This document shows positions 1 to 64,000 of a stretch of DNA of 64,000 nucleotides, piece after piece. A program made the translations under genes and the position numbers. The DNA lies in NCBI GenBank assembly GCA_944321525.1, contig CALULQ010000007.1, positions 1-64,000 of the forward strand, given 5' to 3'. The DNA comes from an uncultured Paraprevotella sp. Its GTDB lineage: Bacteria; Bacteroidota; Bacteroidia; Bacteroidales; Bacteroidaceae. The notes beneath the pieces were generated by a model. The model worked only from the letters and a program-made list of their open reading frames with translations. It ran no database searches and was not told the DNA's origin. Numbering within the stretch: the first letter of the stretch is position 1; every line of letters begins with the position of its first letter.

Positions 1-74
1 CGCTTCAGGATGGGCTTGAACCAACGACCCCCTGATTAACAGTCAGGTGCTCTAACCAACTGAGCTACTGAAGC
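1..74 (-). tRNA. tRNA-Asn (GTT), copy 1
   Basis: On the minus strand the sequence folds as a 74-nt tRNA. It has a 7-bp acceptor stem GCTTCAG/CTGAAGC with discriminator G, a D arm GCTC/GAGC, and an anticodon stem CCTGA/TCAGG with loop CTGTTAA, giving anticodon GTT. The T loop is TTCAAGC. No CCA is encoded at the 3' end, judging from the identical second copy. The T stem GTTGG/CCATC has a U-U mismatch at its second pair. It reads off the same promoter as the second copy. Confidence 0.95.
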
Positions 75-97
75 AGGATGCAACCACGGGAATCTTG

Positions 98-171
98 CGC
101 TTCAGGATGGGCTTGAACCAACGACCCCCTGATTAACAGTCAGGTGCTCTAACCAACTGAGCTACTGAAGC
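98..171 (-). tRNA. tRNA-Asn (GTT), copy 2
   Basis: This is a base-for-base repeat of the first tRNA-Asn, placed 97 bp away in the same orientation. The acceptor stem, GTT anticodon and the T-stem U-U mismatch are the same. The bases flanking its 3' end show that CCA is not encoded. It is promoter-proximal in a two-tRNA transcript. Confidence 0.95.
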
Positions 172-200
172 AGTCCGGTACGTTTCCCGTAATTGCGCTG

Positions 201-231
201 CAAAAGTAGTGCATATTTTTGAATTGTGCAA
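201..231 (-). promoter_or_regulatory. Promoter of the tRNA-Asn pair
   Basis: On the minus strand a Bacteroides-type -7 box TACTTTTG lies at 201-208. An ATTG resembling the -33 box sits 20 bases further upstream (about 229-232). It points at the two tRNA genes. Confidence 0.7.
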
Positions 232-323
232 TTTATCAGGCAAAAAAATGACGCGAATTTGAAAAAATCATAAGGAAGGCGAATACTTGGGGGCAGATTG
301 TGCAGCTGTTTGGTTGAAATGAT

Positions 324-331
324 TAATTTTG
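324..331 (+). promoter_or_regulatory. -7 promoter box of the S41 protease gene
   Basis: TAATTTTG matches the Bacteroidota -7 consensus TAnnTTTG. It ends only four bases before the ATG at 336, whereas other genes in this window have about 20 bases between box and start. No good -33 TTTG is present at the usual distance; an ATTG lies 23 bases upstream. Confidence 0.6.
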
Positions 332-335
332 CGGT

Positions 336-2000
336 ATGAAAAAAATGATTTTAGCCGCAGGACTGCTGGGCATGTCGGCGGCGCCTCTGGCCGCCCAGCA
401 AGGCGGAAACCGCAACTTCGAGATTTCGAAGAATTTGGAGATATTCAATGACATCTATAAGCAGCTGGACATGTTCTACGTGGACAGCCTGTCGGCCGAC
501 ACGGTGATCGAGTGGGGCATCAACGCCATGCTGCGCCGCGTGGACCCTTTCACCGTGTATTATCCGGAAGAGGGGATGGACGAGCTGAAGGAAATGACCA
601 CCGGGAAATATGCCGGCATCGGGGCCGTCATACGTTTTTATAAGAAAGACGACCGCGTGATGGTCATAGAGCCCATAGAAAACAGTCCGGCCACGGAGGC
701 CGGGGTGAAGGCCGGCGACATCATCCTCTCCATCGACGGGGAGGACATGAAAGGGAAGAGCACGCAGGAGGTGAGCGACAACCTGCGAGGCGACGCCGGG
801 ACGGTGTTCGAGCTGACCGTGAAGCGCGAAGGGGTGGAAAATCCCTTGTCGTTCAAGGTGAAGCGCAGGAACATCGCCATGCCGCCCGTGCCTTACTACG
901 GCATGGTGGCCGACGGCGTGGGCTATGTCTGCTTCGACCGTTTTGTAGACGGCTGTTCGCGGGACGTGCGCCGAGCCGTGGTCGACTTGAAAGAGCAGGG
1001 AGCCAAGGCGCTGGTCTTGGACTTGCGCAACAACCCGGGCGGGCCGCTGAGCGAGGCGGTGGAGGTGACGAACCTCTTCGTGCCGCGCGGGCAGAAGGTG
1101 GTGTACACGAAAGGGAAGCTGGCTTCGGTGAATTCGGAATATTACACGAAGAAAGAGCCGCTGGACGCGGACATCCCGTTGGTGGTGCTGGTGGACGGCG
1201 CCACGGCCTCGTCGGCCGAAATCGTGTCGGGCGCATGGCAGGACTGGGACCGCGCGGTGATTGTCGGCGAACGAACGTATGGGAAGGGGCTGGTGCAGAT
1301 GATTCGCGAAGTGCCCTACCATGGGAGCCTGAAGGTGACCACGAGCCGTTATTACATCCCCAGCGGGCGGTGCATCCAGGCGTATGACTACCGCCATCTG
1401 AATCCCGACGGGTCGGCGGGCACCGTGCCCGACAGCTTGACCCGCGCGTTCAAGACCGCCGGTGGACGCGAGGTGCGCGACGGCGGCGGCATCAAGCCCG
1501 ATGTGGTCATCACGCCGGACAGCTTGCCGTCCATCGTGTACGACGTCATGGCCTCGGACGTGCTTTTGGATTATGTGAACCATTTCGTGCGCAAGCATCC
1601 GTCCATCGCGCCGGCCGGCGAGTTCTCCCTCTCGGACGAAGACTATGCGGAGTTTGTGAAAATGGTGTCGGAGAGCGATTTCACCTACAAGCGCCGCACG
1701 GAGGAGATGATGAAACTGCTGGAGCGGACGGCCCGTTTCGAAGGTTGCTATGACGATGCCCGGCCTGAGTTTGAAGCACTGGCGCAGAAGATGGCCGGCG
1801 ACGTTTCGGCCGACCTTGAGCGCCCGAAGAACAAAGAGGAAATCAAGAAAATATTGGAAGGCGACATCGTGGCCCGGTATTATTTCCAGCGGGGAGCCAT
1901 CAAGCAGAGCCTGAAGGACGACAAGGACCTGGAAGAGGCGCTGAAAATCCTGGGCGACGAGGCGCGCTATGAAAGTTTGCTTAAACCGGTGAAGAAATGA
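336..2000 (+). CDS. S41 family C-terminal processing peptidase
   Basis: A periplasmic serine protease of the CtpA/Tsp type, 554 residues. The first 20 residues form a signal peptide ending in Ala-Ala-Gln. A PDZ domain spans about residues 88-165, with the S41 catalytic domain after it. The Ser-Lys dyad is visible as S292 in TASSAEIVSGA and K317 in GERTYGKG, with the family's 25-residue spacing. A C-terminal helical region of about 150 residues follows. Members cleave unfolded or specifically tagged periplasmic proteins; the substrate here is unknown. The stop codon overlaps the ATG of the next gene, so the two are probably co-transcribed. Confidence 0.93.
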   Translation: MKKMILAAGLLGMSAAPLAAQQGGNRNFEISKNLEIFNDIYKQLDMFYVDSLSADTVIEWGINAMLRRVDPFTVYYPEEGMDELKEMTTGKYAGIGAVIRFYKKDDRVMVIEPIENSPATEAGVKAGDIILSIDGEDMKGKSTQEVSDNLRGDAGTVFELTVKREGVENPLSFKVKRRNIAMPPVPYYGMVADGVGYVCFDRFVDGCSRDVRRAVVDLKEQGAKALVLDLRNNPGGPLSEAVEVTNLFVPRGQKVVYTKGKLASVNSEYYTKKEPLDADIPLVVLVDGATASSAEIVSGAWQDWDRAVIVGERTYGKGLVQMIREVPYHGSLKVTTSRYYIPSGRCIQAYDYRHLNPDGSAGTVPDSLTRAFKTAGGREVRDGGGIKPDVVITPDSLPSIVYDVMASDVLLDYVNHFVRKHPSIAPAGEFSLSDEDYAEFVKMVSESDFTYKRRTEEMMKLLERTARFEGCYDDARPEFEALAQKMAGDVSADLERPKNKEEIKKILEGDIVARYYFQRGAIKQSLKDDKDLEEALKILGDEARYESLLKPVKK

Positions 2001-2386
2001 AAAGGAAAGTCCCGAATCCCAACAAAGGGCTGATGCTGGGCATCATGGCCATGGCCATCATCGTGCTGGCCGTCGTGGTGGTCTTCTGGATGTGGTGTTT
2101 CCCCAACGGCGTGCAGGCGGAAAGCCCGCGCGCGGGGTACAAGATTGTGCTGGCCGACGGATTCCAAGGCGACAGCCTGCAGCTCATGGTCAACGACAGC
2201 CTGGTGTTCAGCCGCCGGGTGCTGGCCGACACGCTGGAAGTCGCGGTGGACGTGCCCGACGGGGAGAACCTGCTGATGGTGGCCCGTCCGGAGGAAGACC
2301 GCGTCAGTTCCTTTGAAATGCCCGAGGGCGGCGGACGGTTGACGTTGCGGAAGCGCGACGGGATGGTGGAAATGGAAGTGTCCTGA
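1997..2386 (+). CDS. Small single-pass membrane protein, unknown function
   Basis: A 129-residue protein whose ATG overlaps the stop codon of the S41 protease gene. A basic N-terminus (KRKVPNPNKG) precedes one transmembrane helix at about residues 12-34, followed by an extracytoplasmic domain of about 90 residues. I do not recognise the family. The overlap suggests translational coupling and perhaps a role beside the protease; this is inference from position only. Confidence 0.7.
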   Translation: MKRKVPNPNKGLMLGIMAMAIIVLAVVVVFWMWCFPNGVQAESPRAGYKIVLADGFQGDSLQLMVNDSLVFSRRVLADTLEVAVDVPDGENLLMVARPEEDRVSSFEMPEGGGRLTLRKRDGMVEMEVS

Positions 2387-2469
2387 CGCGGGGCGCGCAA
2401 GAAGGCGGGCTGCAAAATCCGGGATTCCGGCCCGAAATTGCCTGAATGGAGCAATTTTATGGGTTGCGA

Positions 2470-2501
2470 TTTGGTGGATTGGCGGATTTCCCCTATCTTT
2501 G
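2470..2501 (+). promoter_or_regulatory. Promoter of the rimP-nusA-infB operon
   Basis: TTTG at 2470-2473 and TATCTTTG at 2494-2501 with a 20-base spacer match the Bacteroides -33/-7 consensus. The predicted start lies near 2506, leaving a leader of about 60 bases before rimP. Confidence 0.8.
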
Positions 2502-2514
2502 CATCCGTAAGATG

Positions 2515-2547
2515 AAGTGAGGGGCTCGAGCGGGCTCCTCATTTTTT
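2515..2547 (+). terminator. Hairpin plus T-run inside the rimP leader (possible attenuator)
   Basis: TGAGG at 2518-2522 pairs with CCTCA at 2537-2541 around an inner self-complementary GCTCGAGC. Six T residues follow at 2542-2547. It lies downstream of the rimP promoter and upstream of the rimP start, so it reads as an intrinsic-terminator-like attenuator. It could alternatively end a transcript arriving from upstream. Confidence 0.5.
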
Positions 2548-2568
2548 ATTAAACAAGGAAGTTAAGTT

Positions 2569-3033
2569 ATGATAGACAAAGGCATCGTGGAAGGCCTGGT
2601 GGCGGAATGGCTCGAGGGCAAGGACTATTTCTTGGTGGACGTGACGGTGACGCCGGACGACCGCATCGTGGTGGAGATCGACCATGCGGAAGGCGTGTGG
2701 ATAGAAGACTGCGTGGACCTGAGCCGCTTCATCGAATCCCGCCTGAGCCGCGACGAGGAAGATTATGAATTGGAAGTGGGCAGCGCGGGGCTGGGCCAGC
2801 CGTTCAAGGTGGTGCGCCAGTACGTGAATCACGTGGGACGCGAGGTGGAGGTGCTCACCTGCGACGGCCGCAAGCTCCACGGCGTGCTGGCATCGGCCGA
2901 CGACGAGGGGTTCACCCTCGCGGTGAAGGTGAAGCGCAAGGCCGAAGGAGAGAAGCGCGCCCGCTGGGTGGAAGAGACGCTGGCTTTCCGTTATGATGAA
3001 GTGAAATATACGAAATATTCAATAAAGTTTTAA
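2569..3033 (+). CDS. rimP: Ribosome maturation factor RimP
   Basis: A 154-residue protein with the RimP two-domain layout, in which an N-terminal alpha/beta domain is followed by a small beta-barrel from about residue 85. Family signatures include VEIDHAEGVWIEDCVDLSR and YELEVGSAGLGQPF (canonical YxLEVSSPGxxRPL). RimP is needed for 30S subunit assembly. It is the first gene of the conserved rimP-nusA-infB operon, 15 bp before nusA. Confidence 0.95.
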   Translation: MIDKGIVEGLVAEWLEGKDYFLVDVTVTPDDRIVVEIDHAEGVWIEDCVDLSRFIESRLSRDEEDYELEVGSAGLGQPFKVVRQYVNHVGREVEVLTCDGRKLHGVLASADDEGFTLAVKVKRKAEGEKRARWVEETLAFRYDEVKYTKYSIKF

Positions 3034-3048
3034 GTTAGGATAGGGACC

Positions 3049-4314
3049 ATGGCAAAGAAAGCAGAAACCATCAGTTTGATAGATACGTTTGCGGAATTCA
3101 AGGAGACGAAGAACATTGACCGTGCCACGCTCGTGAGCGTGCTCGAGGAGAGCTTCCGCAGCGTGATAGCCAAGCTTTTCGGCTCTGACGAGAATTACGA
3201 CGTGATTGTGAACCCCGACAAGGGCGACTTCGAGATATACCGCAACCGCACGGTGGTGGCCGACGGGGAAGTGAAGGACGACAACCGGGAAATAGGACTG
3301 TCGGAGGCGCGGCAGATTGACGAAGACTACGAGGTGGGCGAAGAAGTGAGCGAAAGCGTGGACTTCGCCAAGTTCGGGCGCCGGGCCATCCTGACCCTGC
3401 GCCAGACCTTGGCCGGGAAGATTCTGGAACTGGAGCACGACAGCCTCTATAATAAATATAAGGATCGCGTGGGCGAAATCGTGAGCGCGGAGGTTTACCA
3501 AGTGTGGAAAAAGGAAATGTTGCTGGTGGACGATGAGGGCAACGAACTCTCGCTGCCGAAGACGGAGCAGATTCCGTCGGACTTCTACCGCAAGGGAGAG
3601 GCCGTGCGCGCCGTGGTGGCACGCGTGGACAACACCACGGGCAACCCGAAAATCATCCTGAGCCGCACTTCGCCCGTTTTCCTGCAGCGCTTGCTGGAGG
3701 CTGAGGTGCCTGAAATCCACGACGGGCTCATCACCGTGCGCAAGATTGCCCGCATGCCGGGCGAGAGGGCCAAAATCGCGGTGGAGAGCTACGACGACCG
3801 CATCGACCCCGTGGGCGCCTGCGTGGGCGTGAAGGGCAGCCGCGTGCATGGTATCGTGCGCGAGCTGCGGGGAGAGAACATCGACGTGATCAACTACACG
3901 CAGAACATACAACTTTTCATCACCCGTGCCTTGGCGCCGGCCACGGTGAACAGCATCCGCGTGGATGAAGAAGCGCGCAAGGCCGAAGTGTTCCTGGCGC
4001 CCGACCAAGTGTCGCTGGCCATCGGTAAGGGCGGTTTGAATATCAAGCTGGCCAGCATGCTGACGGAATACACCATCGACGTGTTCCGCGAAGTGGAAGG
4101 TGAAAGCGGAGAGGGCGACGACATCTATCTGGACGAGTTCGCAGGCGACATCGACCAGTGGGTCATCGACGCCCTGAAGGGCATAGGGCTGGAAACGGCT
4201 CGCGACGTGCTCGACGCGCCGCGGGAGATGTTGGTGTCGCAAGCCGACCTGGAGGAGGAAACCGTGGACGACGTGTTGAGAATCTTAGGAGAAGAATTTG
4301 AAGAGGAAAGATGA
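3049..4314 (+). CDS. nusA: Transcription termination/antitermination factor NusA
   Basis: A 421-residue RNA-polymerase-binding factor. It has an N-terminal domain at about 1-125, an S1 domain at about 135-200 ([19 protein letters not shown]), and KH1/KH2 domains at about 205-345, including [20 protein letters not shown] and [14 protein letters not shown] short helical tail ends acidic. It lacks the duplicated C-terminal acidic repeats of the E. coli protein, which is normal outside proteobacteria. It lies between rimP and infB and affects pausing and termination. Confidence 0.97.
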
Positions 4315-4321
4315 CATATAT

Positions 4322-7054
4322 ATGAGTATACGACTGAATAAAGTAACCAAGGAATGCAACGTGGGGATCCAGACGGCCGTGGAATTCCTGCAGAAGAAAG
4401 GATTTGCCGACGTGGAACCCAACCCCAACACCAAAATCACGGACGAGCAGTATCAGATGCTCGTGGCGGAGTTCAAGAAGGACAAGGGGTTGAGGGACGA
4501 CGCCGCCGCCGTCAGCCGCAAGCGGCAACACAAGGAAAAGAAGGCTTCCATCTCGCTGCCCGAGGAGAAACCGGCGCCGCAGCCTGAAAGCACGGTGCGG
4601 AAAGGACCGAAAATCGTGGGGCATATCGACCTTGACAGCCTGAACGGGCGTCGCCCGGCCGCACCGGCCGCTCAGCAGCCGGCTCCCGCTCCCGCCCCCG
4701 CGGCGGAAAGCGCCCCGGCACCTGCGGCGGAAAGCGCGGCGGACAAAAAGGCGTCTTCCATCGGTACGGAAGAGGATGGCGTGTTCCGTTTGAACCATAC
4801 GGCGCAGGCCGTTCCGCAACTGAAGGTGAAAGGGCACATCGACCTTGACAGCCTGAACCAGTCCACCCGTCCGAAGAAAAAGACGAAAGAGGAGAAACGC
4901 AAGGAGCGCGAGGAGAAAAACCGCCAGGCCGGAGCCGGGCGGGAGCGCCAAGGAGCGGGCGGACAGGACAACGCGGACGGAAACAAGAGAAAGCGCGTGC
5001 GCATCGGCAAGGAGCGTGTGGACGTGAATGCCGTGGCCGGACAGCAAAGCGGGAAGAAACGCGACGGGGCTAACGGCTCGGCACAAGGCGGCGCCGGCAA
5101 GCACGGCAAGGGCAAGAACCGGCCGCAGACGGCCGCCCCGAAGGTCGAAGTGTCCGACGAGGACGTGGCAAGGCAGGTGAAGGAGACGCTGGCGCGCCTC
5201 ACAGGAAAAGGAAAGGCCGGCAAGGGCGCCAAATACCGCAAGGAGAAACGCGACATGGCGCGTGCCACGATGGAGGAACGGCTCGAGGAACAGGCGGCCG
5301 AAAGCAAGGTGCTGAAGCTGACGGAGTTCGTCACGGCAAACGAATTGGCTGCCATGATGGACGTGCCGGTCACGCAGGTCATCAGCACTTGCATGAGCAT
5401 CGGCATCATGGTGTCTATCAACCAGCGCCTGGATGCCGAGACCATCGACCTCGTGGCCGAAGAGTTTGGCTTTAAGACGGAATATGTCAGTGCCGAAGTT
5501 TCCGAGGCTGTCAACGAGGAAGAAGACGAAGAAGAGGACTTGGTGCCGCGCGCTCCCATCGTGACGGTCATGGGACATGTGGACCATGGCAAGACGTCGC
5601 TTCTCGACTATATCCGCAAGACCAACGTGATTGCCGGCGAGGCCGGTGGCATCACCCAGCATATCGGCGCCTATAACGTGACGCTCGAGGACGGGCGCCA
5701 TATCACGTTCCTTGACACCCCGGGTCACGAAGCCTTCACGGCCATGCGTGCCCGCGGAGCGCAGGTGACGGACATTGCCATCATCATCATCGCTGCCGAC
5801 GACGACATCATGCCGCAGACCAAGGAGGCTATCAACCATGCCATGGCTGCCGGTGTGCCCATCGTGTTCGCCATTAATAAGATAGACAAACCGGGAGCCA
5901 ACCCGGACAAGATAAAGGAAGGCCTGGCGCAGATGAACTTCCTCGTGGAGGAGTGGGGCGGAAAGTACCAGAGCCAAGACATCTCGGCCAAGAAGGGCAT
6001 CGGGGTGGAGGACTTGCTGGAGAAAGTGTTGCTCGAGGCCGAGATGCTCGACCTGAAAGCCAACCCGAACCGCAAGGCCACGGGTTCCATCATCGAGTCG
6101 TCGCTCGACAAGGGGCGCGGCTATGTGGCCACTGTGCTCGTGTCCAACGGTACGTTGCACGTGGGCGACATCGTGCTGGCCGGAACGAACTATGGCCGCG
6201 TGAAGGCCATGTTCAACGAGCGTAACCAACGGGTGAAGGAAATCGGTCCCGCGCAGGCAGCTACCATACTTGGCCTGAACGGCGCGCCAACGGCCGGTGA
6301 CACCTTCCACGTGATGGACACCGAGCAGGAGGCCCGCGAAATCACCAGCAAGCGCGAACAGTTGCAGCGCGAGCAGGGATTGCGTACCCAGCGCATCCTC
6401 ACGCTCGACGAAGTGGGACGTCGCATAGCGCAAGGCGGATTCCAGGAACTGAATGTCATCGTCAAGGGCGATGTCGACGGCTCCATCGAGGCCTTGAGCG
6501 ACTCGCTCATCAAGCTTTCCACGGAGAAGATTGCCGTGAATGTCATTCACAAGGCCGTGGGCCAGATTTCCGAAAGCGACGTGGCCTTGGCCGCGGCTTC
6601 CGAAGCCATCATCATCGGCTTTCAGGTGCGCCCGTCGGCCACGGCCCGCAAGATGGCCGAGCAGCAGGGCGTCGACATCCGCCTCTATTCCATCATCTAC
6701 GACGCGATAGAGGAAGTGACGGCAGCCATGGAAGGCATGCTCGCGCCGGAGGTCAAGGAAGAGGTGACGGCCACGGTCGAGGTGCGGCAGGTTTACCACA
6801 TCAGCAAGGTGGGCACGGTGGCCGGCGCATACGTGGTGGACGGCAAGGTGCAGCGCACCAACAAGGCCCGCGTCATTCGCGATGGCATCGTGGTGCACAC
6901 CGGCGCCATCAACGACCTGAAGCGCTTCAAGGACGACGTGAAGGAAGTGGGTACGAACTTCGAGTGCGGTATCAGCTTGGTGAACTACAACGACCTTCGC
7001 GAGGGCGACATGATAGAAACCTTCCAGGAAGTGGAAGTCAAGGCGAAACTTTGA
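4322..7054 (+). CDS. infB: Translation initiation factor IF-2
   Basis: A GTPase that places initiator tRNA on the ribosome. The start is set at ATG 4322, giving the family N-terminus [16 protein letters not shown] and 910 residues; a longer frame opens only with TTG inside nusA. After the N-terminal IF2_N subdomain comes a long low-complexity Ala/Pro/Lys linker carrying two copies of GHIDLDSLN (about residues 100-108 and 171-179). The GTPase domain has G1 [10 protein letters not shown]3 DTPGHEAF and G4 NKIDKP, followed by the C-terminal IF-2 domains. It starts 7 bp after the nusA stop. Confidence 0.97.
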
Positions 7055-7064
7055 CAGGCTTGCC

Positions 7065-7583
7065 ATGGGCGTGCTGGACATTCTGATATTGGCCGTGTTG
7101 CTCGTAGGCCTCGTGAAGGGCGCCATGGGCGGTTTCTTCCGTCAGACGGTTTCCACGGTGGGGTTCTTTGCCGGCCTGCTGTTGGCCTTTATGCTCTATT
7201 CCGCGTTGGGCGAATGGTTGGCTCCTCTTGTGGGGGGCGACGTGACCTTCGGGAGGGGCTTAGCCTTCGTCTTGATATGGCTGGGCATCCCGGCAGCCTT
7301 GTCTTTCGTGGCGTTCGTGTTGACGAAGGCCGCGGAGACGGTACATTTGGGCGGCTTGAACCGTTTGGGGGGCGCACTGCTCGGCGGGGTGAAGTACCTG
7401 CTGTTCCTGAGTTGCGCCCTGAACGTGGCTTCCAGCCTGCATCTGGTTCCGGCCTCGGCAATTGGGACATCTCGTTTCTACGGGCCGGTGCATGCCGTGG
7501 CGGGCGTGGCGTTCGACGCGTGCAAACCTCATGTGGACCGGGTGGTGAAGCGTATGGTTCCGCCCGACGGGCGAACGGATTAG
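7065..7583 (+). CDS. CvpA family membrane protein
   Basis: A 172-residue integral membrane protein with four predicted hydrophobic helices. It opens with the CvpA pattern MGVLDILILAVLLVGLVKGA followed by GFFRQTVSTVGFFAGLLLA. The family was named for colicin V production and is widespread, but its biochemical role is unclear. It starts 10 bp after infB, so it is probably co-transcribed. Confidence 0.88.
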   Translation: MGVLDILILAVLLVGLVKGAMGGFFRQTVSTVGFFAGLLLAFMLYSALGEWLAPLVGGDVTFGRGLAFVLIWLGIPAALSFVAFVLTKAAETVHLGGLNRLGGALLGGVKYLLFLSCALNVASSLHLVPASAIGTSRFYGPVHAVAGVAFDACKPHVDRVVKRMVPPDGRTD

Positions 7584-7622
7584 GCACGCGACCGGCAAGA
7601 TTAGCTTTTTAAGAGTGATACA

Positions 7623-7694
7623 ATGAAGGACGAGGATGTTACCATGAGATACATTCGTGGAGCATTCCGTCCTTTAATTATAATTAGAATATGA
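7623..7694 (+). CDS. Possible 23-residue upstream ORF overlapping the sufB start
   Basis: An ATG-initiated reading frame of 23 codons (ends RPLIIIRI) whose TGA overlaps the sufB ATG as ATGA. This is the arrangement expected of a translationally coupled leader peptide. There is no homology to cite and an ORF this short can occur by chance. Confidence 0.3.
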
Positions 7695-9211
7695 GAGAAA
7701 ATAGTAACAAAGACGAGAAGACGAGGAGCGGGGCGGAGGCTGGCCGCATCGGGACGGAGGAGGAGAAAAACCGGTTCGTCCGCGAGATGGCGCAGAAGAA
7801 GTACGAGTATGGCTTCACAACCGACGTGCAGACGGAAATCATTGAGCGTGGGCTCAATGAAGACGTGGTGCGCTTGATTTCGGCTAAGAAGGAAGAGCCG
7901 GAATGGCTGTTGGAGTTCCGCCTGAAGGCGTTTCGCTACTGGCTGACGCAAAAGCAGCCTTCGTGGGGGCACCTCACTTTGCCAGAGATAGATTACCAAG
8001 CAATTTCTTATTATGCCGACCCGACGAAAGGCATGAAGAAGGACGGGCCGAAGTCGTTGGACGAGATTGACCCGGAGCTGATGAAGACGTTCGACAAACT
8101 GGGCATCCCCTTGGAGGAGCGGTTGGCACTGAGCGGGACGGCGGTGGACGCCGTGATGGATTCCGTTTCGGTGAAGACCACGTTCAAGGAGAAACTCTCG
8201 GAGCGCGGCATCATCTTCTGCTCCATCAGCGAAGCCGTGCGCGAGTATCCGGATTTGGTCCGCCAATACTTGGGTTCGGTTGTCCCTTACCGCGACAATT
8301 ATTTTGCGGCGCTGAATTCCGCCGTGTTCAGTGACGGTTCTTTCGTGTATATCCCGAAGGGCGTGCGTTGTCCGATGGAGTTGTCCACGTATTTCCGTAT
8401 CAACGCACGGAACACGGGACAGTTCGAACGCACGCTTATCGTCTGCGACGACGGAGGTTATGTGTCTTACTTGGAAGGTTGCACCGCACCGATGCGCGAC
8501 GAGAACCAGCTACACGCAGCCATTGTGGAAATCGTGGTGAACGAGAACGCCGAAGTGAAGTACAGCACCGTGCAGAACTGGTATCCCGGTGATGCGGAAG
8601 GCCGCGGCGGCGTGCTGAACCTCGTGACCAAGCGCGGTCATTTGCGCGGGGCGAACAGCAAGTTGTCGTGGACGCAAGTGGAGACGGGCTCCGCCATCAC
8701 GTGGAAATATCCCAGTTGCATCCTGACGGGCGACAACTCGCAGGCGGAGTTCTACAGCGTGGCAGTGACCAACAACTTCCAGCAGGCCGATACGGGCACG
8801 AAGATGATCCATATCGGGCGGAACACGAAAAGCACCATCATCAGCAAGGGAATTTCGGCCGGACGGAGCCAGAACTCCTACCGCGGTCTGGTGCGTGTGG
8901 CCCCGAAGGCCGACGGCGCGCGCAATTACAGTTCGTGCGACTCCCTTCTGCTGGGGAGCGACTGCGGCGCGCATACATTCCCTTATATGGACGTGCACAA
9001 CGACACGGCCATCGTGGAGCACGAGGCCACCACGTCCAAGATTTCCGAAGAGCAGCTGTTCTATTGCAACCAGCGCGGCATCCCGACCGAGGAAGCCGTG
9101 GGACTGATTGTGAACGGCTATGCCAAGGACGTGATAAACAAACTGCCGATGGAATTTGCCGTGGAGGCGCAGAAGCTTCTGAACGTCTCCTTGGAAGGCA
9201 CGGTGGGATAA
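7691..9211 (+). CDS. sufB: Fe-S cluster assembly scaffold subunit SufB
   Basis: A 506-residue SufB. The first 25 or so residues are a charged extension. The beta-helix core carries typical family segments such as [34 protein letters not shown] and [17 protein letters not shown]. SufB forms the SufBC2D complex in which Fe-S clusters are built. It leads a sufB-C-D-S run with gaps of 12-24 bp, and no Rrf2-type regulator precedes it. Expression may come from the upstream rimP operon; I found no clear promoter in the 107-bp gap. Confidence 0.97.
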
Positions 9212-9235
9212 GCAACAACATAAAAGCCATACATC

Positions 9236-9991
<756 letters not shown>

Positions 9992-10003
9992 GGAGAGACG
10001 GAT

Positions 10004-11347
10004 ATGAACAGCGAACAACAATATCTGGATTTGTTCACCGCCAACCGCGAGTTGATAGACCGCAACAGCGCTGTTGCGATGAACGCGTTGCGGGAACAGG
10101 CTTTTGCCGATTTCGCCCGGCTGGGCTTCCCCACGCGCAAGGTGGAGCGTTACAAGTATACCGACGTGGCGGAAGCTTTCGCGCCTGATTATGGGGTGAA
10201 TCTGAAGCGGGTGGAGTTTGCGGTGAATCCATACGAGGCGTTTCGTTGCGACGTGCCCAACCTGAGCACCTCGCTTTATTTCATGCTCAACGACGCCTTT
10301 TGGGAGAAGGCCCTCCCCTCGGCAGCCTTGCCGCCGGGCGTGGTGGTGTGCTCCCTGCGTCGGGCGGCCCAGGAATTCCCGGAGAAGGTGGAGGCCTGCT
10401 ATGGCCGGCTGGCCCGCACGGGGAAGGACGCGCTGAACGCGCTGAACACCATGCTGGCACAGGACGGACTGTTTGTCTACGTGCCGCGCGGCGTAGCGGT
10501 GGAGCGCACGATACAAGTGGTGAACCTCTTGCGCTCGGATGTCGGCTTGATGGTGAACCGCCGTGTGCTGGTGGTTCTGGAAGAAGGGGCGCAGGCCCGT
10601 CTCCTGTTCTGTGACCATGCGATGGACGACCGCGACTTCCTGACCACCCAGATTGTGGAGGTCTTTGCGGGGGAGAACTCGCATTTGGAATTGTACGAAC
10701 TGGAAGAGACGCACGTGAAGAACCGCCGTTTCAGCAATATGTATGTCGACCAGCAGCGCGACAGCGTGGTGAGCCTTTATAATTTCACATTGCACAACGG
10801 ATTGACGCGCAACCGCACGGACGTGACACTCTCCGGCGAGGGGGCGGAGACGAACCTCTACGGAGGTGTGATTGCCGACAAGGAGCAGCATGTGGACAAC
10901 AATACGCTCATCGACCACCGCGTGGGGCGTTGCACGAGCCGCCAGTTGTATAAGTACGTGATGGACGACCGCTCTACGGGGGCTTTTGCCGGCCGCGTGT
11001 TGGTGCGCCATGGTGCGCAGCAGACGGTGTCGGAGGAGCGCAACGCCAATTTGTGCGCCACGCCCGAGGCCCGCATGTACAGCCAGCCCATGCTGGAGAT
11101 TTATGCCGACGACGTGAAGTGCAGCCATGGTTCCACCGTGGGGCAGATGGACGAGCAAGCCCTCTTCTACATGCGCCAGCGCGGCATCAGCCTCGACGAG
11201 GCCCGCATGTTGCTCAAGTTTGCTTTCGCGGGCGAGGTTATCGACGCCATCTCGCTTGAGGCGCTCCGCGACCGTCTCCGCCATCTGGTGGAGAAGCGCT
11301 TCCGCGGCGAGCTGAGCCGCTGTTCGGGTTGCCGCATGTGTAAATAA
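10004..11347 (+). CDS. sufD: Fe-S cluster assembly protein SufD
   Basis: A 447-residue SufB/SufD-family beta-helix protein and partner of SufB and SufC. The C-terminal half has the conserved stretch DVKCSHGSTVGQMDEQALFYMRQRGI, here read in parts, with SHG and the following acidic residues typical of SufD. The tail ends CSGCRMCK, with three cysteines, which is unusual at a SufD C-terminus and worth noting. Confidence 0.94.
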   Translation: MNSEQQYLDLFTANRELIDRNSAVAMNALREQAFADFARLGFPTRKVERYKYTDVAEAFAPDYGVNLKRVEFAVNPYEAFRCDVPNLSTSLYFMLNDAFWEKALPSAALPPGVVVCSLRRAAQEFPEKVEACYGRLARTGKDALNALNTMLAQDGLFVYVPRGVAVERTIQVVNLLRSDVGLMVNRRVLVVLEEGAQARLLFCDHAMDDRDFLTTQIVEVFAGENSHLELYELEETHVKNRRFSNMYVDQQRDSVVSLYNFTLHNGLTRNRTDVTLSGEGAETNLYGGVIADKEQHVDNNTLIDHRVGRCTSRQLYKYVMDDRSTGAFAGRVLVRHGAQQTVSEERNANLCATPEARMYSQPMLEIYADDVKCSHGSTVGQMDEQALFYMRQRGISLDEARMLLKFAFAGEVIDAISLEALRDRLRHLVEKRFRGELSRCSGCRMCK

Positions 11348-11362
11348 AGGGAGGATACGGAT

Positions 11363-12577
11363 ATGTATGACATAGAAGAAGTCAGGAAAGACTTTCCCAT
11401 TTTGCGGCGCGAAGTGTACGGGCGTCCGTTGGTGTATCTGGACAATGCCGCCACGGTGCAGAAGCCTCGCCAAGTGGTGGAGGCCATGGCGGATGAGTAT
11501 TACAATGTGAACGCCAACGTGCACCGCGGCGTGCATTTCCTCTCGCAGCAGGCCACGGAGCTGCACGAGGCCGCCCGCGAGACGGTGCGCCGCTTCCTGA
11601 ATGCCCGCAGCACGGCGGAGATAGTCTTCACCCGCGGCACCACGGAGAGCATCAACCTCGTGGCCTCCTGCTTCGGCGAGGCTTTCATGCGCGAGGGCGA
11701 CGAGGTCATCGTGAGCGAGATGGAACACCATGCCAACATCGTGAGCTGGCAGCTGGTGCAGGCCCGCAAGGGCATCCGCCTGCGGGTCATCCCGATGAAC
11801 GACCGCGGCGAACTGCTGATGGATGAATACGAGAAACTGTTCAACGAGCGGACACGCATCGTGAGTGTCACGCACGTGAGCAACGTGCTCGGTACCGTGA
11901 ATCCCGTGCGCCGTATGATTGAGATAGCCCACGCCCACGGCGTGCCGGTCTTGGTCGACGGGGCGCAGAGCGCGCCGCATTTCGCGGTGGACGTGCAGGC
12001 CCTCGATTGCGACTTTTTCGCGTTCAGCGGCCACAAGGTCTACGGCCCCACGGGCATCGGTGTGCTCTACGGGAAAGAGTCGTGGCTCGACCGCCTGCCG
12101 CCTTACATGGGCGGTGGTGAGATGATAGGGCACGTGTCGTTCGAGCATACCACTTTCGCCGCTCCGCCGTTGAAGTTCGAGGCCGGTACGCCCGACTACG
12201 TGGCCACTACTGGCTTGGCCCGCGCTCTGGATTATGTTTCCCGCTTGGGGATGGACCAGATTCAGGTGCATGAGCGCGACCTGACGCATTACGCCTTGGA
12301 GCGCCTGCGCCGCATTCCCGGCATGCGCATCCTGGGCGAGGCCGCGGAGCACGACGCGGTGGTGTCGTTCCTCGTGGGGAACATCCACCATTTGGACATG
12401 GGCACGCTGCTCGACCGTCTGGGCATCGCCGTGCGCACCGGTCACCACTGCGCCGAGCCGCTCATGCACCGTTTGGGCGTGGAAGGCACGGTGCGCGCCT
12501 CTTTCGCCCTCTACAACACCCGCGCCGAGGTCGACGCCTTGGCGGAAGGGATAGAGCGCGTGTCGGCGATGTTCTGA
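11363..12577 (+). CDS. sufS: Cysteine desulfurase SufS
   Basis: A 404-residue PLP-dependent group II cysteine desulfurase that supplies sulfur to SufBCD. The PLP-binding lysine is K225 in FSGHKVYGPTG, and the active-site cysteine is C363 in RTGHHCAEPLM. Full family length. It is the last gene of the suf operon; no sufE or sufU is visible nearby, so the sulfur acceptor must lie elsewhere. Confidence 0.97.
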   Translation: MYDIEEVRKDFPILRREVYGRPLVYLDNAATVQKPRQVVEAMADEYYNVNANVHRGVHFLSQQATELHEAARETVRRFLNARSTAEIVFTRGTTESINLVASCFGEAFMREGDEVIVSEMEHHANIVSWQLVQARKGIRLRVIPMNDRGELLMDEYEKLFNERTRIVSVTHVSNVLGTVNPVRRMIEIAHAHGVPVLVDGAQSAPHFAVDVQALDCDFFAFSGHKVYGPTGIGVLYGKESWLDRLPPYMGGGEMIGHVSFEHTTFAAPPLKFEAGTPDYVATTGLARALDYVSRLGMDQIQVHERDLTHYALERLRRIPGMRILGEAAEHDAVVSFLVGNIHHLDMGTLLDRLGIAVRTGHHCAEPLMHRLGVEGTVRASFALYNTRAEVDALAEGIERVSAMF

Positions 12578-12605
12578 GCGGTGACGGGCATTGTCCCGCG
12601 TGTGA

Positions 12606-12675
12606 TAAACAGAGGCCGGCAACTGCTCCGCGCATTGCACATTGCAAGCACGGGACGGTTGCCGGCCTCTGTTTA
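12606..12675. terminator. Long inverted repeat, bidirectional terminator
   Basis: Perfect 18-bp arms at 12606-12623 and 12658-12675 (TAAACAGAGGCCGGCAAC and its complement) enclose a 34-base loop. It lies between the convergent sufS and the small minus-strand gene and probably ends both transcripts. There is no strong T-run, so the mechanism is uncertain. Confidence 0.65.
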
Positions 12676-12689
12676 TATCCTCATGAGTG

Positions 12690-12863
12690 TCAGTTCCATT
12701 CCTCGTAGGCGTAGAGGTCGCGGTTTTCGTATGCCAGTTCCGACAGCGCCTCGCGGGCCTCTTCTTCTGTGGCGCCGTAGGCGTAGCATGAAGGGTTCTG
12801 CAGTTGGTAGGCCAGGAACCCGTCCGCGGTTTCTTCGATGCGATAAGTTGCTTGTGTGTCCAT
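12690..12863 (-). CDS. 57-residue HicB-like small protein
   Basis: A short minus-strand gene of 57 codons plus stop, opening ATG with the protein MDTQATYRIEE. The pattern ADGFLAY, then NPSCYAYG, then ATEEEAREAL matches the beta-beta-beta-alpha core of the HicB/UPF0150 fold (GF-x-P-GC-x-x-x-G-x-T-x-EEA-x-x-x-L). It has its own -7 box 23 bases upstream and a terminator-like repeat downstream. No HicA toxin gene is adjacent. The fold assignment is inference from the pattern; the function is unknown. Confidence 0.7.
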   Translation of the reverse strand: MDTQATYRIEETADGFLAYQLQNPSCYAYGATEEEAREALSELAYENRDLYAYEEWN

Positions 12864-12886
12864 GTTTCTTGGTTTTTAAGCTACTG

Positions 12887-12894
12887 CAAAAGTA
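12887..12894 (-). promoter_or_regulatory. -7 box of the HicB-like gene
   Basis: TACTTTTG on the minus strand, 23 bases before the start codon. No convincing -33 box. It is divergent to the thioredoxin-gene promoter. Confidence 0.55.
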
Positions 12895-12955
12895 GCCGCC
12901 TGTTGTTTCAATTTCGTGAAAAAACAGAGAATTTCTTTTTTCTGTTCCGGTTTTC

Positions 12956-12987
12956 TTTGCCCCATAGCCCTGTTTTGTCTATTTTTG
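12956..12987 (+). promoter_or_regulatory. Promoter of the thioredoxin-fold gene
   Basis: TTTG at 12956-12959 and TATTTTTG at 12980-12987 with a 20-base spacer, a full match to the Bacteroides consensus. Confidence 0.8.
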
Positions 12988-13010
12988 CAGGCAATAAAAA
13001 CCGAAGTAAG

Positions 13011-14183
13011 ATGAAGGAAATGAAAGAGAAAATAGTGTTGTTCCTGTTGTCTTTCTGCATAAGCCTCGGCGTCTTGCGGGCGCAGGAGGCCGAAGGCGGC
13101 GTGGCCTTCGTGGAGGGAAAGACGTTTGCCGAGGCTTTGGCCATGGCCAAGGCGGAGGGCAAGATGCTGTTCGTTGACTGCTACACCACTTGGTGCGGTC
13201 CCTGTCGCATGATGACCACGAAGGTGTTCCCGCAAAAGCTCATGGGCGATTACTTCAACGCCAAGTTCGTCTGCTTGAAAGTGGACATGGAGAAAGGCGA
13301 AGGCCCGCAACTGCATAAGCAATGGGGAGTGAGGGCTTATCCCACTTTCCTTTTCTTCGACGCCGAAGGCAAGGAGGTGAACCGCATCGTGGGAGGAGAC
13401 TCCAATGCCGCCAGGTTTCTGGAGAAAGTGAAGCGGGGGATAGGCAGCAAGGGACTGGCGGCCATGACGGCCCGTTACGATGCCGGGGATCGCGACACCA
13501 CGTTCCTGACGGACTATCTGGACGTGCTGGGCTCGGCCTACGACGCGCAGAAGACGGAAGAGGTGGCCGGTGAATTGCTCAAGGGGCGCGGGGCGGACAT
13601 GCTCACGAACGCCCGGCTCTACGAGGTGTTCCTGAAGCATGCCACGCCCATGACCGAGCCGTTCCGCTACGTGCTTTCGCACAAGGATGAGTTCTGCGCC
13701 CGTTATGATAAAGACCAGTTGGAGGCCTGCCTTTCGATGGCGTGGATGAATTATACCCGCCGCTTCATCCGCAGGGGCGCGGACGGGAAAGTGACTTACG
13801 ACCAAGCGGGCATGGATGCTTATGAGAAAGAGATGAAGAAATGGAAGGTGGAGGACCGGGAGAAAATCGTGCAACTGGCTGCCATCGAGGCAGCCCAGGC
13901 CATGGGCGAATGGAAAGAGTTCGCGGCCCGTTGCTCGCGTTTCATTGATGAGTTCGGGGCGCCGGATTTCTCCATCTACAGCTGGGTGCAGGCCATCCAG
14001 AAGAATTGCAAGGACGACGCGGAGGTGAAAGCCGAGGCGGCCGGTTGGATGAAAGCCCGCCTGGCCGCGCTCGAGGCGGAAAAGGCCCGGCAGAAGCCGT
14101 TGGGGGAAGGCGTCGTCCCGGCCATCCCGATGATAGATTTTCCGGCCTTCTACCGGGCTACGATTGCCGAATTTGAAAACTGA
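13011..14183 (+). CDS. Secreted thioredoxin-fold protein
   Basis: The start at ATG 13011 gives 390 residues and follows the promoter; a longer frame begins upstream of the promoter and is rejected. A signal peptide covers residues 1-24. A thioredoxin domain follows at about 30-145 with the redox motif WCGPC at 61-65. The remaining 240 residues are helical, without a motif I recognise. It is likely a periplasmic disulfide reductase or oxidase; the partner is unknown. It is first in a run with rnhB and the WYL regulator. Confidence 0.88.
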   Translation: MKEMKEKIVLFLLSFCISLGVLRAQEAEGGVAFVEGKTFAEALAMAKAEGKMLFVDCYTTWCGPCRMMTTKVFPQKLMGDYFNAKFVCLKVDMEKGEGPQLHKQWGVRAYPTFLFFDAEGKEVNRIVGGDSNAARFLEKVKRGIGSKGLAAMTARYDAGDRDTTFLTDYLDVLGSAYDAQKTEEVAGELLKGRGADMLTNARLYEVFLKHATPMTEPFRYVLSHKDEFCARYDKDQLEACLSMAWMNYTRRFIRRGADGKVTYDQAGMDAYEKEMKKWKVEDREKIVQLAAIEAAQAMGEWKEFAARCSRFIDEFGAPDFSIYSWVQAIQKNCKDDAEVKAEAAGWMKARLAALEAEKARQKPLGEGVVPAIPMIDFPAFYRATIAEFEN

Positions 14184-14192
14184 CGCGCGCCC

Positions 14193-14813
14193 ATGCTGTT
14201 ACCCTATTTGAATCCGGACGTGGTGGAGGCCGGTCTCGACGAGGCCGGACGGGGATGCCTGGCCGGGGCGGTGTTTGCCGCCGCGGTCGTCCTGCCCAAG
14301 GACTACCGCAACGAGCGGCTCAACGACTCCAAGCAGCTCAGCGAGAAGCGGCGCTACCAGCTCCGCGAGGAGATAGAGCGCGACGCGCTGGCTTGGGCCG
14401 TGGGCGTGGTTTCCCCGCAGGAGATTGACGAAATCAACATTCTCAACGCGTCGTTCCTGGCCATGCACCGCGCGCTCGACCAGTTGAAGGTCCGTCCGCA
14501 GGCGCTCTTGGTGGACGGCAACCGCTTCCGTCCCTATCGCGACTTGCCCTACACCACGGTGGTGAAAGGCGACGGCAAGTACATGAGCATCGCCGCCGCG
14601 TCCATCCTGGCCAAGACCTACCGCGACGACTATATGCTCCGCCTGCACGAAGAATATCCTGCGTACCACTGGGACTCCAACAAGGGCTATCCGGCCAAGG
14701 CGCACCGCGAAGCCATCCGCCGGATTGGCCCATCGCCCTATCACCGCATGAGTTACAACCTCTTGGGCGACGGGCAGCTGGAGCTTTTCCCGCCCGAGGA
14801 AATGAAAGGCTGA
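14193..14813 (+). CDS. rnhB: Ribonuclease HII
   Basis: A 206-residue RNase HII that cuts RNA in RNA-DNA hybrids and at single ribonucleotides in DNA. The signature [12 protein letters not shown] supplies catalytic D16 and E17. Later motifs include LLVDGNRF and [14 protein letters not shown], and [21 protein letters not shown] closes the domain. Normal family length. It starts 9 bp after the thioredoxin gene. Confidence 0.96.
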
Positions 14814-14819
14814 CAGACG

Positions 14820-15740
14820 ATGGAACTGGGCATCTTCGAACGTCAACTGCGACTGATGGTGCTGCTCACGCAAAACCGCGAGTACACCATGGACGAACTG
14901 TGCCGCAAACTGGACTTGAGCCGCCGCACGCTCTACCGCTATCTGGAGCTGTTTCGCGACACCGGTTTCGAGGTCGTGAAGCAGGGCAACGTCTACCGCC
15001 TCGACAAGTCGTCTCCGTTTTTCAAGGAAATCACGCAATTGGTCCATTTCACCGAGGACGAGGCCCTCGCGCTGCGCCACGTGCTCGACATGGCTTCCGA
15101 CGCCGACGTGCAGGTGCGCCACCTCCGCCACAAACTGGAGCGCATCTACGACTTCGGCATACTGAATGCCATGGAAGCCGACCCCGTGCAGGCCGGGAAC
15201 CTCCAGCGGCTCTACGAAGCCGTGAAGCTCCACCGGCAAGTCGTTTTGCACGACTACAGTTCGTCGCACAGCAATCGTGTGGACGACCGCGCGGTGGAGC
15301 CGTATTGTTTCCTGGAAAACCATGCCGCCGTCCGCTGCTACGAACTGCGGAGCGGACAGAACAAGACGTTCAAGGTGAGCCGCATCGGGCGGGTGGAGGT
15401 GTTGGACCTGTTGTGGAGCCACGAAGAACAACATGCGAGGGTGTACACAGACCTGTTCCGTTTCAGCGGCGAGGAGCGGTTGCCGGTGGTGCTCCGCCTG
15501 GGCCGTTTGTCGTGCAACCTGTTGAAGGAAGAATATCCGCAAGCCGCCCGCCAGTTGCGTCCCGACGGCGACGGGCGTTGGCTGCTGTCCACCGAGGTGT
15601 GCAGTTTCCAGGGCGTGGCCCGCTTCGTCTTGGGGCTGTATGAAGACATCGAGGTCTTGGCGTCGCACGAATTCAAGGCCTTCCTGCAGGAGAAGATACA
15701 AGGGCTGACTGCGAAAAGCCGGGCGCTCACGGGGGCGTAG
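14820..15740 (+). CDS. HTH/WYL-domain transcriptional regulator
   Basis: A 306-residue protein. A helix-turn-helix at about residues 20-60 (YTMDELCRKLDLSRRTLYRYLE) is of the DeoR/HTH_11 type. The rest matches the WYL-domain region, with FKVSRIGRVEVLD corresponding to the conserved R-x-x-RI strand. The WYL tripeptide itself is not conserved. WYL proteins bind nucleotides or single-stranded nucleic acid and regulate DNA-damage or defence genes in several bacteria; the target here is unknown. It lies 6 bp after rnhB. Confidence 0.85.
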   Translation: MELGIFERQLRLMVLLTQNREYTMDELCRKLDLSRRTLYRYLELFRDTGFEVVKQGNVYRLDKSSPFFKEITQLVHFTEDEALALRHVLDMASDADVQVRHLRHKLERIYDFGILNAMEADPVQAGNLQRLYEAVKLHRQVVLHDYSSSHSNRVDDRAVEPYCFLENHAAVRCYELRSGQNKTFKVSRIGRVEVLDLLWSHEEQHARVYTDLFRFSGEERLPVVLRLGRLSCNLLKEEYPQAARQLRPDGDGRWLLSTEVCSFQGVARFVLGLYEDIEVLASHEFKAFLQEKIQGLTAKSRALTGA

Positions 15741-15931
15741 GCAGGAAATGCGGGGGCAATGGCATCAAAATGTATTTGCTATTTTGTGGCAATCTCGCTG
15801 GTAACTCGTGCGGTGCATGATTGATGTCATTTCCTCGGCCGCGCCTTATATGGTTCAGACCGGCGAACAAAAGTTTTTTAATCGGGTTCCAAATTCGCCG
15901 GAACTGGGGGGAGCTTGGAACGGTTGTCCGG

Positions 15932-16762
15932 TTACCGGTTCAGGAAGGCTTTTATCGGGTCGGATGTCTGCGATGCCTTGTAGCGCTCCATTTCCTTGCT
16001 GAGATTCTTGATGTGCTCTTCCAGCATGAACGTCCGGAATGGTTCGGGCGAATCAGATTCGCGTGCGTTGATGAGCGATTGTATGTATTCGGCCTTGTCT
16101 TCTTTGACTACTTTTGAGGGAACTAACCCGAATTCATATTGCAGGTGGTTCATGACGAGGCGGGACATTCGCCCGTTTCCGTCCACCCACGGGTGGATGG
16201 TCACTAAGAGAAGGTGGGCGTCGAAACTTAGCAAGTATTGGTCGATGATGTTGCCGTTTTCAATCAACTGCCGTCTCCTTTCGTTGATTTGTTGGCAGAA
16301 CTCTTCCATTTTTTCCGGCACTTTGCGGAAGTTCATATAAGAACTGCCGCCGGTTCCTGCCGTGACTCCTAAGAGGCGGAATTCGCCTTTTGATGCGTCG
16401 AAATCCCCGTTGATGGTGTGGTATTCTCCCCCTGTGTTTTTCATCACTAATGCCGACATGGCCTTGAGCATGTCGACCGAGAAGTCCGTATGCTGTCGGG
16501 CCAGCATCATGGATTTTTCGTAGGCCTTTTTGAGGTCGAGGTTCATCAACTGCTCTTGTATGCTGCGTTTTTTTGCCGAGATACCTTCGTCGAATAAGAG
16601 TTGGTTTTCTATTTCCGTGACCGTGCTGCCTTCGATGGCGGTGGAATGGGTAATAATGGAATAGAGATAGAATTTCTGGTAATCTATCTGTTCCGCGATA
16701 CCCGATTCATCGTATTCTTTGAGTAAGGCAAGCAATGTTTGTTCTGTTTCATTCCGGTTCAT
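15932..16762 (-). CDS. Fic family protein (probable AMPylase), with N-terminal inhibitory motif
   Basis: A 276-residue Fic protein starting at ATG 16762; an upstream TTG start would overlap the promoter box. The Fic core is HPWVDGNGRMSR at residues 190-201, with the catalytic His and phosphate-binding GNGR present and Trp in place of the usual Phe. The inhibitory helix motif S-x-x-x-E-G is at residues 40-45, which places it in class II (inhibitor within the same chain, N-terminal). Such enzymes transfer AMP to protein hydroxyls. It is lower in GC than its neighbours, so likely acquired. Confidence 0.9.
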   Translation of the reverse strand: MNRNETEQTLLALLKEYDESGIAEQIDYQKFYLYSIITHSTAIEGSTVTEIENQLLFDEGISAKKRSIQEQLMNLDLKKAYEKSMMLARQHTDFSVDMLKAMSALVMKNTGGEYHTINGDFDASKGEFRLLGVTAGTGGSSYMNFRKVPEKMEEFCQQINERRRQLIENGNIIDQYLLSFDAHLLLVTIHPWVDGNGRMSRLVMNHLQYEFGLVPSKVVKEDKAEYIQSLINARESDSPEPFRTFMLEEHIKNLSKEMERYKASQTSDPIKAFLNR

Positions 16763-16783
16763 GGCTGAGCGCTGCTGTTTTTG

Positions 16784-16813
16784 CAAAGTTAGTGATTTTT
16801 GGGATTTTGCAAA
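16784..16813 (-). promoter_or_regulatory. Promoter of the fic gene
   Basis: On the minus strand TTTG (16810-16813) and TAACTTTG (16784-16791) are 18 bases apart. The -7 box lies 21 bases before the ATG at 16762. Confidence 0.7.
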
Positions 16814-16980
16814 TCTTTGGTCCGGTCAAATATGGGCGGGGCTGGCTTTTGAGGTTAATTTTCTCATTTGGTGCGCGCCGCCCGTCACTTTTAACAAAAA
16901 AATCCGCCGCCGTGTCGTAGATTGACACGACGGGGTTGTTTCTTTGCGTCATGAAGTTCAACCTTTAATGTTTTACGACG

Positions 16981-17289
16981 ATGAAAAAAGAAATGAGTCT
17001 TCCGGTTTCGGTTTTGGACTGCGGTCGCGTTTCCGCCTCCCGTCCCTCCCTGTTCGCGGCTTTCAAGGCCTTCATGTTGCGTAGTGCTCCGGTGCTGTTC
17101 CTGGCTTCTTTCTACGGCCGCTTGCTGGAGATGCGCGTCACGCCCCGGCAGGCGCTCCACCTGCTCCATGCCCAGTGCGCCTTTTTCCTGTTGCTCCTGC
17201 CCTTGCCTTTTGCCTTGTGGCTTCGGGCCATTTTCCTGTTGTGGTTCGCTCTGGTGCTGAGGCAGTGCCGTCGTGCCGGCCTGCGCTGA
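16981..17289 (+). CDS. Small membrane protein, unknown function
   Basis: A 102-residue basic protein with two hydrophobic stretches, about residues 33-46 and 68-92 (rich in Leu and Phe), and Arg/Cys-rich ends. I do not recognise a family. The ATG is preceded by TTTCTTTG, only a partial -7 box. Moderate confidence that it is expressed. Confidence 0.5.
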   Translation: MKKEMSLPVSVLDCGRVSASRPSLFAAFKAFMLRSAPVLFLASFYGRLLEMRVTPRQALHLLHAQCAFFLLLLPLPFALWLRAIFLLWFALVLRQCRRAGLR

Positions 17290-17503
17290 GTCCCGTTGCG
17301 GGGGTGCCTTGGCGGCGTTTCCCTTCCGCCGTCGGATGAGGCCCTGCCGGCCTGCGGGCAGCCCGGTGCGGGCATCCGGGGATGGGGAAAATGTCTGCAT
17401 TTATTGCTCAGGCGCGGTCGTGCGGTCCTCAGGCGTTTCCTCTTCGGGGAGGGCGCTCCCGCATTCCGCCATGGGCGGTGGTGCGGGCTGCTTTCTTCCG
17501 TCG

Positions 17504-17607
17504 CGCCGTGCGGGGCCCGTCGCCGTACTTGGCGCAGAGTATTCGAGTACTTTCCGCAGAGTACTCGAATGCTTTGCGGAAAGTACTTTTTCGCACGCCG
17601 CACGGCG
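17504..17607 (+). repeat. Palindromic 22-bp-period element, copy A (104 bp)
   Basis: A 21-bp left arm starting CGCCGTGCGG (17504-17513) is complementary at its end to CCGCACGGCG at 17598-17607. The core repeats every 22 bp: GTAC starts at 17525 and 17547; AGTATTCGAGTACT starts at 17538, AGTACTCGAATGCT at 17560 and AGTACT at 17582. Same layout and exact length as copies C and D. Confidence 0.9.
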
Positions 17608-17743
17608 TCTTGCCGTCAACCGGGACCCTGTGCCGTGCCCGTCCGTCCGTCTTGTCCCTTCCACGTGCGCCTTTTTTCTCCTCTGATAGAGATAAAAGGT
17701 GTGAAAATTCTTCTTCGGAAGAAGATATATCGAAAACTATTCG

Positions 17744-17751
17744 TAATTTTG
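17744..17751 (+). promoter_or_regulatory. -7 box of gpmI
   Basis: TAATTTTG, 42 bases before the gpmI start codon. No good -33 box. A small palindrome TTCTTCGGAAGAA lies about 20 bases upstream. Confidence 0.55.
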
Positions 17752-17793
17752 CACGGATAACGTAAAGGACAATCATTTTAAATACATATTATT

Positions 17794-19314
17794 ATGGCAA
17801 AGAAAGCACTTTTGATGATTCTCGACGGTTGGGGCATTGGCGATCGCGCTAAGGACGACGCTATCTTCTGCACCCCCACGCCTTACATGGATTACCTGGC
17901 CCAGAACTACCCGCACTCGCAGCTGTTGGCTTCGGGCGAGAACGTGGGCTTGCCCGACGGGCAGATGGGCAACTCCGAGGTGGGCCACCTGAACATTGGC
18001 GCGGGCCGCATCGTGTATCAGGATTTGGTGAAAATCAACTGCGCATGCGCCGACGGGAGCATCCTGAAGAACCCCGAAATCGTGTCGGCATACGAATATG
18101 CCAAGAAGAATGGCAAGAGCGTGCACCTGATGGGGCTGACTTCCACGGGCGGCGTGCATTCTTCGTTGCACCACCTGTTCAAACTTTGTGAGATTTCCAA
18201 GGAGTACGGCATCGAGCACACCTATGTGCACTGCTTCATGGACGGCCGCGACACTGACCCGAAGAGCGGGAAAGGATTTATCGAGCAGTTGCAGGCCGAG
18301 TGCGAGAAGACCGGTTGCGTCATCGCGTCCATCATCGGGCGTTTCTATGCCATGGACCGCGACAAGCGCTGGAACCGCGTGAAGGAGGCCTACGACCTCT
18401 TGGTGAAGGGCGAAGGCAAGCAGGCCACGGACATGGTGGCGGCCATGCAGGAGTCCTATGACGAGGGTGTGACGGACGAGTTCGTGAAGGCCATCAACAA
18501 CTCCACGGTGGACGGAACCATCAAGGAGGGCGACGTGGTGATCTTCTTCAACTACCGCAACGACCGCGCCAAGGAGCTGACCGTCGTGCTCACGCAGCAG
18601 GACATGCCGGAAGAGGGGATGCAGACCATTCCGGGCCTGCAGTACTATTGCATGACGCCCTATGACGCCAGCTTCAAGGGCGTGCACATCCTTTTCCCGA
18701 AGGAAAACGTGGAGGACACGCTGGGCGAATACCTGAGCAAGAAGGGGCTGAAGCAGCTGCACACGGCCGAGACGGAGAAATATGCCCACGTGACATTCTT
18801 CTTCAACGGCGGGCGTGAGGCGCCCTTCGAAGGCGAAGACCGCATTCTGGTGCCCTCGCCCAAGGTGGCCACTTACGACCTGAAGCCGGAGATGAGCGCC
18901 TATGAGGTGAAGGACAAACTGGTGGCAGCCATCAAGGAAGACAAGTATGACTTCATCGTGGTGAACTTCGCCAACGGAGACATGGTGGGCCACACGGGCG
19001 TGTACGAAGCCATCGAGAAGGCCGTCGTGGCCGTGGACGAATGCGTGAAAGAGGTGGTGGAGACGGCCAAGGCCATGGGCGACTACGAGGTCATCATCAT
19101 CGCCGACCACGGCAATGCCGACCACGCCATCAACGAGGACGGCACGCCGAACACGGCCCACTCGCTGAACCCCGTGCCCTTCATCTATGTGACGGAAAAC
19201 AAGAACGCCAAGGTGGAGAACGGTATTCTGGCCGACGTGGCGCCTTCTATCCTGCACATCATGGGATTGCCGCAGCCGGCCGACATGACGGGCAAGGACC
19301 TGATCAAGGACTGA
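17794..19314 (+). CDS. gpmI: 2,3-bisphosphoglycerate-independent phosphoglycerate mutase
   Basis: A 506-residue glycolytic enzyme interconverting 3- and 2-phosphoglycerate, of the alkaline-phosphatase superfamily with two metal ions. The N-terminus [11 protein letters not shown] supplies metal ligand D11. The nucleophile is S61 in [15 protein letters not shown]. The C-terminal metal sites appear as [12 protein letters not shown] and [10 protein letters not shown]. Full length. A strong terminator follows the gene. Confidence 0.97.
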
Positions 19315-19338
19315 TTATGTTTCAGAAATAGGTGGACA

Positions 19339-19385
19339 GGGCAAAGTCTCCGCTTTCCCGGCGGAGGCTTTGCCCGTTTTCTTTT
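19339..19385 (+). terminator. Intrinsic terminator after gpmI
   Basis: GGGCAAAG...CTCCG pairs with CGGAG...CTTTGCCC (19339-19375), followed by GTTTTCTTTT. A classic hairpin plus U-tract. Confidence 0.85.
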
Positions 19386-19402
19386 GTGCTAAAACAGACG
19401 AG

Positions 19403-20065
19403 ATGGACGTACAGATAGAACCGAGCTGGAAGCGGCATCTGGCCGCCGAGTTTGAGAAACCATATTTTGCCAACCTGACGAATTTCGTGCGGAGGGAATA
19501 CCATGCGGCGACGTGCTATCCCCCGGGACGGCTGATATTCAACGCCTTCAACCTTTGCCCTTTCGACAAGGTGAAGGTGGTCATCATCGGGCAGGACCCC
19601 TATCACGGGCCCGGGCAGGCGCATGGCCTGTGCTTCTCCGTGAACGACGGGGTGGCCTTTCCGCCCTCGCTGCAAAATATTTTCAAGGAGATACATGACG
19701 ATTTGGGGACACCCGTGCCGCAGAGCGGCAACCTGACCCGCTGGGCGGAGCAGGGCGTGCTGCTGCTCAACGCCACCCTGACAGTGAGGGCGCACCAGGC
19801 CGGTTCGCACCAACGGCAGGGCTGGGAGGAGTTTACCGACGCGGCCATCAAGGCCCTGGCCGAGGAGCGCGAACACCTGGTGTTCATCCTTTGGGGGGCA
19901 TACGCGCAGAAAAAGGGCGCGTTCATCGACCGCAGCCGCCATCTGGTGCTTGCGTCGGCCCATCCGTCACCCTTGTCCGCCTACCACGGTTTTTTCGGCA
20001 ACAAGCATTTCAGCCTGGCCAACGCTTATTTGGAACAACACGGGGAAACCCCGATAAAATGGTGA
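19403..20065 (+). CDS. ung: Uracil-DNA glycosylase (family 1)
   Basis: Removes uracil from DNA as the first step of base-excision repair. The start at ATG 19403 gives 220 residues with the usual N-terminus ([13 protein letters not shown]); an earlier frame start lies in the terminator. The water-activating motif GQDPYH is at residues 63-68 (D65), and the uracil/DNA-binding loop [13 protein letters not shown] is near the C-terminus. It is followed 8 bp later by the DUF3109 gene. Confidence 0.96.
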
Positions 20066-20072
20066 GAAAACG

Positions 20073-20681
20073 ATGAAAGAAGACCGTATACCCATGATTC
20101 AGATTGACGATGCCATCGTCTCGATGGACTGTCTGTCGGAGAAATTCTGCTGCGACCTGGAGGCCTGCAAGGGGGCTTGCTGCGTGGAGGGCGACGCGGG
20201 AGCGCCGCTGGAACTGGACGAAGTGGCCGCGATTGAGGATTCCCTCGAGGCCGTGTGGCCCATGTTGTCGGCCTCGGCACAGGCCGTCATCGACCGCCAG
20301 GGGGTGGCCTACACCGACGAGGAGGGCGACCTGGTGACCAGCATCGTGAACGGGAAAGACTGCGTGTTCACGTGCTACGACGAGCGCGGCCATTGCTATT
20401 GTGCGCTGGAGAAGGCCTATCGCGAAGGCAAGACGCACTTCTACAAACCCCTCTCGTGCCATCTTTATCCCATCCGGCTCAAGAAAATCGGTGGCGGGGT
20501 GGCGCTGAACTACCACCGGTGGGACGTGTGCCGCATGGCCGTGGAGAAGGGGCGGCAGCTCGACCTGCCGGTCTACCGCTTCCTGAAAGAGCCGCTGGTG
20601 CGGCGTTTTGGCGAAGCTTGGTATGCCGAACTGGAGAGCGCCGTGGAGGAACTGAAGGCGCAAGGCTATCTGCCGGGCTGA
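20073..20681 (+). CDS. DUF3109 family cysteine-rich protein
   Basis: A 202-residue protein with the family pattern FCCDLEACKGACCVEGDAGAPL near the N-terminus (read in parts), then CVFTCYDERGHCYCAL and PLSCHLYPIR. The eight or more conserved cysteines suggest a metal or Fe-S site, similar to YkgJ-type zinc/iron-chelating domains. The function is not established. The start could instead be ATG 20094 (MIQIDDAIVSMD), which is closer to common family starts. Probably co-transcribed with ung. Confidence 0.88.
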   Translation: MKEDRIPMIQIDDAIVSMDCLSEKFCCDLEACKGACCVEGDAGAPLELDEVAAIEDSLEAVWPMLSASAQAVIDRQGVAYTDEEGDLVTSIVNGKDCVFTCYDERGHCYCALEKAYREGKTHFYKPLSCHLYPIRLKKIGGGVALNYHRWDVCRMAVEKGRQLDLPVYRFLKEPLVRRFGEAWYAELESAVEELKAQGYLPG

Positions 20682-20719
20682 ACAAAAGAGGGGGAGTTCC
20701 GTTTATTTTTACCGAAATG

Positions 20720-20751
20720 TTTGGCTTTTTCGGCGAATTAATATACTTTTG
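20720..20751 (+). promoter_or_regulatory. Promoter of the lipoprotein gene pair
   Basis: TTTG at 20720-20723 and TACTTTTG at 20744-20751, 20 bases apart. A small hairpin AGAGCAATGCTCT follows at about 20757-20769 in the leader. Confidence 0.8.
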
Positions 20752-20811
20752 TCTCAAGAGCAATGCTCTTAGGGAAAAATACAGTATTAACCAACCTTAA
20801 AAATGTCTGGT

Positions 20812-22101
20812 ATGAAAAAGCTGAATTATTTATGGATGATGCTCTTCGCCATGGTTATGAGCGTAGGGCTGGCGGCGTGTGAGGAAGACGATGAAAAAGT
20901 CGACGCGCCGCAGGAGTTGTTCGGGTCGTGGAACTGTTATGGGGAAACGGTCACGTTTTATTCCGACGGAAGGGCCGTGTGGACCGATTCCGATGGCGAG
21001 TCGAGCACGGCGTCTTATACGTATGACGCAGGAAGCAGAACGATTATCATCACCGCATACGGAGAGACGGTGCGGTGGCACATCGTGTCGCTGACTTCTA
21101 CCTCGCTCACCATCGAGGACGAAGATGGCTATCCGATGACCATGGAGCGCGTGGGAAGCAGCGGGACGACGGACGATGACGACGATAATGTGGGGCCTGT
21201 AGGCCCGTCGGGAGAGGACGATTCGGACTTCGACATGTCGGCCCCGTCGACCTTGCTGCCCGTGGCCGACTTGTATCCTGAGGTGAGCGGGAAATACGAG
21301 GTTTCCAATGCGGGGAGCGGCATCAGTTTCATCGAGATGCTGGGCGACGGCCATTATTTGTTGCAGAAGGCTTCGGCTTCCTACTACATGATGAAAAAGG
21401 CGCCGGGAAAGAACGGACGCTTGCGCGGCGTGATGGCATCGGCTGTGAAGCGCGACTACATCGCGGACGAAAGTCTCGTGTTTGGCGGATTCACCAAGGT
21501 GGAGGACGGTTTGTTTGAGCTGGAAGGATACGGGACACTGAAAGTGACCGGGCGCGACAGCGTGGGCAACATTGTGGACTTCGTGCTGACGGACAATTCC
21601 GGCCTGACCATACCCTTGACGGTGGACAGGCTGCCGCCCGTGGGAGGATGGACTGAAGCGACCGACCGCATCTGCCGCTCGTGGGACGTGGCGAAGGCGC
21701 GCTCTATCATGTACATGGACAGCACGAAAGTGCTCGACGCCACGTATTGGGTGGGCGACGATTATGTTGCGGTGGCCACGAACCTGTTGGGCATCGACGT
21801 GGAAGACGAGGAGCTCTTTGATACGGGCGGTGGGGCCACTACCTCGGCGAGATTCTCGCCCGACGGCACTTACATGATGTTTTTCCGTGACGGGACGATG
21901 GATGTGTCGAACTGGCGCTGGGAGGACGAGGCCAATGGCCTGATTTACGCCTACGACCTCTATAATGGAATGGAAGACGGTGTTGTGGGGCAAGCAGCCT
22001 TCTCGGACGAAAAGATGACCATCACGACCCAAGCCGGATATAGCATGGGGTATAGTTGGGTGTCGGAAACGTACATCGAGTTGTGCCGCGCGTCGAACTG
22101 A
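20812..22101 (+). CDS. Lipoprotein with N-terminal lipocalin-like domain
   Basis: A 429-residue lipoprotein; the start at ATG 20812 is chosen because its paralogue at 22159 begins identically (MKKLxYLWMMLF). The lipobox is VGLAAC, followed by EEDDE, an acidic stretch typical of surface-exposed Bacteroidota lipoproteins. Residues about 30-110 form a lipocalin-like beta domain (ELFGSWNCYGETVTFYSDG). An Asp-rich linker leads to a second unrelated half that I do not recognise. Confidence 0.8.
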   Translation: MKKLNYLWMMLFAMVMSVGLAACEEDDEKVDAPQELFGSWNCYGETVTFYSDGRAVWTDSDGESSTASYTYDAGSRTIIITAYGETVRWHIVSLTSTSLTIEDEDGYPMTMERVGSSGTTDDDDDNVGPVGPSGEDDSDFDMSAPSTLLPVADLYPEVSGKYEVSNAGSGISFIEMLGDGHYLLQKASASYYMMKKAPGKNGRLRGVMASAVKRDYIADESLVFGGFTKVEDGLFELEGYGTLKVTGRDSVGNIVDFVLTDNSGLTIPLTVDRLPPVGGWTEATDRICRSWDVAKARSIMYMDSTKVLDATYWVGDDYVAVATNLLGIDVEDEELFDTGGGATTSARFSPDGTYMMFFRDGTMDVSNWRWEDEANGLIYAYDLYNGMEDGVVGQAAFSDEKMTITTQAGYSMGYSWVSETYIELCRASN

Positions 22102-22158
22102 CAGACGCCGTTTCTCATGCTCTATTGAGCACAGATTAACTTTTAAAACAGACGTAGA

Positions 22159-22557
22159 ATGAAGAAACTGGATTATTTATGGATGATGCTCTTCGCCGTG
22201 TTCGTGAGCGTGGGGCTGGTGGCGTGCGAGGAAGACGACGAGGTGTCCGACGCGCCGCAAGAATTGTTCGGAACGTGGAACTATTATGGAGAAACGGTTA
22301 CGTTCAATCCCGATGGCACGATGACATGGACGTATTCCGACGGCAGCACGGAAACGGCGTCGTTTTCTTACGAAGCCGGGCATAGCACCATCGTCCTTAC
22401 CGCACACGGCGAGACGGACAGGTGGCGCATCGTGACGCTGAACTCAACCACGCTGACCGTGGAAGACTCGTATGGCGAGAGGATGACGATGTCGCGTGTG
22501 GGAGCAGTCCTTGATCCGGATTCTGGTGCTGAGTCTGAGAAACTCTGGGGGCGCTGA
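22159..22557 (+). CDS. Short lipoprotein, truncated paralogue of the preceding gene
   Basis: 132 residues, closely similar to the first 115 residues of the preceding lipoprotein: same signal peptide, lipobox VGLVAC, EEDDE and the lipocalin-like domain (ELFGTWNYYGETVTFNPDG). Similarity ends after MTMSRVG, where the protein stops 17 residues later. It arose by tandem duplication and either lost or never had the C-terminal half. Confidence 0.8.
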   Translation: MKKLDYLWMMLFAVFVSVGLVACEEDDEVSDAPQELFGTWNYYGETVTFNPDGTMTWTYSDGSTETASFSYEAGHSTIVLTAHGETDRWRIVTLNSTTLTVEDSYGERMTMSRVGAVLDPDSGAESEKLWGR

Positions 22558-22694
22558 GGCATTGCGGGGTAGTACTGAACGGAATGAAGCCGGTTTCGAG
22601 CGCTCGTTCCTCGCGGTTCCTCCTATTCTTTAGCGTCAGTTCCGGCGTTGTTGCCCCATTTCGTGCAACGCCTTGGGTTGAAAGGAAACAGCCT

Positions 22695-22750
22695 GATACA
22701 GCAAAGCCCCTCCGGCGGACCCTCCGCCGGAGGGGCTTTCTGCTGTATGG
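22695..22750. terminator. Bidirectional terminator between lipoprotein genes and gyrB
   Basis: Perfect 17-bp arms at 22703-22719 and 22723-22739 with a 3-base loop. After a short bulge the stem extends with ATACAGC and GCTGTAT. A-run and T-run ends suit both convergent transcripts. Confidence 0.85.
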
Positions 22751-22823
22751 TGGAAACAGATGTTGCGCTATGCTGTGTGTCGGAACGGGCAGCTGGCATT
22801 TCCGCCGTGCCCGTTTCCGCATT

Positions 22824-24824
<2,001 letters not shown>

Positions 24825-24929
24825 CGCAAAATCTGTGAGATAGCCGCATGAAAAGTGCAGATTTGCGTCCATCATTTTGCGGCGAAGCGGGCGGGGAAGC
24901 CTTTTGGGCGTGTTTTCCGGAAAGGGTAC

Positions 24930-24957
24930 AAAAAAGCCGGACTTGACGAAGTCCGGC
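24930..24957 (-). terminator. Intrinsic terminator of rpsT
   Basis: Arms GCCGGACTT (24936-24944) and AAGTCCGGC (24949-24957) with a 4-base loop. On the minus strand a six-T run follows. Confidence 0.85.
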
Positions 24958-25001
24958 CTATTTCTTCTTTTTAGCCTATGCTATTATTCTAAAACGTAGA
25001 T

Positions 25002-25256
25002 TTACGCCAGCTTGTTGATGTGAAGCGCCAATTTGGACTTCAAGTTGGCAGCCTTGTTCTTGTGAATGATGTTCACCTTGGCCAACTTGTCCAACATCTT
25101 CTGTACGCTGGGGTACATAGCGGCAGCTTCTGCCTTGTCTGTCGTAGCGCGCAACTTGCGCACGGCGTTACGCATGGTCTTCGCGTAGTATCTGTTGTGG
25201 AGTCTTCTGGTCTCCGCCTGACGTATTCTTTTTAACGCTGATTTGTGATTAGCCAT
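25002..25256 (-). CDS. rpsT: 30S ribosomal protein S20
   Basis: An 84-residue basic helical protein beginning [21 protein letters not shown], the S20 signature, and ending with the AANLKSKLA helix. It binds 16S rRNA early in 30S assembly. The gene lies 30 bp downstream of tRNA-Glu with no promoter box between, so the two are probably co-transcribed. Confidence 0.97.
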
Positions 25257-25286
25257 CTCTCTGTTTAAATAATTCGTTCAACTTAG

Positions 25287-25358
25287 TAGTCCCTAGGAGA
25301 GTCGAACTCCTCTTTAGAGAATGAAAATCTCTCGTCCTAACCGATAGACGAAGGGACC
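25287..25358 (-). tRNA. tRNA-Glu (TTC)
   Basis: A 72-nt cloverleaf on the minus strand. The acceptor stem is GGTCCCT/AGGGACT, with a G-U pair at position 1. The D arm is GTC/GAC and the anticodon stem AGAGA/TCTCT with loop TTTTCAT, giving anticodon TTC. The T arm is AGGAG/CTCCT with loop TTCGACT, and the discriminator is A. CCA is not encoded. Confidence 0.95.
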
Positions 25359-25439
25359 AACATTTTTGGAACTTCCGCTCCGTTTCCTGAGAATCTGTTT
25401 GCTGCAACTCTTTGCGGGTTGCTGTTCTCAATTGCGATG

Positions 25440-25470
25440 CAAAGGTAGTGCTTTTCTCCGAACTGGCAAA
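25440..25470 (-). promoter_or_regulatory. Promoter of tRNA-Glu and rpsT
   Basis: On the minus strand TTTG (25467-25470) and TACCTTTG (25440-25447) with a 19-base spacer, a full consensus promoter about 80 bases upstream of the tRNA. Confidence 0.8.
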
Positions 25471-25541
25471 GCTTTTCATGAAAAATCTCACAAAAAAGTA
25501 CTTTTTTTTAGGGTCAGGCCTTCTGTTACGCGCCTTTTTCT

Positions 25542-25549
25542 TAATTTTA
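25542..25549 (+). promoter_or_regulatory. Weak -7 box of recO
   Basis: TAATTTTA differs from TAnnTTTG only at the last base and ends 20 bases before the recO ATG, the spacing seen at other genes here. Confidence 0.4.
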
Positions 25550-25569
25550 GAGGTTAAAAAGGAGACTTT

Positions 25570-26295
25570 ATGCCGGAAAAAACGCTGGGCGTGGTGTTGC
25601 GTTCGCTCAAATACGACGATAATTCTCTCATCGTGGATATTTATACCGCCACGAGGGGGATGGTGTCCTTCATGGTCAAGTTGCCCAAGTCGCGCAAGGC
25701 GGCGGTGAAGGGCGTGTTTTTCCGTCCGCTCTCCATTTTGGAGCTGGATTTCGACTACCGGCAGAAGGCGGCCTTGCAGCGTATCCGCGATGTGCGTTTC
25801 GCCTATGCCTACCAGTCGTTGCCCTACGACCCCTACAAGTCGGCCATGGCGCTGTTCCTGGCCGAATTCCTGTGCCGCGCGCTGAAGCACGAGGCCGACA
25901 ACGGGCCGCTGTTTTCCTACGTGCTCTATTCCCTGGAGTGGCTGGATGCCAGCGAGCGGGCCTTTTCCAACTTCCATCTGGTCTTCATCACGCGGCTTAC
26001 CCGTTTCCTCGGGTTTTATCCCAATGTGGAGGCGTGGCACGAGGGCGACTTTTTCGACATGGCGAATGCCTGTTTCGTGCCGTCCCGTCCGCTCCACCAC
26101 GCCTGTCTGGAGCCGCGCGAGGCCGCGCTCATTCCCATTTTCATGCGGATGAACTACGATTCGATGCGCTTCTTTGCCATGAACCGGCTCGAGCGGGAGC
26201 GCTACCTGGAGGTGCTGAACGAGTATTACCGCCTGCACATTCCGGAGTTTCCCGCGTTGAAGTCGCCCGAGGTGCTGAAGGAGGTGTTTGCCTGA
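25570..26295 (+). CDS. recO: DNA repair protein RecO
   Basis: A 241-residue RecO that helps load RecA on gapped DNA with RecR. The N-terminal OB-fold starts LGVVLRSLKYDDNSLIVDIYT and continues MVSFMVKLPKSRK. A helical C-terminal domain follows, with RLTRFLGFYPN. The zinc-finger cysteines of some RecO proteins are not evident, as usual in Bacteroidales. Reads toward the AraC-type gene 29 bp downstream. Confidence 0.92.
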   Translation: MPEKTLGVVLRSLKYDDNSLIVDIYTATRGMVSFMVKLPKSRKAAVKGVFFRPLSILELDFDYRQKAALQRIRDVRFAYAYQSLPYDPYKSAMALFLAEFLCRALKHEADNGPLFSYVLYSLEWLDASERAFSNFHLVFITRLTRFLGFYPNVEAWHEGDFFDMANACFVPSRPLHHACLEPREAALIPIFMRMNYDSMRFFAMNRLERERYLEVLNEYYRLHIPEFPALKSPEVLKEVFA

Positions 26296-26324
26296 ATACG
26301 TGTATTGATTAATTGGGTCTGTTT

Positions 26325-27434
26325 ATGGAACAAGTCGCTTTTGTCACATTGGTCGTGATTGCCACCATCCACCTGATGATGGCCGCTGTGTTGTCGCTCT
26401 ATTCCCGCTACAAGGTGCAATATCTTTCGCTGGCGTGGATTATGGGCATCTTTGGAGCCCTGTGTTGCACGGGCATTCCCTTCACCTCCCTGCTCAAGTT
26501 CGAGAACATCGGGCTTTTCCACCCGTTCATGCTGTTGGCCCTGGTGGTCACTTCGTTCCTGCAGGCCATTTATCCGCTGAGCATTCCCATGCCCGGTTAC
26601 CTGCAGTGGGGGCGCATGTGGAAATATGCCTCGCCCGCCATACTCCTTATTATATTATATATAGGAAGTTTGTTGTTGGGCAACCGTCCCGTGGTTATCC
26701 ATTCTTACGGGGAGTTTTCCGACTATTGGTGGAGGCCCGACATGGTGTTTCGTTTGTGTGGTTTCTGGCTTTCTGTCTATTACGTGGTGAACATCCTGCG
26801 CCTGCCGCGCCTTTTGGCCCGGAACGCCGAGATTCCGCGCTACGTGAAGGGGTATTTCACGGCCATGGGGCTGACCATGATTTTCTACGTGGTGGCCGCG
26901 GCCGTGTTCAACGTCACGCTGCTGCTCGTGTATTTCTATCTGTTCAGCCTCCTGAACATGTATCTTTTCTTCCGCACGCTGGAGACCATGGCCATCCATC
27001 TGCCCAAGCCCGAGATAGTGGAGGTGAGCGAGGCGCCGGCCGAGGAAGCCATCGTGGAGGCCGACAAGGAGGACTTCAACGAGGCTAACCGCAGGCGCTT
27101 CGAGCGCGTGGAATATTTCATGCAGCATGGGCAGGAATGGCAGGACAACACCTTCGGCCGCGACCGTTTGTGCGCGGCTACGGGCATCAACCGCCACTTG
27201 CTGCTGCAGTGCCTGCGCAGCCAAGGGTATAACAACAGCCACGATTACATCAATTCCTATCGCATTGCCGCATTGAAGCGCGGGGTGTCGGCCGGAACGA
27301 TTCTCACGGTGAACGATTGTCTTGGCGTGGGATTCGGGTCGGCCAAAACGGCCCGGAGCTGTTTCGAGCGCATGGAAGGCATGAGCCTGGACGACTACCT
27401 GCGCCGCAAGCTTGCGGCCAAGTCGGGGCAATAG
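26325..27434 (+). CDS. Membrane-anchored AraC-type regulator
   Basis: The start at ATG 26325 gives 369 residues. Six or seven hydrophobic helices fill residues 1-225, followed by an acidic linker and a C-terminal helix-turn-helix region at about 260-365 (GRDRLCAATGINRHLLLQCLRS, then GFGSAKTARSCFERMEGMSLDDYLRRKL). The last part follows the AraC second HTH pattern G-F-x-S-x-x-x-F-x-R-x-x-G-x-S-x-x-x-Y-R. The layout matches Bacteroidota integral-membrane AraC proteins. Target unknown. Palindromic element B begins 28 bp after its stop. Confidence 0.83.
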   Translation: MEQVAFVTLVVIATIHLMMAAVLSLYSRYKVQYLSLAWIMGIFGALCCTGIPFTSLLKFENIGLFHPFMLLALVVTSFLQAIYPLSIPMPGYLQWGRMWKYASPAILLIILYIGSLLLGNRPVVIHSYGEFSDYWWRPDMVFRLCGFWLSVYYVVNILRLPRLLARNAEIPRYVKGYFTAMGLTMIFYVVAAAVFNVTLLLVYFYLFSLLNMYLFFRTLETMAIHLPKPEIVEVSEAPAEEAIVEADKEDFNEANRRRFERVEYFMQHGQEWQDNTFGRDRLCAATGINRHLLLQCLRSQGYNNSHDYINSYRIAALKRGVSAGTILTVNDCLGVGFGSAKTARSCFERMEGMSLDDYLRRKLAAKSGQ

Positions 27435-27461
27435 GCCTTCCGGGTGCGGGGCCGGGGGCAA

Positions 27462-27543
27462 CGCCTTGCGGAGTCCGGAATTGTACTTTGCGGCAAGTAC
27501 TCGAGTACTCTCCGCAGAGTACGCTGTCGCCTTGCGGAAGCCG
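27462..27543 (+). repeat. Palindromic 22-bp-period element, copy B (82 bp)
   Basis: The left arm starts CGCCTTGCGGAG at 27462. GTAC starts at 27483, 27497, 27505 and 27519, giving the 22-bp spacing twice. The core has one complete AGTACTCGAGTACT instead of two, so the copy is 82 bp, exactly 22 bp shorter than the 104-bp copies. It lies between convergent genes. Confidence 0.9.
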
Positions 27544-27608
27544 CTTCCCGTTTTCGCCCGTTTCCCATCTGTGTTTTGCGCCGCGCGCCGTTCCTTCGCG
27601 CGGGATAC

Positions 27609-27649
27609 AAAAAATCCGCCTCGCCGGGAAAATTCCCCGCGAGGCGGAT
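27609..27649 (-). terminator. Intrinsic terminator of the three-repeat secreted protein gene
   Basis: ATCCGCCTCGC (27614-27624) pairs with GCGAGGCGGAT (27639-27649), with GGG/CCC inside. On the minus strand a run of T follows. Confidence 0.85.
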
Positions 27650-27692
27650 GCTGATTATTGTGCTTTCAGGCGCAGGGCCTGAAGGGGCTTGC

Positions 27693-30600
27693 TTACTTTT
27701 TGGCCACTTTCTTGCCGTTCACAATGTAGATGCCGCGCGGCAGGCCGTTCAGGTTCGTGACGTTCTCGCGCACCTTGATGCCGTCGATGGTGTAGACATC
27801 GAATGCGCCGCCGTTGGCCTTCACGCTGTTGATGGCGCTTTCCTCACCGTCGAACAGCACGGGGATTTCGGTCGTCACTTCGCCTTCTACCGTGAAGTAG
27901 GCCGACGTGCTGCCCAGCGTGCTTTCGCCTGCGGCGAGATACTGCTTGCCGTCGATTTCAGTGAGCACGTAAGCTCCGGTCATGTCCTTGCCGGCCTCAT
28001 AGTTGCCGATGAAGCTTACTTCGCCCTGGCTTACGGTCTCAGGCGTGCTGCCTGCGATTTCCATGGAGAAGTAGCCGGCCAGTGCGGTCTCTTCCTCGAA
28101 GTAAACCAGATACGGCGTGTTGGCCTTCAGGTTGCCGTCGCTCACCTTGTCGAAGGTCAGCGCACCGCCCGTATACTTGGTGAACTCTTGAGCCTGCGTG
28201 GCGCCCAGCTCCGCGATGGTTGTGGCGTAGGGCAGGCAGACAGCGTTCCATCCGGCAGCGAACGTGCGGTCGATGGTCACGTTGTACAGTCCGTTCAGGC
28301 CTTCGGCGATGTCCGTGTCGCTGTCGATGAGCAGTTCGGGCGCGAAAGTCACTTCCACGTTAACTTCGGGGATGGAGATTTCGGCCGTCAGCTTGTCGCC
28401 GTTCACCGTGGCAGCCACATTGGGCGTTACGGTCATCATGCCGCCCATGAGCGATATGGTTTGCGAACCGGTGTAGGTCACTGTCTCGCCGTTCTCCGTG
28501 CGCTCCAGGTTCTCCACCTTGATGTCGCCAATCTGCATGCCGCTGAAGGCGAAGTCGGGCAAGAAGAACGAGTAGCTGCCGTCGATTTCCTCGATCAGCT
28601 GGATGGTCTGCTCCGTGGGTGCGGTGTAGTTGCCAGCCACGCCGACCAGCAGGCTGTTGGTGTATTCCGTAGCCTCGGCGCCCTTGAACTGGATGGTGTA
28701 TGTGTGTTGGTTAAGGTTGTCCTCGCTCCAGTCGTCGCCCTTGACGGTGATGGTCATCACCTGCGTGGTTTCGTCGAAGCTCTTCTCGATGGTGGCTGCG
28801 CGGCCGTTGGAAGTGCAGGCCAGTTTGCTCTCGTCGTAAGCATAGGCAGAGAGGTCGTATTCGGCCTGGCCTGCCACGAAGAAGTCTTGTCCGTCGAACG
28901 TCAGCGAAGCCAGTTCGGAGTTGTAGATGAGCTTCACGTCGTCCACGTACAGCGTGTCGTTGGCCGATCCGCCCGGCACGGGGTTCGTGGTGAACGAAGC
29001 CAGCATGTATTGCAGTTCGGGTTTCTCCACGCCCGTGTATTCGAACGGCGCCGCGAAGCGCGTCCATTCCGCGGTGTCCGGAATCATGATGGCGGCCAGC
29101 GCCACCTTGTGGCTTTCGTAGCCAGGCAGGTTGGACGTTTCGGGGTCGCAGTATCTGTAGTCATCGTGGAGGATGAACTGTCCGCGGCCGTTCTCGCTGC
29201 CGCCGCTGATGAACTTGGCGTAGCAAACCACCGAGTCCGGCGTACCGGCGAAGAGCACGCTGTGGGCAGCGTCCGTCAGGTCGGTGAAGTTGTAGTTGGC
29301 AGAGTCGGCCGGAGACATGCTGCCCATGTTGATGCGGCCCGTGGTCAGGTTGCCGTTGGCATCAGCGATGAACAGGTTCTTGGACGTGAGTCTTACGGCT
29401 GTCTCGCTGTTATGTCCTTCCACTTTCTCGGGCGAGGGCGACATGGAGGCGAAAGCTGCCAGCGTACCGCCGGCCGAAGCGAAGGAGTTCCAACCGTTGC
29501 CCGGTTCTTTGTCCGAAGCCCACGTCTCGAAGTCGGAGTTCGGGAGCTGGTAAACGGCCTTGAAGCGCAAGGTATAGACATGCTGGTTGAGGTTGTCCTC
29601 GCTCCAGTCGTCGCCCTTGACGGTGATGGTCAGCACCTCGGTGGCCTCGTTGTAGCTCTTCTCGATGGTGGCTGCGCGGCCGTTGGAAGTGTATTCCAGT
29701 TTGCTCTCGTCATAAGTCGAGCCCGGCAGTTCGTAGAGATACTTGCCAGCCACGAGGATATCCTTTCCGTCATACTTCAGCGAAGCCAGTTCGGAGTTGT
29801 AGATGAGTTCTACGCCATCTATGTACAGCGTGTCGTTGGCGGAACCGCCCGGCACGGGGTTCGTGGTGAACGAAGCCAGCATGTATTGTTTGGCCGGAGT
29901 CTCCAAGCCCGTGTATTCGAACGGTGCTGCGAAGCGCGTCCATTCTGCGGTGTCCGGAATCATGATGGCTGCCAGCGCCACTTTATGGCTTTCATAACCT
30001 TCTTCGTTGGACGTTTCGGGGTCGCAATATCTGTAGTCATCGTGAATGATGAACTGTCCGCGGCCGTTCTCGCTGCCGCCGCTGATGAACTTGGCGTAGC
30101 AAATTACCGAGTCCGGCGTACCGGCGAAGAGCACGCTGTGGGCGGCGTCCGTCCGGTCTGTGAAGTTGTAGTTGGCGGCCTCGGCCGGAGTCATGCTGCC
30201 CATGTTGATGCGGCCCGTGGTCAGGTTGCCGTTGGCATTGGCAATCCACAAGTTCTTGGACGTGAGTTTTACGGCTGTCTTGCTATCGTATCCTTCCGCT
30301 TTCTCGGGAGATGGCGACATGGAAGCAAAGGTTGCAAAAGTACCGCCGGCCGAAGCAAAGGAGTTCCAACCGTTGCCCGGTTCTTTGTCCGAAGCCCAAT
30401 TCTCGAAGTCGGAGTTCGGGAGCTGGTAAACGCCTTTGAAACGCATGGTGTAGACGTGCTGGTTGAGGTTGTCCTCGCTCCAGTCGTCGCCCTTGACGGT
30501 GATGGTCAGCACGCCGCTGTCCTCATCATAGTCTTTTTCGATGGTGGCTGCGCGGCCATTGGATGTGCATTCCAATTTGCTCTCGTCATAGGTCACGCCC

Positions 30601-31370
30601 GGCAGGTCATACAGCGTCTGGCCCGCAACGAAGAGGTCTTGGCCGTCGTACTTTAAGGAAGCCAGTTCGGAGTTGTAAATGAGTTCCACATTGTCAATAT
30701 ACAGCGTGTCGTTAGCCGAGCCGCCCGGCAAGGGGTTCGTGGTGAACGAAGCCAGCATATATTGCTTTTCCGGTTTCTCCACGCCCGTGTATTCGAACGG
30801 GGCCGCGAAGCGCGTCCATTCCGCAGTGTTCGGAATCATGATGGCAGCCAGTGCCACCTTGTGGCTTTCATAGCCTTCTTCGTTGGACGTTTCGGGGTCA
30901 CGGTAGCCGTATTCATCGTGAAGGATGAACTGTCCGCGGCCGTTTTCGCTGCCGCCGCTGATGAATTTAGCGTAGCAGGCAACAGAATCCGGCGTTCCGG
31001 CGAAGGGTAGGCTGTGTATGGAATCTGTCAAGTCTGTGAAGTTGTAGTTGGCGGCGTCGGCCGGGCTCATGCTGCCCATGTTGATGCGTCCCGTGGTCAG
31101 GTTGCCGTTGGCATTGGCAATCCACAAGTTCTTGGACGTGAGTCTTACGGCTGTTTCGCTGTTATGTCCTTCCGCTTTCTCGGGCGAGGGCGACATGGAG
31201 GCGAAGGATTTCAATGTTCCTCCTGCCGAAGCGAAGGAATTCCAACCGTTGCCCGGTTCCTTTTCCGAAGCCCAATTCTCGAAGTCGGAGTTCGGCATTT
31301 GGTACACACCTTGTGCTTGCGCGGTAGTCAGTCCCGCACAAGCCGTTAGTGCAAGTAATAGTTTTCTCAT
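27693..31370 (-). CDS. Large secreted protein with three PCMD-like repeats, calycin-like domain and C-terminal tail
   Basis: 1225 residues. A signal peptide covers 1-20 (ends TAQAQ). Three near-identical 292-residue repeats start at about 21, 313 and 605. Each opens with VYQLPNSDFENWASDKEPGN-like sequence and a PCMD-type (PF13201-like) glycan-associated domain, and ends with a small strand-rich domain (SNGRAATIEK...ITVKGDDWSEDNLNQHVYT). Residues about 897-1005 resemble the calycin-like domain PF13944. The end is GLPRGIYIVNGKKVAKK, a short tail shared with other secreted Bacteroidales proteins. Probably surface-exposed; ligand unknown. It has its own promoter and terminator. Confidence 0.85.
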   Translation of the reverse strand: MRKLLLALTACAGLTTAQAQGVYQMPNSDFENWASEKEPGNGWNSFASAGGTLKSFASMSPSPEKAEGHNSETAVRLTSKNLWIANANGNLTTGRINMGSMSPADAANYNFTDLTDSIHSLPFAGTPDSVACYAKFISGGSENGRGQFILHDEYGYRDPETSNEEGYESHKVALAAIMIPNTAEWTRFAAPFEYTGVEKPEKQYMLASFTTNPLPGGSANDTLYIDNVELIYNSELASLKYDGQDLFVAGQTLYDLPGVTYDESKLECTSNGRAATIEKDYDEDSGVLTITVKGDDWSEDNLNQHVYTMRFKGVYQLPNSDFENWASDKEPGNGWNSFASAGGTFATFASMSPSPEKAEGYDSKTAVKLTSKNLWIANANGNLTTGRINMGSMTPAEAANYNFTDRTDAAHSVLFAGTPDSVICYAKFISGGSENGRGQFIIHDDYRYCDPETSNEEGYESHKVALAAIMIPDTAEWTRFAAPFEYTGLETPAKQYMLASFTTNPVPGGSANDTLYIDGVELIYNSELASLKYDGKDILVAGKYLYELPGSTYDESKLEYTSNGRAATIEKSYNEATEVLTITVKGDDWSEDNLNQHVYTLRFKAVYQLPNSDFETWASDKEPGNGWNSFASAGGTLAAFASMSPSPEKVEGHNSETAVRLTSKNLFIADANGNLTTGRINMGSMSPADSANYNFTDLTDAAHSVLFAGTPDSVVCYAKFISGGSENGRGQFILHDDYRYCDPETSNLPGYESHKVALAAIMIPDTAEWTRFAAPFEYTGVEKPELQYMLASFTTNPVPGGSANDTLYVDDVKLIYNSELASLTFDGQDFFVAGQAEYDLSAYAYDESKLACTSNGRAATIEKSFDETTQVMTITVKGDDWSEDNLNQHTYTIQFKGAEATEYTNSLLVGVAGNYTAPTEQTIQLIEEIDGSYSFFLPDFAFSGMQIGDIKVENLERTENGETVTYTGSQTISLMGGMMTVTPNVAATVNGDKLTAEISIPEVNVEVTFAPELLIDSDTDIAEGLNGLYNVTIDRTFAAGWNAVCLPYATTIAELGATQAQEFTKYTGGALTFDKVSDGNLKANTPYLVYFEEETALAGYFSMEIAGSTPETVSQGEVSFIGNYEAGKDMTGAYVLTEIDGKQYLAAGESTLGSTSAYFTVEGEVTTEIPVLFDGEESAINSVKANGGAFDVYTIDGIKVRENVTNLNGLPRGIYIVNGKKVAKK
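28683..31310 (-). repeat. Three tandem 876-bp repeats within the coding region
   Basis: The units occupy roughly 30435-31310, 29559-30434 and 28683-29558. Landmark GAGTTCC/GAATTCC positions (29485, 30361, 31237) are exactly 876 bp apart. The DNA is highly similar across all three copies, so recombination could change the number. Confidence 0.93.
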
Positions 31371-31411
31371 ACTTTGTTTATTTAATAGTTAGTGGTTGAT
31401 AAGTCGTTTTA

Positions 31412-31449
31412 AACCGGTTGCAAAGTTAGGAAGATACGGTCAACCGGTT
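31412..31449 (-). promoter_or_regulatory. -7 box flanked by two AACCGGTT palindromes
   Basis: TAACTTTG on the minus strand at 31421-31428 drives the large secreted-protein gene. AACCGGTT occurs at 31412-31419, over the expected start site, and at 31442-31449, over the expected -33 position. The centres are 30 bp apart. No normal -33 box exists. This looks like a regulated promoter; the regulator is unknown. Confidence 0.55.
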
Positions 31450-31502
31450 GGTGATTTCGGTATAAAATACGGTAGAAAGCGGCTTTTCCGCTTTCCGGGG
31501 AC

Positions 31503-31537
31503 AAAAAATCCGCCCCGCTGGGTGGGGCGGGGCGGAT
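31503..31537 (-). terminator. Intrinsic terminator of the PCMD-barrel-calycin operon
   Basis: ATCCGCCCCGC (31508-31518) and GCGGGGCGGAT (31527-31537), followed on the minus strand by a six-T run. Confidence 0.85.
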
Positions 31538-31561
31538 GGTGTCAGGCGTTTGCCTGCGAGG

Positions 31562-32188
31562 TTATTTCTTGATGATTTTCTTGCCGTCCACGATGTAGAT
31601 GCCGCGCTGCAAGCCTTCGAGTGCCTGGCTCTTCTTCACTTGCTTCTTGGCGAGCGTGCCGAGGATGGTGTAGACGTCCACCAACTTGTTGGGGTCGTCG
31701 GCTTTTGCGGAAAGCACGGAAGCAGTGAAGTCGTCAGTACCGAAGGTCACGTAGATGACCTGCGTGCCGAAAGTGAGGTCCAGCGTGCAGTAAAGCTTCT
31801 CATCCGAGATTTTTCCGCTGATGTTGATGTTCAGGCCACCTGCGAACAGGATGGGACCGGCCCATGCCAAGGTGGGATCGTCTCCGGCAGTCACCGTCAC
31901 CGATTTGTTTTCCATCGCGAAAGTGTCGTAGCCGTCGGCTGCGGTCAGCTCAAGGTCGGGCACGTTGATGTGGCCTATGGGGATGGGGTCTGCGCCCGGC
32001 ATGGAGAGCGTGAAGTTCTTCAGCAATACGGTGAGCTTGCCGTCGGCCTGCTTTTCGGCCGTCACCGTGGCCTGCATGGAAGGCGTGCTGATGCCATCCA
32101 CCGTCACCACGAGGTTGTCCGTGTAGTCTTTGGCCGTGGCGAACACTGCGCACAGGGCCATGCAAATGCTAAGTAATGTCTTCTTCAT
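31562..32188 (-). CDS. Secreted calycin-like protein
   Basis: 208 residues with signal peptide 1-19. The strand-rich middle, about 20-160, resembles calycin-like PF13944 (YTDNLVVTVDG...ATVTAEKQADGKLTVLLKNF). The C-terminus ends GLQRGIYIVDGKKIIKK, the same tail type as the large repeat protein. It is the last gene of a three-gene minus-strand operon, 38 bp after the barrel gene. Confidence 0.8.
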   Translation of the reverse strand: MKKTLLSICMALCAVFATAKDYTDNLVVTVDGISTPSMQATVTAEKQADGKLTVLLKNFTLSMPGADPIPIGHINVPDLELTAADGYDTFAMENKSVTVTAGDDPTLAWAGPILFAGGLNINISGKISDEKLYCTLDLTFGTQVIYVTFGTDDFTASVLSAKADDPNKLVDVYTILGTLAKKQVKKSQALEGLQRGIYIVDGKKIIKK

Positions 32189-32226
32189 ATATCTTCGTTT
32201 TTATAGTTGTTGTGCATTGTTTTGGG

Positions 32227-33045
32227 TCAATAGTAATAAGCCAGCCCGAGCGTGGCATAGATGGGGTAGAGCGAGAAGGTGACCGTCTCGAAGTCGCTTG
32301 CGAACACGTCGTTCAGTCCCCAGTCCAGCAGCCCGAACACGTTGAGATGTTCGCGCACGCGGAAGTCGGCCGCGAACTCCATGCCCCACGAAAAGCGGCG
32401 CATGTTCTCGCTGAAGTCATACGAGGCCGGGTTGTCCGCCCCGATGGTGATTTTCTGTCCCACGGGCGAGCCTTCGCGCAGGTAGCCGTCGAACACCTCG
32501 CCGTCGAAGTCGCGGTAAATCCAATAGCTCACGTATGGGCCCAGGTTGAATGTCCAGCGCGCTCCCGCCCGGTAGGTGGCGGTGACGGGTATGGTGAAGC
32601 CCGTCATGCGCGTTTCGGTGATGTCCGTCCCGGTGAAGCGCCCCGACACCACGTCGTCGCCCATGCGGATGGTCATGCCGTAGTTTTTCACTTCCGCGCC
32701 CGTGCGCATGCCTTGCATGAAGAAGCGCAGTCCGGCCGACAGGCCCCAGCGCGTGTTGAAGTACTTGTATCCGTCCACGCCGAGGCTGAAGCCGCCCTTG
32801 GGGGCGAACTCGTTGATTTTCCGGATTTCGGCCGGCAGGGGGAGCGGCGAGGTTCCGCCCAGCACGTAGCCCGCGCGCACGAGGAATCCCATGCCGTGGA
32901 AGTCGGACGTGGGGCCCCATTTGGCATAGTTGGCTTCGCGGTTCTCGCGGTTTTCCTGCATCAGGGTCTTCAGGTTTTCTTGTGCCTGCGTCGCGCCGCA
33001 CACGGCCAGCAGTGCGAGGGCCAGTATATATTTCAATGGTTTCAT
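32227..33045 (-). CDS. Outer-membrane beta-barrel protein (PorT-like)
   Basis: 272 residues with signal peptide 1-21 (ends ATQAQ). Alternating amphipathic strands with aromatic girdles run through the protein (GFSLGVDGYKYFNTRWGLSAGLRFF; FNLGPYVSYWIY), and it ends in strand LYPIYATLGLAYYY, a barrel-type C-terminus. It is likely an 8-stranded outer-membrane barrel; the role is unknown. It sits between the PCMD lipoprotein gene (18 bp) and the calycin-like gene. Confidence 0.78.
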   Translation of the reverse strand: MKPLKYILALALLAVCGATQAQENLKTLMQENRENREANYAKWGPTSDFHGMGFLVRAGYVLGGTSPLPLPAEIRKINEFAPKGGFSLGVDGYKYFNTRWGLSAGLRFFMQGMRTGAEVKNYGMTIRMGDDVVSGRFTGTDITETRMTGFTIPVTATYRAGARWTFNLGPYVSYWIYRDFDGEVFDGYLREGSPVGQKITIGADNPASYDFSENMRRFSWGMEFAADFRVREHLNVFGLLDWGLNDVFASDFETVTFSLYPIYATLGLAYYY

Positions 33046-33063
33046 GTTCGTTCGTTTTTGGGG

Positions 33064-34233
33064 TTATTCTTCGCACACCACTTTCACTTCGTCCACCAGC
33101 AAGGTGCTGCCCACGGCTCCGCAGAAGGTGGCGCCCTCGATGCTGGAGGTGAACACCACGGACAGGTTGTAGCCGTTGGTCTTGAGCACTTCCTCGTCCA
33201 ACTCCTTATTGTATTCAAACGGGATGTCGAAGTAGGTCCATTCGGCGTCCTTCATCTCCACGCCGTCCGGGATGTGCACGCGGTCGTTCACGCGGGCCAG
33301 CGCCACGATGTTGGGGTGCGTCAGCACGTTGTCGCCTTCCAGCGTGAAGGGCAGGCCGTGGTCGTCGGTGTTCTTGTAGAGCACGGCATAGAGGTCCGGT
33401 TCGTCGATGCGCCCCGGCTGCACCGTGCCCTTGCGGTTGATGAACACGTCGCCCGGATGGTATTTGTAGTAGCCCTGGAAGCGGAGCGGCTTTTGGTTGA
33501 ACGGCAGTCCGAAGCGCGTGGCCGCCATGGCGTCCAGCAAGGCGTTGGCCACGTCGAAGGTGCCGATGAACAGGTTGCCCGCCGCGATGGGCATGCTCAT
33601 CATGGAGCCGAAATCACCCGTGTCGCAGGTTGTCAGTTTCACGGCATGGCCGCTCATGGCGTCGGCGTCGTACGCCACGGTGGGGTATTCGCCCAGCACG
33701 GCCGACGAGCGGCTGATGGCATAGCCGGGGTTGCCGGTGGCCCATTGGTTGATGAGGGTGCCTTCGTCGGTCCGTTCAAACCATTCCTCGTAGCGCCCCC
33801 GCTCTTCCACGCGGAAGTTCTCGAACTGGAGGTCGGTTTCAAGCGATGGCGTGTGGGCGAAGCGCACGCGGTAGTCGCGGTGCCACAGTCCGTCTTCCGA
33901 CGTCACGGTGTAGACCACTTCGCGGTCGCGTAGGTTCACGATGCTGTCGCTCGTGGGCCAGATGGTGGCTCCGGGCGTGATTTTCATGTCGAGGCGCAGG
34001 GCTTCCAGCGCGGTGCTGTCGGTGAAGCCTTCGCGGACGTAGAACACGATGTTCGAGCTGGCCGACGGCACGATCTTCACCGCGTCGTGCGGGCTGAAGA
34101 ACAGCACGTCCTGGTTTTCCGACACCACGCTGACTTGCTCTATGTCGCATTCCGAGTTCAGCGGCTCGTCCTGGATGCATGAGCCGAGCGAGAATGCCAT
34201 GAAAAGGGAAAGCCCGAAAAAGATTTTCTTCAT
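33064..34233 (-). CDS. PCMD-domain lipoprotein
   Basis: 389 residues. The lipobox is SLGSC with Cys at about 19. Residues about 30-125 form a strand-rich domain (SNIVFYVREGFTD...YRVRF). From about 135 the PCMD (PF13201-like) domain runs LQFENFRVEERGRYEEW to LLVDEVKVVCEE, the region found three times in the large protein at 27693. It is first in the operon with the barrel and calycin-like genes, so the products probably act together at the outer membrane. Confidence 0.8.
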   Translation of the reverse strand: MKKIFFGLSLFMAFSLGSCIQDEPLNSECDIEQVSVVSENQDVLFFSPHDAVKIVPSASSNIVFYVREGFTDSTALEALRLDMKITPGATIWPTSDSIVNLRDREVVYTVTSEDGLWHRDYRVRFAHTPSLETDLQFENFRVEERGRYEEWFERTDEGTLINQWATGNPGYAISRSSAVLGEYPTVAYDADAMSGHAVKLTTCDTGDFGSMMSMPIAAGNLFIGTFDVANALLDAMAATRFGLPFNQKPLRFQGYYKYHPGDVFINRKGTVQPGRIDEPDLYAVLYKNTDDHGLPFTLEGDNVLTHPNIVALARVNDRVHIPDGVEMKDAEWTYFDIPFEYNKELDEEVLKTNGYNLSVVFTSSIEGATFCGAVGSTLLVDEVKVVCEE

Positions 34234-34261
34234 GGAATCAAGTCTTTAATTAAAAACAGGA

Positions 34262-34269
34262 CAAAGATA
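34262..34269 (-). promoter_or_regulatory. -7 box of the PCMD-barrel-calycin operon
   Basis: TATCTTTG on the minus strand, 28 bases before the ATG at 34233. The nearest TTTG is 24 bases upstream (34294-34297), slightly too far. Confidence 0.55.
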
Positions 34270-34687
34270 GTGAAAAAGGTCGGTTCGGCCTTGCAAAACG
34301 GTAATAAAGAGCATTTTTACCGTTATTTCTTGTCTTGCGAGGCGGAGGAAGACCAGAAAAATGCCGATGAAATCGCGGTTTTTTGAGGTTTTCCGCCGCC
34401 GGACACTGTTCCGGATTTGTCGCGGCCGGCATGGAGGCAGTCGCAGGGGAAAGTGGGGCGGGAGATGGGCGACGTGCGGGTCGGGACTCCCTTTTGCTCT
34501 CTGCCTTGTCGCCCAAACCGCTTTCCGCCGCTTGCCGTTTGCCTGCCGGAGGTCGTTGTCTGATGCCGGGCACGCCGTCCCCAATGGCTTGATGACAGAA
34601 TCAGAACAAAATGTGGCGTCGGGGATGCCTGCATGCGACGGGATGGCGTCCCCTTTTCCGGCCCTTTCGTCGCGGGCGGCGGAAGGG

Positions 34688-34791
34688 CGGCGTGCGGAGT
34701 CTTGGATTGTACCTTGCGGAGAGTACTCGAGTACTCTGCGGCAAGTACTCGAATACTCTCCGCAAGGTACGCTGGCGCCCTCCGCATGCCG
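34688..34791 (+). repeat. Palindromic 22-bp-period element, copy C (104 bp)
   Basis: The best-preserved copy. End repeats CGGCGTGCGGAG (34688-34699) and CTCCGCATGCCG (34780-34791) are complementary with one mismatch. The core from 34709 to 34770 is a near-perfect 62-bp palindrome, with GTAC at 34709, 34723, 34731, 34745 and 34767 and ATAC at 34753, all in 22-bp register. It can form a hairpin or cruciform with a stem of about 30 bp. Confidence 0.92.
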
Positions 34792-34885
34792 TCGCGGAGC
34801 GTCGGGCAATGGCGGCCGGCGGTTATAAACAAGGTGTCGAAAACTTTTTTTATTATAATAAGGTGCGTGTCTCTTTGAAAATTCG

Positions 34886-34893
34886 TACCTTTG
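34886..34893 (+). promoter_or_regulatory. -7 box of rsmH / dcw cluster
   Basis: TACCTTTG, 24 bases before the rsmH ATG. No good -33 box; the sequence upstream is AT-rich (TTTTTTTATTATAATAAGG). Confidence 0.6.
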
Positions 34894-34917
34894 GCCTCAC
34901 GTAAAGTGCAACCGTTG

Positions 34918-35826
34918 ATGGAAGAAACTGTTTATCATGTGCCCGTCCTGCTCCAAGCGTGCGTGGACGGTTTGGTGGCCGACCCGGCCGGAGTGTACGT
35001 GGACGCCACGTTCGGCGGAGGCGGCCATAGTCGGGAGATTGTGTCCCGGCTGTCGCCTGAGGGCCACCTGTACGGTTTTGACCAGGATGCAGACGCGGCG
35101 GCCAATGCCATTGCCGACGGGCGCTTCACCTTCGTGCGGAGCAATTTCCGCTATCTGAAGAACTGGATGCGCTATTATGGAGTGGAGCGGCTGGACGGCG
35201 TTTTGGCCGACCTCGGCGTGTCGAGCCATCATTTCGACGACGCGGAGCGAGGTTTCTCGTTCCGCTTCGACGGCAAGCTGGACATGCGGATGAACCGCCT
35301 GGCGCGCCTGACCGCCGCCGACGTGCTGAACGACTACAGCGAGGAGCGGCTGGCCGACATCTTCTACCTCTACGGCGAGCTCAAAAGTGCCCGGCGGCTG
35401 GCCGCACTGGTGGCCGCGGCGCGTGCCGTCCGGCGCATCGGCACGACCGAGGAACTGGCCGAGGTGGTGAAGCCTGCCATTGGCCGCGACCGCGAGAAGA
35501 AAGACCTGGCCAAGCTGTTCCAGGCCCTGCGCATCGAGGTGAACCAGGAGATGGATGCCCTGCGCGAGATGCTGGCGGCGGCCACCGAACTGCTCCGCCC
35601 CGGCGGGCGGCTGGTGGTCTTGTCCTATCATTCGTTGGAAGACCGCATGGTGAAGAACCTCATCAAGACGGGCAACGTGGAAGGCAAGCGCGAGGCCGAC
35701 TTCTATGGCAACGTGGACTGTCCGCTCAGGGCCGTGAATAACAAGGTGATTGTGCCCGGCGAGGAGGAGCAAAGCGAGAATCCGCGCAGCCGCAGTGCAA
35801 AATTGAGAATCGCGGAGAAGAAATAA
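34918..35826 (+). CDS. rsmH: 16S rRNA (cytosine-1402-N4)-methyltransferase RsmH (MraW)
   Basis: 302 residues from ATG 34918; a longer frame opens with TTG inside the promoter. The start HVPVLLQACVDGL is typical. The SAM-binding motif is DATFGGGGHSREI. Further family segments are DGVLADLGVSSHHFD, GFSFRFDGKLDMRMN and LSYHSLEDRMVKN. It methylates C1402 in the ribosomal P site. It is the first gene of this dcw cluster, where mraZ often precedes it. Confidence 0.96.
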   Translation: MEETVYHVPVLLQACVDGLVADPAGVYVDATFGGGGHSREIVSRLSPEGHLYGFDQDADAAANAIADGRFTFVRSNFRYLKNWMRYYGVERLDGVLADLGVSSHHFDDAERGFSFRFDGKLDMRMNRLARLTAADVLNDYSEERLADIFYLYGELKSARRLAALVAAARAVRRIGTTEELAEVVKPAIGRDREKKDLAKLFQALRIEVNQEMDALREMLAAATELLRPGGRLVVLSYHSLEDRMVKNLIKTGNVEGKREADFYGNVDCPLRAVNNKVIVPGEEEQSENPRSRSAKLRIAEKK

Positions 35827-35828
35827 AG

Positions 35829-36347
35829 ATGAAAAAGGACTTGGACAAGGAAAAGGAGGCCGGCGAAGGGGAATCCGGAGCCGGAATGCGGCCGGAAACG
35901 GCCGGGGATGCCGTGGCTGAAGGGACGCCGGACACGGCCGAAGAGCAGGAGGGCGGGGCGGAAAGCCTGTCGCCCATAAAGGCTTTCACCGAAACCGACG
36001 GGGTGGAGCAGCGCCCCAACGTGTCGCTGCGCGAAATCCTCGGCGGCGACATACTGACCGCCGGATGGCTCCGGCGGCAGATGGGGCTGATTGTGCTCTG
36101 CACGTTTTTTGCCATTGTCTACATCACAAACCGTTACTCCGCGGAGCAGGAGATGATTGAAATAGAGCGGCTGAAGACGGAACTGACGGAGATGAGATAC
36201 CGCGCGCTGACGCGCTCCAGCGAACTGACCGTGAGGACGCGCCAGAGCCAGGTGGAGAGAAGCCTGCGCGGGACGCCCGACAGCGTGCTCCAAACCCCGA
36301 AGGAGCCCCCTTTCTTGATACAAACACCAAATGAATCCGACCGATGA
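35829..36347 (+). CDS. ftsL: FtsL-like cell division protein
   Basis: 172 residues. A long acidic cytoplasmic N-terminus of about 85 residues precedes one transmembrane helix at about 85-103 (MGLIVLCTFFAIVYITN), then a short coiled-coil region (EQEMIEIERLKTELTEMR). Position between rsmH and ftsI and topology identify it, while sequence similarity across FtsL proteins is always weak. The stop overlaps the ftsI ATG. Confidence 0.85.
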   Translation: MKKDLDKEKEAGEGESGAGMRPETAGDAVAEGTPDTAEEQEGGAESLSPIKAFTETDGVEQRPNVSLREILGGDILTAGWLRRQMGLIVLCTFFAIVYITNRYSAEQEMIEIERLKTELTEMRYRALTRSSELTVRTRQSQVERSLRGTPDSVLQTPKEPPFLIQTPNESDR

Positions 36348-38512
36348 ATTTCGACAGTAAGAAGATAATGCCCCGCTTTTTCGTGGTCATCGTATTGATG
36401 AGCCTCGGCGGATTGTATATCCTGGGCAACGCGGCCTACCTGATGTTCATGGAAAGCGAATATTGGGAGGAAGTGAGCCGCAAGCTGGTGAAGGAGAACG
36501 TGCCGATTCCCGCCAAGCGCGGCAACATCCTTTCGGCCGACGGACAGATCATGGCCAGCTCGTTGCCCGAGTACAAGATTTACATGGACTACGTGGCTTC
36601 CGACAAGGACCCCGAGGTGCGGCAGGAGTTGCAGGCGTGGCGCGACAGCATGCTCGACGAGAAGCACGGCGTGCTCGACTCCATCGCCACCGGGCTGAGC
36701 AAGATTTTCCCCGACAAGAGCGCCGCCTATTTCAAGAACCGGCTCAAGAAGGGGCAGCGGCTGAAGCGCAGGAACTGGCAGGTGTATGGCCGCCGCATCT
36801 CTTATATCCAGTACAAGGAGTGCAAGAAACTGCCGCTCTTCCGCGAGTCGCCCTTCAAGGGCGGCTTCTATGCCGAAGAGTTCAACCAGAGGAAGAAACC
36901 CTACGGCTCGCTGGCCACCCGCACGCTCGGCGCACTTTTCGCCAGCAAGGACTCCGCGCGCTACGGGCTGGAGCTGTCCTACGATTCCATCCTGAGAGGA
37001 AAAGAGGGCGTGTCGCACCGCGCCAAGGTGCGCAACAAATGGCTGAGCCTCGTGGACACCCCGCCCGAGGACGGTTGCGACATTGAGACCACCATCGACG
37101 TCTCCATGCAGGACGCCGCCGAGAAGGCGCTCCTCAGGCAACTGAAGAACATCAACGGCGACGTGGGCGTGGTGGTGCTCATGGAAGTGGCCACGGGCGA
37201 CGTGAAGGCCATCGTCAACATGACGAAGTGCGCCGACGGGGAGTACTACGAAATCAAGAACAACGCCGTGTCCGACCTTATGGAGCCGGGCTCCACCTTC
37301 AAGACGGCCTCCATCATGGTGGCTCTCGAAGACGGGAAAATCACGAAAGACGACTTCATCGACACCGGCAACGGCCAGTGGGAGATGTACGGGCAGGTGA
37401 TGCGAGACCACAACTGGCGGCGTGGAGGCTACGGCCGCATCAGTGTGCCCGAATGCCTGATGTATTCCTCCAACGTCGGGGTCAGCCGCCTGATAGACAA
37501 CAACTACAAAGACCATCCGGAGCAGTTCGTCGACGGGCTTTACCGCGAGGGCGTGGGCATCCCGTTGAACCTGCCCCTCGTGGGCAGCGGCGAGCCGCGC
37601 GTGCGCCGTCCCAAGGCCGACGGCAGCAACTGGTCGAAGACGGCCTTGCCGTGGATGAGCATCGGCTACGAAGTGCAGTTGCCACCCATCGCCACGCTCA
37701 CCTTCTACAATGCCATCGCCAACGGCGGCAAGATGGTGAAGCCCAGGTTCGTGCGCGCCGTGCGGCGCAACGGCGAAATCGTGCGCGAGTTCCCCACCGA
37801 AGTCATCAGGGAGCAAATCTGCTCGCCCAAGACGTTGAAGGACATCCAGGACATCCTGGAGCTGGTGGTGAGCAAGGGACTGGGCAAGAAAGCCGGTTGC
37901 AAGAACTTCAAGGTGTCCGGCAAGACCGGCACGGCACAGGTGGCGCAGGGCGGAAGCTACCGCACCGGGCGGATGAAGTATCTGATAAGCTTCTGCGGTT
38001 ACTATCCGTCCGACCAGCCGAAATACAGTTGCATCGTGGCCATACAGAAATCCGGCCTTCCGGCTTCGGGCGGCGGGCATTGCGGGCCCGTGTTCAGTGA
38101 GATCGCCCAGAGCGTGATGGCCAAAGGCGTCTACCGCGACGTGGCCGAGGCGGCCGACTCCAACTCCGTCTTCGTCCCCGACGTGCTGGACGGCGATGTC
38201 GCTGCCGCGCGCTCCGTGCTGCAGGAACTGGACATCCCCTTCAGGCAGGACTGGAACGGGGAGGACGACGGGAAGCCCGTATGGGGCACGGCGGCCAACA
38301 ACGGTAACATGGTGGCGCTCGAAGAAGACAAGACGCTGAACGAAATCGTTCCCGACGTGAGAGGCATGGGAGCCAAGGATGCCGTCTATTTGTTGGAGTG
38401 CCGCGGGCTGAAGGTGCGCATCGAGGGCGTGGGGCACGTCGTGTCGCAAAGCCTGCCGCCCCATTCCAGATATAAGAAAGGACAGACAATTCATATCAAA
38501 CTGAAAAGGTAA
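36344..38512 (+). CDS. ftsI: Peptidoglycan D,D-transpeptidase FtsI (PBP3) with PASTA domain
   Basis: 722 residues, class B penicillin-binding protein for septal cross-linking. It has one N-terminal transmembrane helix at about 10-33. Catalytic motifs are STFK (S317), SSN (about 375-377) and KTGTA in KVSGKTGTAQVA. The C-terminal 170 residues include one clear PASTA domain (IVPDVRGMGAKDAVYLLE) and probably a second before it (VFVPDVLDGDVAAARS). PASTA domains in FtsI are normal in Bacteroidota. Confidence 0.96.
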   Translation: MNFDSKKIMPRFFVVIVLMSLGGLYILGNAAYLMFMESEYWEEVSRKLVKENVPIPAKRGNILSADGQIMASSLPEYKIYMDYVASDKDPEVRQELQAWRDSMLDEKHGVLDSIATGLSKIFPDKSAAYFKNRLKKGQRLKRRNWQVYGRRISYIQYKECKKLPLFRESPFKGGFYAEEFNQRKKPYGSLATRTLGALFASKDSARYGLELSYDSILRGKEGVSHRAKVRNKWLSLVDTPPEDGCDIETTIDVSMQDAAEKALLRQLKNINGDVGVVVLMEVATGDVKAIVNMTKCADGEYYEIKNNAVSDLMEPGSTFKTASIMVALEDGKITKDDFIDTGNGQWEMYGQVMRDHNWRRGGYGRISVPECLMYSSNVGVSRLIDNNYKDHPEQFVDGLYREGVGIPLNLPLVGSGEPRVRRPKADGSNWSKTALPWMSIGYEVQLPPIATLTFYNAIANGGKMVKPRFVRAVRRNGEIVREFPTEVIREQICSPKTLKDIQDILELVVSKGLGKKAGCKNFKVSGKTGTAQVAQGGSYRTGRMKYLISFCGYYPSDQPKYSCIVAIQKSGLPASGGGHCGPVFSEIAQSVMAKGVYRDVAEAADSNSVFVPDVLDGDVAAARSVLQELDIPFRQDWNGEDDGKPVWGTAANNGNMVALEEDKTLNEIVPDVRGMGAKDAVYLLECRGLKVRIEGVGHVVSQSLPPHSRYKKGQTIHIKLKR

Positions 38513-38515
38513 ATC

Positions 38516-39973
38516 ATGATGAAATTAGATATTCTGCTGAAAAGCGTCAGCGTCGTGCGGGCATCGGGCGACATGGACAAGGAGATTGCTGGCATCAACA
38601 TGGACTCGCGACTGGTGGCCCCGGGCGACATGTTCGTCGCCGTCAAGGGAACGCAGGCCGACGGCCATGCTTATATCGGCAAGGCGATAGAGAAGGGGGC
38701 CGTGGCTGTCGTGTGTGAGGCGTGGCCCGAAGAACCGCTGCCCGACGGCGTGGCCTGCGTGCAGGTGAAAGACTCCGAGAGCGCCGTGGGGCGCCTGGCC
38801 ACGGCGTTCTATGGCGACCCGACTTCCAAGATGGAGCTGGTGGGCGTGACCGGAACGAACGGGAAGACGACCATCGCCACCTTATTATATAATATGTTCC
38901 GCGCGCTTGGCTACAAGTGCGGCCTGTGCTCCACCGTGTGCAACTACATCGACGGCGAGCCTGTTCCCACGGAGCATACCACGCCCGACCCCGTTACCCT
39001 GAACCGTCTGTTGGGGCGGATGGCCGACGAGGGGTGCAAATACGCTTTCATGGAAGTCAGCTCGCACGCGGTGGCGCAACATCGCATTGCCGGGCTGAAG
39101 TTCGCCGGCGGCATTTTCACCAACCTCACGCGCGACCACTTGGATTACCATAAGACTTTCGAGAACTATCGGAACGCGAAGAAGGCCTTCTTCGACGGCT
39201 TGCCCAAGGGCGCTTTCGCGGTGACGAACACCGACGACAGGAACGGGATGGTGATGGTGCAGAACACGCGGGCGACGGTCAAGACCTATTCTTTGCGCGC
39301 CGCAGCCGACTTCAAGGCCAAGGTGTTGGAAGAATCGTTCGAGGGAATGTACATCGAAATCAACGGCCGCGAGGTGAGCGTGCCTTTTATCGGCCGTTTC
39401 AACGTGTCGAATCTCCTTGCGGTCTATGCCGCTGCCCTGTGTATGGGGCGGCAGCCAGAGGAAGTGCTGGTGGTGCTCAGCACACTTCATCCCGTGAACG
39501 GGCGCTTTGAGACCATCCGCTCGCGCGAAGGCGTGACGGCCATTGTGGACTACGCCCACACGCCGGACGCTTTGGTGAATGTCCTGTCCACGGTGAACGA
39601 AATCCTGAAGCACCGCGGCGAGGTCATCACCGTTTGCGGGGCCGGCGGCAACCGCGACAAGGGCAAGCGTCCGCTGATGGCGCAGGAGGCTGTGAAGAAC
39701 AGCGACCGCGTGGTCATCACGAGCGACAATCCGCGCTTCGAAGAGCCGCAGGCCATCATCGACGACATGCTGGCGGGGCTGGACAAGGCCCAGATGCGCA
39801 AGGTCGTCGCTATCGTCGACCGCCGCGAGGCCATACGCACGGCCTGCATGATGGCAAGGCCCGGCGACGTGGTGCTCGTGGCCGGCAAGGGGCACGAGGA
39901 CTATCAGGAAGTGAAGGGCGTGAAGCACCACTTCGACGACCACGAAGTGATTCGCGAAGCTTTCGGCATTTAA
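38516..39973 (+). CDS. murE: UDP-MurNAc-L-Ala-D-Glu:meso-DAP ligase MurE
   Basis: 485 residues, a cytosolic Mur ligase. The ATP-binding motif is [12 protein letters not shown], with the central YAHTPDAL and the C-terminal motif [13 protein letters not shown] is the recognised marker for meso-diaminopimelate rather than lysine, so the peptidoglycan is predicted to be DAP-type. It starts 3 bp after ftsI. Confidence 0.96.
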
Positions 39974-39988
39974 ACATCGTTTGCAGTC

Positions 39989-41254
39989 ATGTTGTATTAT
40001 CTGTTCAGATTCTTGGGAGAGTACGGAATACCCGGTTCGCACATGTGGACCTACATCTCCTTCCGTGCCTTGCTGACGCTGATGCTGTCGCTGGTCATCT
40101 CCGTGTGGTTCGGCGAGTATTTCATCCGTTGGATGAGACGGCATAACGTGAGCGAAGCCCAGCGCGACAAGTCGATAGATCCGTACGGGGTGGAAAAGAA
40201 AGGCGTACCCACGATGGGCGGCGTCATCATCATCGTGTCCATCATCGTGCCTTGCCTTCTGTTTGGCCGCCTGCGCAATATTTACATGATACTCATGCTC
40301 GCCACCACCGTGTGGTTGGGCCTGCTCGGCTTTGCGGACGATTATATCAAGATGAAAGTGAGCAAGGACGGCCTGCGGCCCATCTACAAACTGGCCGGGC
40401 AGACGTTGCTGGGCCTCATTGTGGGGCTCACGCTCTGGCTCAGCCCCGATGCCGTCATTCGCGAGAACGTGACGATGCAGCGCATGGGGAACACCGAAGT
40501 GGTGGTGCATAAGAGCGAGAAGGTGAAGTCCACCATCACCACGATTCCTTTCGTGAAAGACAACAACCTGGACTATGCCGAAATCATGAGCTTCTGCGGG
40601 AAGTATAAGACGGCGGCGGGCTGGTTCCTTTTCGTCGTGATGACCACGCTGGTGGTGGTGGCCGTTTCCAACGGTTCGAACCTGAACGACGGCATGGACG
40701 GCATGACGGCCGGCAACTCGGCCATCATCGGCGTGGCGCTGGGCGTGCTGGCCTACGTGTCGAGCCACATAGAGTTTGCCAGCTACCTGAACATCATGTA
40801 CATCCCGGGCTCGGAGGAGCTGGTGATTTTCATTTGTGCGTTCGTGGGCGCGCTGGTGGGCTTCTTGTGGTACAACGCCTACCCGGCGCAGATTTTCATG
40901 GGCGACACGGGCAGCCTGTCCATCGGGGGCATCATCGCCGTGACGGCCATCATCATCCACAAGGAACTGCTCATCCCCTTGATGTGCTTTGTGTTCCTCA
41001 TGGAGAGCCTGAGCGTCATTCTGCAGGTGAACTACGCCAAATGGGGCAACCGCAAGGGGCTGAAGCTCCGTGTGTTCAAGCGGGCGCCCATCCACGATGC
41101 CTTCCGCGTGCGGCCCGGGCAGCTGGCGCCTGACGTGAAGGTGCTCTGCAAGTGGCCCAAGGGTTGCTGGCTGGAGTCGAAGATTACGGTGCGCTTCTGG
41201 ATCATTACCATTATCCTGGCGGCCATGACGATTATTACATTAAAGATTAGATAA
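39989..41254 (+). CDS. mraY: Phospho-MurNAc-pentapeptide transferase MraY
   Basis: 421 residues with about ten transmembrane helices. It makes lipid I on the inner face of the membrane. Family motifs are KKGVPTMGG, FADDYIKM, NGSNLNDGMDGM and MGDTGSLSIGG. A Bacteroidota-type insertion of about 55 residues (about 150-205, containing ENVTMQRMGNTEVVVHKSEK) separates two helices. murF, which makes its substrate, is not in the cluster. Confidence 0.97.
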   Translation: MLYYLFRFLGEYGIPGSHMWTYISFRALLTLMLSLVISVWFGEYFIRWMRRHNVSEAQRDKSIDPYGVEKKGVPTMGGVIIIVSIIVPCLLFGRLRNIYMILMLATTVWLGLLGFADDYIKMKVSKDGLRPIYKLAGQTLLGLIVGLTLWLSPDAVIRENVTMQRMGNTEVVVHKSEKVKSTITTIPFVKDNNLDYAEIMSFCGKYKTAAGWFLFVVMTTLVVVAVSNGSNLNDGMDGMTAGNSAIIGVALGVLAYVSSHIEFASYLNIMYIPGSEELVIFICAFVGALVGFLWYNAYPAQIFMGDTGSLSIGGIIAVTAIIIHKELLIPLMCFVFLMESLSVILQVNYAKWGNRKGLKLRVFKRAPIHDAFRVRPGQLAPDVKVLCKWPKGCWLESKITVRFWIITIILAAMTIITLKIR

Positions 41255-41273
41255 GAGAAGGGAGAGACTGGTT

Positions 41274-42608
41274 ATGAGTAAAAGAATGGTGATACTTGGA
41301 GCAGCGGAGAGCGGCGTGGGCGCCGCCGTGCTGGCCCAGAAGAAAGGTTTCGACGTCTTTGTCTCCGACATGGGCAAAATCAAGCCCCGCTACGTGGAGA
41401 TGCTCGACCGTTACGGGATAGCCTGGGAAGACGGCGGCCACACGGAAGCGCTGATACTGAACGCCGACGAGGTGGTGAAGAGCCCCGGCATCCCCGAGGA
41501 CGCCCCGATGGTGTGCAAGGTGAAGGAAGCCGGCATTCCCATTATTTCGGAAATCGAGTTCGCGGGACGTTACACGAATGCCAAGATGATTTGCATCACG
41601 GGCAGCAACGGAAAGACCACCACCACCTCGCTCATCTACCATATATTCAAGAAGGCCGGCTACAACGTGGGACTGGCCGGCAACATCGGGCAGAGCCTTG
41701 CGCTGCAGGTGGCAGAGAAGAACTACGATTATTACGTGATAGAGCTGAGCAGTTTCCAACTGGACAACATGTACCGTTTCCGGGCCAACATCGCCGTGCT
41801 GCTCAACATCACGCCCGACCATCTTGACCGTTACGACAACTGCATGCAGAACTATGTGGACGCGAAGATGCGCATCCTGCAGAACCAGGAAGAGACGGAC
41901 GCCTTCGTGTATTGGAACGACGACCCCATCATACAGCGCGAATTGAAGAAATACGATATAAAGGCCAAGATGTGTCCTTTCTCCATCCTGAAGAAGGAGG
42001 GCATGATCGGTTATCTGGCCGACGGGCAGTACGTCATCGAGTATCCCACTCCGTTCAACATGGAGCAGGAGTCGTTGGCGCTGACCGGAAAGCACAACAT
42101 GTACAACTCGTTGGCCGCCGGCATCACGGCCGACCTGGCCGGCATCAAGAACGAGGTCATCCGGCAGAGCCTGAGCGACTTCGAGGGCGTGGAGCACCGC
42201 CTGGAGAAAGTGGTGCGCGTGCGCGGCGTGGACTACGTCAACGATTCCAAGGCCACGAACGTGGACGCCTGCTGGTATGCGCTGGAGAGCATGAAGACGC
42301 CCACGGTGTTGATTCTGGGCGGAAAGGACAAGGGCAACGACTATAATGCCATCGCCGAACTGGTGCGCAAGAAGTGCGTGGGCCTGGTGTTCCTGGGAGC
42401 CGACAACAGCAAGCTGCACGCCTTTTTCGACTCTTTCGGCCTTCCGATTGCCGACACGCACAGCATGAAAGACTGCGTGGAGGCCTGCTACAAGATGGCC
42501 CGTCCGGGCGACACGGTGCTGCTCAGTCCTTGTTGTGCCAGCTTCGACCTGTTCAAGAACATGGAAGACCGCGGCGACCAGTTCAAAGCGTTAGTGAGGG
42601 CATTATAA
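41274..42608 (+). CDS. murD: UDP-MurNAc-L-alanine:D-glutamate ligase MurD
   Basis: 444 residues. N-terminal UDP-binding domain (MVILGAAESGVGAAVLAQ), ATP motif TGSNGKTTTTSL, DHLDRY of the central domain and NDSKATNVDA of the C-terminal domain. Adds D-Glu to UDP-MurNAc-L-Ala. It lies 19 bp after mraY. Confidence 0.97.
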   Translation: MSKRMVILGAAESGVGAAVLAQKKGFDVFVSDMGKIKPRYVEMLDRYGIAWEDGGHTEALILNADEVVKSPGIPEDAPMVCKVKEAGIPIISEIEFAGRYTNAKMICITGSNGKTTTTSLIYHIFKKAGYNVGLAGNIGQSLALQVAEKNYDYYVIELSSFQLDNMYRFRANIAVLLNITPDHLDRYDNCMQNYVDAKMRILQNQEETDAFVYWNDDPIIQRELKKYDIKAKMCPFSILKKEGMIGYLADGQYVIEYPTPFNMEQESLALTGKHNMYNSLAAGITADLAGIKNEVIRQSLSDFEGVEHRLEKVVRVRGVDYVNDSKATNVDACWYALESMKTPTVLILGGKDKGNDYNAIAELVRKKCVGLVFLGADNSKLHAFFDSFGLPIADTHSMKDCVEACYKMARPGDTVLLSPCCASFDLFKNMEDRGDQFKALVRAL

Positions 42609-42629
42609 ACAAAGGAAAGGTAAGCGAAA

Positions 42630-43877
42630 ATGGTCACACCTGCAAAAGTTTTGAAGAAGTGGAGCTTGTTCGAGGGCGACAAGGTCATCTGGATGATCCT
42701 GTTCTTCCTGGCCCTGATTTCCATCATTGAAGTCTACAGCGCGTCGAGCAACATGAGCTACAAGACGGGCTACTACTGGAAACCCATCCTCCAGCATGGC
42801 GGCTGTTTCCTTTTGGGCGGGGTCGCCACGATTCTGGTGCACAAGATACCGTGCCGTTATTTCAAGCTCATACCCGTGTTCGGCTTGCCCCTCTCGGTGT
42901 TCATGCTCGTGCTGGTCATGTTCATGCCCAAGCTGAACAACGCGAGCCGCTGGCTGTGGGGCTTCCAGCCTTCCGAGTTCGGCAAGGCCGTGCTGGTGGC
43001 CACGGTGGCCCTGATTCTGGCCAGCATGCGCGACGAGGTGGGCGCGCAGCGCCGCGCCTTCAAGTGGATTTTGGGCGTGTCGGTGGTGATTTGCGGGTTG
43101 ATTGTGCCCGAGAACTTCTCCACGGCCGGCCTGGCGTTCCTGGTTGTCCTGCTCATGATGTTCGTGGGCGGCATTCCCTGGAAGCAGCTCGGCAGCCTGG
43201 TGGGCATCATCGTGATAGCGGGCGCCTGCTTGTTCACCTTCTTCCGTTTTGCCCCCGACTCCACGCTGTCCACCCTGAGCGAATGCCCGGGACTGCACCG
43301 CCTGCCCACGTGGGCCAACCGTGTGCGTGGCCATGGGGATATGCCGGAAAGCGCGGCGGAGTACGACATCACGAAGAATCCCCAGGTGACGCATGCCCGT
43401 ATTGCCATAGCCACGTGCAACGTCATCGGCCGCGGTCCGGGTAACTCCGTGGAGCGCGACTTCCTGCCGCAGTCGTTTTCCGACTTCATCTACGCCATCG
43501 TCATCGAGGAACTGGGATTGGGAGGCGGCGCGTTTGTCATGTTCCTTTATATCGTGCTGCTCTTCCGGTCGGCGCGCATTGCGAGCCGGTGCGAGCGCAA
43601 TTTCCCGGCATTCCTGGTGATGGGGCTCTCGCTCATGATGGTCACGCAGGCCATGGTGAACATGGCGGTGGCCGTCGGCGTGTTTCCCGTCACGGGCCAG
43701 CCGCTCCCGCTCATCAGCAAGGGTGGCACGTCCATCCTCATCAACTGTGTCTATTTGGGTGTGATATTGAGCGTTAGCCGTTCGGCCAAGCAGAAGTCGC
43801 AGACCGAAGACGACGGCATCGGTGCCGACGGGATTCCCGCGGCGCCCTTGGCGAAGCGCGATGCCGGCGAGGCATAA
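42630..43877 (+). CDS. ftsW: Cell division glycosyltransferase FtsW
   Basis: 415 residues, SEDS-family polytopic membrane protein with about ten helices. It polymerises septal glycan together with FtsI. Landmarks: IEVYSASSNMSYKTG near the N-terminus, QPSEFGKAVLV, the large extracytoplasmic loop with VTHARIAIATCNVIGRGPGNS and DFIYAIVIEELG, and TGQPLPLISKGGTS near the end. The C-terminal 25 residues are charged. It is the last gene before the gap holding element D. Confidence 0.96.
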   Translation: MVTPAKVLKKWSLFEGDKVIWMILFFLALISIIEVYSASSNMSYKTGYYWKPILQHGGCFLLGGVATILVHKIPCRYFKLIPVFGLPLSVFMLVLVMFMPKLNNASRWLWGFQPSEFGKAVLVATVALILASMRDEVGAQRRAFKWILGVSVVICGLIVPENFSTAGLAFLVVLLMMFVGGIPWKQLGSLVGIIVIAGACLFTFFRFAPDSTLSTLSECPGLHRLPTWANRVRGHGDMPESAAEYDITKNPQVTHARIAIATCNVIGRGPGNSVERDFLPQSFSDFIYAIVIEELGLGGGAFVMFLYIVLLFRSARIASRCERNFPAFLVMGLSLMMVTQAMVNMAVAVGVFPVTGQPLPLISKGGTSILINCVYLGVILSVSRSAKQKSQTEDDGIGADGIPAAPLAKRDAGEA

Positions 43878-43972
43878 TCGTAATGCAATGCATTTTTCCT
43901 GAATTTTCTCCGGCGTAGCGGCCCGGACGGGTGGAGGCATGGGCGTGTCCGTCCTTGCGCGACATCCTGCGG

Positions 43973-44076
43973 CGCTGTGCGGAGTCCGTCAGCGTACTCT
44001 GCGGAGAGTACTCGAGTACTTGCCGCAGAGTACTCGAATACTTTGCGGCAAGCGCTTTTCAGGACGGCGGCCAGCC
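43973..44076 (+). repeat. Palindromic 22-bp-period element, copy D (104 bp)
   Basis: The left arm starts CGCTGTGCGGAG. GTAC starts at 43994, 44008, 44016 and 44030, with ATAC at 44038 and GCGC at 44052, all in the 22-bp register of copy C. The right arm has diverged more than in A and C. The asymmetry mark (CGAG in the first unit, CGAA in the second) matches A and C, so all three have the same orientation. Confidence 0.9.
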
Positions 44077-44391
44077 TCCGTCCGCCTTCCGCGACGGAAT
44101 GTCCGGAGATGAGGGCGAAGTCCTGTCGTTCCGGTGAGTTTTCCGCGGCCCGTTTTTGTCCGAATCTATAAACGAGGCGTTCCGTCGTCGCCTTGTCCCG
44201 CAGGAGGGAGAGTGCCTTTCCCTCCCGGGGCGGTTTTGTCCGGCCTCGATGGGTGGCGTGGCTTCCTTCGGCCTGTCCGTCTTCTTCCGCAAGGCGTGTG
44301 GAGCGGTTGTCGTTGCCGTAAAATGTAAAACAAACTGCCTTTTTGAAATAAAATAAGGAAGAAAAAAGGAGAGAAATACCGGATTTATTAT

Positions 44392-44399
44392 TATTTTTG
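44392..44399 (+). promoter_or_regulatory. -7 box of murG
   Basis: TATTTTTG, 19 bases before the murG ATG, in an AT-rich stretch. It suggests the murG-ftsZ half is a separate transcription unit. Confidence 0.6.
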
Positions 44400-44418
44400 C
44401 TGATAAAATTCGTTTCTG

Positions 44419-45546
44419 ATGAAAGAAGAGTTGAGGGTGATTGTCAGTGGAGGCGGTACGGGCGGCCATATCTTTCCTGCCGTGTCCATTGCAAACGCCA
44501 TTAAATCGCAGCATCCGGAGGCCGAAATACTTTTCGTGGGGGCCGAAGGGCGGATGGAGATGCAGCGCGTCCCCGCCGCAGGTTATCCCATCAAGGCGTT
44601 GCCCATTTGCGGTTTCGACAGGAAACACCTGTGGAAGAACGTCGCGGTGTTGTTCAAAATATTGAAGAGCCGCCGGCTGGCCCGGAGAATCATCAAGGAC
44701 TTCCGGCCGATGGCGGCCGTGGGCGTGGGCGGCTATGCCAGCGGGCCCACGCTGAACATGGCGGAGGCCATGGGGATTCCCACGCTGATACAGGAGCAGA
44801 ACTCCTATGCGGGGGTGACGAACAAGCTGCTCGCCAAGCGGGCCGACAAGATTTGCGTGGCCTACGAAGGGATGGAGCGCTTCTTCCCGAAAGAGAAAAT
44901 CATCCTGACAGGGAACCCCGTGCGGCAGGGGCTGTTGGAGTGCAAGCGAAGCCGCGAGGAGATTCTTCAGGGCTTCGGATTCCGGCCAGACCGGAAGACG
45001 GTGCTCCTGATGGGCGGAAGCCTAGGTGCCCGCACGCTGAATGAGAGCGTGATGGGCAATTTGTCGTTGATAGGGGAGTCGGGCGTGCAGTTCATCTGGC
45101 AGACCGGAGGATATTATTTCCCCCAGTTGAAGGAGCGGCTGAAGCAGGCCGGGAAACCGGACAACCTGTTCGTGACGGACTTCATCTCCCGCATGGACGA
45201 GGCTTACGCGGCGGCCGACCTGGTCATCTCGAGGGCCGGGGCCAGCAGCATCTCCGAATTGTGCCTGTTGGGCAAACCGGCGATATTGGTGCCGTCGCCC
45301 AACGTGGCCGAAGACCACCAGACCAAGAACGCGATGGCCTTGGTGGACAAGGACGCGGCCCTTTGCGTGACGGACGCCGAAGCCGTGGACAAACTCATCG
45401 CGCTGGCGCTGGCGACGGTGGCCGACGAAAGCCGGCTGGACCGCTTGAGCCGAAACATAAAGAAACTGGCCTTTGCGGACTCGGCCGACCGCATTGCGGA
45501 CGAAGTCTATAAACTGGCCGTGGCATACAGGGAAAGGAAGAAATAA
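44419..45546 (+). CDS. murG: UDP-GlcNAc:lipid I N-acetylglucosaminyltransferase MurG
   Basis: 375 residues, a peripheral GT-B enzyme making lipid II. The N-terminal glycine loop is SGGGTGGHIFPA, then VGVGGYASGP, QEQNSYAGVTN, and the donor-site GGSLGARTLNE. C-terminal motifs include RAGASSISEL and PSPNVAEDHQTKNA. First gene of the second dcw segment, 2 bp before murC. Confidence 0.97.
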   Translation: MKEELRVIVSGGGTGGHIFPAVSIANAIKSQHPEAEILFVGAEGRMEMQRVPAAGYPIKALPICGFDRKHLWKNVAVLFKILKSRRLARRIIKDFRPMAAVGVGGYASGPTLNMAEAMGIPTLIQEQNSYAGVTNKLLAKRADKICVAYEGMERFFPKEKIILTGNPVRQGLLECKRSREEILQGFGFRPDRKTVLLMGGSLGARTLNESVMGNLSLIGESGVQFIWQTGGYYFPQLKERLKQAGKPDNLFVTDFISRMDEAYAAADLVISRAGASSISELCLLGKPAILVPSPNVAEDHQTKNAMALVDKDAALCVTDAEAVDKLIALALATVADESRLDRLSRNIKKLAFADSADRIADEVYKLAVAYRERKK

Positions 45547-45548
45547 GG

Positions 45549-46925
45549 ATGGAAATAAGTGAGATAAAGGCAGTATATTTCGTGGGCATCGGCGGCATCG
45601 GCATGAGTGCCGTCGCGCGTTATTTCTTGCGCAAGGGCGTCTGCGTGGGCGGCTACGACCGCACACCGTCGGACCTGACGCGGAAACTGCAGGAGGAAGG
45701 AGCCATGATACATTACGAGGAGGACGTGGAGCAGATTCCGGCGCCCTGCCGCGAGAAGGAGGCCTGCCTCGTGGTCTACACGCCCGCCATTCCCGACGAG
45801 CATGCGGAACTGGTCTATTTCCGCGCGCGAGGGTTCGAAATCGAGAAGCGGGCGCAGGTGCTGGGCCGGCTGACGCGCTCCCACAAAGGGCTTTGCGTGG
45901 CGGGGACGCACGGGAAGACGACGACGTCGTCCATGGCGGCCCACATCCTGCACCAGAGCCATGTGGACTGCAACGCCTTCCTGGGCGGCATCACGAAGAA
46001 TTATGGCACGAACTACATCCTCTCGGACACGAGCGACTACGTGGTCATCGAGGCGGACGAGTTCGACCGCTCCTTCCATTGGCTTGCGCCATACGCCTCC
46101 GTGATAACGGCCACCGACCCCGACCACTTGGACATCTACGGCACCAAGCAGGCCTATCTGGAAAGTTTCACGAAATACACTTCCCTGATTCGGCCGGACG
46201 GCTTCCTGATTCTGCACGAAGGACTGGAGATGAGGCCCGACGTGTGCGAAGGTGTCACGGTCTACACCTACAGCCGTGCCCATGGCGACTTCCACGCGGA
46301 GAACCTCCGCATCGGGAACGGTGAAATCTGCTTCGACCTTGTCTCCCCGTTGGGGAACATCAGTGACGTCCAGCTGGGCGTGCCCGTGGGGGTCAACATA
46401 GAAAATGGCATCGCCGCCATGGCGCTGGCGCAAATCGCAGGGGCAACGGCCGACGAAATCAGGTCGGCCATGGCCTCGTTCCGCGGGGTGGACCGCCGCT
46501 TCGACTTCAAGTTGAAGTGCGACAAGGCGGTGTTCCTGACCGACTATGCCCACCATCCGGCCGAGATACGCCAGAGCGTGGTGTCCATCCGCGAACTTTA
46601 CGGCGACAGGAAGATAGCGGCCATATTCCAGCCCCACCTCTACACGCGGACGCGGGACTTCTTCAAGGAATTTGCCGAAAGCCTCTCCCTGCTGGACGAG
46701 GTGATTCTCACGGATATTTATCCGGCGCGCGAGGCCCCGATTCCGGGCGTGACGAGCCGGCTGATATACGACCGGCTGGCTCCGGAGGTGAAGAAATGCC
46801 TGTGCCGCAAAGAGGAGGTGCCCGAGATGGTGCGTCGCTCGGACGCGGACGTCTTCATCTTGTTGGGGGCGGGTGATATAGATGCCTATGTGCCACAAAT
46901 CATGGAGGTGTTGAAAGCAAGATGA
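45549..46925 (+). CDS. murC: UDP-N-acetylmuramate:L-alanine ligase MurC
   Basis: 458 residues. The N-terminal domain has VGIGGIGMSAVARYF; the ATP motif is GTHGKTTTSSM; EADEFDRSF and DHLDIYG mark the central domain, and DYAHHPAEIR the C-terminal domain. Attaches L-Ala to UDP-MurNAc. The stop overlaps the ftsQ start by 4 bp. Confidence 0.97.
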   Translation: MEISEIKAVYFVGIGGIGMSAVARYFLRKGVCVGGYDRTPSDLTRKLQEEGAMIHYEEDVEQIPAPCREKEACLVVYTPAIPDEHAELVYFRARGFEIEKRAQVLGRLTRSHKGLCVAGTHGKTTTSSMAAHILHQSHVDCNAFLGGITKNYGTNYILSDTSDYVVIEADEFDRSFHWLAPYASVITATDPDHLDIYGTKQAYLESFTKYTSLIRPDGFLILHEGLEMRPDVCEGVTVYTYSRAHGDFHAENLRIGNGEICFDLVSPLGNISDVQLGVPVGVNIENGIAAMALAQIAGATADEIRSAMASFRGVDRRFDFKLKCDKAVFLTDYAHHPAEIRQSVVSIRELYGDRKIAAIFQPHLYTRTRDFFKEFAESLSLLDEVILTDIYPAREAPIPGVTSRLIYDRLAPEVKKCLCRKEEVPEMVRRSDADVFILLGAGDIDAYVPQIMEVLKAR

Positions 46926-47659
46926 TAAAGAAATTGTCTGTCATAGTGTTGCTGCTCGGCCTGCTGTGCTATTTCGTCGCGGCCGTGACGGTGCTGAACA
47001 AGCCCGAAGAAGGACAGGTGTGCGGCGGAGTGGAGGTCGTGGTCGAGGACAGCCTGCGGGTGGGATTCATCCAGCCCGACGAAGTGTTGCGGCTCCTGGA
47101 CAAGCAGAAATGCAATCCCGTGGGGCGGAAGATGAACGAAGTGGCCTTGGGGAAGATGGAGGCGGCCTTGCGCAAGAACCCCTATATAGAAGATGTGACG
47201 TGCTACAAGACACCCGGCGGGAAAGTCTGCGTGCGCGTCAGGCAGCGGCTCCCGATATTGCACGTCATGGCAGCCGACGGGCAGGACTATTATCTCGACC
47301 GGGCCGGGAAGCAGATGCCCAAATCGGCATACTATGCCAACCTTGTGGTGGCCACGGGAAGCATCACTCCCAAGTATGCGCGGCAGAACCTGACGCGGCT
47401 GGGCCGTGTGATTCAGGACAATCCTTTCTGGAACAAGCAAATCCAGCAGATACACGTGCTGGAGAACGGAGAGGTGGAGCTTGTGCCCCGCGTGGGAAAG
47501 CATATCATCTTGTTGGGGCAGCCCACGGACGTGGAGCGTAAACTCGACCGGATGAAGGAGTTTTATACTGAGGGACTGAACCGGGTGGGATGGAACAAGT
47601 ATTCCCAAATCAGCCTGAAGTATGACAATCAAATTATTTGCAAGAAAAATAAGAAATGA
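46922..47659 (+). CDS. ftsQ: Cell division protein FtsQ
   Basis: 245 residues. One N-terminal transmembrane helix at about 5-24, then a POTRA-like domain (GFIQPDEVLRLLDKQ ... KNPYIEDVTCYKTPGGKVCVRVRQRLPI) and a beta-rich C-terminal domain. It links FtsB/L to the cytosolic ring. Identity rests on topology and on position between murC and ftsA. Confidence 0.92.
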   Translation: MIKKLSVIVLLLGLLCYFVAAVTVLNKPEEGQVCGGVEVVVEDSLRVGFIQPDEVLRLLDKQKCNPVGRKMNEVALGKMEAALRKNPYIEDVTCYKTPGGKVCVRVRQRLPILHVMAADGQDYYLDRAGKQMPKSAYYANLVVATGSITPKYARQNLTRLGRVIQDNPFWNKQIQQIHVLENGEVELVPRVGKHIILLGQPTDVERKLDRMKEFYTEGLNRVGWNKYSQISLKYDNQIICKKNKK

Positions 47660-47660
47660 T

Positions 47661-49007
47661 ATGGCTGTAGAGAAAGAAATCATTGTGGCGATAGAATTCG
47701 GCTCCTCGAAAATCAGAGGCGTGGCCGGGTGTAAGAACATCGACGGGAGCGTGCAGGTGCTCGACGTCGAGCAGGCCGACGCGCGGAACTGCATCCGCAA
47801 GGGCGTGGTCTATAACATAGACAAGACCGTGATGTGCCTGAAGCATATCATCGAACGGATGGAAGCTGCATTGGACATGCAGATTGCCCGGGTGTTCGTT
47901 GGCATCGGAGGCCAGTCGCTGCGGACGAAGAAGAACACCGTGTCGCGCCAGTTTGCCACGAAGACCGTCGTCTCACAAGAATTGGTGGATTCCTTGCTCA
48001 AGGCAAACCGGGGCACCGTCTATTCCGGATATGAGATATTGGAAGTGGTGCCGCAGGAATACCATGTGGGGCTGGACACGACGACCGACCCCGTCGGCGT
48101 GTTGAGCAGCCAGATTGACGGCACTTTCCTCAATGTGATTGCCAAAACGGAAATCAAGGAATATATCCTGAAATGCGTGGAAGCCAGCGGGCTCGAGGTG
48201 GCGGGCATCTTCGTCGCGCCCATCGCGCTGGCTGGGAGCGTGCTGACCGATACGGAAAGGCGCTCGGGCTGTGCCCTTGTCGACTTCGGCTACGGAACGA
48301 CCACCGTGGCGGTATATAAGAACAACCTGCTCCGCCACTTGGCTGTCATACCTTTGGGCGGTAACAACATCACTCAGGACTTGGGCAGCCAGCAGATTGA
48401 CGAGGACGAGGCCGAGAACCTGAAGGTGAAATACGGCTCGGCCTATTCGGAACTGAGCAGCGAGGAACTGGCCAAGAACCTGCTGGTGAACAACGGGCGG
48501 ACCATTGAGGAACGCCTGCTGGTGGACATCGTCGAGGCGCGCGAAGAGGAAATCCTGAGCAACGTGGCTGCGCAGATACGCAACAGCGGCTATCAGGACA
48601 AGCTCGTGGCCGGTGTCGTGCTCTCAGGCGCGGCGGCCAATGTGAAGAACCTCGACAAGGCTGTTTCCGTGCGCATCCATCCCGACAAAATCCGTTTTGC
48701 ACGCATCGTTCCCTTCCCCTTGCAGGCGGTTCATCCCGACCAGGTGGCGAAGGACGGTTCGTTGAACGTCCTGCTGTCCTTGCTGAACGAAGGCGACCAG
48801 AACTGTACGCTTCCCAAAGTGAAGGAGGAGCCGCCGATGGAGGAAAAGGACGTGGAGAAAGAGGTGGCCGCTGCTGCGGCAGCTCCGGCTGTGCACGAGG
48901 AAGAGCCGCCGGCCGTGAAGGAAGAGAAGAAGAAAAACAAGCCGGGCTTCTGGAAGAAATTCAAGGAGCGGCTTGAGGACTGGACCAATACAGTGACTGA
49001 AGAATAA
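47661..49007 (+). CDS. ftsA: Cell division protein FtsA
   Basis: 448 residues from ATG 47661; a longer frame begins inside ftsQ and is rejected. Actin-like ATPase: IVAIEFGSSKIRGVAG (phosphate 1), CALVDFGYGTTTVAVYKN (phosphate 2) and VAGVVLSGAAANVKN (adenosine). An acidic, Ala/Glu/Lys-rich linker ends in an amphipathic membrane-targeting helix (GFWKKFKERLEDWTN). It anchors FtsZ to the membrane. Confidence 0.96.
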   Translation: MAVEKEIIVAIEFGSSKIRGVAGCKNIDGSVQVLDVEQADARNCIRKGVVYNIDKTVMCLKHIIERMEAALDMQIARVFVGIGGQSLRTKKNTVSRQFATKTVVSQELVDSLLKANRGTVYSGYEILEVVPQEYHVGLDTTTDPVGVLSSQIDGTFLNVIAKTEIKEYILKCVEASGLEVAGIFVAPIALAGSVLTDTERRSGCALVDFGYGTTTVAVYKNNLLRHLAVIPLGGNNITQDLGSQQIDEDEAENLKVKYGSAYSELSSEELAKNLLVNNGRTIEERLLVDIVEAREEEILSNVAAQIRNSGYQDKLVAGVVLSGAAANVKNLDKAVSVRIHPDKIRFARIVPFPLQAVHPDQVAKDGSLNVLLSLLNEGDQNCTLPKVKEEPPMEEKDVEKEVAAAAAAPAVHEEEPPAVKEEKKKNKPGFWKKFKERLEDWTNTVTEE

Positions 49008-49032
49008 CGTAGAAAAGAAAAGGATAAATATC

Positions 49033-50355
49033 ATGGAAGAAGAAGCAGACAACATAAGGTTTAACTTTAAGACCAACAGCCCGAGTATCATCAAGGTCAT
49101 CGGAGTCGGCGGTGGCGGCGGCAATGCCGTGAACCACATGTACAAGGAGGGCATCCACGACGTGACCTTCGTGCTGTGCAACACCGATAATCAGGCGCTG
49201 AGCGATTCGCCCATTCCCACCCGCTTGCAGTTGGGGACGGAAGGCCTGGGGGCCGGAAACCGTCCCGAACGGGCACGGCAGGCGGCCATGGAGAGTCTGG
49301 ACAGCATCAAGGACATGCTCAACGACGGGACGCGCATGGTGTTCATCACAGCCGGCATGGGCGGCGGTACGGGAACCGGAGCGGCGCCCGTGATAGCGCA
49401 GTGCGCCAAGGAAATGGGCATCCTGACGGTGGGCATCGTGACCATACCGTTCCGTTTCGAAGGATTGAAAAAGATAGACCAGGCGCTGGACGGCGTGGAG
49501 GAAATCTCCAAGCACGTGGACGCGCTGTTGGTCATCAACAACGAACGCCTGCGCGAGATTTATCCGGAGCTTACCGTGCTGAACGCCTTTGCCAAGGCCG
49601 ACGACACGCTGTCTGTCGCAGCCAAGAGCATCGCCGAGATCATTACCGTGCACGGCATCGTCAATCTCGACTTCCAGGATGTGACCACGGTGTTGAAGGA
49701 CGGCGGCGTGGCCATCATGAGTACGGGATTCGGCGAGGGCGAAGGCCGCGTGCGCCAAGCCATCGAGAGCGCGCTCCACTCCCCGCTGCTGAACAACAAC
49801 GACATCTTCAACTCGAAGAAGGTCTTGCTCAGCATTTCTTTCTGCGACCAGGAGGAGAGCGACCAGCTGACGATGGAGGAAATGAACGAGGTGCACGAGT
49901 TCATGAGCAAGTTCGGCGACGACGTGGAAACGAAATTCGGGTTGGCCACGGACGCCACGTTGGAGAAAAAGGTGAAGATCACCGTGCTGGCCACCGGGTT
50001 CGGACTGAAGAACGTCCCCGGGATGGACAATGTGATAGCCAAGCATGGCGTGGAAGACGAAGAAGCGCGCGCCCAAAAGGAAGAGATGGCCGTGAAGAAG
50101 GCAGAGCGCAGACGCGAATTCTACACCCACGACATGAACCAGCGGGAAATCAAACGGCCCCACCACCTCTACGTCTTCGGTGACGACGACCTGGACAACG
50201 ACGATGTGATTTCCATGGTGGAAGACACGCCGACCTACAAGCGCAGCAAGGAAGTGCTGGCCAGCATCAAGAACAAAACGGCAGGAACGGAAAACCTGGC
50301 CGGCGAGGCGGCGACGGGCGCTGCCGAAGAAGAGAAGTCTATGATTGTATTTTAA
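49033..50355 (+). CDS. ftsZ: Cell division GTPase FtsZ
   Basis: 440 residues, the tubulin homologue that forms the Z ring. GTP-binding GVGGGGGNAVNHM and the tubulin signature GGGTGTGAAPVIA are present, with the T7 loop NLDFQDVTTVL. The core ends near residue 320; a charged linker of about 70 residues leads to VISMVEDTPTYKRSKE, resembling the conserved FtsA-binding peptide. About 30 further residues follow, ending SMIVF. Confidence 0.97.
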   Translation: MEEEADNIRFNFKTNSPSIIKVIGVGGGGGNAVNHMYKEGIHDVTFVLCNTDNQALSDSPIPTRLQLGTEGLGAGNRPERARQAAMESLDSIKDMLNDGTRMVFITAGMGGGTGTGAAPVIAQCAKEMGILTVGIVTIPFRFEGLKKIDQALDGVEEISKHVDALLVINNERLREIYPELTVLNAFAKADDTLSVAAKSIAEIITVHGIVNLDFQDVTTVLKDGGVAIMSTGFGEGEGRVRQAIESALHSPLLNNNDIFNSKKVLLSISFCDQEESDQLTMEEMNEVHEFMSKFGDDVETKFGLATDATLEKKVKITVLATGFGLKNVPGMDNVIAKHGVEDEEARAQKEEMAVKKAERRREFYTHDMNQREIKRPHHLYVFGDDDLDNDDVISMVEDTPTYKRSKEVLASIKNKTAGTENLAGEAATGAAEEEKSMIVF

Positions 50356-50374
50356 AAAAAGGAAGAAAAGGAAT

Positions 50375-50824
50375 ATGGCACTTTTTGAACAAATCAGCAA
50401 GGATATCATCGTAGCCATGAAGGCCAAGGACAAAATGGCCTTGGAGGCTTTGCGCAACATCAAGAAAGTTTTTCTGGAAGCCAAAACGGCACCGGGGGCG
50501 AACGACGAGCTCTCGGACGACGCCGCCTTGAAAATCTTGGCCAAGCTGGCCAAGCAGGGCAAGGATACCGCGGCGCTCTACGTGGAGCAGGGCCGGCAGG
50601 ACCTGGCCGATGAGGAGTTGGCCCAAGTGGAAGTCATCAACCGTTATTTGCCCAAGCAGCTTTCGCCCGAGGAACTGGAGCAAGAGGTAAAGGCCATCAT
50701 CGCTTCGGTGGGAGCCACCAGTGCCAAGGACATGGGCAAGGTGATGGGCGTGGCCACGAAGCAACTGGCCGGGAAAGCCGAAGGGAAAGCCATCAGCGCA
50801 TTGGTAAAGCAGCTGTTGGCATGA
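50375..50824 (+). CDS. GatB/YqeY domain protein
   Basis: 149 residues from ATG 50375; an earlier frame start overlaps ftsZ. Helical YqeY family, related to the tRNA-binding tail domain of GatB: MALFEQISKDIIVAMKAKDKMALEALRNI and KDMGKVMGVATKQLAGKAEGKAIS are typical, read in parts. Its precise role is unknown, with tRNA binding suggested for the fold. It closes the dcw operon in Bacteroidota. Confidence 0.93.
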   Translation: MALFEQISKDIIVAMKAKDKMALEALRNIKKVFLEAKTAPGANDELSDDAALKILAKLAKQGKDTAALYVEQGRQDLADEELAQVEVINRYLPKQLSPEELEQEVKAIIASVGATSAKDMGKVMGVATKQLAGKAEGKAISALVKQLLA

Positions 50825-50842
50825 CGTTTTGCCCTTTGGGCG

Positions 50843-50898
50843 GCGAAACCGGATGTTACTTTGCGTGCGCGGAATTGTAAAGTAACATCCGGTTTCGC
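50843..50898 (+). terminator. Long-stem terminator at the end of the dcw cluster
   Basis: Perfect 20-bp arms at 50843-50862 and 50879-50898 enclose a 16-base loop; GTTTCTT follows. It begins 19 bp after the stop codon of the YqeY gene. Confidence 0.75.
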
Positions 50899-50992
50899 GT
50901 TTCTTCCGATGGGATTGGAACAGGAATGAGATGCCCGAAACCGTTTTTCGGGACGAATAAGTCTAATAAATCTTAAAATACGGACGGCTTGA

Positions 50993-51023
50993 CTTGAAAA
51001 GTGATAGTTTCATCTTATTTTTG
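50993..51023 (+). promoter_or_regulatory. Promoter of the 121-residue secreted protein gene
   Basis: CTTG at 50993-50996 and TATTTTTG at 51016-51023 with a 19-base spacer, 26 bases before the ATG. Confidence 0.7.
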
Positions 51024-51049
51024 CAAAAGAGAAGTTAATTTTAAACGAA

Positions 51050-51415
51050 ATGGGTGGGCGTAGTTGGAAAAAGGTTTGTTTATGGGCGCTCCTGGCATAC
51101 GGCTTTTCTGTGAATGTTGCGGCCAAGGAGGATGTTTCTTTCGTGAGCAGAGGCGATTCTGCGGAGAAGAAAGTGACCTTTTCGGAACACTCCCATCTTT
51201 ATAAGATTAAGAGAGTTTCTTCTACTTATCCCATCAAGATTAAGATGAAAGGGCGGTCGTTGCTGGTCACGAGCCAGCACGTGCAGATGTTGCCCATATA
51301 CAAAGACAATGGTGTCTTTTATGGTTTGTTCCGTTTAAACAAGGGGACGAATTGGATTAGCGGATTGCCCAAAGGAACTTATATTATTAACAATGCCAAG
51401 ATAACCGTGTCGTGA
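51050..51415 (+). CDS. Small secreted protein with short C-terminal tail
   Basis: 121 residues. Signal peptide 1-25 (ends NVAAK). The rest is strand-rich, ending WISGLPKGTYIINNAKITVS, which follows the G-L-P-x-G-x-Y-I-x-x pattern of the tails on the calycin-like and repeat proteins at 27693 and 31562. No other domain recognised. GC is lower than in flanking genes. Confidence 0.7.
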   Translation: MGGRSWKKVCLWALLAYGFSVNVAAKEDVSFVSRGDSAEKKVTFSEHSHLYKIKRVSSTYPIKIKMKGRSLLVTSQHVQMLPIYKDNGVFYGLFRLNKGTNWISGLPKGTYIINNAKITVS

Positions 51416-51457
51416 AGCGCGAACGGGAAGCATTGGCGGAGCGAAAGGAAAGATACC

Positions 51458-52276
51458 ATGCCGGATAAAGCCGTTACATTGATAGATTTGGACCGCATCG
51501 TGCGGAGCCGTGCGGGAGCCAAGGCCAAGTATATCCCCGGTTTCGTGGTGGGATGGCTGAAGCGCCTCATACACCAGGACTTCATCAACGAATACCTGAA
51601 GAGGGGATACGTCGGAGTGGAGTTCTGTGAGAACACGTTGCGTTATCTCGACGTGACGGTGAAGGTGGAAGGGTTGGAGAATGTCTCCGACCTGTCGAAA
51701 CGCTATACTTTCGTTTCCAACCATCCGTTGGGCGCCATCGACGGCGTCACGTTGGGGATGGTGCTGGGGCGGCATTACGACGGGAAGATTAAGTATCTCG
51801 TCAACGACCTGCTGATGAACCTCGAAGGCTTGGCGCCGTTGTGCGTGCCCATCAATAAGCTGGGGGCGCAGGCCCGCAACTTCCCGCAGCTGGTCGATGA
51901 CGCTTTCCGGTCCGACAACCAGATGATCATGTTTCCCGCCGGCATCTGCTCGCGGCGCATGAAAGACGGTTCCATACGCGACCTGCCATGGAACAAGGCT
52001 TTTGTGGTGAAGAGCGTGGCCACGCGGCGCGACATCGTGCCCATTCATTTCATCGGGCAGAACTCCAGCCGCTTTTATACCATCGCCGAGTGGTGCAAGC
52101 GGTTGCGCATCAAGTTCAATCTGGCCATGCTGTTCTTGCCTGACGAAATGTACCGGAGCCAGCATGGCGAGTACAAGGTGGTCATCGGCAAGCCGATACC
52201 TTGGGAGTCGTTCGACAAGTCCCGCACGGCCCTGCAGTGGGCGCAAGTGGTGCGGGAAGAAGTATATAAGTTGTAA
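51458..52276 (+). CDS. glsA: Lysophospholipid-type acyltransferase, GlsA-like (glycine lipid synthesis)
   Basis: 272 residues, PlsC-like O-acyltransferase. The catalytic motif is NHPLGAID (H89 and D95), with MFPAGICSRR as a later acceptor motif. It is followed 24 bp later by an OlsB-type N-acyltransferase. In Bacteroides thetaiotaomicron adjacent glsB and glsA make glycine lipids; the same pairing here supports the name, though the gene order (A then B) should be compared. Acts at the cytoplasmic membrane. Confidence 0.8.
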   Translation: MPDKAVTLIDLDRIVRSRAGAKAKYIPGFVVGWLKRLIHQDFINEYLKRGYVGVEFCENTLRYLDVTVKVEGLENVSDLSKRYTFVSNHPLGAIDGVTLGMVLGRHYDGKIKYLVNDLLMNLEGLAPLCVPINKLGAQARNFPQLVDDAFRSDNQMIMFPAGICSRRMKDGSIRDLPWNKAFVVKSVATRRDIVPIHFIGQNSSRFYTIAEWCKRLRIKFNLAMLFLPDEMYRSQHGEYKVVIGKPIPWESFDKSRTALQWAQVVREEVYKL

Positions 52277-52299
52277 TGAAAAGAAAATGAATTGACGAT

Positions 52300-53232
52300 A
52301 TGGAAGAAATCATAGCTCCAGTGAGCAGAGAACTCTTGAAGGCGGAACTGACGGCGGACAAGAGGTTGCGTGATACGAACAAGAGCCACAACGAGATTTA
52401 TGTGGTGACGTGGCAGGATTCCCCCAACGTGGTGCGCGAGATAGGGCGGTTGCGCGAGATTGCCTTCCGGGCTGCCGGCGGCGGTACGGGGATGGCCATG
52501 GACCTTGATGACTTCGACATGATGGAGGAGCCCTACAAGCAGTTGATTGTGTGGGACCCGGAGACGGAGGAAATCCTGGGCGGCTATCGCTACCTGTTGG
52601 GTTCGAAGGTGAGAGTCAATGCCGACGGGCAGCCGATTCTGGCAACCTCCCACATGTTCCATTTCTCGGAGAACTTCATGAAGAACTACATGCCCTATAC
52701 CATAGAACTGGGGCGTTCGTTCGTCACCTTGGAATACCAGAGCACCCGCAAAGGCTCGAAAGGGCTGTTCGCCCTCGACAACCTTTGGGACGGCTTGGGC
52801 GCGCTCACCGTGTTGGTGCCCGACGTCCGCTACTATTTCGGCAAGATGACGATGTATCCCTCCTACAACCGTTACGGGCGCGACATGATACTCTACTTCT
52901 TGAAGAAGCATTTCGAGGACAAGGAGAAACTGATAGTCCCCATTCATCCCTTGCAGCTGGAGGCCGACACCGAAGAGCTCAAGAAGCTGTTCGTGGCCGA
53001 TGACTTCAAGGAAGACTACAAGATACTCAACTCGGAAGTGCGCAAGTTGGGCTACAACATCCCGCCTTTGGTGAACGCCTACATGGGGTTGTCCCCCACG
53101 ATGAAGATGTTCGGGACGGCCATCAACGACGAGTTCGGCGACGTGGAAGAGACGGGCATCCTCATCGCGGTGGACGAAATCCGCGAGGAGAAGCGCCGGC
53201 GCCATATCGAAACCTTCTCCGGCCGCGGGTAG
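52300..53232 (+). CDS. glsB: GNAT-type N-acyltransferase, GlsB-like (glycine lipid synthesis)
   Basis: 310 residues, ornithine-lipid OlsB-like fold (Acetyltransf_5 type). Family segments: REIAFRAAGGGTGMAMDLDDFD (read in parts), YKQLIVWDPETEEILGGYR, IELGRSFVTLEYQ and a C-terminal LGYNIPPLVNAYMGL. It is expected to put a 3-hydroxy acyl chain on glycine, after which GlsA adds the second chain. The end of the gene takes part in the terminator hairpin. Confidence 0.82.
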   Translation: MEEIIAPVSRELLKAELTADKRLRDTNKSHNEIYVVTWQDSPNVVREIGRLREIAFRAAGGGTGMAMDLDDFDMMEEPYKQLIVWDPETEEILGGYRYLLGSKVRVNADGQPILATSHMFHFSENFMKNYMPYTIELGRSFVTLEYQSTRKGSKGLFALDNLWDGLGALTVLVPDVRYYFGKMTMYPSYNRYGRDMILYFLKKHFEDKEKLIVPIHPLQLEADTEELKKLFVADDFKEDYKILNSEVRKLGYNIPPLVNAYMGLSPTMKMFGTAINDEFGDVEETGILIAVDEIREEKRRRHIETFSGRG

Positions 53233-53249
53233 CGGAGGGAGAAGGTTTC
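53209..53249. terminator. Terminator between glsB and dgt
   Basis: Perfect 12-bp arms at 53209-53220 (inside the glsB end) and 53238-53249, between convergent genes. No long T-run. Confidence 0.6.
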
Positions 53250-53251
53250 CC

Positions 53252-54607
53252 TCAGACCACGGGCAGGCTCGTGCCGTTGATTTTACGGTAGAGGTCAAGG
53301 GCATACACGTCGGTCATGCCCGAGATGTAGTCCAGCACGGCCATCGTGCGGTCGTAGAGGCGTGCCGCGCGGATATCATATTGTTGCGACACCCGGTTGA
53401 TGAGCAGTTGCGAATAGGCTTTTTCCGGGTGGCACACGGCTTCGAGCATCAGGTCGAGCAGCGTGGTGATGACCTGGAAGCCTGCCAGTTCTATGTCCAC
53501 CACGTCCTTGCTGCGGTATATTTTCGCGTAGGCCATTTTCTCGCAGGCGCGGTAGGCCGCCCGTGGCGTTTCGCCGATGTGGTCGATGAGCGTGCCTTCA
53601 AAGGTACCCTCAAGTATTTCTTCCTCATGTTCGAGGAACACTTTCACGCATTCGTTTTCCAGGCAACCGATGACGCACGAACGGAGGTATACAATCTGTT
53701 CGTTGGTGTCGTTCACGTGCAGCATGGTTTCCCTGATGTGCCGTTGCCTTTCATCGTCGAAGAAGCCCAGCAGCAAGCCCTGCGTTTCTTCCGTATTCAG
53801 TATTTTCAGTTTGTGTGCGTCCTCAATGTCCATGATTTCGTAGCAGATGTCGTCGGCCGCCTCCACCAGGTAGACGAAGGGATGCCGCGCATAGCGGTAG
53901 GAGCCCTCCTCGCTTTCCCTTCGCGGGATGCCCAGTTCGTCGGCAATCCTTTGGTAGTCGGCGATTTCGCTGCGGAAGAACCCGAACTTGGCGTGGTCGC
54001 CGGCCAGGTCGGACGAGAACGGATATTTGACGATGGAGGCCAAGGTGGTGTAGGTCATGACGAAGCCGCCCTTCCGCCGCCCGATGAAGTGGTGGGTCAG
54101 TAGCCGGAAGGCGTTGGCGTTCCCTTCGAAGTGGGTCAGGTCGTCCCATTCCTGCTCCGTGAGCCGGTCGCCGCTGTCCGGGTCGCGGTAGTCTTTTAGC
54201 CAGCGGCCTTTGCCTTCGCTGAAGAACGTCCCGATGGCCCGTTCGCCCGAGTGGCCGAAAGGCGGATTGCCCAAGTCGTGCGCCAGGCAAGCCGCCGACA
54301 CGATGGCGCCGGCTTCGGTCAGGTGGCTTCCTGCCAGTTCCGGATGCCGCTGCATGAGTCCCCGGGCCACGTCGTTGCCCAGCGAGCGTCCCACGCTCGA
54401 CACCTCCAGGCTATGGGTCAGCCGGTTGTGCACGAAGATGCTTCCCGGCAGGGGGAACACTTGCGTCTTGTTTTGCAGCCGCCTGAAGGGAGCCGAGAAG
54501 ATGAGGCGGTCGTAGTCGCGTTGGAACTCCGTGCGGTCGTCCTTCCGGTTCTGGTGATATTGTTCCAGTCCCAAGCGCTTGTTCGAGATCAGTTGTAGCC
54601 AATTCAT
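53252..54607 (-). CDS. dgt: Deoxyguanosinetriphosphate triphosphohydrolase-like protein (dGTPase)
   Basis: 451 residues from ATG 54607; an earlier ATG at 54655 lies upstream of the promoter box and is rejected. HD-domain enzyme with LTHSLEVSSVGRSLG (first His), CLAHDLGNPPFGHSGE (HD pair) and DDICYEIMDIEDA (last Asp). Hydrolyses dGTP or other dNTPs to the nucleoside and triphosphate. Divergent from dut across a 474-bp gap with a repeat array. Confidence 0.92.
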   Translation of the reverse strand: MNWLQLISNKRLGLEQYHQNRKDDRTEFQRDYDRLIFSAPFRRLQNKTQVFPLPGSIFVHNRLTHSLEVSSVGRSLGNDVARGLMQRHPELAGSHLTEAGAIVSAACLAHDLGNPPFGHSGERAIGTFFSEGKGRWLKDYRDPDSGDRLTEQEWDDLTHFEGNANAFRLLTHHFIGRRKGGFVMTYTTLASIVKYPFSSDLAGDHAKFGFFRSEIADYQRIADELGIPRRESEEGSYRYARHPFVYLVEAADDICYEIMDIEDAHKLKILNTEETQGLLLGFFDDERQRHIRETMLHVNDTNEQIVYLRSCVIGCLENECVKVFLEHEEEILEGTFEGTLIDHIGETPRAAYRACEKMAYAKIYRSKDVVDIELAGFQVITTLLDLMLEAVCHPEKAYSQLLINRVSQQYDIRAARLYDRTMAVLDYISGMTDVYALDLYRKINGTSLPVV

Positions 54608-54630
54608 GTCTGTGTCTTGTAGATTTCCCA

Positions 54631-54638
54631 CAAAAGTA
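54631..54638 (-). promoter_or_regulatory. -7 box of dgt
   Basis: TACTTTTG on the minus strand, 23 bases before the dgt ATG at 54607. This fixes the start choice. Confidence 0.65.
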
Positions 54639-54829
54639 ATTAAAAAGGCCGACATACACCCGCTTTATCTTAAAATCAATGGTCGTGCCCCGCGGATTAT
54701 CCGTATTTCCTCTGAAGGCTAAGGACGAATCATCCCCACGGCCTTGAGCCCCATAATGCAATTGCTCCAAACTGTAAGTCCGGATAGTAAGGTGGGAAAC
54801 TTCTTCCTGTCCCGTCCAAATCTATAGTT

Positions 54830-54902
54830 AACGACGTTGATTATATAATTAACGACGTTGGCTATATAATCAACGACGTTGAATATGTAATCAACGTCGT
54901 TG
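54830..54902. repeat. 21-bp palindromic tandem array between dgt and dut
   Basis: AACGACGTTG begins at 54830, 54851 and 54872, and AACGTCGTTG at 54893, exactly 21 bp apart each time. AACGWCGTT is a 9-bp palindrome. Spacers are AT-rich (ATTATATAATT, GCTATATAATC, AATATGTAATC). Two DNA turns per unit places all sites on one helix face. Confidence 0.9.
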
Positions 54903-55041
54903 ATTAGACTTTCCGTCGGCAAGGCGGCAGCTATTCTTCCCCGCTCATGCGACTTTCCGGCATCGTCCCGGTCGGATTACAAATATGGGGGCGGCCTTGA
55001 CTTTTTCTTATTTCACTGGCATGTAAATCGCGATTTATACC

Positions 55042-55049
55042 TAAATTTG
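55042..55049 (+). promoter_or_regulatory. -7 box of dut
   Basis: TAAATTTG, 32 bases before the dut ATG. No clear -33 box. Confidence 0.6.
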
Positions 55050-55081
55050 TAGCTCGAAAGCAATTCTTTCGACTTTTTACG

Positions 55082-55516
55082 ATGCAGATACGAATTATTA
55101 ATAAATCCCATCATCCTTTGCCGGAGTACGCCACGGCGGATTCGGCCGGCCTCGACCTGCGGGCCAATCTGGATGCCCCCATCGTGTTGAAGCCTTTGGA
55201 GCGCTGTCTCGTGCCCACGGGGCTCTATATCGCCCTGCCGCAGGGCACGGAAGCGCAAATCCGTCCCCGCAGCGGACTGGCCCTGAAGCGCGGGGTGACG
55301 GTGCTGAATTCGCCGGGCACGATCGACGCGGACTACCGCGGAGAGGTGCGCATCATCTTGGTCAACCTTTCGGCCGAGCCTTTCGAGATTCGCGACGGCG
55401 AGCGCATAGCCCAGATGGTGGTGGCGAGATACGAACAAGCGGAATGGAGCGAAGTGGAGTGTTTGGACGATACGGAGCGGGGGGCCGGCGGGTTCGGCCA
55501 CTCGGGAGAAAAATAA
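55082..55516 (+). CDS. dut: dUTP diphosphatase (dUTPase)
   Basis: 144 residues, trimeric dUTPase. The five family motifs are visible: [39 protein letters not shown] and the C-terminal [10 protein letters not shown]. It removes dUTP and provides dUMP for thymidylate synthesis. Starts a four-gene run with overlapping stops and starts. Confidence 0.97.
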
Positions 55517-57267
55517 TGCCTGTGAGACGGATTTTGTTTTGGATGGGCGGTGTGTGGGCCGTTGTGGCCGCATGCCTGTCTTCGTGTGCTGCGGGGCAGA
55601 AGGCACAGGGCCTCACGCCCGAGGCGCAGCGCAGGTTCGACTATTATTATGCCGAGGCCGTGAAGAGTAGCCTGGCCGGGCGCTACGACGATGCCTTTGC
55701 CCTCTACAGTCATTGCCTGGACATCAATCCGGATGCGGGCGAGGCTTTGTTCAACCTCAGTTTGTATTATCTGGAGATGGACGATTCGGCCAAGTGTGCG
55801 GAGAGCCTGACCCGTGCGGTGGCTTTGCAGCCTGACAACGTGTATTACAAGGAAGTCCTGGCCTCGTTCTTCCTGCGCAACCGCGACAACGAGCATGCCG
55901 TGCCGGTGCTCGAGGACATGGTCGAGCGCGCTCCGGCACGCTCCGACGTATTGGCCCAGCTGGTCAACATCTACATGGAGCGCGAGGACTACCGTAAGGC
56001 CATCCATGCGCTCGACCGCATCGAGACGCTCGAGGGCAAGAACGTGTCCGTCAGTCTTGAGAAATTCCGTCTCTACCGCGAACTGAAGGACGACGGCAAG
56101 GCTTTCGCCGAACTGGAGAGCCTGGCGGCGGAAAATCCCAACGACCTGGCCTACCGCGTGCTCATCGGCGACCAATACATGCTGGCCCAGCAGCCCGAGA
56201 AGGCATGGGCCGTCTACGAAGAGGTGCGCCGCAAGGAACCGCGCAACCTTGCCTTGCGCATGTCTTTGTTGGACTATTACAAGCAGACGGGGCAGGATTC
56301 GCTCTACCAGGAAGTGTTCGACGGATTGCTCTATGGAAAAGACACCGACGAGCAGGCGCGGAACCTGTTGCTGCACAACTATCTGGTGGAGCTGGAGGAC
56401 GCACATGCCGACAGCACCGTGGCGCTCGCCGTGTTCGACAGCCTCTTCGCGACCGTGCCCGAGACCACCGAGATGCTGAAACTTTATGCCTCTTATCTTC
56501 AGAAGAAAAACATGAAGCCCGAGCTCGAAGCCGCCTTGGAGCGCATGGTGGGGCTGGAGCCGGACAACATGGTGGCCCTCTTCCAGCTCACGAGGCTGGC
56601 CTATGAGGAAGCGGACTACGAGAAGACCGTGGAATGGGCCACGCGCGGCGTCACCCACTATCCCGGACAGCTTTCCTACTACTTCTATCTTGGTTTCTCC
56701 TACCACCAGCTGGACCGCGAGGACAAGGCGCTCGACGTGTTCCGCAAGGGAGTCCACCAGGTGCGGCCGGACACCGACCGCAATATTGTCTCCGACATGT
56801 ACAGCATCATGGGCGACTTGTATTACGCCAATGGCTTGCGCGATTCGGCCTTCATGGCCTACGACTCCTGCCTGGTGTACAACTCCGAGAACATCGCCTG
56901 CCTGAACAACTACGCCTACTACCTTTCGCTCGAGAACCGCGAGCTGGACAAGGCCGAGGAGATGAGCCACCGCACCATCGTGGCCGAACCGGGAAACAAG
57001 ACATACATCGACACTTATGCCTGGATCTTGTTCATGAAGGGCAAGTATGCCGAGGCGAAGATGTATATGGACCGCGTGCTCACGGGCAACATCGCTACCG
57101 ACGAGGAAGTGTCGGGAGGCGTGCTGGAACACGCCGGAGACATCTATGCCCGTTGCGGTGAGATGGAAGGCGCGCTGAAATACTGGAAACTGGCCCGCGC
57201 GAAGGGCGGCGACGTTTCCAAACTTTTGGATAAGAAGATTCGACTGAAAAAATACGTGGAAGAATGA
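55516..57267 (+). CDS. TPR-repeat lipoprotein
   Basis: 583 residues from ATG 55516, which overlaps the dut stop; a longer frame starts inside dut. Lipobox LSSC with Cys at about 24. From about residue 35 to the end there are many tetratricopeptide helices (for example YYAEAVKSSLAGRYDDAFAL, ADYEKTVEWATRGVTHYPGQ). Such lipoproteins are scaffolds for envelope complexes. Its position between dut and DUF4292/envC is conserved in the Bacteroidales. Confidence 0.88.
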   Translation: MPVRRILFWMGGVWAVVAACLSSCAAGQKAQGLTPEAQRRFDYYYAEAVKSSLAGRYDDAFALYSHCLDINPDAGEALFNLSLYYLEMDDSAKCAESLTRAVALQPDNVYYKEVLASFFLRNRDNEHAVPVLEDMVERAPARSDVLAQLVNIYMEREDYRKAIHALDRIETLEGKNVSVSLEKFRLYRELKDDGKAFAELESLAAENPNDLAYRVLIGDQYMLAQQPEKAWAVYEEVRRKEPRNLALRMSLLDYYKQTGQDSLYQEVFDGLLYGKDTDEQARNLLLHNYLVELEDAHADSTVALAVFDSLFATVPETTEMLKLYASYLQKKNMKPELEAALERMVGLEPDNMVALFQLTRLAYEEADYEKTVEWATRGVTHYPGQLSYYFYLGFSYHQLDREDKALDVFRKGVHQVRPDTDRNIVSDMYSIMGDLYYANGLRDSAFMAYDSCLVYNSENIACLNNYAYYLSLENRELDKAEEMSHRTIVAEPGNKTYIDTYAWILFMKGKYAEAKMYMDRVLTGNIATDEEVSGGVLEHAGDIYARCGEMEGALKYWKLARAKGGDVSKLLDKKIRLKKYVEE

Positions 57268-58100
57268 TACGGACAAAAATCATATCCTGTGCGTTGGCCG
57301 TGGCGGCGGTGTGGGCCTTGAGTGCCTGCCGCTCTGCCAAGGAGGCCGCGGGGACGGCCGGGAAGGCCGATGCCGGCAAGGTGGAATGGGTGGACAAGAT
57401 GGCGGTGGCCGGACTGAAGGAAGGCACTGTCACGTCCAAAATGGATTTCCAGCTGCAGGTGGACGGGAAGTCGCTCTCGGTGGGCGGCAGTTGCAACCTG
57501 AAGCGCGACGAGGTCATCCAGCTCTCGCTCGTGGCCATGGGATTCATGGAGGTGGCCCGTCTGGAATTCACGCCGCAATACCTGATGCTCATCAACCGCA
57601 TGGAGCGCGAATACGTGAAGGTGGCCTATGCCGACGTGCCCTATCTGGTGCAGGCGGGCGTGGATTTCCATGTCTTGCAGGCGCTGTTCTGGAACGATCT
57701 GTTCGTGCCGGGTCGTGCCGGGGCATGGCAGGAGCAGGACTTCACGATGGAGCGGCTGCCCGAGAGCACGGTCATGACGACCCGCGGGGCAGGCCTCTTG
57801 CAGTGCCGCTTCGTGGTGGACTTGCTCACGGGTCTCATCCGCAACACCACGGTGGCCGTTCCCGGGCAGGGCAGCGTGCCGGCCCTGAATTGGACGTACC
57901 GGCACTTCGCCACCGTGGAGCAGAAAAGTTTCCCCGACCAGATGACCCTGGACATTGCGGGCGGCGGGAAACGCCTGACGGCTACGATTGCCTTGCGCAA
58001 CCTGAAGTGGAACGCCAAAGACGTGCCCCTGACGGCCGAGCCGGGCGGCAAGTATGAAAGAATCAGTCCCGACCTGATACTCAAACAACTGATGAAATGA
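57264..58100 (+). CDS. DUF4292 family lipoprotein
   Basis: 278 residues with lipobox WALSAC. The body is beta-rich and matches the DUF4292 pattern (SKMDFQLQVDGKSLSVGGSC, LEFTPQYLMLINRMEREYVK), thought to have a LolA/LolB-like fold. Function is unproven; a role in lipoprotein or envelope assembly is inference. Overlaps both neighbours by 4 bp. Confidence 0.85.
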   Translation: MIRTKIISCALAVAAVWALSACRSAKEAAGTAGKADAGKVEWVDKMAVAGLKEGTVTSKMDFQLQVDGKSLSVGGSCNLKRDEVIQLSLVAMGFMEVARLEFTPQYLMLINRMEREYVKVAYADVPYLVQAGVDFHVLQALFWNDLFVPGRAGAWQEQDFTMERLPESTVMTTRGAGLLQCRFVVDLLTGLIRNTTVAVPGQGSVPALNWTYRHFATVEQKSFPDQMTLDIAGGGKRLTATIALRNLKWNAKDVPLTAEPGGKYERISPDLILKQLMK

Positions 58101-59395
58101 AGCCCGCGTTAGTCCTCTTCTGTGTCTTCTGGCTATGGATGGCGGCCCTGCCCGCGACGGCGCAGGACAGCCGTAAGGTGAAGGCCCTGAAAGGGCAGAA
58201 GAAAGAAATGCAGAAGGGCCTGGACCGCTCGCGGAAAGAACTGAAAGACACGGAGAAAGCCGTGGAGCTGAAGATGCGCGACATCAGCATCATCGTGAAC
58301 CGGCTGGAGAACCGACAGCGCTATATCGACACGATGGAGGTGCAACTGAAACAGATGGACCTCGACGTGGCGGAGATGGAAGGGCGTGTGAAGCGCACGG
58401 CGGCTGAACTCGACCGCAAGAAGCACGACTATGCCCGTGCCCTGCGCTATGCCCGCGCCTCGAAGGCGGTGGGGAGTCCGCTGCTCTTCGTGCTGTCTGC
58501 CCGTTCGGTCACGCAACTCTACCGCCGTTCGCGCTATGCCCGCGAGTATGCCAACTACCAGCGCACGCTGGCCGGCCAGATTGAGGACAAGCAGGACGAA
58601 CTGCTGGCACGGCAAAACGAACTGCTGGCGGCGAGGGCCGAGAAGAACCGCCTGAAGGCCGAGTGTGAACGGCAAAAGGAACTGTTGCAGAAGCAACACG
58701 AGGAGGAACAGAAAAACGTGTCGGGCCTGAAGCAGAGGCAGAAGCAGCTGAAGACGGAGGTGGCCCGGCAGCAGAAACAACTGTCGGCCCTGGACGCGAA
58801 AATCGACCAGTTGGTGGCCTACGAGATAGAGCAGGCGCGCAAGCGCGAAGAAGCCCGCCGCAAGGCCGCGGCAAAGAAACAGCAGGCGAAGAAGGCGGCG
58901 GGGGAGAAGAAGAAAACCGAAGGGGGAAAGTCGTCGTCCATCCCCGCGGAATACAAATGGATCTCGCCGCAGGAGCAGGCGCTCAACGGCGACTTCGTGC
59001 GCAACAAGGGACGCCTGCCCGTGCCCATCACGGGGCGCTACATGCTGGGTAGCCGCTTCGGCGTCTATAACGTGCCCGGCCTGAAGAACGTGCGCCTGGA
59101 CAACAAAGGCACCAACTACGTGGGGCAGCGGGGCGCCATGGCGCGCGCCATCTTCGACGGCGAAGTCTCCGCCGTGTTCCAGTTCGGCGACTCCAAGAAC
59201 GTCCTTGTGCGTCACGGCAGCTACATCTCGGTCTATTGCAACCTCTCGTCCGTCCGCGTGGCCAAGGGCCAGAAGGTGAAGGCGCGCGACATCTTGGGGA
59301 TGGTGGAGGAAGACGGCTCCGGCCATTGCGTGCTGCACTTCCAGTTGCGCAAGGAGACCCAGAAGCTCAATCCGGAGGTGTGGATAGGGCGTTGA
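58097..59395 (+). CDS. EnvC-like murein hydrolase activator with degenerate LytM domain
   Basis: 432 residues. Signal peptide 1-22. A long coiled coil covers about 25-265, then a Lys/Ala-rich linker and a LytM (M23) domain at about 300-430. The M23 zinc ligands are missing: the expected HxxxD reads NKGTN, and the YxH/HxH region reads VYCNLSS and LHFQLR. It is thus likely an activator of amidases, not an enzyme. The N-terminal signal and coiled coil match EnvC. Confidence 0.9.
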   Translation: MKPALVLFCVFWLWMAALPATAQDSRKVKALKGQKKEMQKGLDRSRKELKDTEKAVELKMRDISIIVNRLENRQRYIDTMEVQLKQMDLDVAEMEGRVKRTAAELDRKKHDYARALRYARASKAVGSPLLFVLSARSVTQLYRRSRYAREYANYQRTLAGQIEDKQDELLARQNELLAARAEKNRLKAECERQKELLQKQHEEEQKNVSGLKQRQKQLKTEVARQQKQLSALDAKIDQLVAYEIEQARKREEARRKAAAKKQQAKKAAGEKKKTEGGKSSSIPAEYKWISPQEQALNGDFVRNKGRLPVPITGRYMLGSRFGVYNVPGLKNVRLDNKGTNYVGQRGAMARAIFDGEVSAVFQFGDSKNVLVRHGSYISVYCNLSSVRVAKGQKVKARDILGMVEEDGSGHCVLHFQLRKETQKLNPEVWIGR

Positions 59396-60147
59396 AACAA
59401 GCCCATGTCGGACTTTCTATGTGAAAAGCCGTCCCGTCTATGGGGAATTGCATGCTTCAGTGGCGTCGGCCGCCTCTTGTCGTGAAGGCACCAAAAGGCC
59501 AGCGGACAGCAACAAGTTCTCCAATGACATTTTTGTCAAAACGTCAAGACAGCCCCTGCGGGAACCATGCAAACGGGCACGGGACGGAAACAGAACGGAA
59601 ATACGCGAACCTCACGCGCCCAAGGGAATGCAGGATGAAAGCCGAAAGCCGGTTCCTGCGACATTTTGCCGTCCGCCACGGAACGCCGTGCGGCCGGAAC
59701 CCGCTCTCCGCGTCGGCCCTGCAAAGGGAATGGCTTGCAAAAGGACAAACGGGGTTTGCGCGCGGGCGGACTTCATCCAGAGCGGGAAAAGCCCTCCGAA
59801 GCCCTGTTTTTCCCTTCCTTCTGCACCCACAGGAACTGCCTTGCGGCAAAAAAGTTTTGCTTTTGCGGAAGGCGGTTCATCTCTTTGCGGAAAGCGATTC
59901 TGTTTTTACCTTGAAAAAACGACCGCCGGGACGGAGAAATGCTCCATACAAACAGTTTCTTCACCCGTTTTTTAACAGTCCGGCTTCTGTTTGCGGCGGT
60001 TCGTCCTGACATTGAAACACGGAAGCGAAAGGAAAGCCTTTCTTTCTGGCAGGAAATTTCGTGCTTGGGTGACAATCCGACAAAGGTGTTGTAGTTGGTT
60101 TCCCCACTGAATTTCTACTGAGCCGGAATATATTCTTATTGCCGAAT
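59396..60147. other. Long intergenic stretch after envC
   Basis: 752 bp between convergent genes. Two overlapping frames of about 185-189 codons cross it (59421-59975, 59440-60009), but both are Arg/Pro/Ser-rich with no signature I recognise, so I treat it as non-coding. It contains the decayed 22-bp-period element near 59815-59918. Confidence 0.6.
59815..59918 (+). repeat. Decayed relative of the palindromic 22-bp-period element (copy E)
   Basis: TTGCGG starts at 59841, 59863 and 59885, exactly 22 bp apart, in the place where the intact copies have TTGCGG/CTGCGG. The central AGTACTCGAGTACT motifs are lost. The boundaries are extrapolated from copy C and are approximate. Confidence 0.5.
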
Positions 60148-61212
60148 TCAAATGGTCAACCCGTCCAGCAAGTCGATGTACAGGCCGATGGCTTCCTCTA
60201 ATTCCGTCACCCGTATGAACTCGTCCGCCGTGTGGGAGCGCGAGGAGTCGCCCGGCCCCATCTTCAGTGAGGGGAAGTGCATCAGGGCTTGGTCCGACAG
60301 CGTGGGCGAGCCGAAGGGCGTGCGACCCAAGGCCTTGGCTCGGACCACGAGCGGATGGCTCTCGTCGATGCGCGAGGAATTCAGCCGGAAGGAGCGCGCC
60401 TTCACCTCGCTGTCGACGTGGGCGCATACCGTGCGGTAGATGTCCTCGTTGGAATAGTTCTCGTTGCTCCGCACGTCCACGGTGAAAGTGCACTGGTCTG
60501 GCACGACGTTGTGTTGCGTGCCGGCATGCACGATGGTCACGCTCATCTTCACGTCGCCCAGCAGGGGGGAGGTGTGGGGGAAGCGGTAGGTGCGGAACCA
60601 CTCCATGTCCTTCATGGCCTTATATATCGCGTTGTCGCCTTCGTTGCGGGCGGCGTGTCCGGCCTTGCCGTGCGCCGTGACGTCGAGCACCATCAGTCCC
60701 TTTTCGGCGATGGCCGGTTGCATGCCAGTGGGTTCGCCCACCAGAGCCACGTCGATGTGCGGCAGGAGCGGCAGGACTGATTCTATGCCGTTCTTGCCTG
60801 ACACCTCCTCCTCGCATGAGGCCAGGAAGATGAGGTTGTAAGGTTGGGGCTTGCGGCAGAGCGTGCGGAAAGTTTGCAGGAGGCAGACCACGCTGGCTCC
60901 GTCGTCGTTCGTGCCCAGTCCGTAAATCCGGTCGCCCTCTCTCGTGGGGACGAAGGGGGGGCGCGTCCAACTGGCGGCGGGTTTCACCGTGTCAATGTGG
61001 GCGTTCAGTAAGAGGGTGGGGCGGTTTTCCGCGTCGAACTGCGGCGCGATGCACCAGAGATTGTTTCCCGCGCGTTGCGGGCACAGCCCGTTGGCGTCCA
61101 TGAAATCTTCCAGAAGGTCGGCCACTTCTTTTTCTTCACGGCTCACGGAGGGCCGCTCCACCATCCGGCAGAGCAGTTCCACGGCTTCGGTAGTCAGTGC
61201 TTTTGCGTCCAT
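60148..61212 (-). CDS. M20 family metallohydrolase (ArgE/DapE-like)
   Basis: 354 residues from ATG 61212 (an ATG at 61221 is also possible but leaves almost no leader after the promoter box). Di-zinc site motifs: LLLNAHIDTVKP, YGLGTNDDGASVVCLL, SCEEEVSGKNG and GEPTG. The dimerisation lid lies in the middle. In Bacteroidales this group includes the N-succinyl- or N-acetyl-ornithine deacylase of arginine synthesis; substrate cannot be set from sequence alone. Confidence 0.87.
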   Translation of the reverse strand: MDAKALTTEAVELLCRMVERPSVSREEKEVADLLEDFMDANGLCPQRAGNNLWCIAPQFDAENRPTLLLNAHIDTVKPAASWTRPPFVPTREGDRIYGLGTNDDGASVVCLLQTFRTLCRKPQPYNLIFLASCEEEVSGKNGIESVLPLLPHIDVALVGEPTGMQPAIAEKGLMVLDVTAHGKAGHAARNEGDNAIYKAMKDMEWFRTYRFPHTSPLLGDVKMSVTIVHAGTQHNVVPDQCTFTVDVRSNENYSNEDIYRTVCAHVDSEVKARSFRLNSSRIDESHPLVVRAKALGRTPFGSPTLSDQALMHFPSLKMGPGDSSRSHTADEFIRVTELEEAIGLYIDLLDGLTI

Positions 61213-61231
61213 ATTTGTCATTTGTTTATGG

Positions 61232-61239
61232 CAAAGTTA
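61232..61239 (-). promoter_or_regulatory. -7 box of the M20 hydrolase gene
   Basis: TAACTTTG on the minus strand, 19 bases before ATG 61212. Divergent to the acyl-CoA synthetase promoter. Confidence 0.6.
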
Positions 61240-61302
61240 CGCCTTTTTGCAGGTTTTTTAAACTTTCCAAGGGATTCTTATACATTATTTAATAAAAAAC
61301 TC

Positions 61303-61310
61303 TATCTTTG
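61303..61310 (+). promoter_or_regulatory. -7 box of the acyl-CoA synthetase gene
   Basis: TATCTTTG, 21 bases before the ATG. No clear -33 box. Confidence 0.6.
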
Positions 61311-61331
61311 TGGACATAAAAAATCGAAGCT

Positions 61332-63221
61332 ATGCTGAATACGACTCCTTTCTCGACATTGATTCATGTTCAGGCGAAATCCTATGGCGGACAGACGGCC
61401 ATGAGTTACCGCGACTATGACAAAGGCGCATGGATTCCGGTCACGTGGAACCAGTTTTCCGACTATGTGCGGCGGGTTTCCCGTGCCTTGCTTGCGCTGG
61501 GAGTGGGCGTGCAGGAGAACTTGGCGGTGTTCTCGCAGAACAAGCCGGAATGCCTGTTCGTGGATTTCGGGGCCTACGGCGTGCGGGCGGTCACGATTCC
61601 GTTCTACGCCACCAGTTCTGAGAGCCAGGTGGTCTATATGGTGAACGATGCCGAGGTGCGCTACCTGTTTGTCGGTGAGCAATACCAATACGATACGGCC
61701 TTGCGCTGCATGCCTCATTGCCCCACGCTCCAGAAACTCGTCATCTTCGACCCAGCCGTGGTGAAGAGTCCGCAGGACACCGTGTCGGTCTATTTTGAGG
61801 AGTTCCTGCAGTTGGGCGACGGGCTGGCAGACGATGCCGAACTGGAGAAGCGGTCGGCCGAACTGCAGCTTGATGACTTGGCCAACATCCTCTACACCTC
61901 CGGCACCACGGGGGCCAGCAAGGGCGTGATGCTCACCCACAGGATGTATCGCGACGCTTTGATTGCCAACGACAGGGTGCTCCCGCTGGGCGACAAGGAC
62001 GTGGCCCTGAACTTCCTGCCTTTCACGCATGTGTTCGAGCGGGCATGGTCTTATTTGTGCTTGGCCGAGGGGACGCGGCTGGCCGTCAACCTCCGTCCGG
62101 CCGACGTGTTGCAGTCGTTGCAGGAAGTGCACCCCACGTGCATGTGCGCCGTGCCGCGCTTCTGGGAAAAGGTGTATGCCGGCGTGCAGGAGAAGATTCG
62201 TCGGAGCAATCCCGTGCAGCGCAAATTGTTGCAGGAAGCGTTGCTCATCGGAAAGATATATAATATAAGGTATAAGATGCGCGGCCTCATCCCGCCCGTG
62301 TCGTTGCGGCTGCGCTACGCCTTCTTCGAGAAAACCATCATCGCCCTGCTGAAGAAAACGCTGGGGCTGGAGCGGGCCAACTTCTTCCCCACGGCCGGAG
62401 CGGCCATCCCGCCTGCCGTGGAAGAGTTCGTCCATTCGGCCGGACTCAACATGTTGGCGGGATACGGGCTGACGGAGTCCACGGCCACCGTGTCGTGCGA
62501 CCACTGCGGGAAGTACAAGACCATCGGTTCCGTGGGGCGGCTGATTGAAGGGTTGGAACTGAAGTTCGGCGAGGACAACGAAATCCTGCTGCGCGGCACG
62601 ACCATCACCAAGGGCTATTACCGCAAGGAGGGGGCCACCCGTGCGGCCATCGACGAGGATGGATGGTTCCACACGGGCGATGCCGGATATATGAAAAACG
62701 GCGAGCTGTACCTCACCGACCGCATCAAGGACTTGTTCAAGACTTCCAACGGCAAGTACATTGCTCCGCAAATGATAGAATCCAAGCTGGTGGTAGACCG
62801 CTACATCGACCAGATTGTGGTCATCGCCGACCAGCGCAAGTTCGTCTCCGCCCTCGTCGTGCCGGAGTACACGTTGCTGAAGGATTTCGCCGAGCGCCAT
62901 CACATCCCGTTCACGGATACGGCCGATTTGTGTCGCAACGCGGACATCAACAAGATGCTGCTCTTCCGCATCAGCACCTTGCAGCAGGAGTTCGCCCACT
63001 ATGAGCAGGTGAAGCGCATCACACTCCTGCCCGAACCTTTCAGCATGGAGAAGGGTGAGCTGACGAACACGCTGAAGGTCAAGCGCCCTGTGGTGAACAA
63101 AAACTACGCCGCCGAGATTGACGCGATGTATGCCGACGAGGCACTGCCCGACGTGGACAAACTCTGTCCCCTCCCGCCCTTGCCGGAGCAAAAGGAGGAC
63201 GGGGCGGCCATTGTCCGTTAG
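61332..63221 (+). CDS. Long-chain fatty acid:CoA ligase (AMP-forming)
   Basis: 629 residues, ANL superfamily. The P-loop YTSGTTGASKGVMLTH begins at residue 188. Other motifs are FLPFTHVFERAW, GYGLTESTATVS, GWFHTGDAGYM and the hinge region LTDRIKDLFKTSNGKYIAP. This is the FadD15-type subgroup without membrane segments. It activates fatty acids to acyl-CoA through an acyl-adenylate. Confidence 0.93.
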   Translation: MLNTTPFSTLIHVQAKSYGGQTAMSYRDYDKGAWIPVTWNQFSDYVRRVSRALLALGVGVQENLAVFSQNKPECLFVDFGAYGVRAVTIPFYATSSESQVVYMVNDAEVRYLFVGEQYQYDTALRCMPHCPTLQKLVIFDPAVVKSPQDTVSVYFEEFLQLGDGLADDAELEKRSAELQLDDLANILYTSGTTGASKGVMLTHRMYRDALIANDRVLPLGDKDVALNFLPFTHVFERAWSYLCLAEGTRLAVNLRPADVLQSLQEVHPTCMCAVPRFWEKVYAGVQEKIRRSNPVQRKLLQEALLIGKIYNIRYKMRGLIPPVSLRLRYAFFEKTIIALLKKTLGLERANFFPTAGAAIPPAVEEFVHSAGLNMLAGYGLTESTATVSCDHCGKYKTIGSVGRLIEGLELKFGEDNEILLRGTTITKGYYRKEGATRAAIDEDGWFHTGDAGYMKNGELYLTDRIKDLFKTSNGKYIAPQMIESKLVVDRYIDQIVVIADQRKFVSALVVPEYTLLKDFAERHHIPFTDTADLCRNADINKMLLFRISTLQQEFAHYEQVKRITLLPEPFSMEKGELTNTLKVKRPVVNKNYAAEIDAMYADEALPDVDKLCPLPPLPEQKEDGAAIVR

Positions 63222-63245
63222 TGTGACAGCCTTCTCGGGAAGAAT

Positions 63246-64000
63246 ATGCGAAAAGACACGGATATGCAGGCAAATGCGGCCATGGGTTATGCGAGATTGC
63301 TTCGCCAAATCAAGCAGAGAGTACTGCTTGCGCAACAGCGTGCGATTTATGCCGCCAATGAGGAGATGCTACGGATGTATTGGGATATAGGCGGGATGCT
63401 GCAACAAAGTCAGGACGCCGACGGCTGGGGTAAGAAAACCCTGCAACGGCTGGCTGTGGATTTGAAGAACGACTACTCCGATATAAAAGGCTTTACTGTG
63501 CGTAATATGCAGTATATGGTGCAGTTCTTCAATGAATACAATGAGGAGTTGACGATGGTGAAAGGTGGTGCCCTCTCAATTGCGAAATCAATGATTTCGC
63601 AATTAGACAGATATAATTTTACTCTCCCCATAAAACATTTGGACTGGACGCACAACCTGATTTTGATGAAACAGGTTAAAGATATTCGGGCTCGCTATTG
63701 GTATATGGTGCAAAGTATTACCAACCATTGGACTACTCGCTATTTGCAGGAGTCTATAAAACTTGATGATTACGGCAAGCACGGGGCATTGGCAAACAAT
63801 TTCACCGAAACCTTGCCTGCACCAGAAGCGTGCGAGGTAAGGTCGATGCTTAAAGACCCGTACATATTCGACATGCTGACTTTCACAGACCAATACAATG
63901 AGCGGGATGTGGAGATAGGTCTGGTCGGGCATGTGGAAAAGTTCCTGATAGAAATGGGAGCGGGATTTGCCTTTATGGGGCGGCAGTACCACATTGAAGT
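63246..64000 (+). CDS. YhcG/DUF1016 family PDDEXK nuclease, 3' end beyond the window
   Basis: 251 codons are present and the frame is open to the window edge. The N-terminal DUF1016 domain is clear (MYWDIGGMLQQ, GWGKKTLQRLAVDL, GFTVRNMQYMVQFF, then LDWTHNLILMKQVKDIRARYWY). The PDDEXK nuclease core starts at FLIEMGAGFAFMGRQYHIE but its catalytic Asp and ExK lie past the end. It begins 25 bp after the acyl-CoA synthetase stop. GC and codon use are clearly lower than neighbours, so likely acquired. Confidence 0.88.
   Translation, partial: MRKDTDMQANAAMGYARLLRQIKQRVLLAQQRAIYAANEEMLRMYWDIGGMLQQSQDADGWGKKTLQRLAVDLKNDYSDIKGFTVRNMQYMVQFFNEYNEELTMVKGGALSIAKSMISQLDRYNFTLPIKHLDWTHNLILMKQVKDIRARYWYMVQSITNHWTTRYLQESIKLDDYGKHGALANNFTETLPAPEACEVRSMLKDPYIFDMLTFTDQYNERDVEIGLVGHVEKFLIEMGAGFAFMGRQYHIE
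63578..63604. repeat. Perfect 27-base palindrome inside the DUF1016 gene
   Basis: Arms AATTGCGAAATCA (63578-63590) and its complement (63592-63604) around a single A. It encodes IAKSMISQL in the variable linker between the two halves of the N-terminal domain. Confidence 0.85.

What the first reader, a model, noticed from the sequence alone, without database searches (positions are those of the whole stretch)
17504..44076. A family of 104-bp intergenic palindromic elements built from 22-bp units
Seen directly: four intact copies (17504-17607, 27462-27543, 34688-34791, 43973-44076) share a 21-bp left arm beginning near CGCCGTGCGGAG, a core of 22-bp units centred on AGTACTCGAGTACT joined by GCGG/CCGC, and a 21-bp right arm. 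Three have exactly the same total length. All are intergenic and the three long ones share one orientation. They are not CRISPR (no spacers), not a known IS and not simple terminators (no T-run). Inference: a REP- or MITE-like family, a structural nucleoid element, or a tandem operator read by one protein on one face of the helix.
Basis: partly seen in the sequence, partly recalled or inferred. Interest (0 to 1): 0.85.

Follow-up and report, generated by a model that had tools for sequence, protein, structure and literature searches.

The report
Evenly spaced 22-bp palindrome chromosome markers
This gut bacterium and two sister species carry short DNA elements between genes, built from repeated 22-base units and set at strikingly regular distances (on average 12 and 20 thousand bases); they are likely docking sites for a protein that would help organise the chromosome, although no such protein has been found.

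Summary
The four window copies are real, intergenic, and 82 or 104 bp long (exactly one 22-bp unit apart). In 1.57 Mb of this genome (45%) there are 122 copies; 120 lie mostly outside genes, 116 of 121 scorable copies have both ends, and no convincing solitary half was found. They are far more evenly spaced than chance (108 spacings, mean 12.0 kb, CV 0.54 against 0.86-0.92, none under 3.65 kb); contigs fetched later repeat this. 10-kb windows under 50% GC nearly lack them (1 in 12 windows). Two sister species hold a family with the same 22-bp phase and regular spacing (mean 20 kb, CV 0.39), yet profiles of neither family hit the other. Their elements share gene gaps with this genome more often than chance (3 of 4 strictly comparable gaps), only suggestively once gap length is matched; one further copy is displaced. 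No Y1 (REP-type) transposase was found here, and linker pairing argues against hairpin selection. Best reading: a dialect-forming, protein-bound chromosome-spacing site; function and protein are inferred. Main rival: a mobile palindrome with target immunity.

The parts
17504..17607 (-). two-core element (104 bp; profile match 17498-17626) in the gap before the phosphoglycerate-mutase-type gene at 17815
   Evidence: the same gap holds an element in G012 and G014
27462..27543 (+). one-core element (82 bp; profile match 27442-27569) between convergent genes
34688..34791 (+). two-core element (104 bp; profile match 34647-34827) upstream of the mraW-type methylase gene at 34918
   Evidence: G012 and G014 have one about 4 kb from the orthologous gene instead
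43973..44076 (-). two-core element (104 bp; profile match 43937-44118) between ftsW-type and murG-type genes
   Evidence: the same gap holds a 22-bp-phased element in G012 and G014 and a 23-bp-phased one in G009
34722..34735 (.). example core palindrome AGTACTCGAGTACT
34736..34743 (.). example linker CTGCGGCA between two cores, holding the TGCGG box

Best explanation
The elements are regularly spaced, intergenic arrays of 22-bp-phased boxes that are likely bound by a sequence-specific DNA-binding protein and would mark off chromosome domains of about 10-20 kb. Shown: 22-bp phasing, intergenic placement, regular spacing in two families whose profiles do not hit each other, near absence from windows under 50% GC, and a shared TCTGCGGCAA box. 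Shown on small numbers: shared gene gaps between species. Inferred: one protein, or fast co-evolving versions of it, reads the TGCGG boxes and the palindromes on one face of the helix (22 bp is about two turns); the number of units sets site strength; the sites act in chromosome organisation (supercoil domain, nucleoid folding or division-related occlusion); and each species has drifted to its own dialect while keeping phase, spacing and part of the positions.
For: Spacing in G000: 122 elements in 1,572,739 b, 108 spacings, mean 12.0 kb, CV 0.542, minimum 3,655 bp; contigs C8-C14, fetched later and not used to build the profile, give 43 spacings with CV 0.588 and none under 3 kb. Four nulls that redraw intergenic gaps give CV 0.86-0.92, and 0 of 2000 draws each is as regular; pairs under 3 kb 0 against 16.5-21.7 expected, pairs at 3-6 kb 8 against 25-26. 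Leaving out intervals under 53% GC: 100 spacings, CV 0.438. 10-kb windows under 50% GC hold 1 element in 12 windows; the rest hold 114 in 138. Copies: 116 of 121 scorable ones have both ends above the 99th percentile of random 46-mers; half-element profiles give 11 hits outside known copies, all weak (E 0.6-4.7). 2 of 122 overlap a predicted gene by more than half. Linkers pair less than shuffled linkers, which fits directional boxes better than hairpins. G012 and G014: 34 elements in 729,250 b (20 and 14), 0 of 34 in genes, reversed control 0; 23 spacings, CV 0.391 against 0.84-0.89, 0 of 5000 in each of three nulls; lag-22 self-identity 0.491 (121 G000 copies) and 0.471 (30 copies) against means of 0.26 over lags 5-59. 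Neither family's profile hits the other at E<=1e-3. TCTGCGGCAA exact: G000 84 inside, 10 outside; G012/G014 5 inside 5.8 kb, 2 outside in 723 kb. Shared gaps: 3 of 4 unique gaps against 6 of 88 gaps without an element in the relative, p=0.0025; G001 2 of the 2 loci mappable by both flanks.
Against: No binding protein was identified and no expression, ChIP or Hi-C data were available. With gap length matched, the shared-gap excess is only suggestive (p 0.06-0.22). One G012/G014 element lies in a gap that is empty in G000, and two of the four window elements have no partner in the same gap there. In the ftsW-murG gap 14 of 18 genus genomes show no clear phased element (9 of these have gaps under 100 bp; 5 have gaps of 231-742 bp). 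Copy number is very uneven: other genus members show 0-15 matches to the GTACT pattern, odd for a housekeeping site unless dialects hide them. Between G012 and G014 the elements do not uniformly change faster than their flanks. Not every long empty interval is low in GC. About 55% of the genome was not examined base by base; the sample is the largest contigs. The genes come from a home-made caller. PMC1939737 itself doubts that uptake sequences are even enough for a compaction role, so even spacing alone does not prove one.
Confidence: 0.45

Rival explanations
1. A non-autonomous mobile palindrome (REP- or MITE-like) that spread by transposition with target immunity, so that copies rarely land within about 6 kb of each other.
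For: Copy number differs greatly between species of one genus. The elements at 27462 and 34688 have no partner in the same gap of G012 and G014. Its ends differ and it can be oriented, 61 '+' and 60 '-' of 121, 5 of them by under 3 bits. An exclusion zone is what immunity would give.
Against: No Y1 transposase match in G000; the RAYT-like genes inspected in relatives have no such array beside them. No convincing solitary ends in 1.57 Mb. Windows under 50% GC are nearly empty, and one low-GC interval holds an integrase gene. Some positions are shared between species whose element profiles do not match. Other transposase kinds were not excluded: only PF01797 and PF09299 were searched, and the latter control did not ring.
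Confidence: 0.3
2. A DNA-uptake or self-recognition sequence kept by biased transformation, with species dialects.
For: Even spacing, species dialects and near absence from low-GC windows; even spacing of Haemophilus uptake sequences is reported as Karlin's result in PMC1939737 (passages seen).
Against: Roughly 130-150 bp with several phased boxes and one per 12-20 kb, against an average uptake-sequence spacing of about 1 kb (PMC7811141, passages seen); rarely in genes (2 of 122 and 0 of 34), whereas 65% of H. influenzae sites are in reading frames. Competence was not tested.
Confidence: 0.1
3. An RNA-level element: hairpins that end or protect transcripts.
For: Tandem palindromes; convergent gaps are moderately favoured (36 of 118 copies, against 32 of 222 gaps of at least 130 bp in the first 844 kb).
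Against: 25 of 118 copies lie between divergent genes; orientation is random against genes (16 same, 14 opposite); no T-run follows the window copies; linker pairing is below shuffled; no Rfam match at the window elements.
Confidence: 0.07

Closest known systems
REP / BIME / REPIN palindromes (GTAG and CGTC superfamilies, PMC3733652: passages and section 6 seen)
   Same: Short dispersed intergenic palindromes in high copy; CGTC REPs have 8-9 bp stems and 4-5 nt loops and no dedicated transposase
   Different: Fixed 22-bp phase with 2-3 units, regular spacing, partly shared positions, linkers not under pairing selection in G000; no tag-stem-tail unit was identified (not tested formally)
BrickBuilt MITE of Porphyromonas gingivalis (PMC4596501: abstract start and passages seen)
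   Same: Bacteroidales; intergenic; leader + tandem 23-nt repeats + tail; unit number varies
   Different: 19 copies, 84-991 nt, terminal inverted repeats nearly those of IS elements, copies without leader or tail exist; the word stem 'palindrom' does not occur in its text
Chromosome-wide sites such as SlmA sites (GTGAGTACTCAC, PMC3116907: passages seen)
   Same: Dispersed palindromes read by one protein; by coincidence or not, also centred on AGTACT
   Different: 50 single 12-bp sites in E. coli, mainly in coding regions; here intergenic multi-unit arrays, about 1 per 12 kb
DNA uptake sequences of Haemophilus and Neisseria (PMC1939737, PMC7811141: passages seen)
   Same: Even spacing (as reported for Haemophilus) and species dialects
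   Different: Short single motifs, about 1 per kb, many inside genes

Membership tests
RAYT-mobilised REP/REPIN | a Y1 (RAYT) transposase in the genome | tested here: not met
   PF01797: 0 matches in G000; alignment A2: none at E<=1 in G000 and 11 other array-bearing genomes, weak partial hits in 2 more; some of these genomes are incomplete
RAYT-mobilised REP/REPIN | RAYT genes flanked by the same palindrome | tested here: not met
   flanks of 9 RAYT-like genes printed: no AGTACT array; one single core match at <=1 mismatch lies inside the L214 gene; several have CTCGGCG-type palindromes
REP (GTAG/CGTC) | stem-loop with conserved pairing | tested here: not met
   in G000 local linker pairing is below shuffled, and whole-element pairing of linkers is not above shuffled; in other genera stems look kept by eye (not counted)
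REP (general) | high-copy, intergenic, palindromic | tested here: met
MITE (BrickBuilt-like) | terminal inverted repeats shared with an IS element | tested here: inconclusive
   no convincing solitary ends in 1.57 Mb; IS elements were not catalogued
MITE (BrickBuilt-like) | target-site duplications and empty sites | not tested
   no same-species strain was available
chromosome-organising protein-bound site | regular chromosome-wide distribution | tested here: met
   (45% of G000, largest contigs)
chromosome-organising protein-bound site | specific binding protein and effect on chromosome structure | not testable with these tools
   needs pull-down, ChIP or Hi-C
DNA uptake sequence | preferential uptake of marked DNA | not testable with these tools
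   needs a transformation assay

The most novel reading that the evidence does not exclude
A ruler-like chromosome system of Paraprevotella-type bacteria: multi-unit, helically phased docking sites every 10-20 kb that keep their spacing, 22-bp phase and many of their positions while the site sequence and its reader protein turn over together between species, forming chromosome-wide DNA dialects.
Probability: 0.35. Interest if true: 0.93.

Novelty: new variant of a known kind. Interest (0 to 1): 0.8.

Why it matters
Regular spacing along a chromosome is unusual for a dispersed repeat, and no element with this anatomy turned up in the library searched (listings). If protein-bound, the sites would give a direct handle on what sets 10-kb-scale chromosome domains, and their species dialects would show a chromosome-wide site and its reader evolving together. 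If mobile instead, the spacing would reveal target immunity in a roughly 100-bp element without a known transposase.

Tried and rejected
RAYT hypothesis: a family of about 340-aa Y1 proteins with an extra C-terminal domain (alignment A2) occurs in 91 of 301 family genomes. By my own count from the listings, 20 of 38 genomes with at least two array matches on each strand have it, against 71 of the other 263, so it looked like a partner. It is not found in G000 and many other array-bearing genomes, and the genes inspected have other palindromes or none beside them: rejected for this element.

Mu/Tn7-type immunity: PF09299 gave no hit in G000, but the control genomes did not ring either, so it is uninformative.

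Hairpin selection: rejected for G000 (257 of 293 linkers used, 36 dropped for unusual ends or loops). In g15 species two element pairs at matching loci differ mainly in the four-base centres of the units, by eye; not counted.

Selection against nearby direct repeats: adjacent copies are same-oriented in 60 and opposite in 47 pairs with equal mean distance: no support. The first orientation scoring was faulty and was replaced. In one search three of four tried G012/G014 pairs aligned; the fourth (48785/82351) did not and was dropped. One of 34 G012/G014 elements (single seed hit) was dropped from the spacing test, and three G014 contigs under 2 kb (L312, L314, L316) from the set. In one search, L195 was not counted because one flank matched at 28% identity only.

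Full report
Observation. Cores AGTACTCGAGTACT inside a copy are exactly 22 bp apart, and the 82-bp copy is the 104-bp copy minus one unit. The core is far above chance in the window and in the genome (331 against 5 in the reversed control).

Source. The genome (G000, 3.50 Mb, 79 contigs) belongs to a genus in which one record is named Paraprevotella sp.: L056 shows the same printed gap sequence as G015 (L253). The genus name is thus an inference from one record.

Anatomy. Among 121 orientable copies in 1.57 Mb, 70 have one core and 51 have two. 121 of the 122 profile matches contain the core with at most one mismatch, and 116 of 121 copies have both ends above the 99th percentile of random sequence. 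Linkers are 10-mers such as TTGCCGCAGA (50) and its reverse complement TCTGCGGCAA (34) of 293; their inner positions pair less often than when shuffled (0.475 against 0.600; 0.739 against 0.773), and pairing of the first with the last linker across the whole element is not above shuffled. That argues for directional boxes on double-stranded DNA rather than hairpins. 120 of 122 copies lie mostly outside predicted genes, in all gene orientations: 36 convergent, 25 divergent, 57 co-directional of 118. Half-element profiles found 11 weak hits outside known copies and no convincing relic.

Spacing. This was not in the finding and is the main result. In the first 844 kb, CV is 0.51 with the shortest of 55 spacings 3,667 bp. 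Later-fetched contigs repeat it. Redrawing positions among intergenic gaps never reaches it, under four kinds of gap choice. The two longest inner empty intervals (43.7 and 40.8 kb) are low in GC (0.49, 0.51), but several of 22-28 kb are not; length and GC correlate at -0.39. Of nine proteins tested from these two, the first interval has a phage-type integrase, the second two glycosyltransferases; three proteins had no match. 10-kb windows under 50% GC hold 1 element in 12 windows; the other 138 hold 114.

Relatives. The looser pattern GTACTnnAGTAC-N10-GTACT occurs in 53 of 301 family genomes, with reversed controls of 0-4 per genome; G000 has 296 forward matches, the others 47 or fewer on either strand. 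In other genera the arrays are, by eye, mostly three 20-nt units with 2-nt spacers. Two same-genus species (G012, G014) have 0 matches to it but hold another family: units such as TTCGGCTGAGATTGAAAAATCG, with the same 22-bp period (lag-22 self-identity 0.471 against a mean of 0.255). 33 of its 34 copies (one with a single seed hit dropped) give 23 spacings, mean 20.0 kb, CV 0.391, minimum 8.9 kb; 0 of 5000 redraws is as regular under each of three nulls. The profiles of the two families do not hit each other, but the box TCTGCGGCAA is concentrated in both.

Positions. Of 92 unique gene gaps comparable between G000 and G012/G014, 4 have an element in the relative and 3 of these have one in G000, against 6 of 88 (p=0.0025); matching for gap length leaves p 0.06-0.22. 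One further relative element, not counted there, sits in a gap that is empty in G000, where the window elements at 27462 and 34688 lie in nearby gaps instead. Of 12 G001/G004 loci with arrays, 2 (L187, L188) map by both flanks to one G000 place, and both have an element there; L195 maps with only 28% identity on one side and has none; L157 maps on one side to the gene beside a G000 element and on the other elsewhere; 8 could not be mapped on both sides, G000 being held to 45%. In the ftsW-murG gap (families), G000, G012 and G014 have 22-bp-phased elements and G009 a 23-bp-phased one of yet another sequence, found at 14 places in that genome. The other 14 of 18 genomes show no clear phased element there: 9 have gaps under 100 bp, and 5 have longer gaps with weak top lags of 20-34. 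Between G012 and G014 three aligned element pairs have 73, 88 and 85% identity inside the element against 87, 83 and 89% in the flanks; one pair differs by an exact 22-bp unit.

Mechanism. Regular spacing, copies with both ends, avoidance of low-GC windows and partly shared positions under unlike sequence favour a host site over a decaying mobile repeat. The 22-bp phase and directional boxes favour reading by a protein on one face of DNA. That the site organises the chromosome is inference. PMC1939737 reports that Karlin read the even spacing of uptake sequences as a sign of replication, repair or compaction roles, but itself finds them not even enough for compaction (passages). The mobile rival needs target immunity and an unseen transposase.

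Literature. The searches gave no description in their listings or in the passages seen; two of them returned no paper, and one search listed only 10 of 4,621. Passages were seen of PMC8040213, PMC4596501, PMC3733652 (section 6), PMC6006769, PMC1939737, PMC3116907 and PMC7811141; PMC5771137 was seen in listings only. PMC8040213 reports 250 palindromic RNA candidates of human microbiomes, 20 of them not terminator-like, some in Bacteroidetes; their sequences are in supplements that could not be opened, so an overlap is not excluded.

Noticed in passing
L206, L208-L215; family-wide: A RAYT-like protein family of about 340 aa (MPDHxH motif, tyrosine, extra C-terminal domain) in 91 of 301 Bacteroidaceae-type genomes, some genes with CTCGGCGGGAnAACGCCGAG-like palindromes beside them
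   Followed up: partly
L255; G009: A 23-bp-phased palindromic family ACGATTTATAATCGT at 14 places in G009, one in the ftsW-murG gap
   Followed up: partly
L201/L203 and L169/L202: Elements at matching loci in different species of genus g15 differ mainly in the four-base centres of the units (by eye)
   Followed up: no
L179-L184 (G253): Three-unit arrays whose outer unit centres are mostly TTCG or CGAA (by eye)
   Followed up: no
L248:2239-2280: A contig listed as viral carries a multi-unit array of the same design
   Followed up: no
G000:C9 14582-58259 (L274-L276): Low-GC stretch with a phage-type integrase, free of elements
   Followed up: partly
G000:C3 near 89107 and 102069 (L037, L038): Two nearly identical element copies with matching flanks, a possible local duplication (by eye)
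   Followed up: no
window 1-171: Two tRNA genes with the same Rfam score, 23 bp apart, at the window start
   Followed up: no
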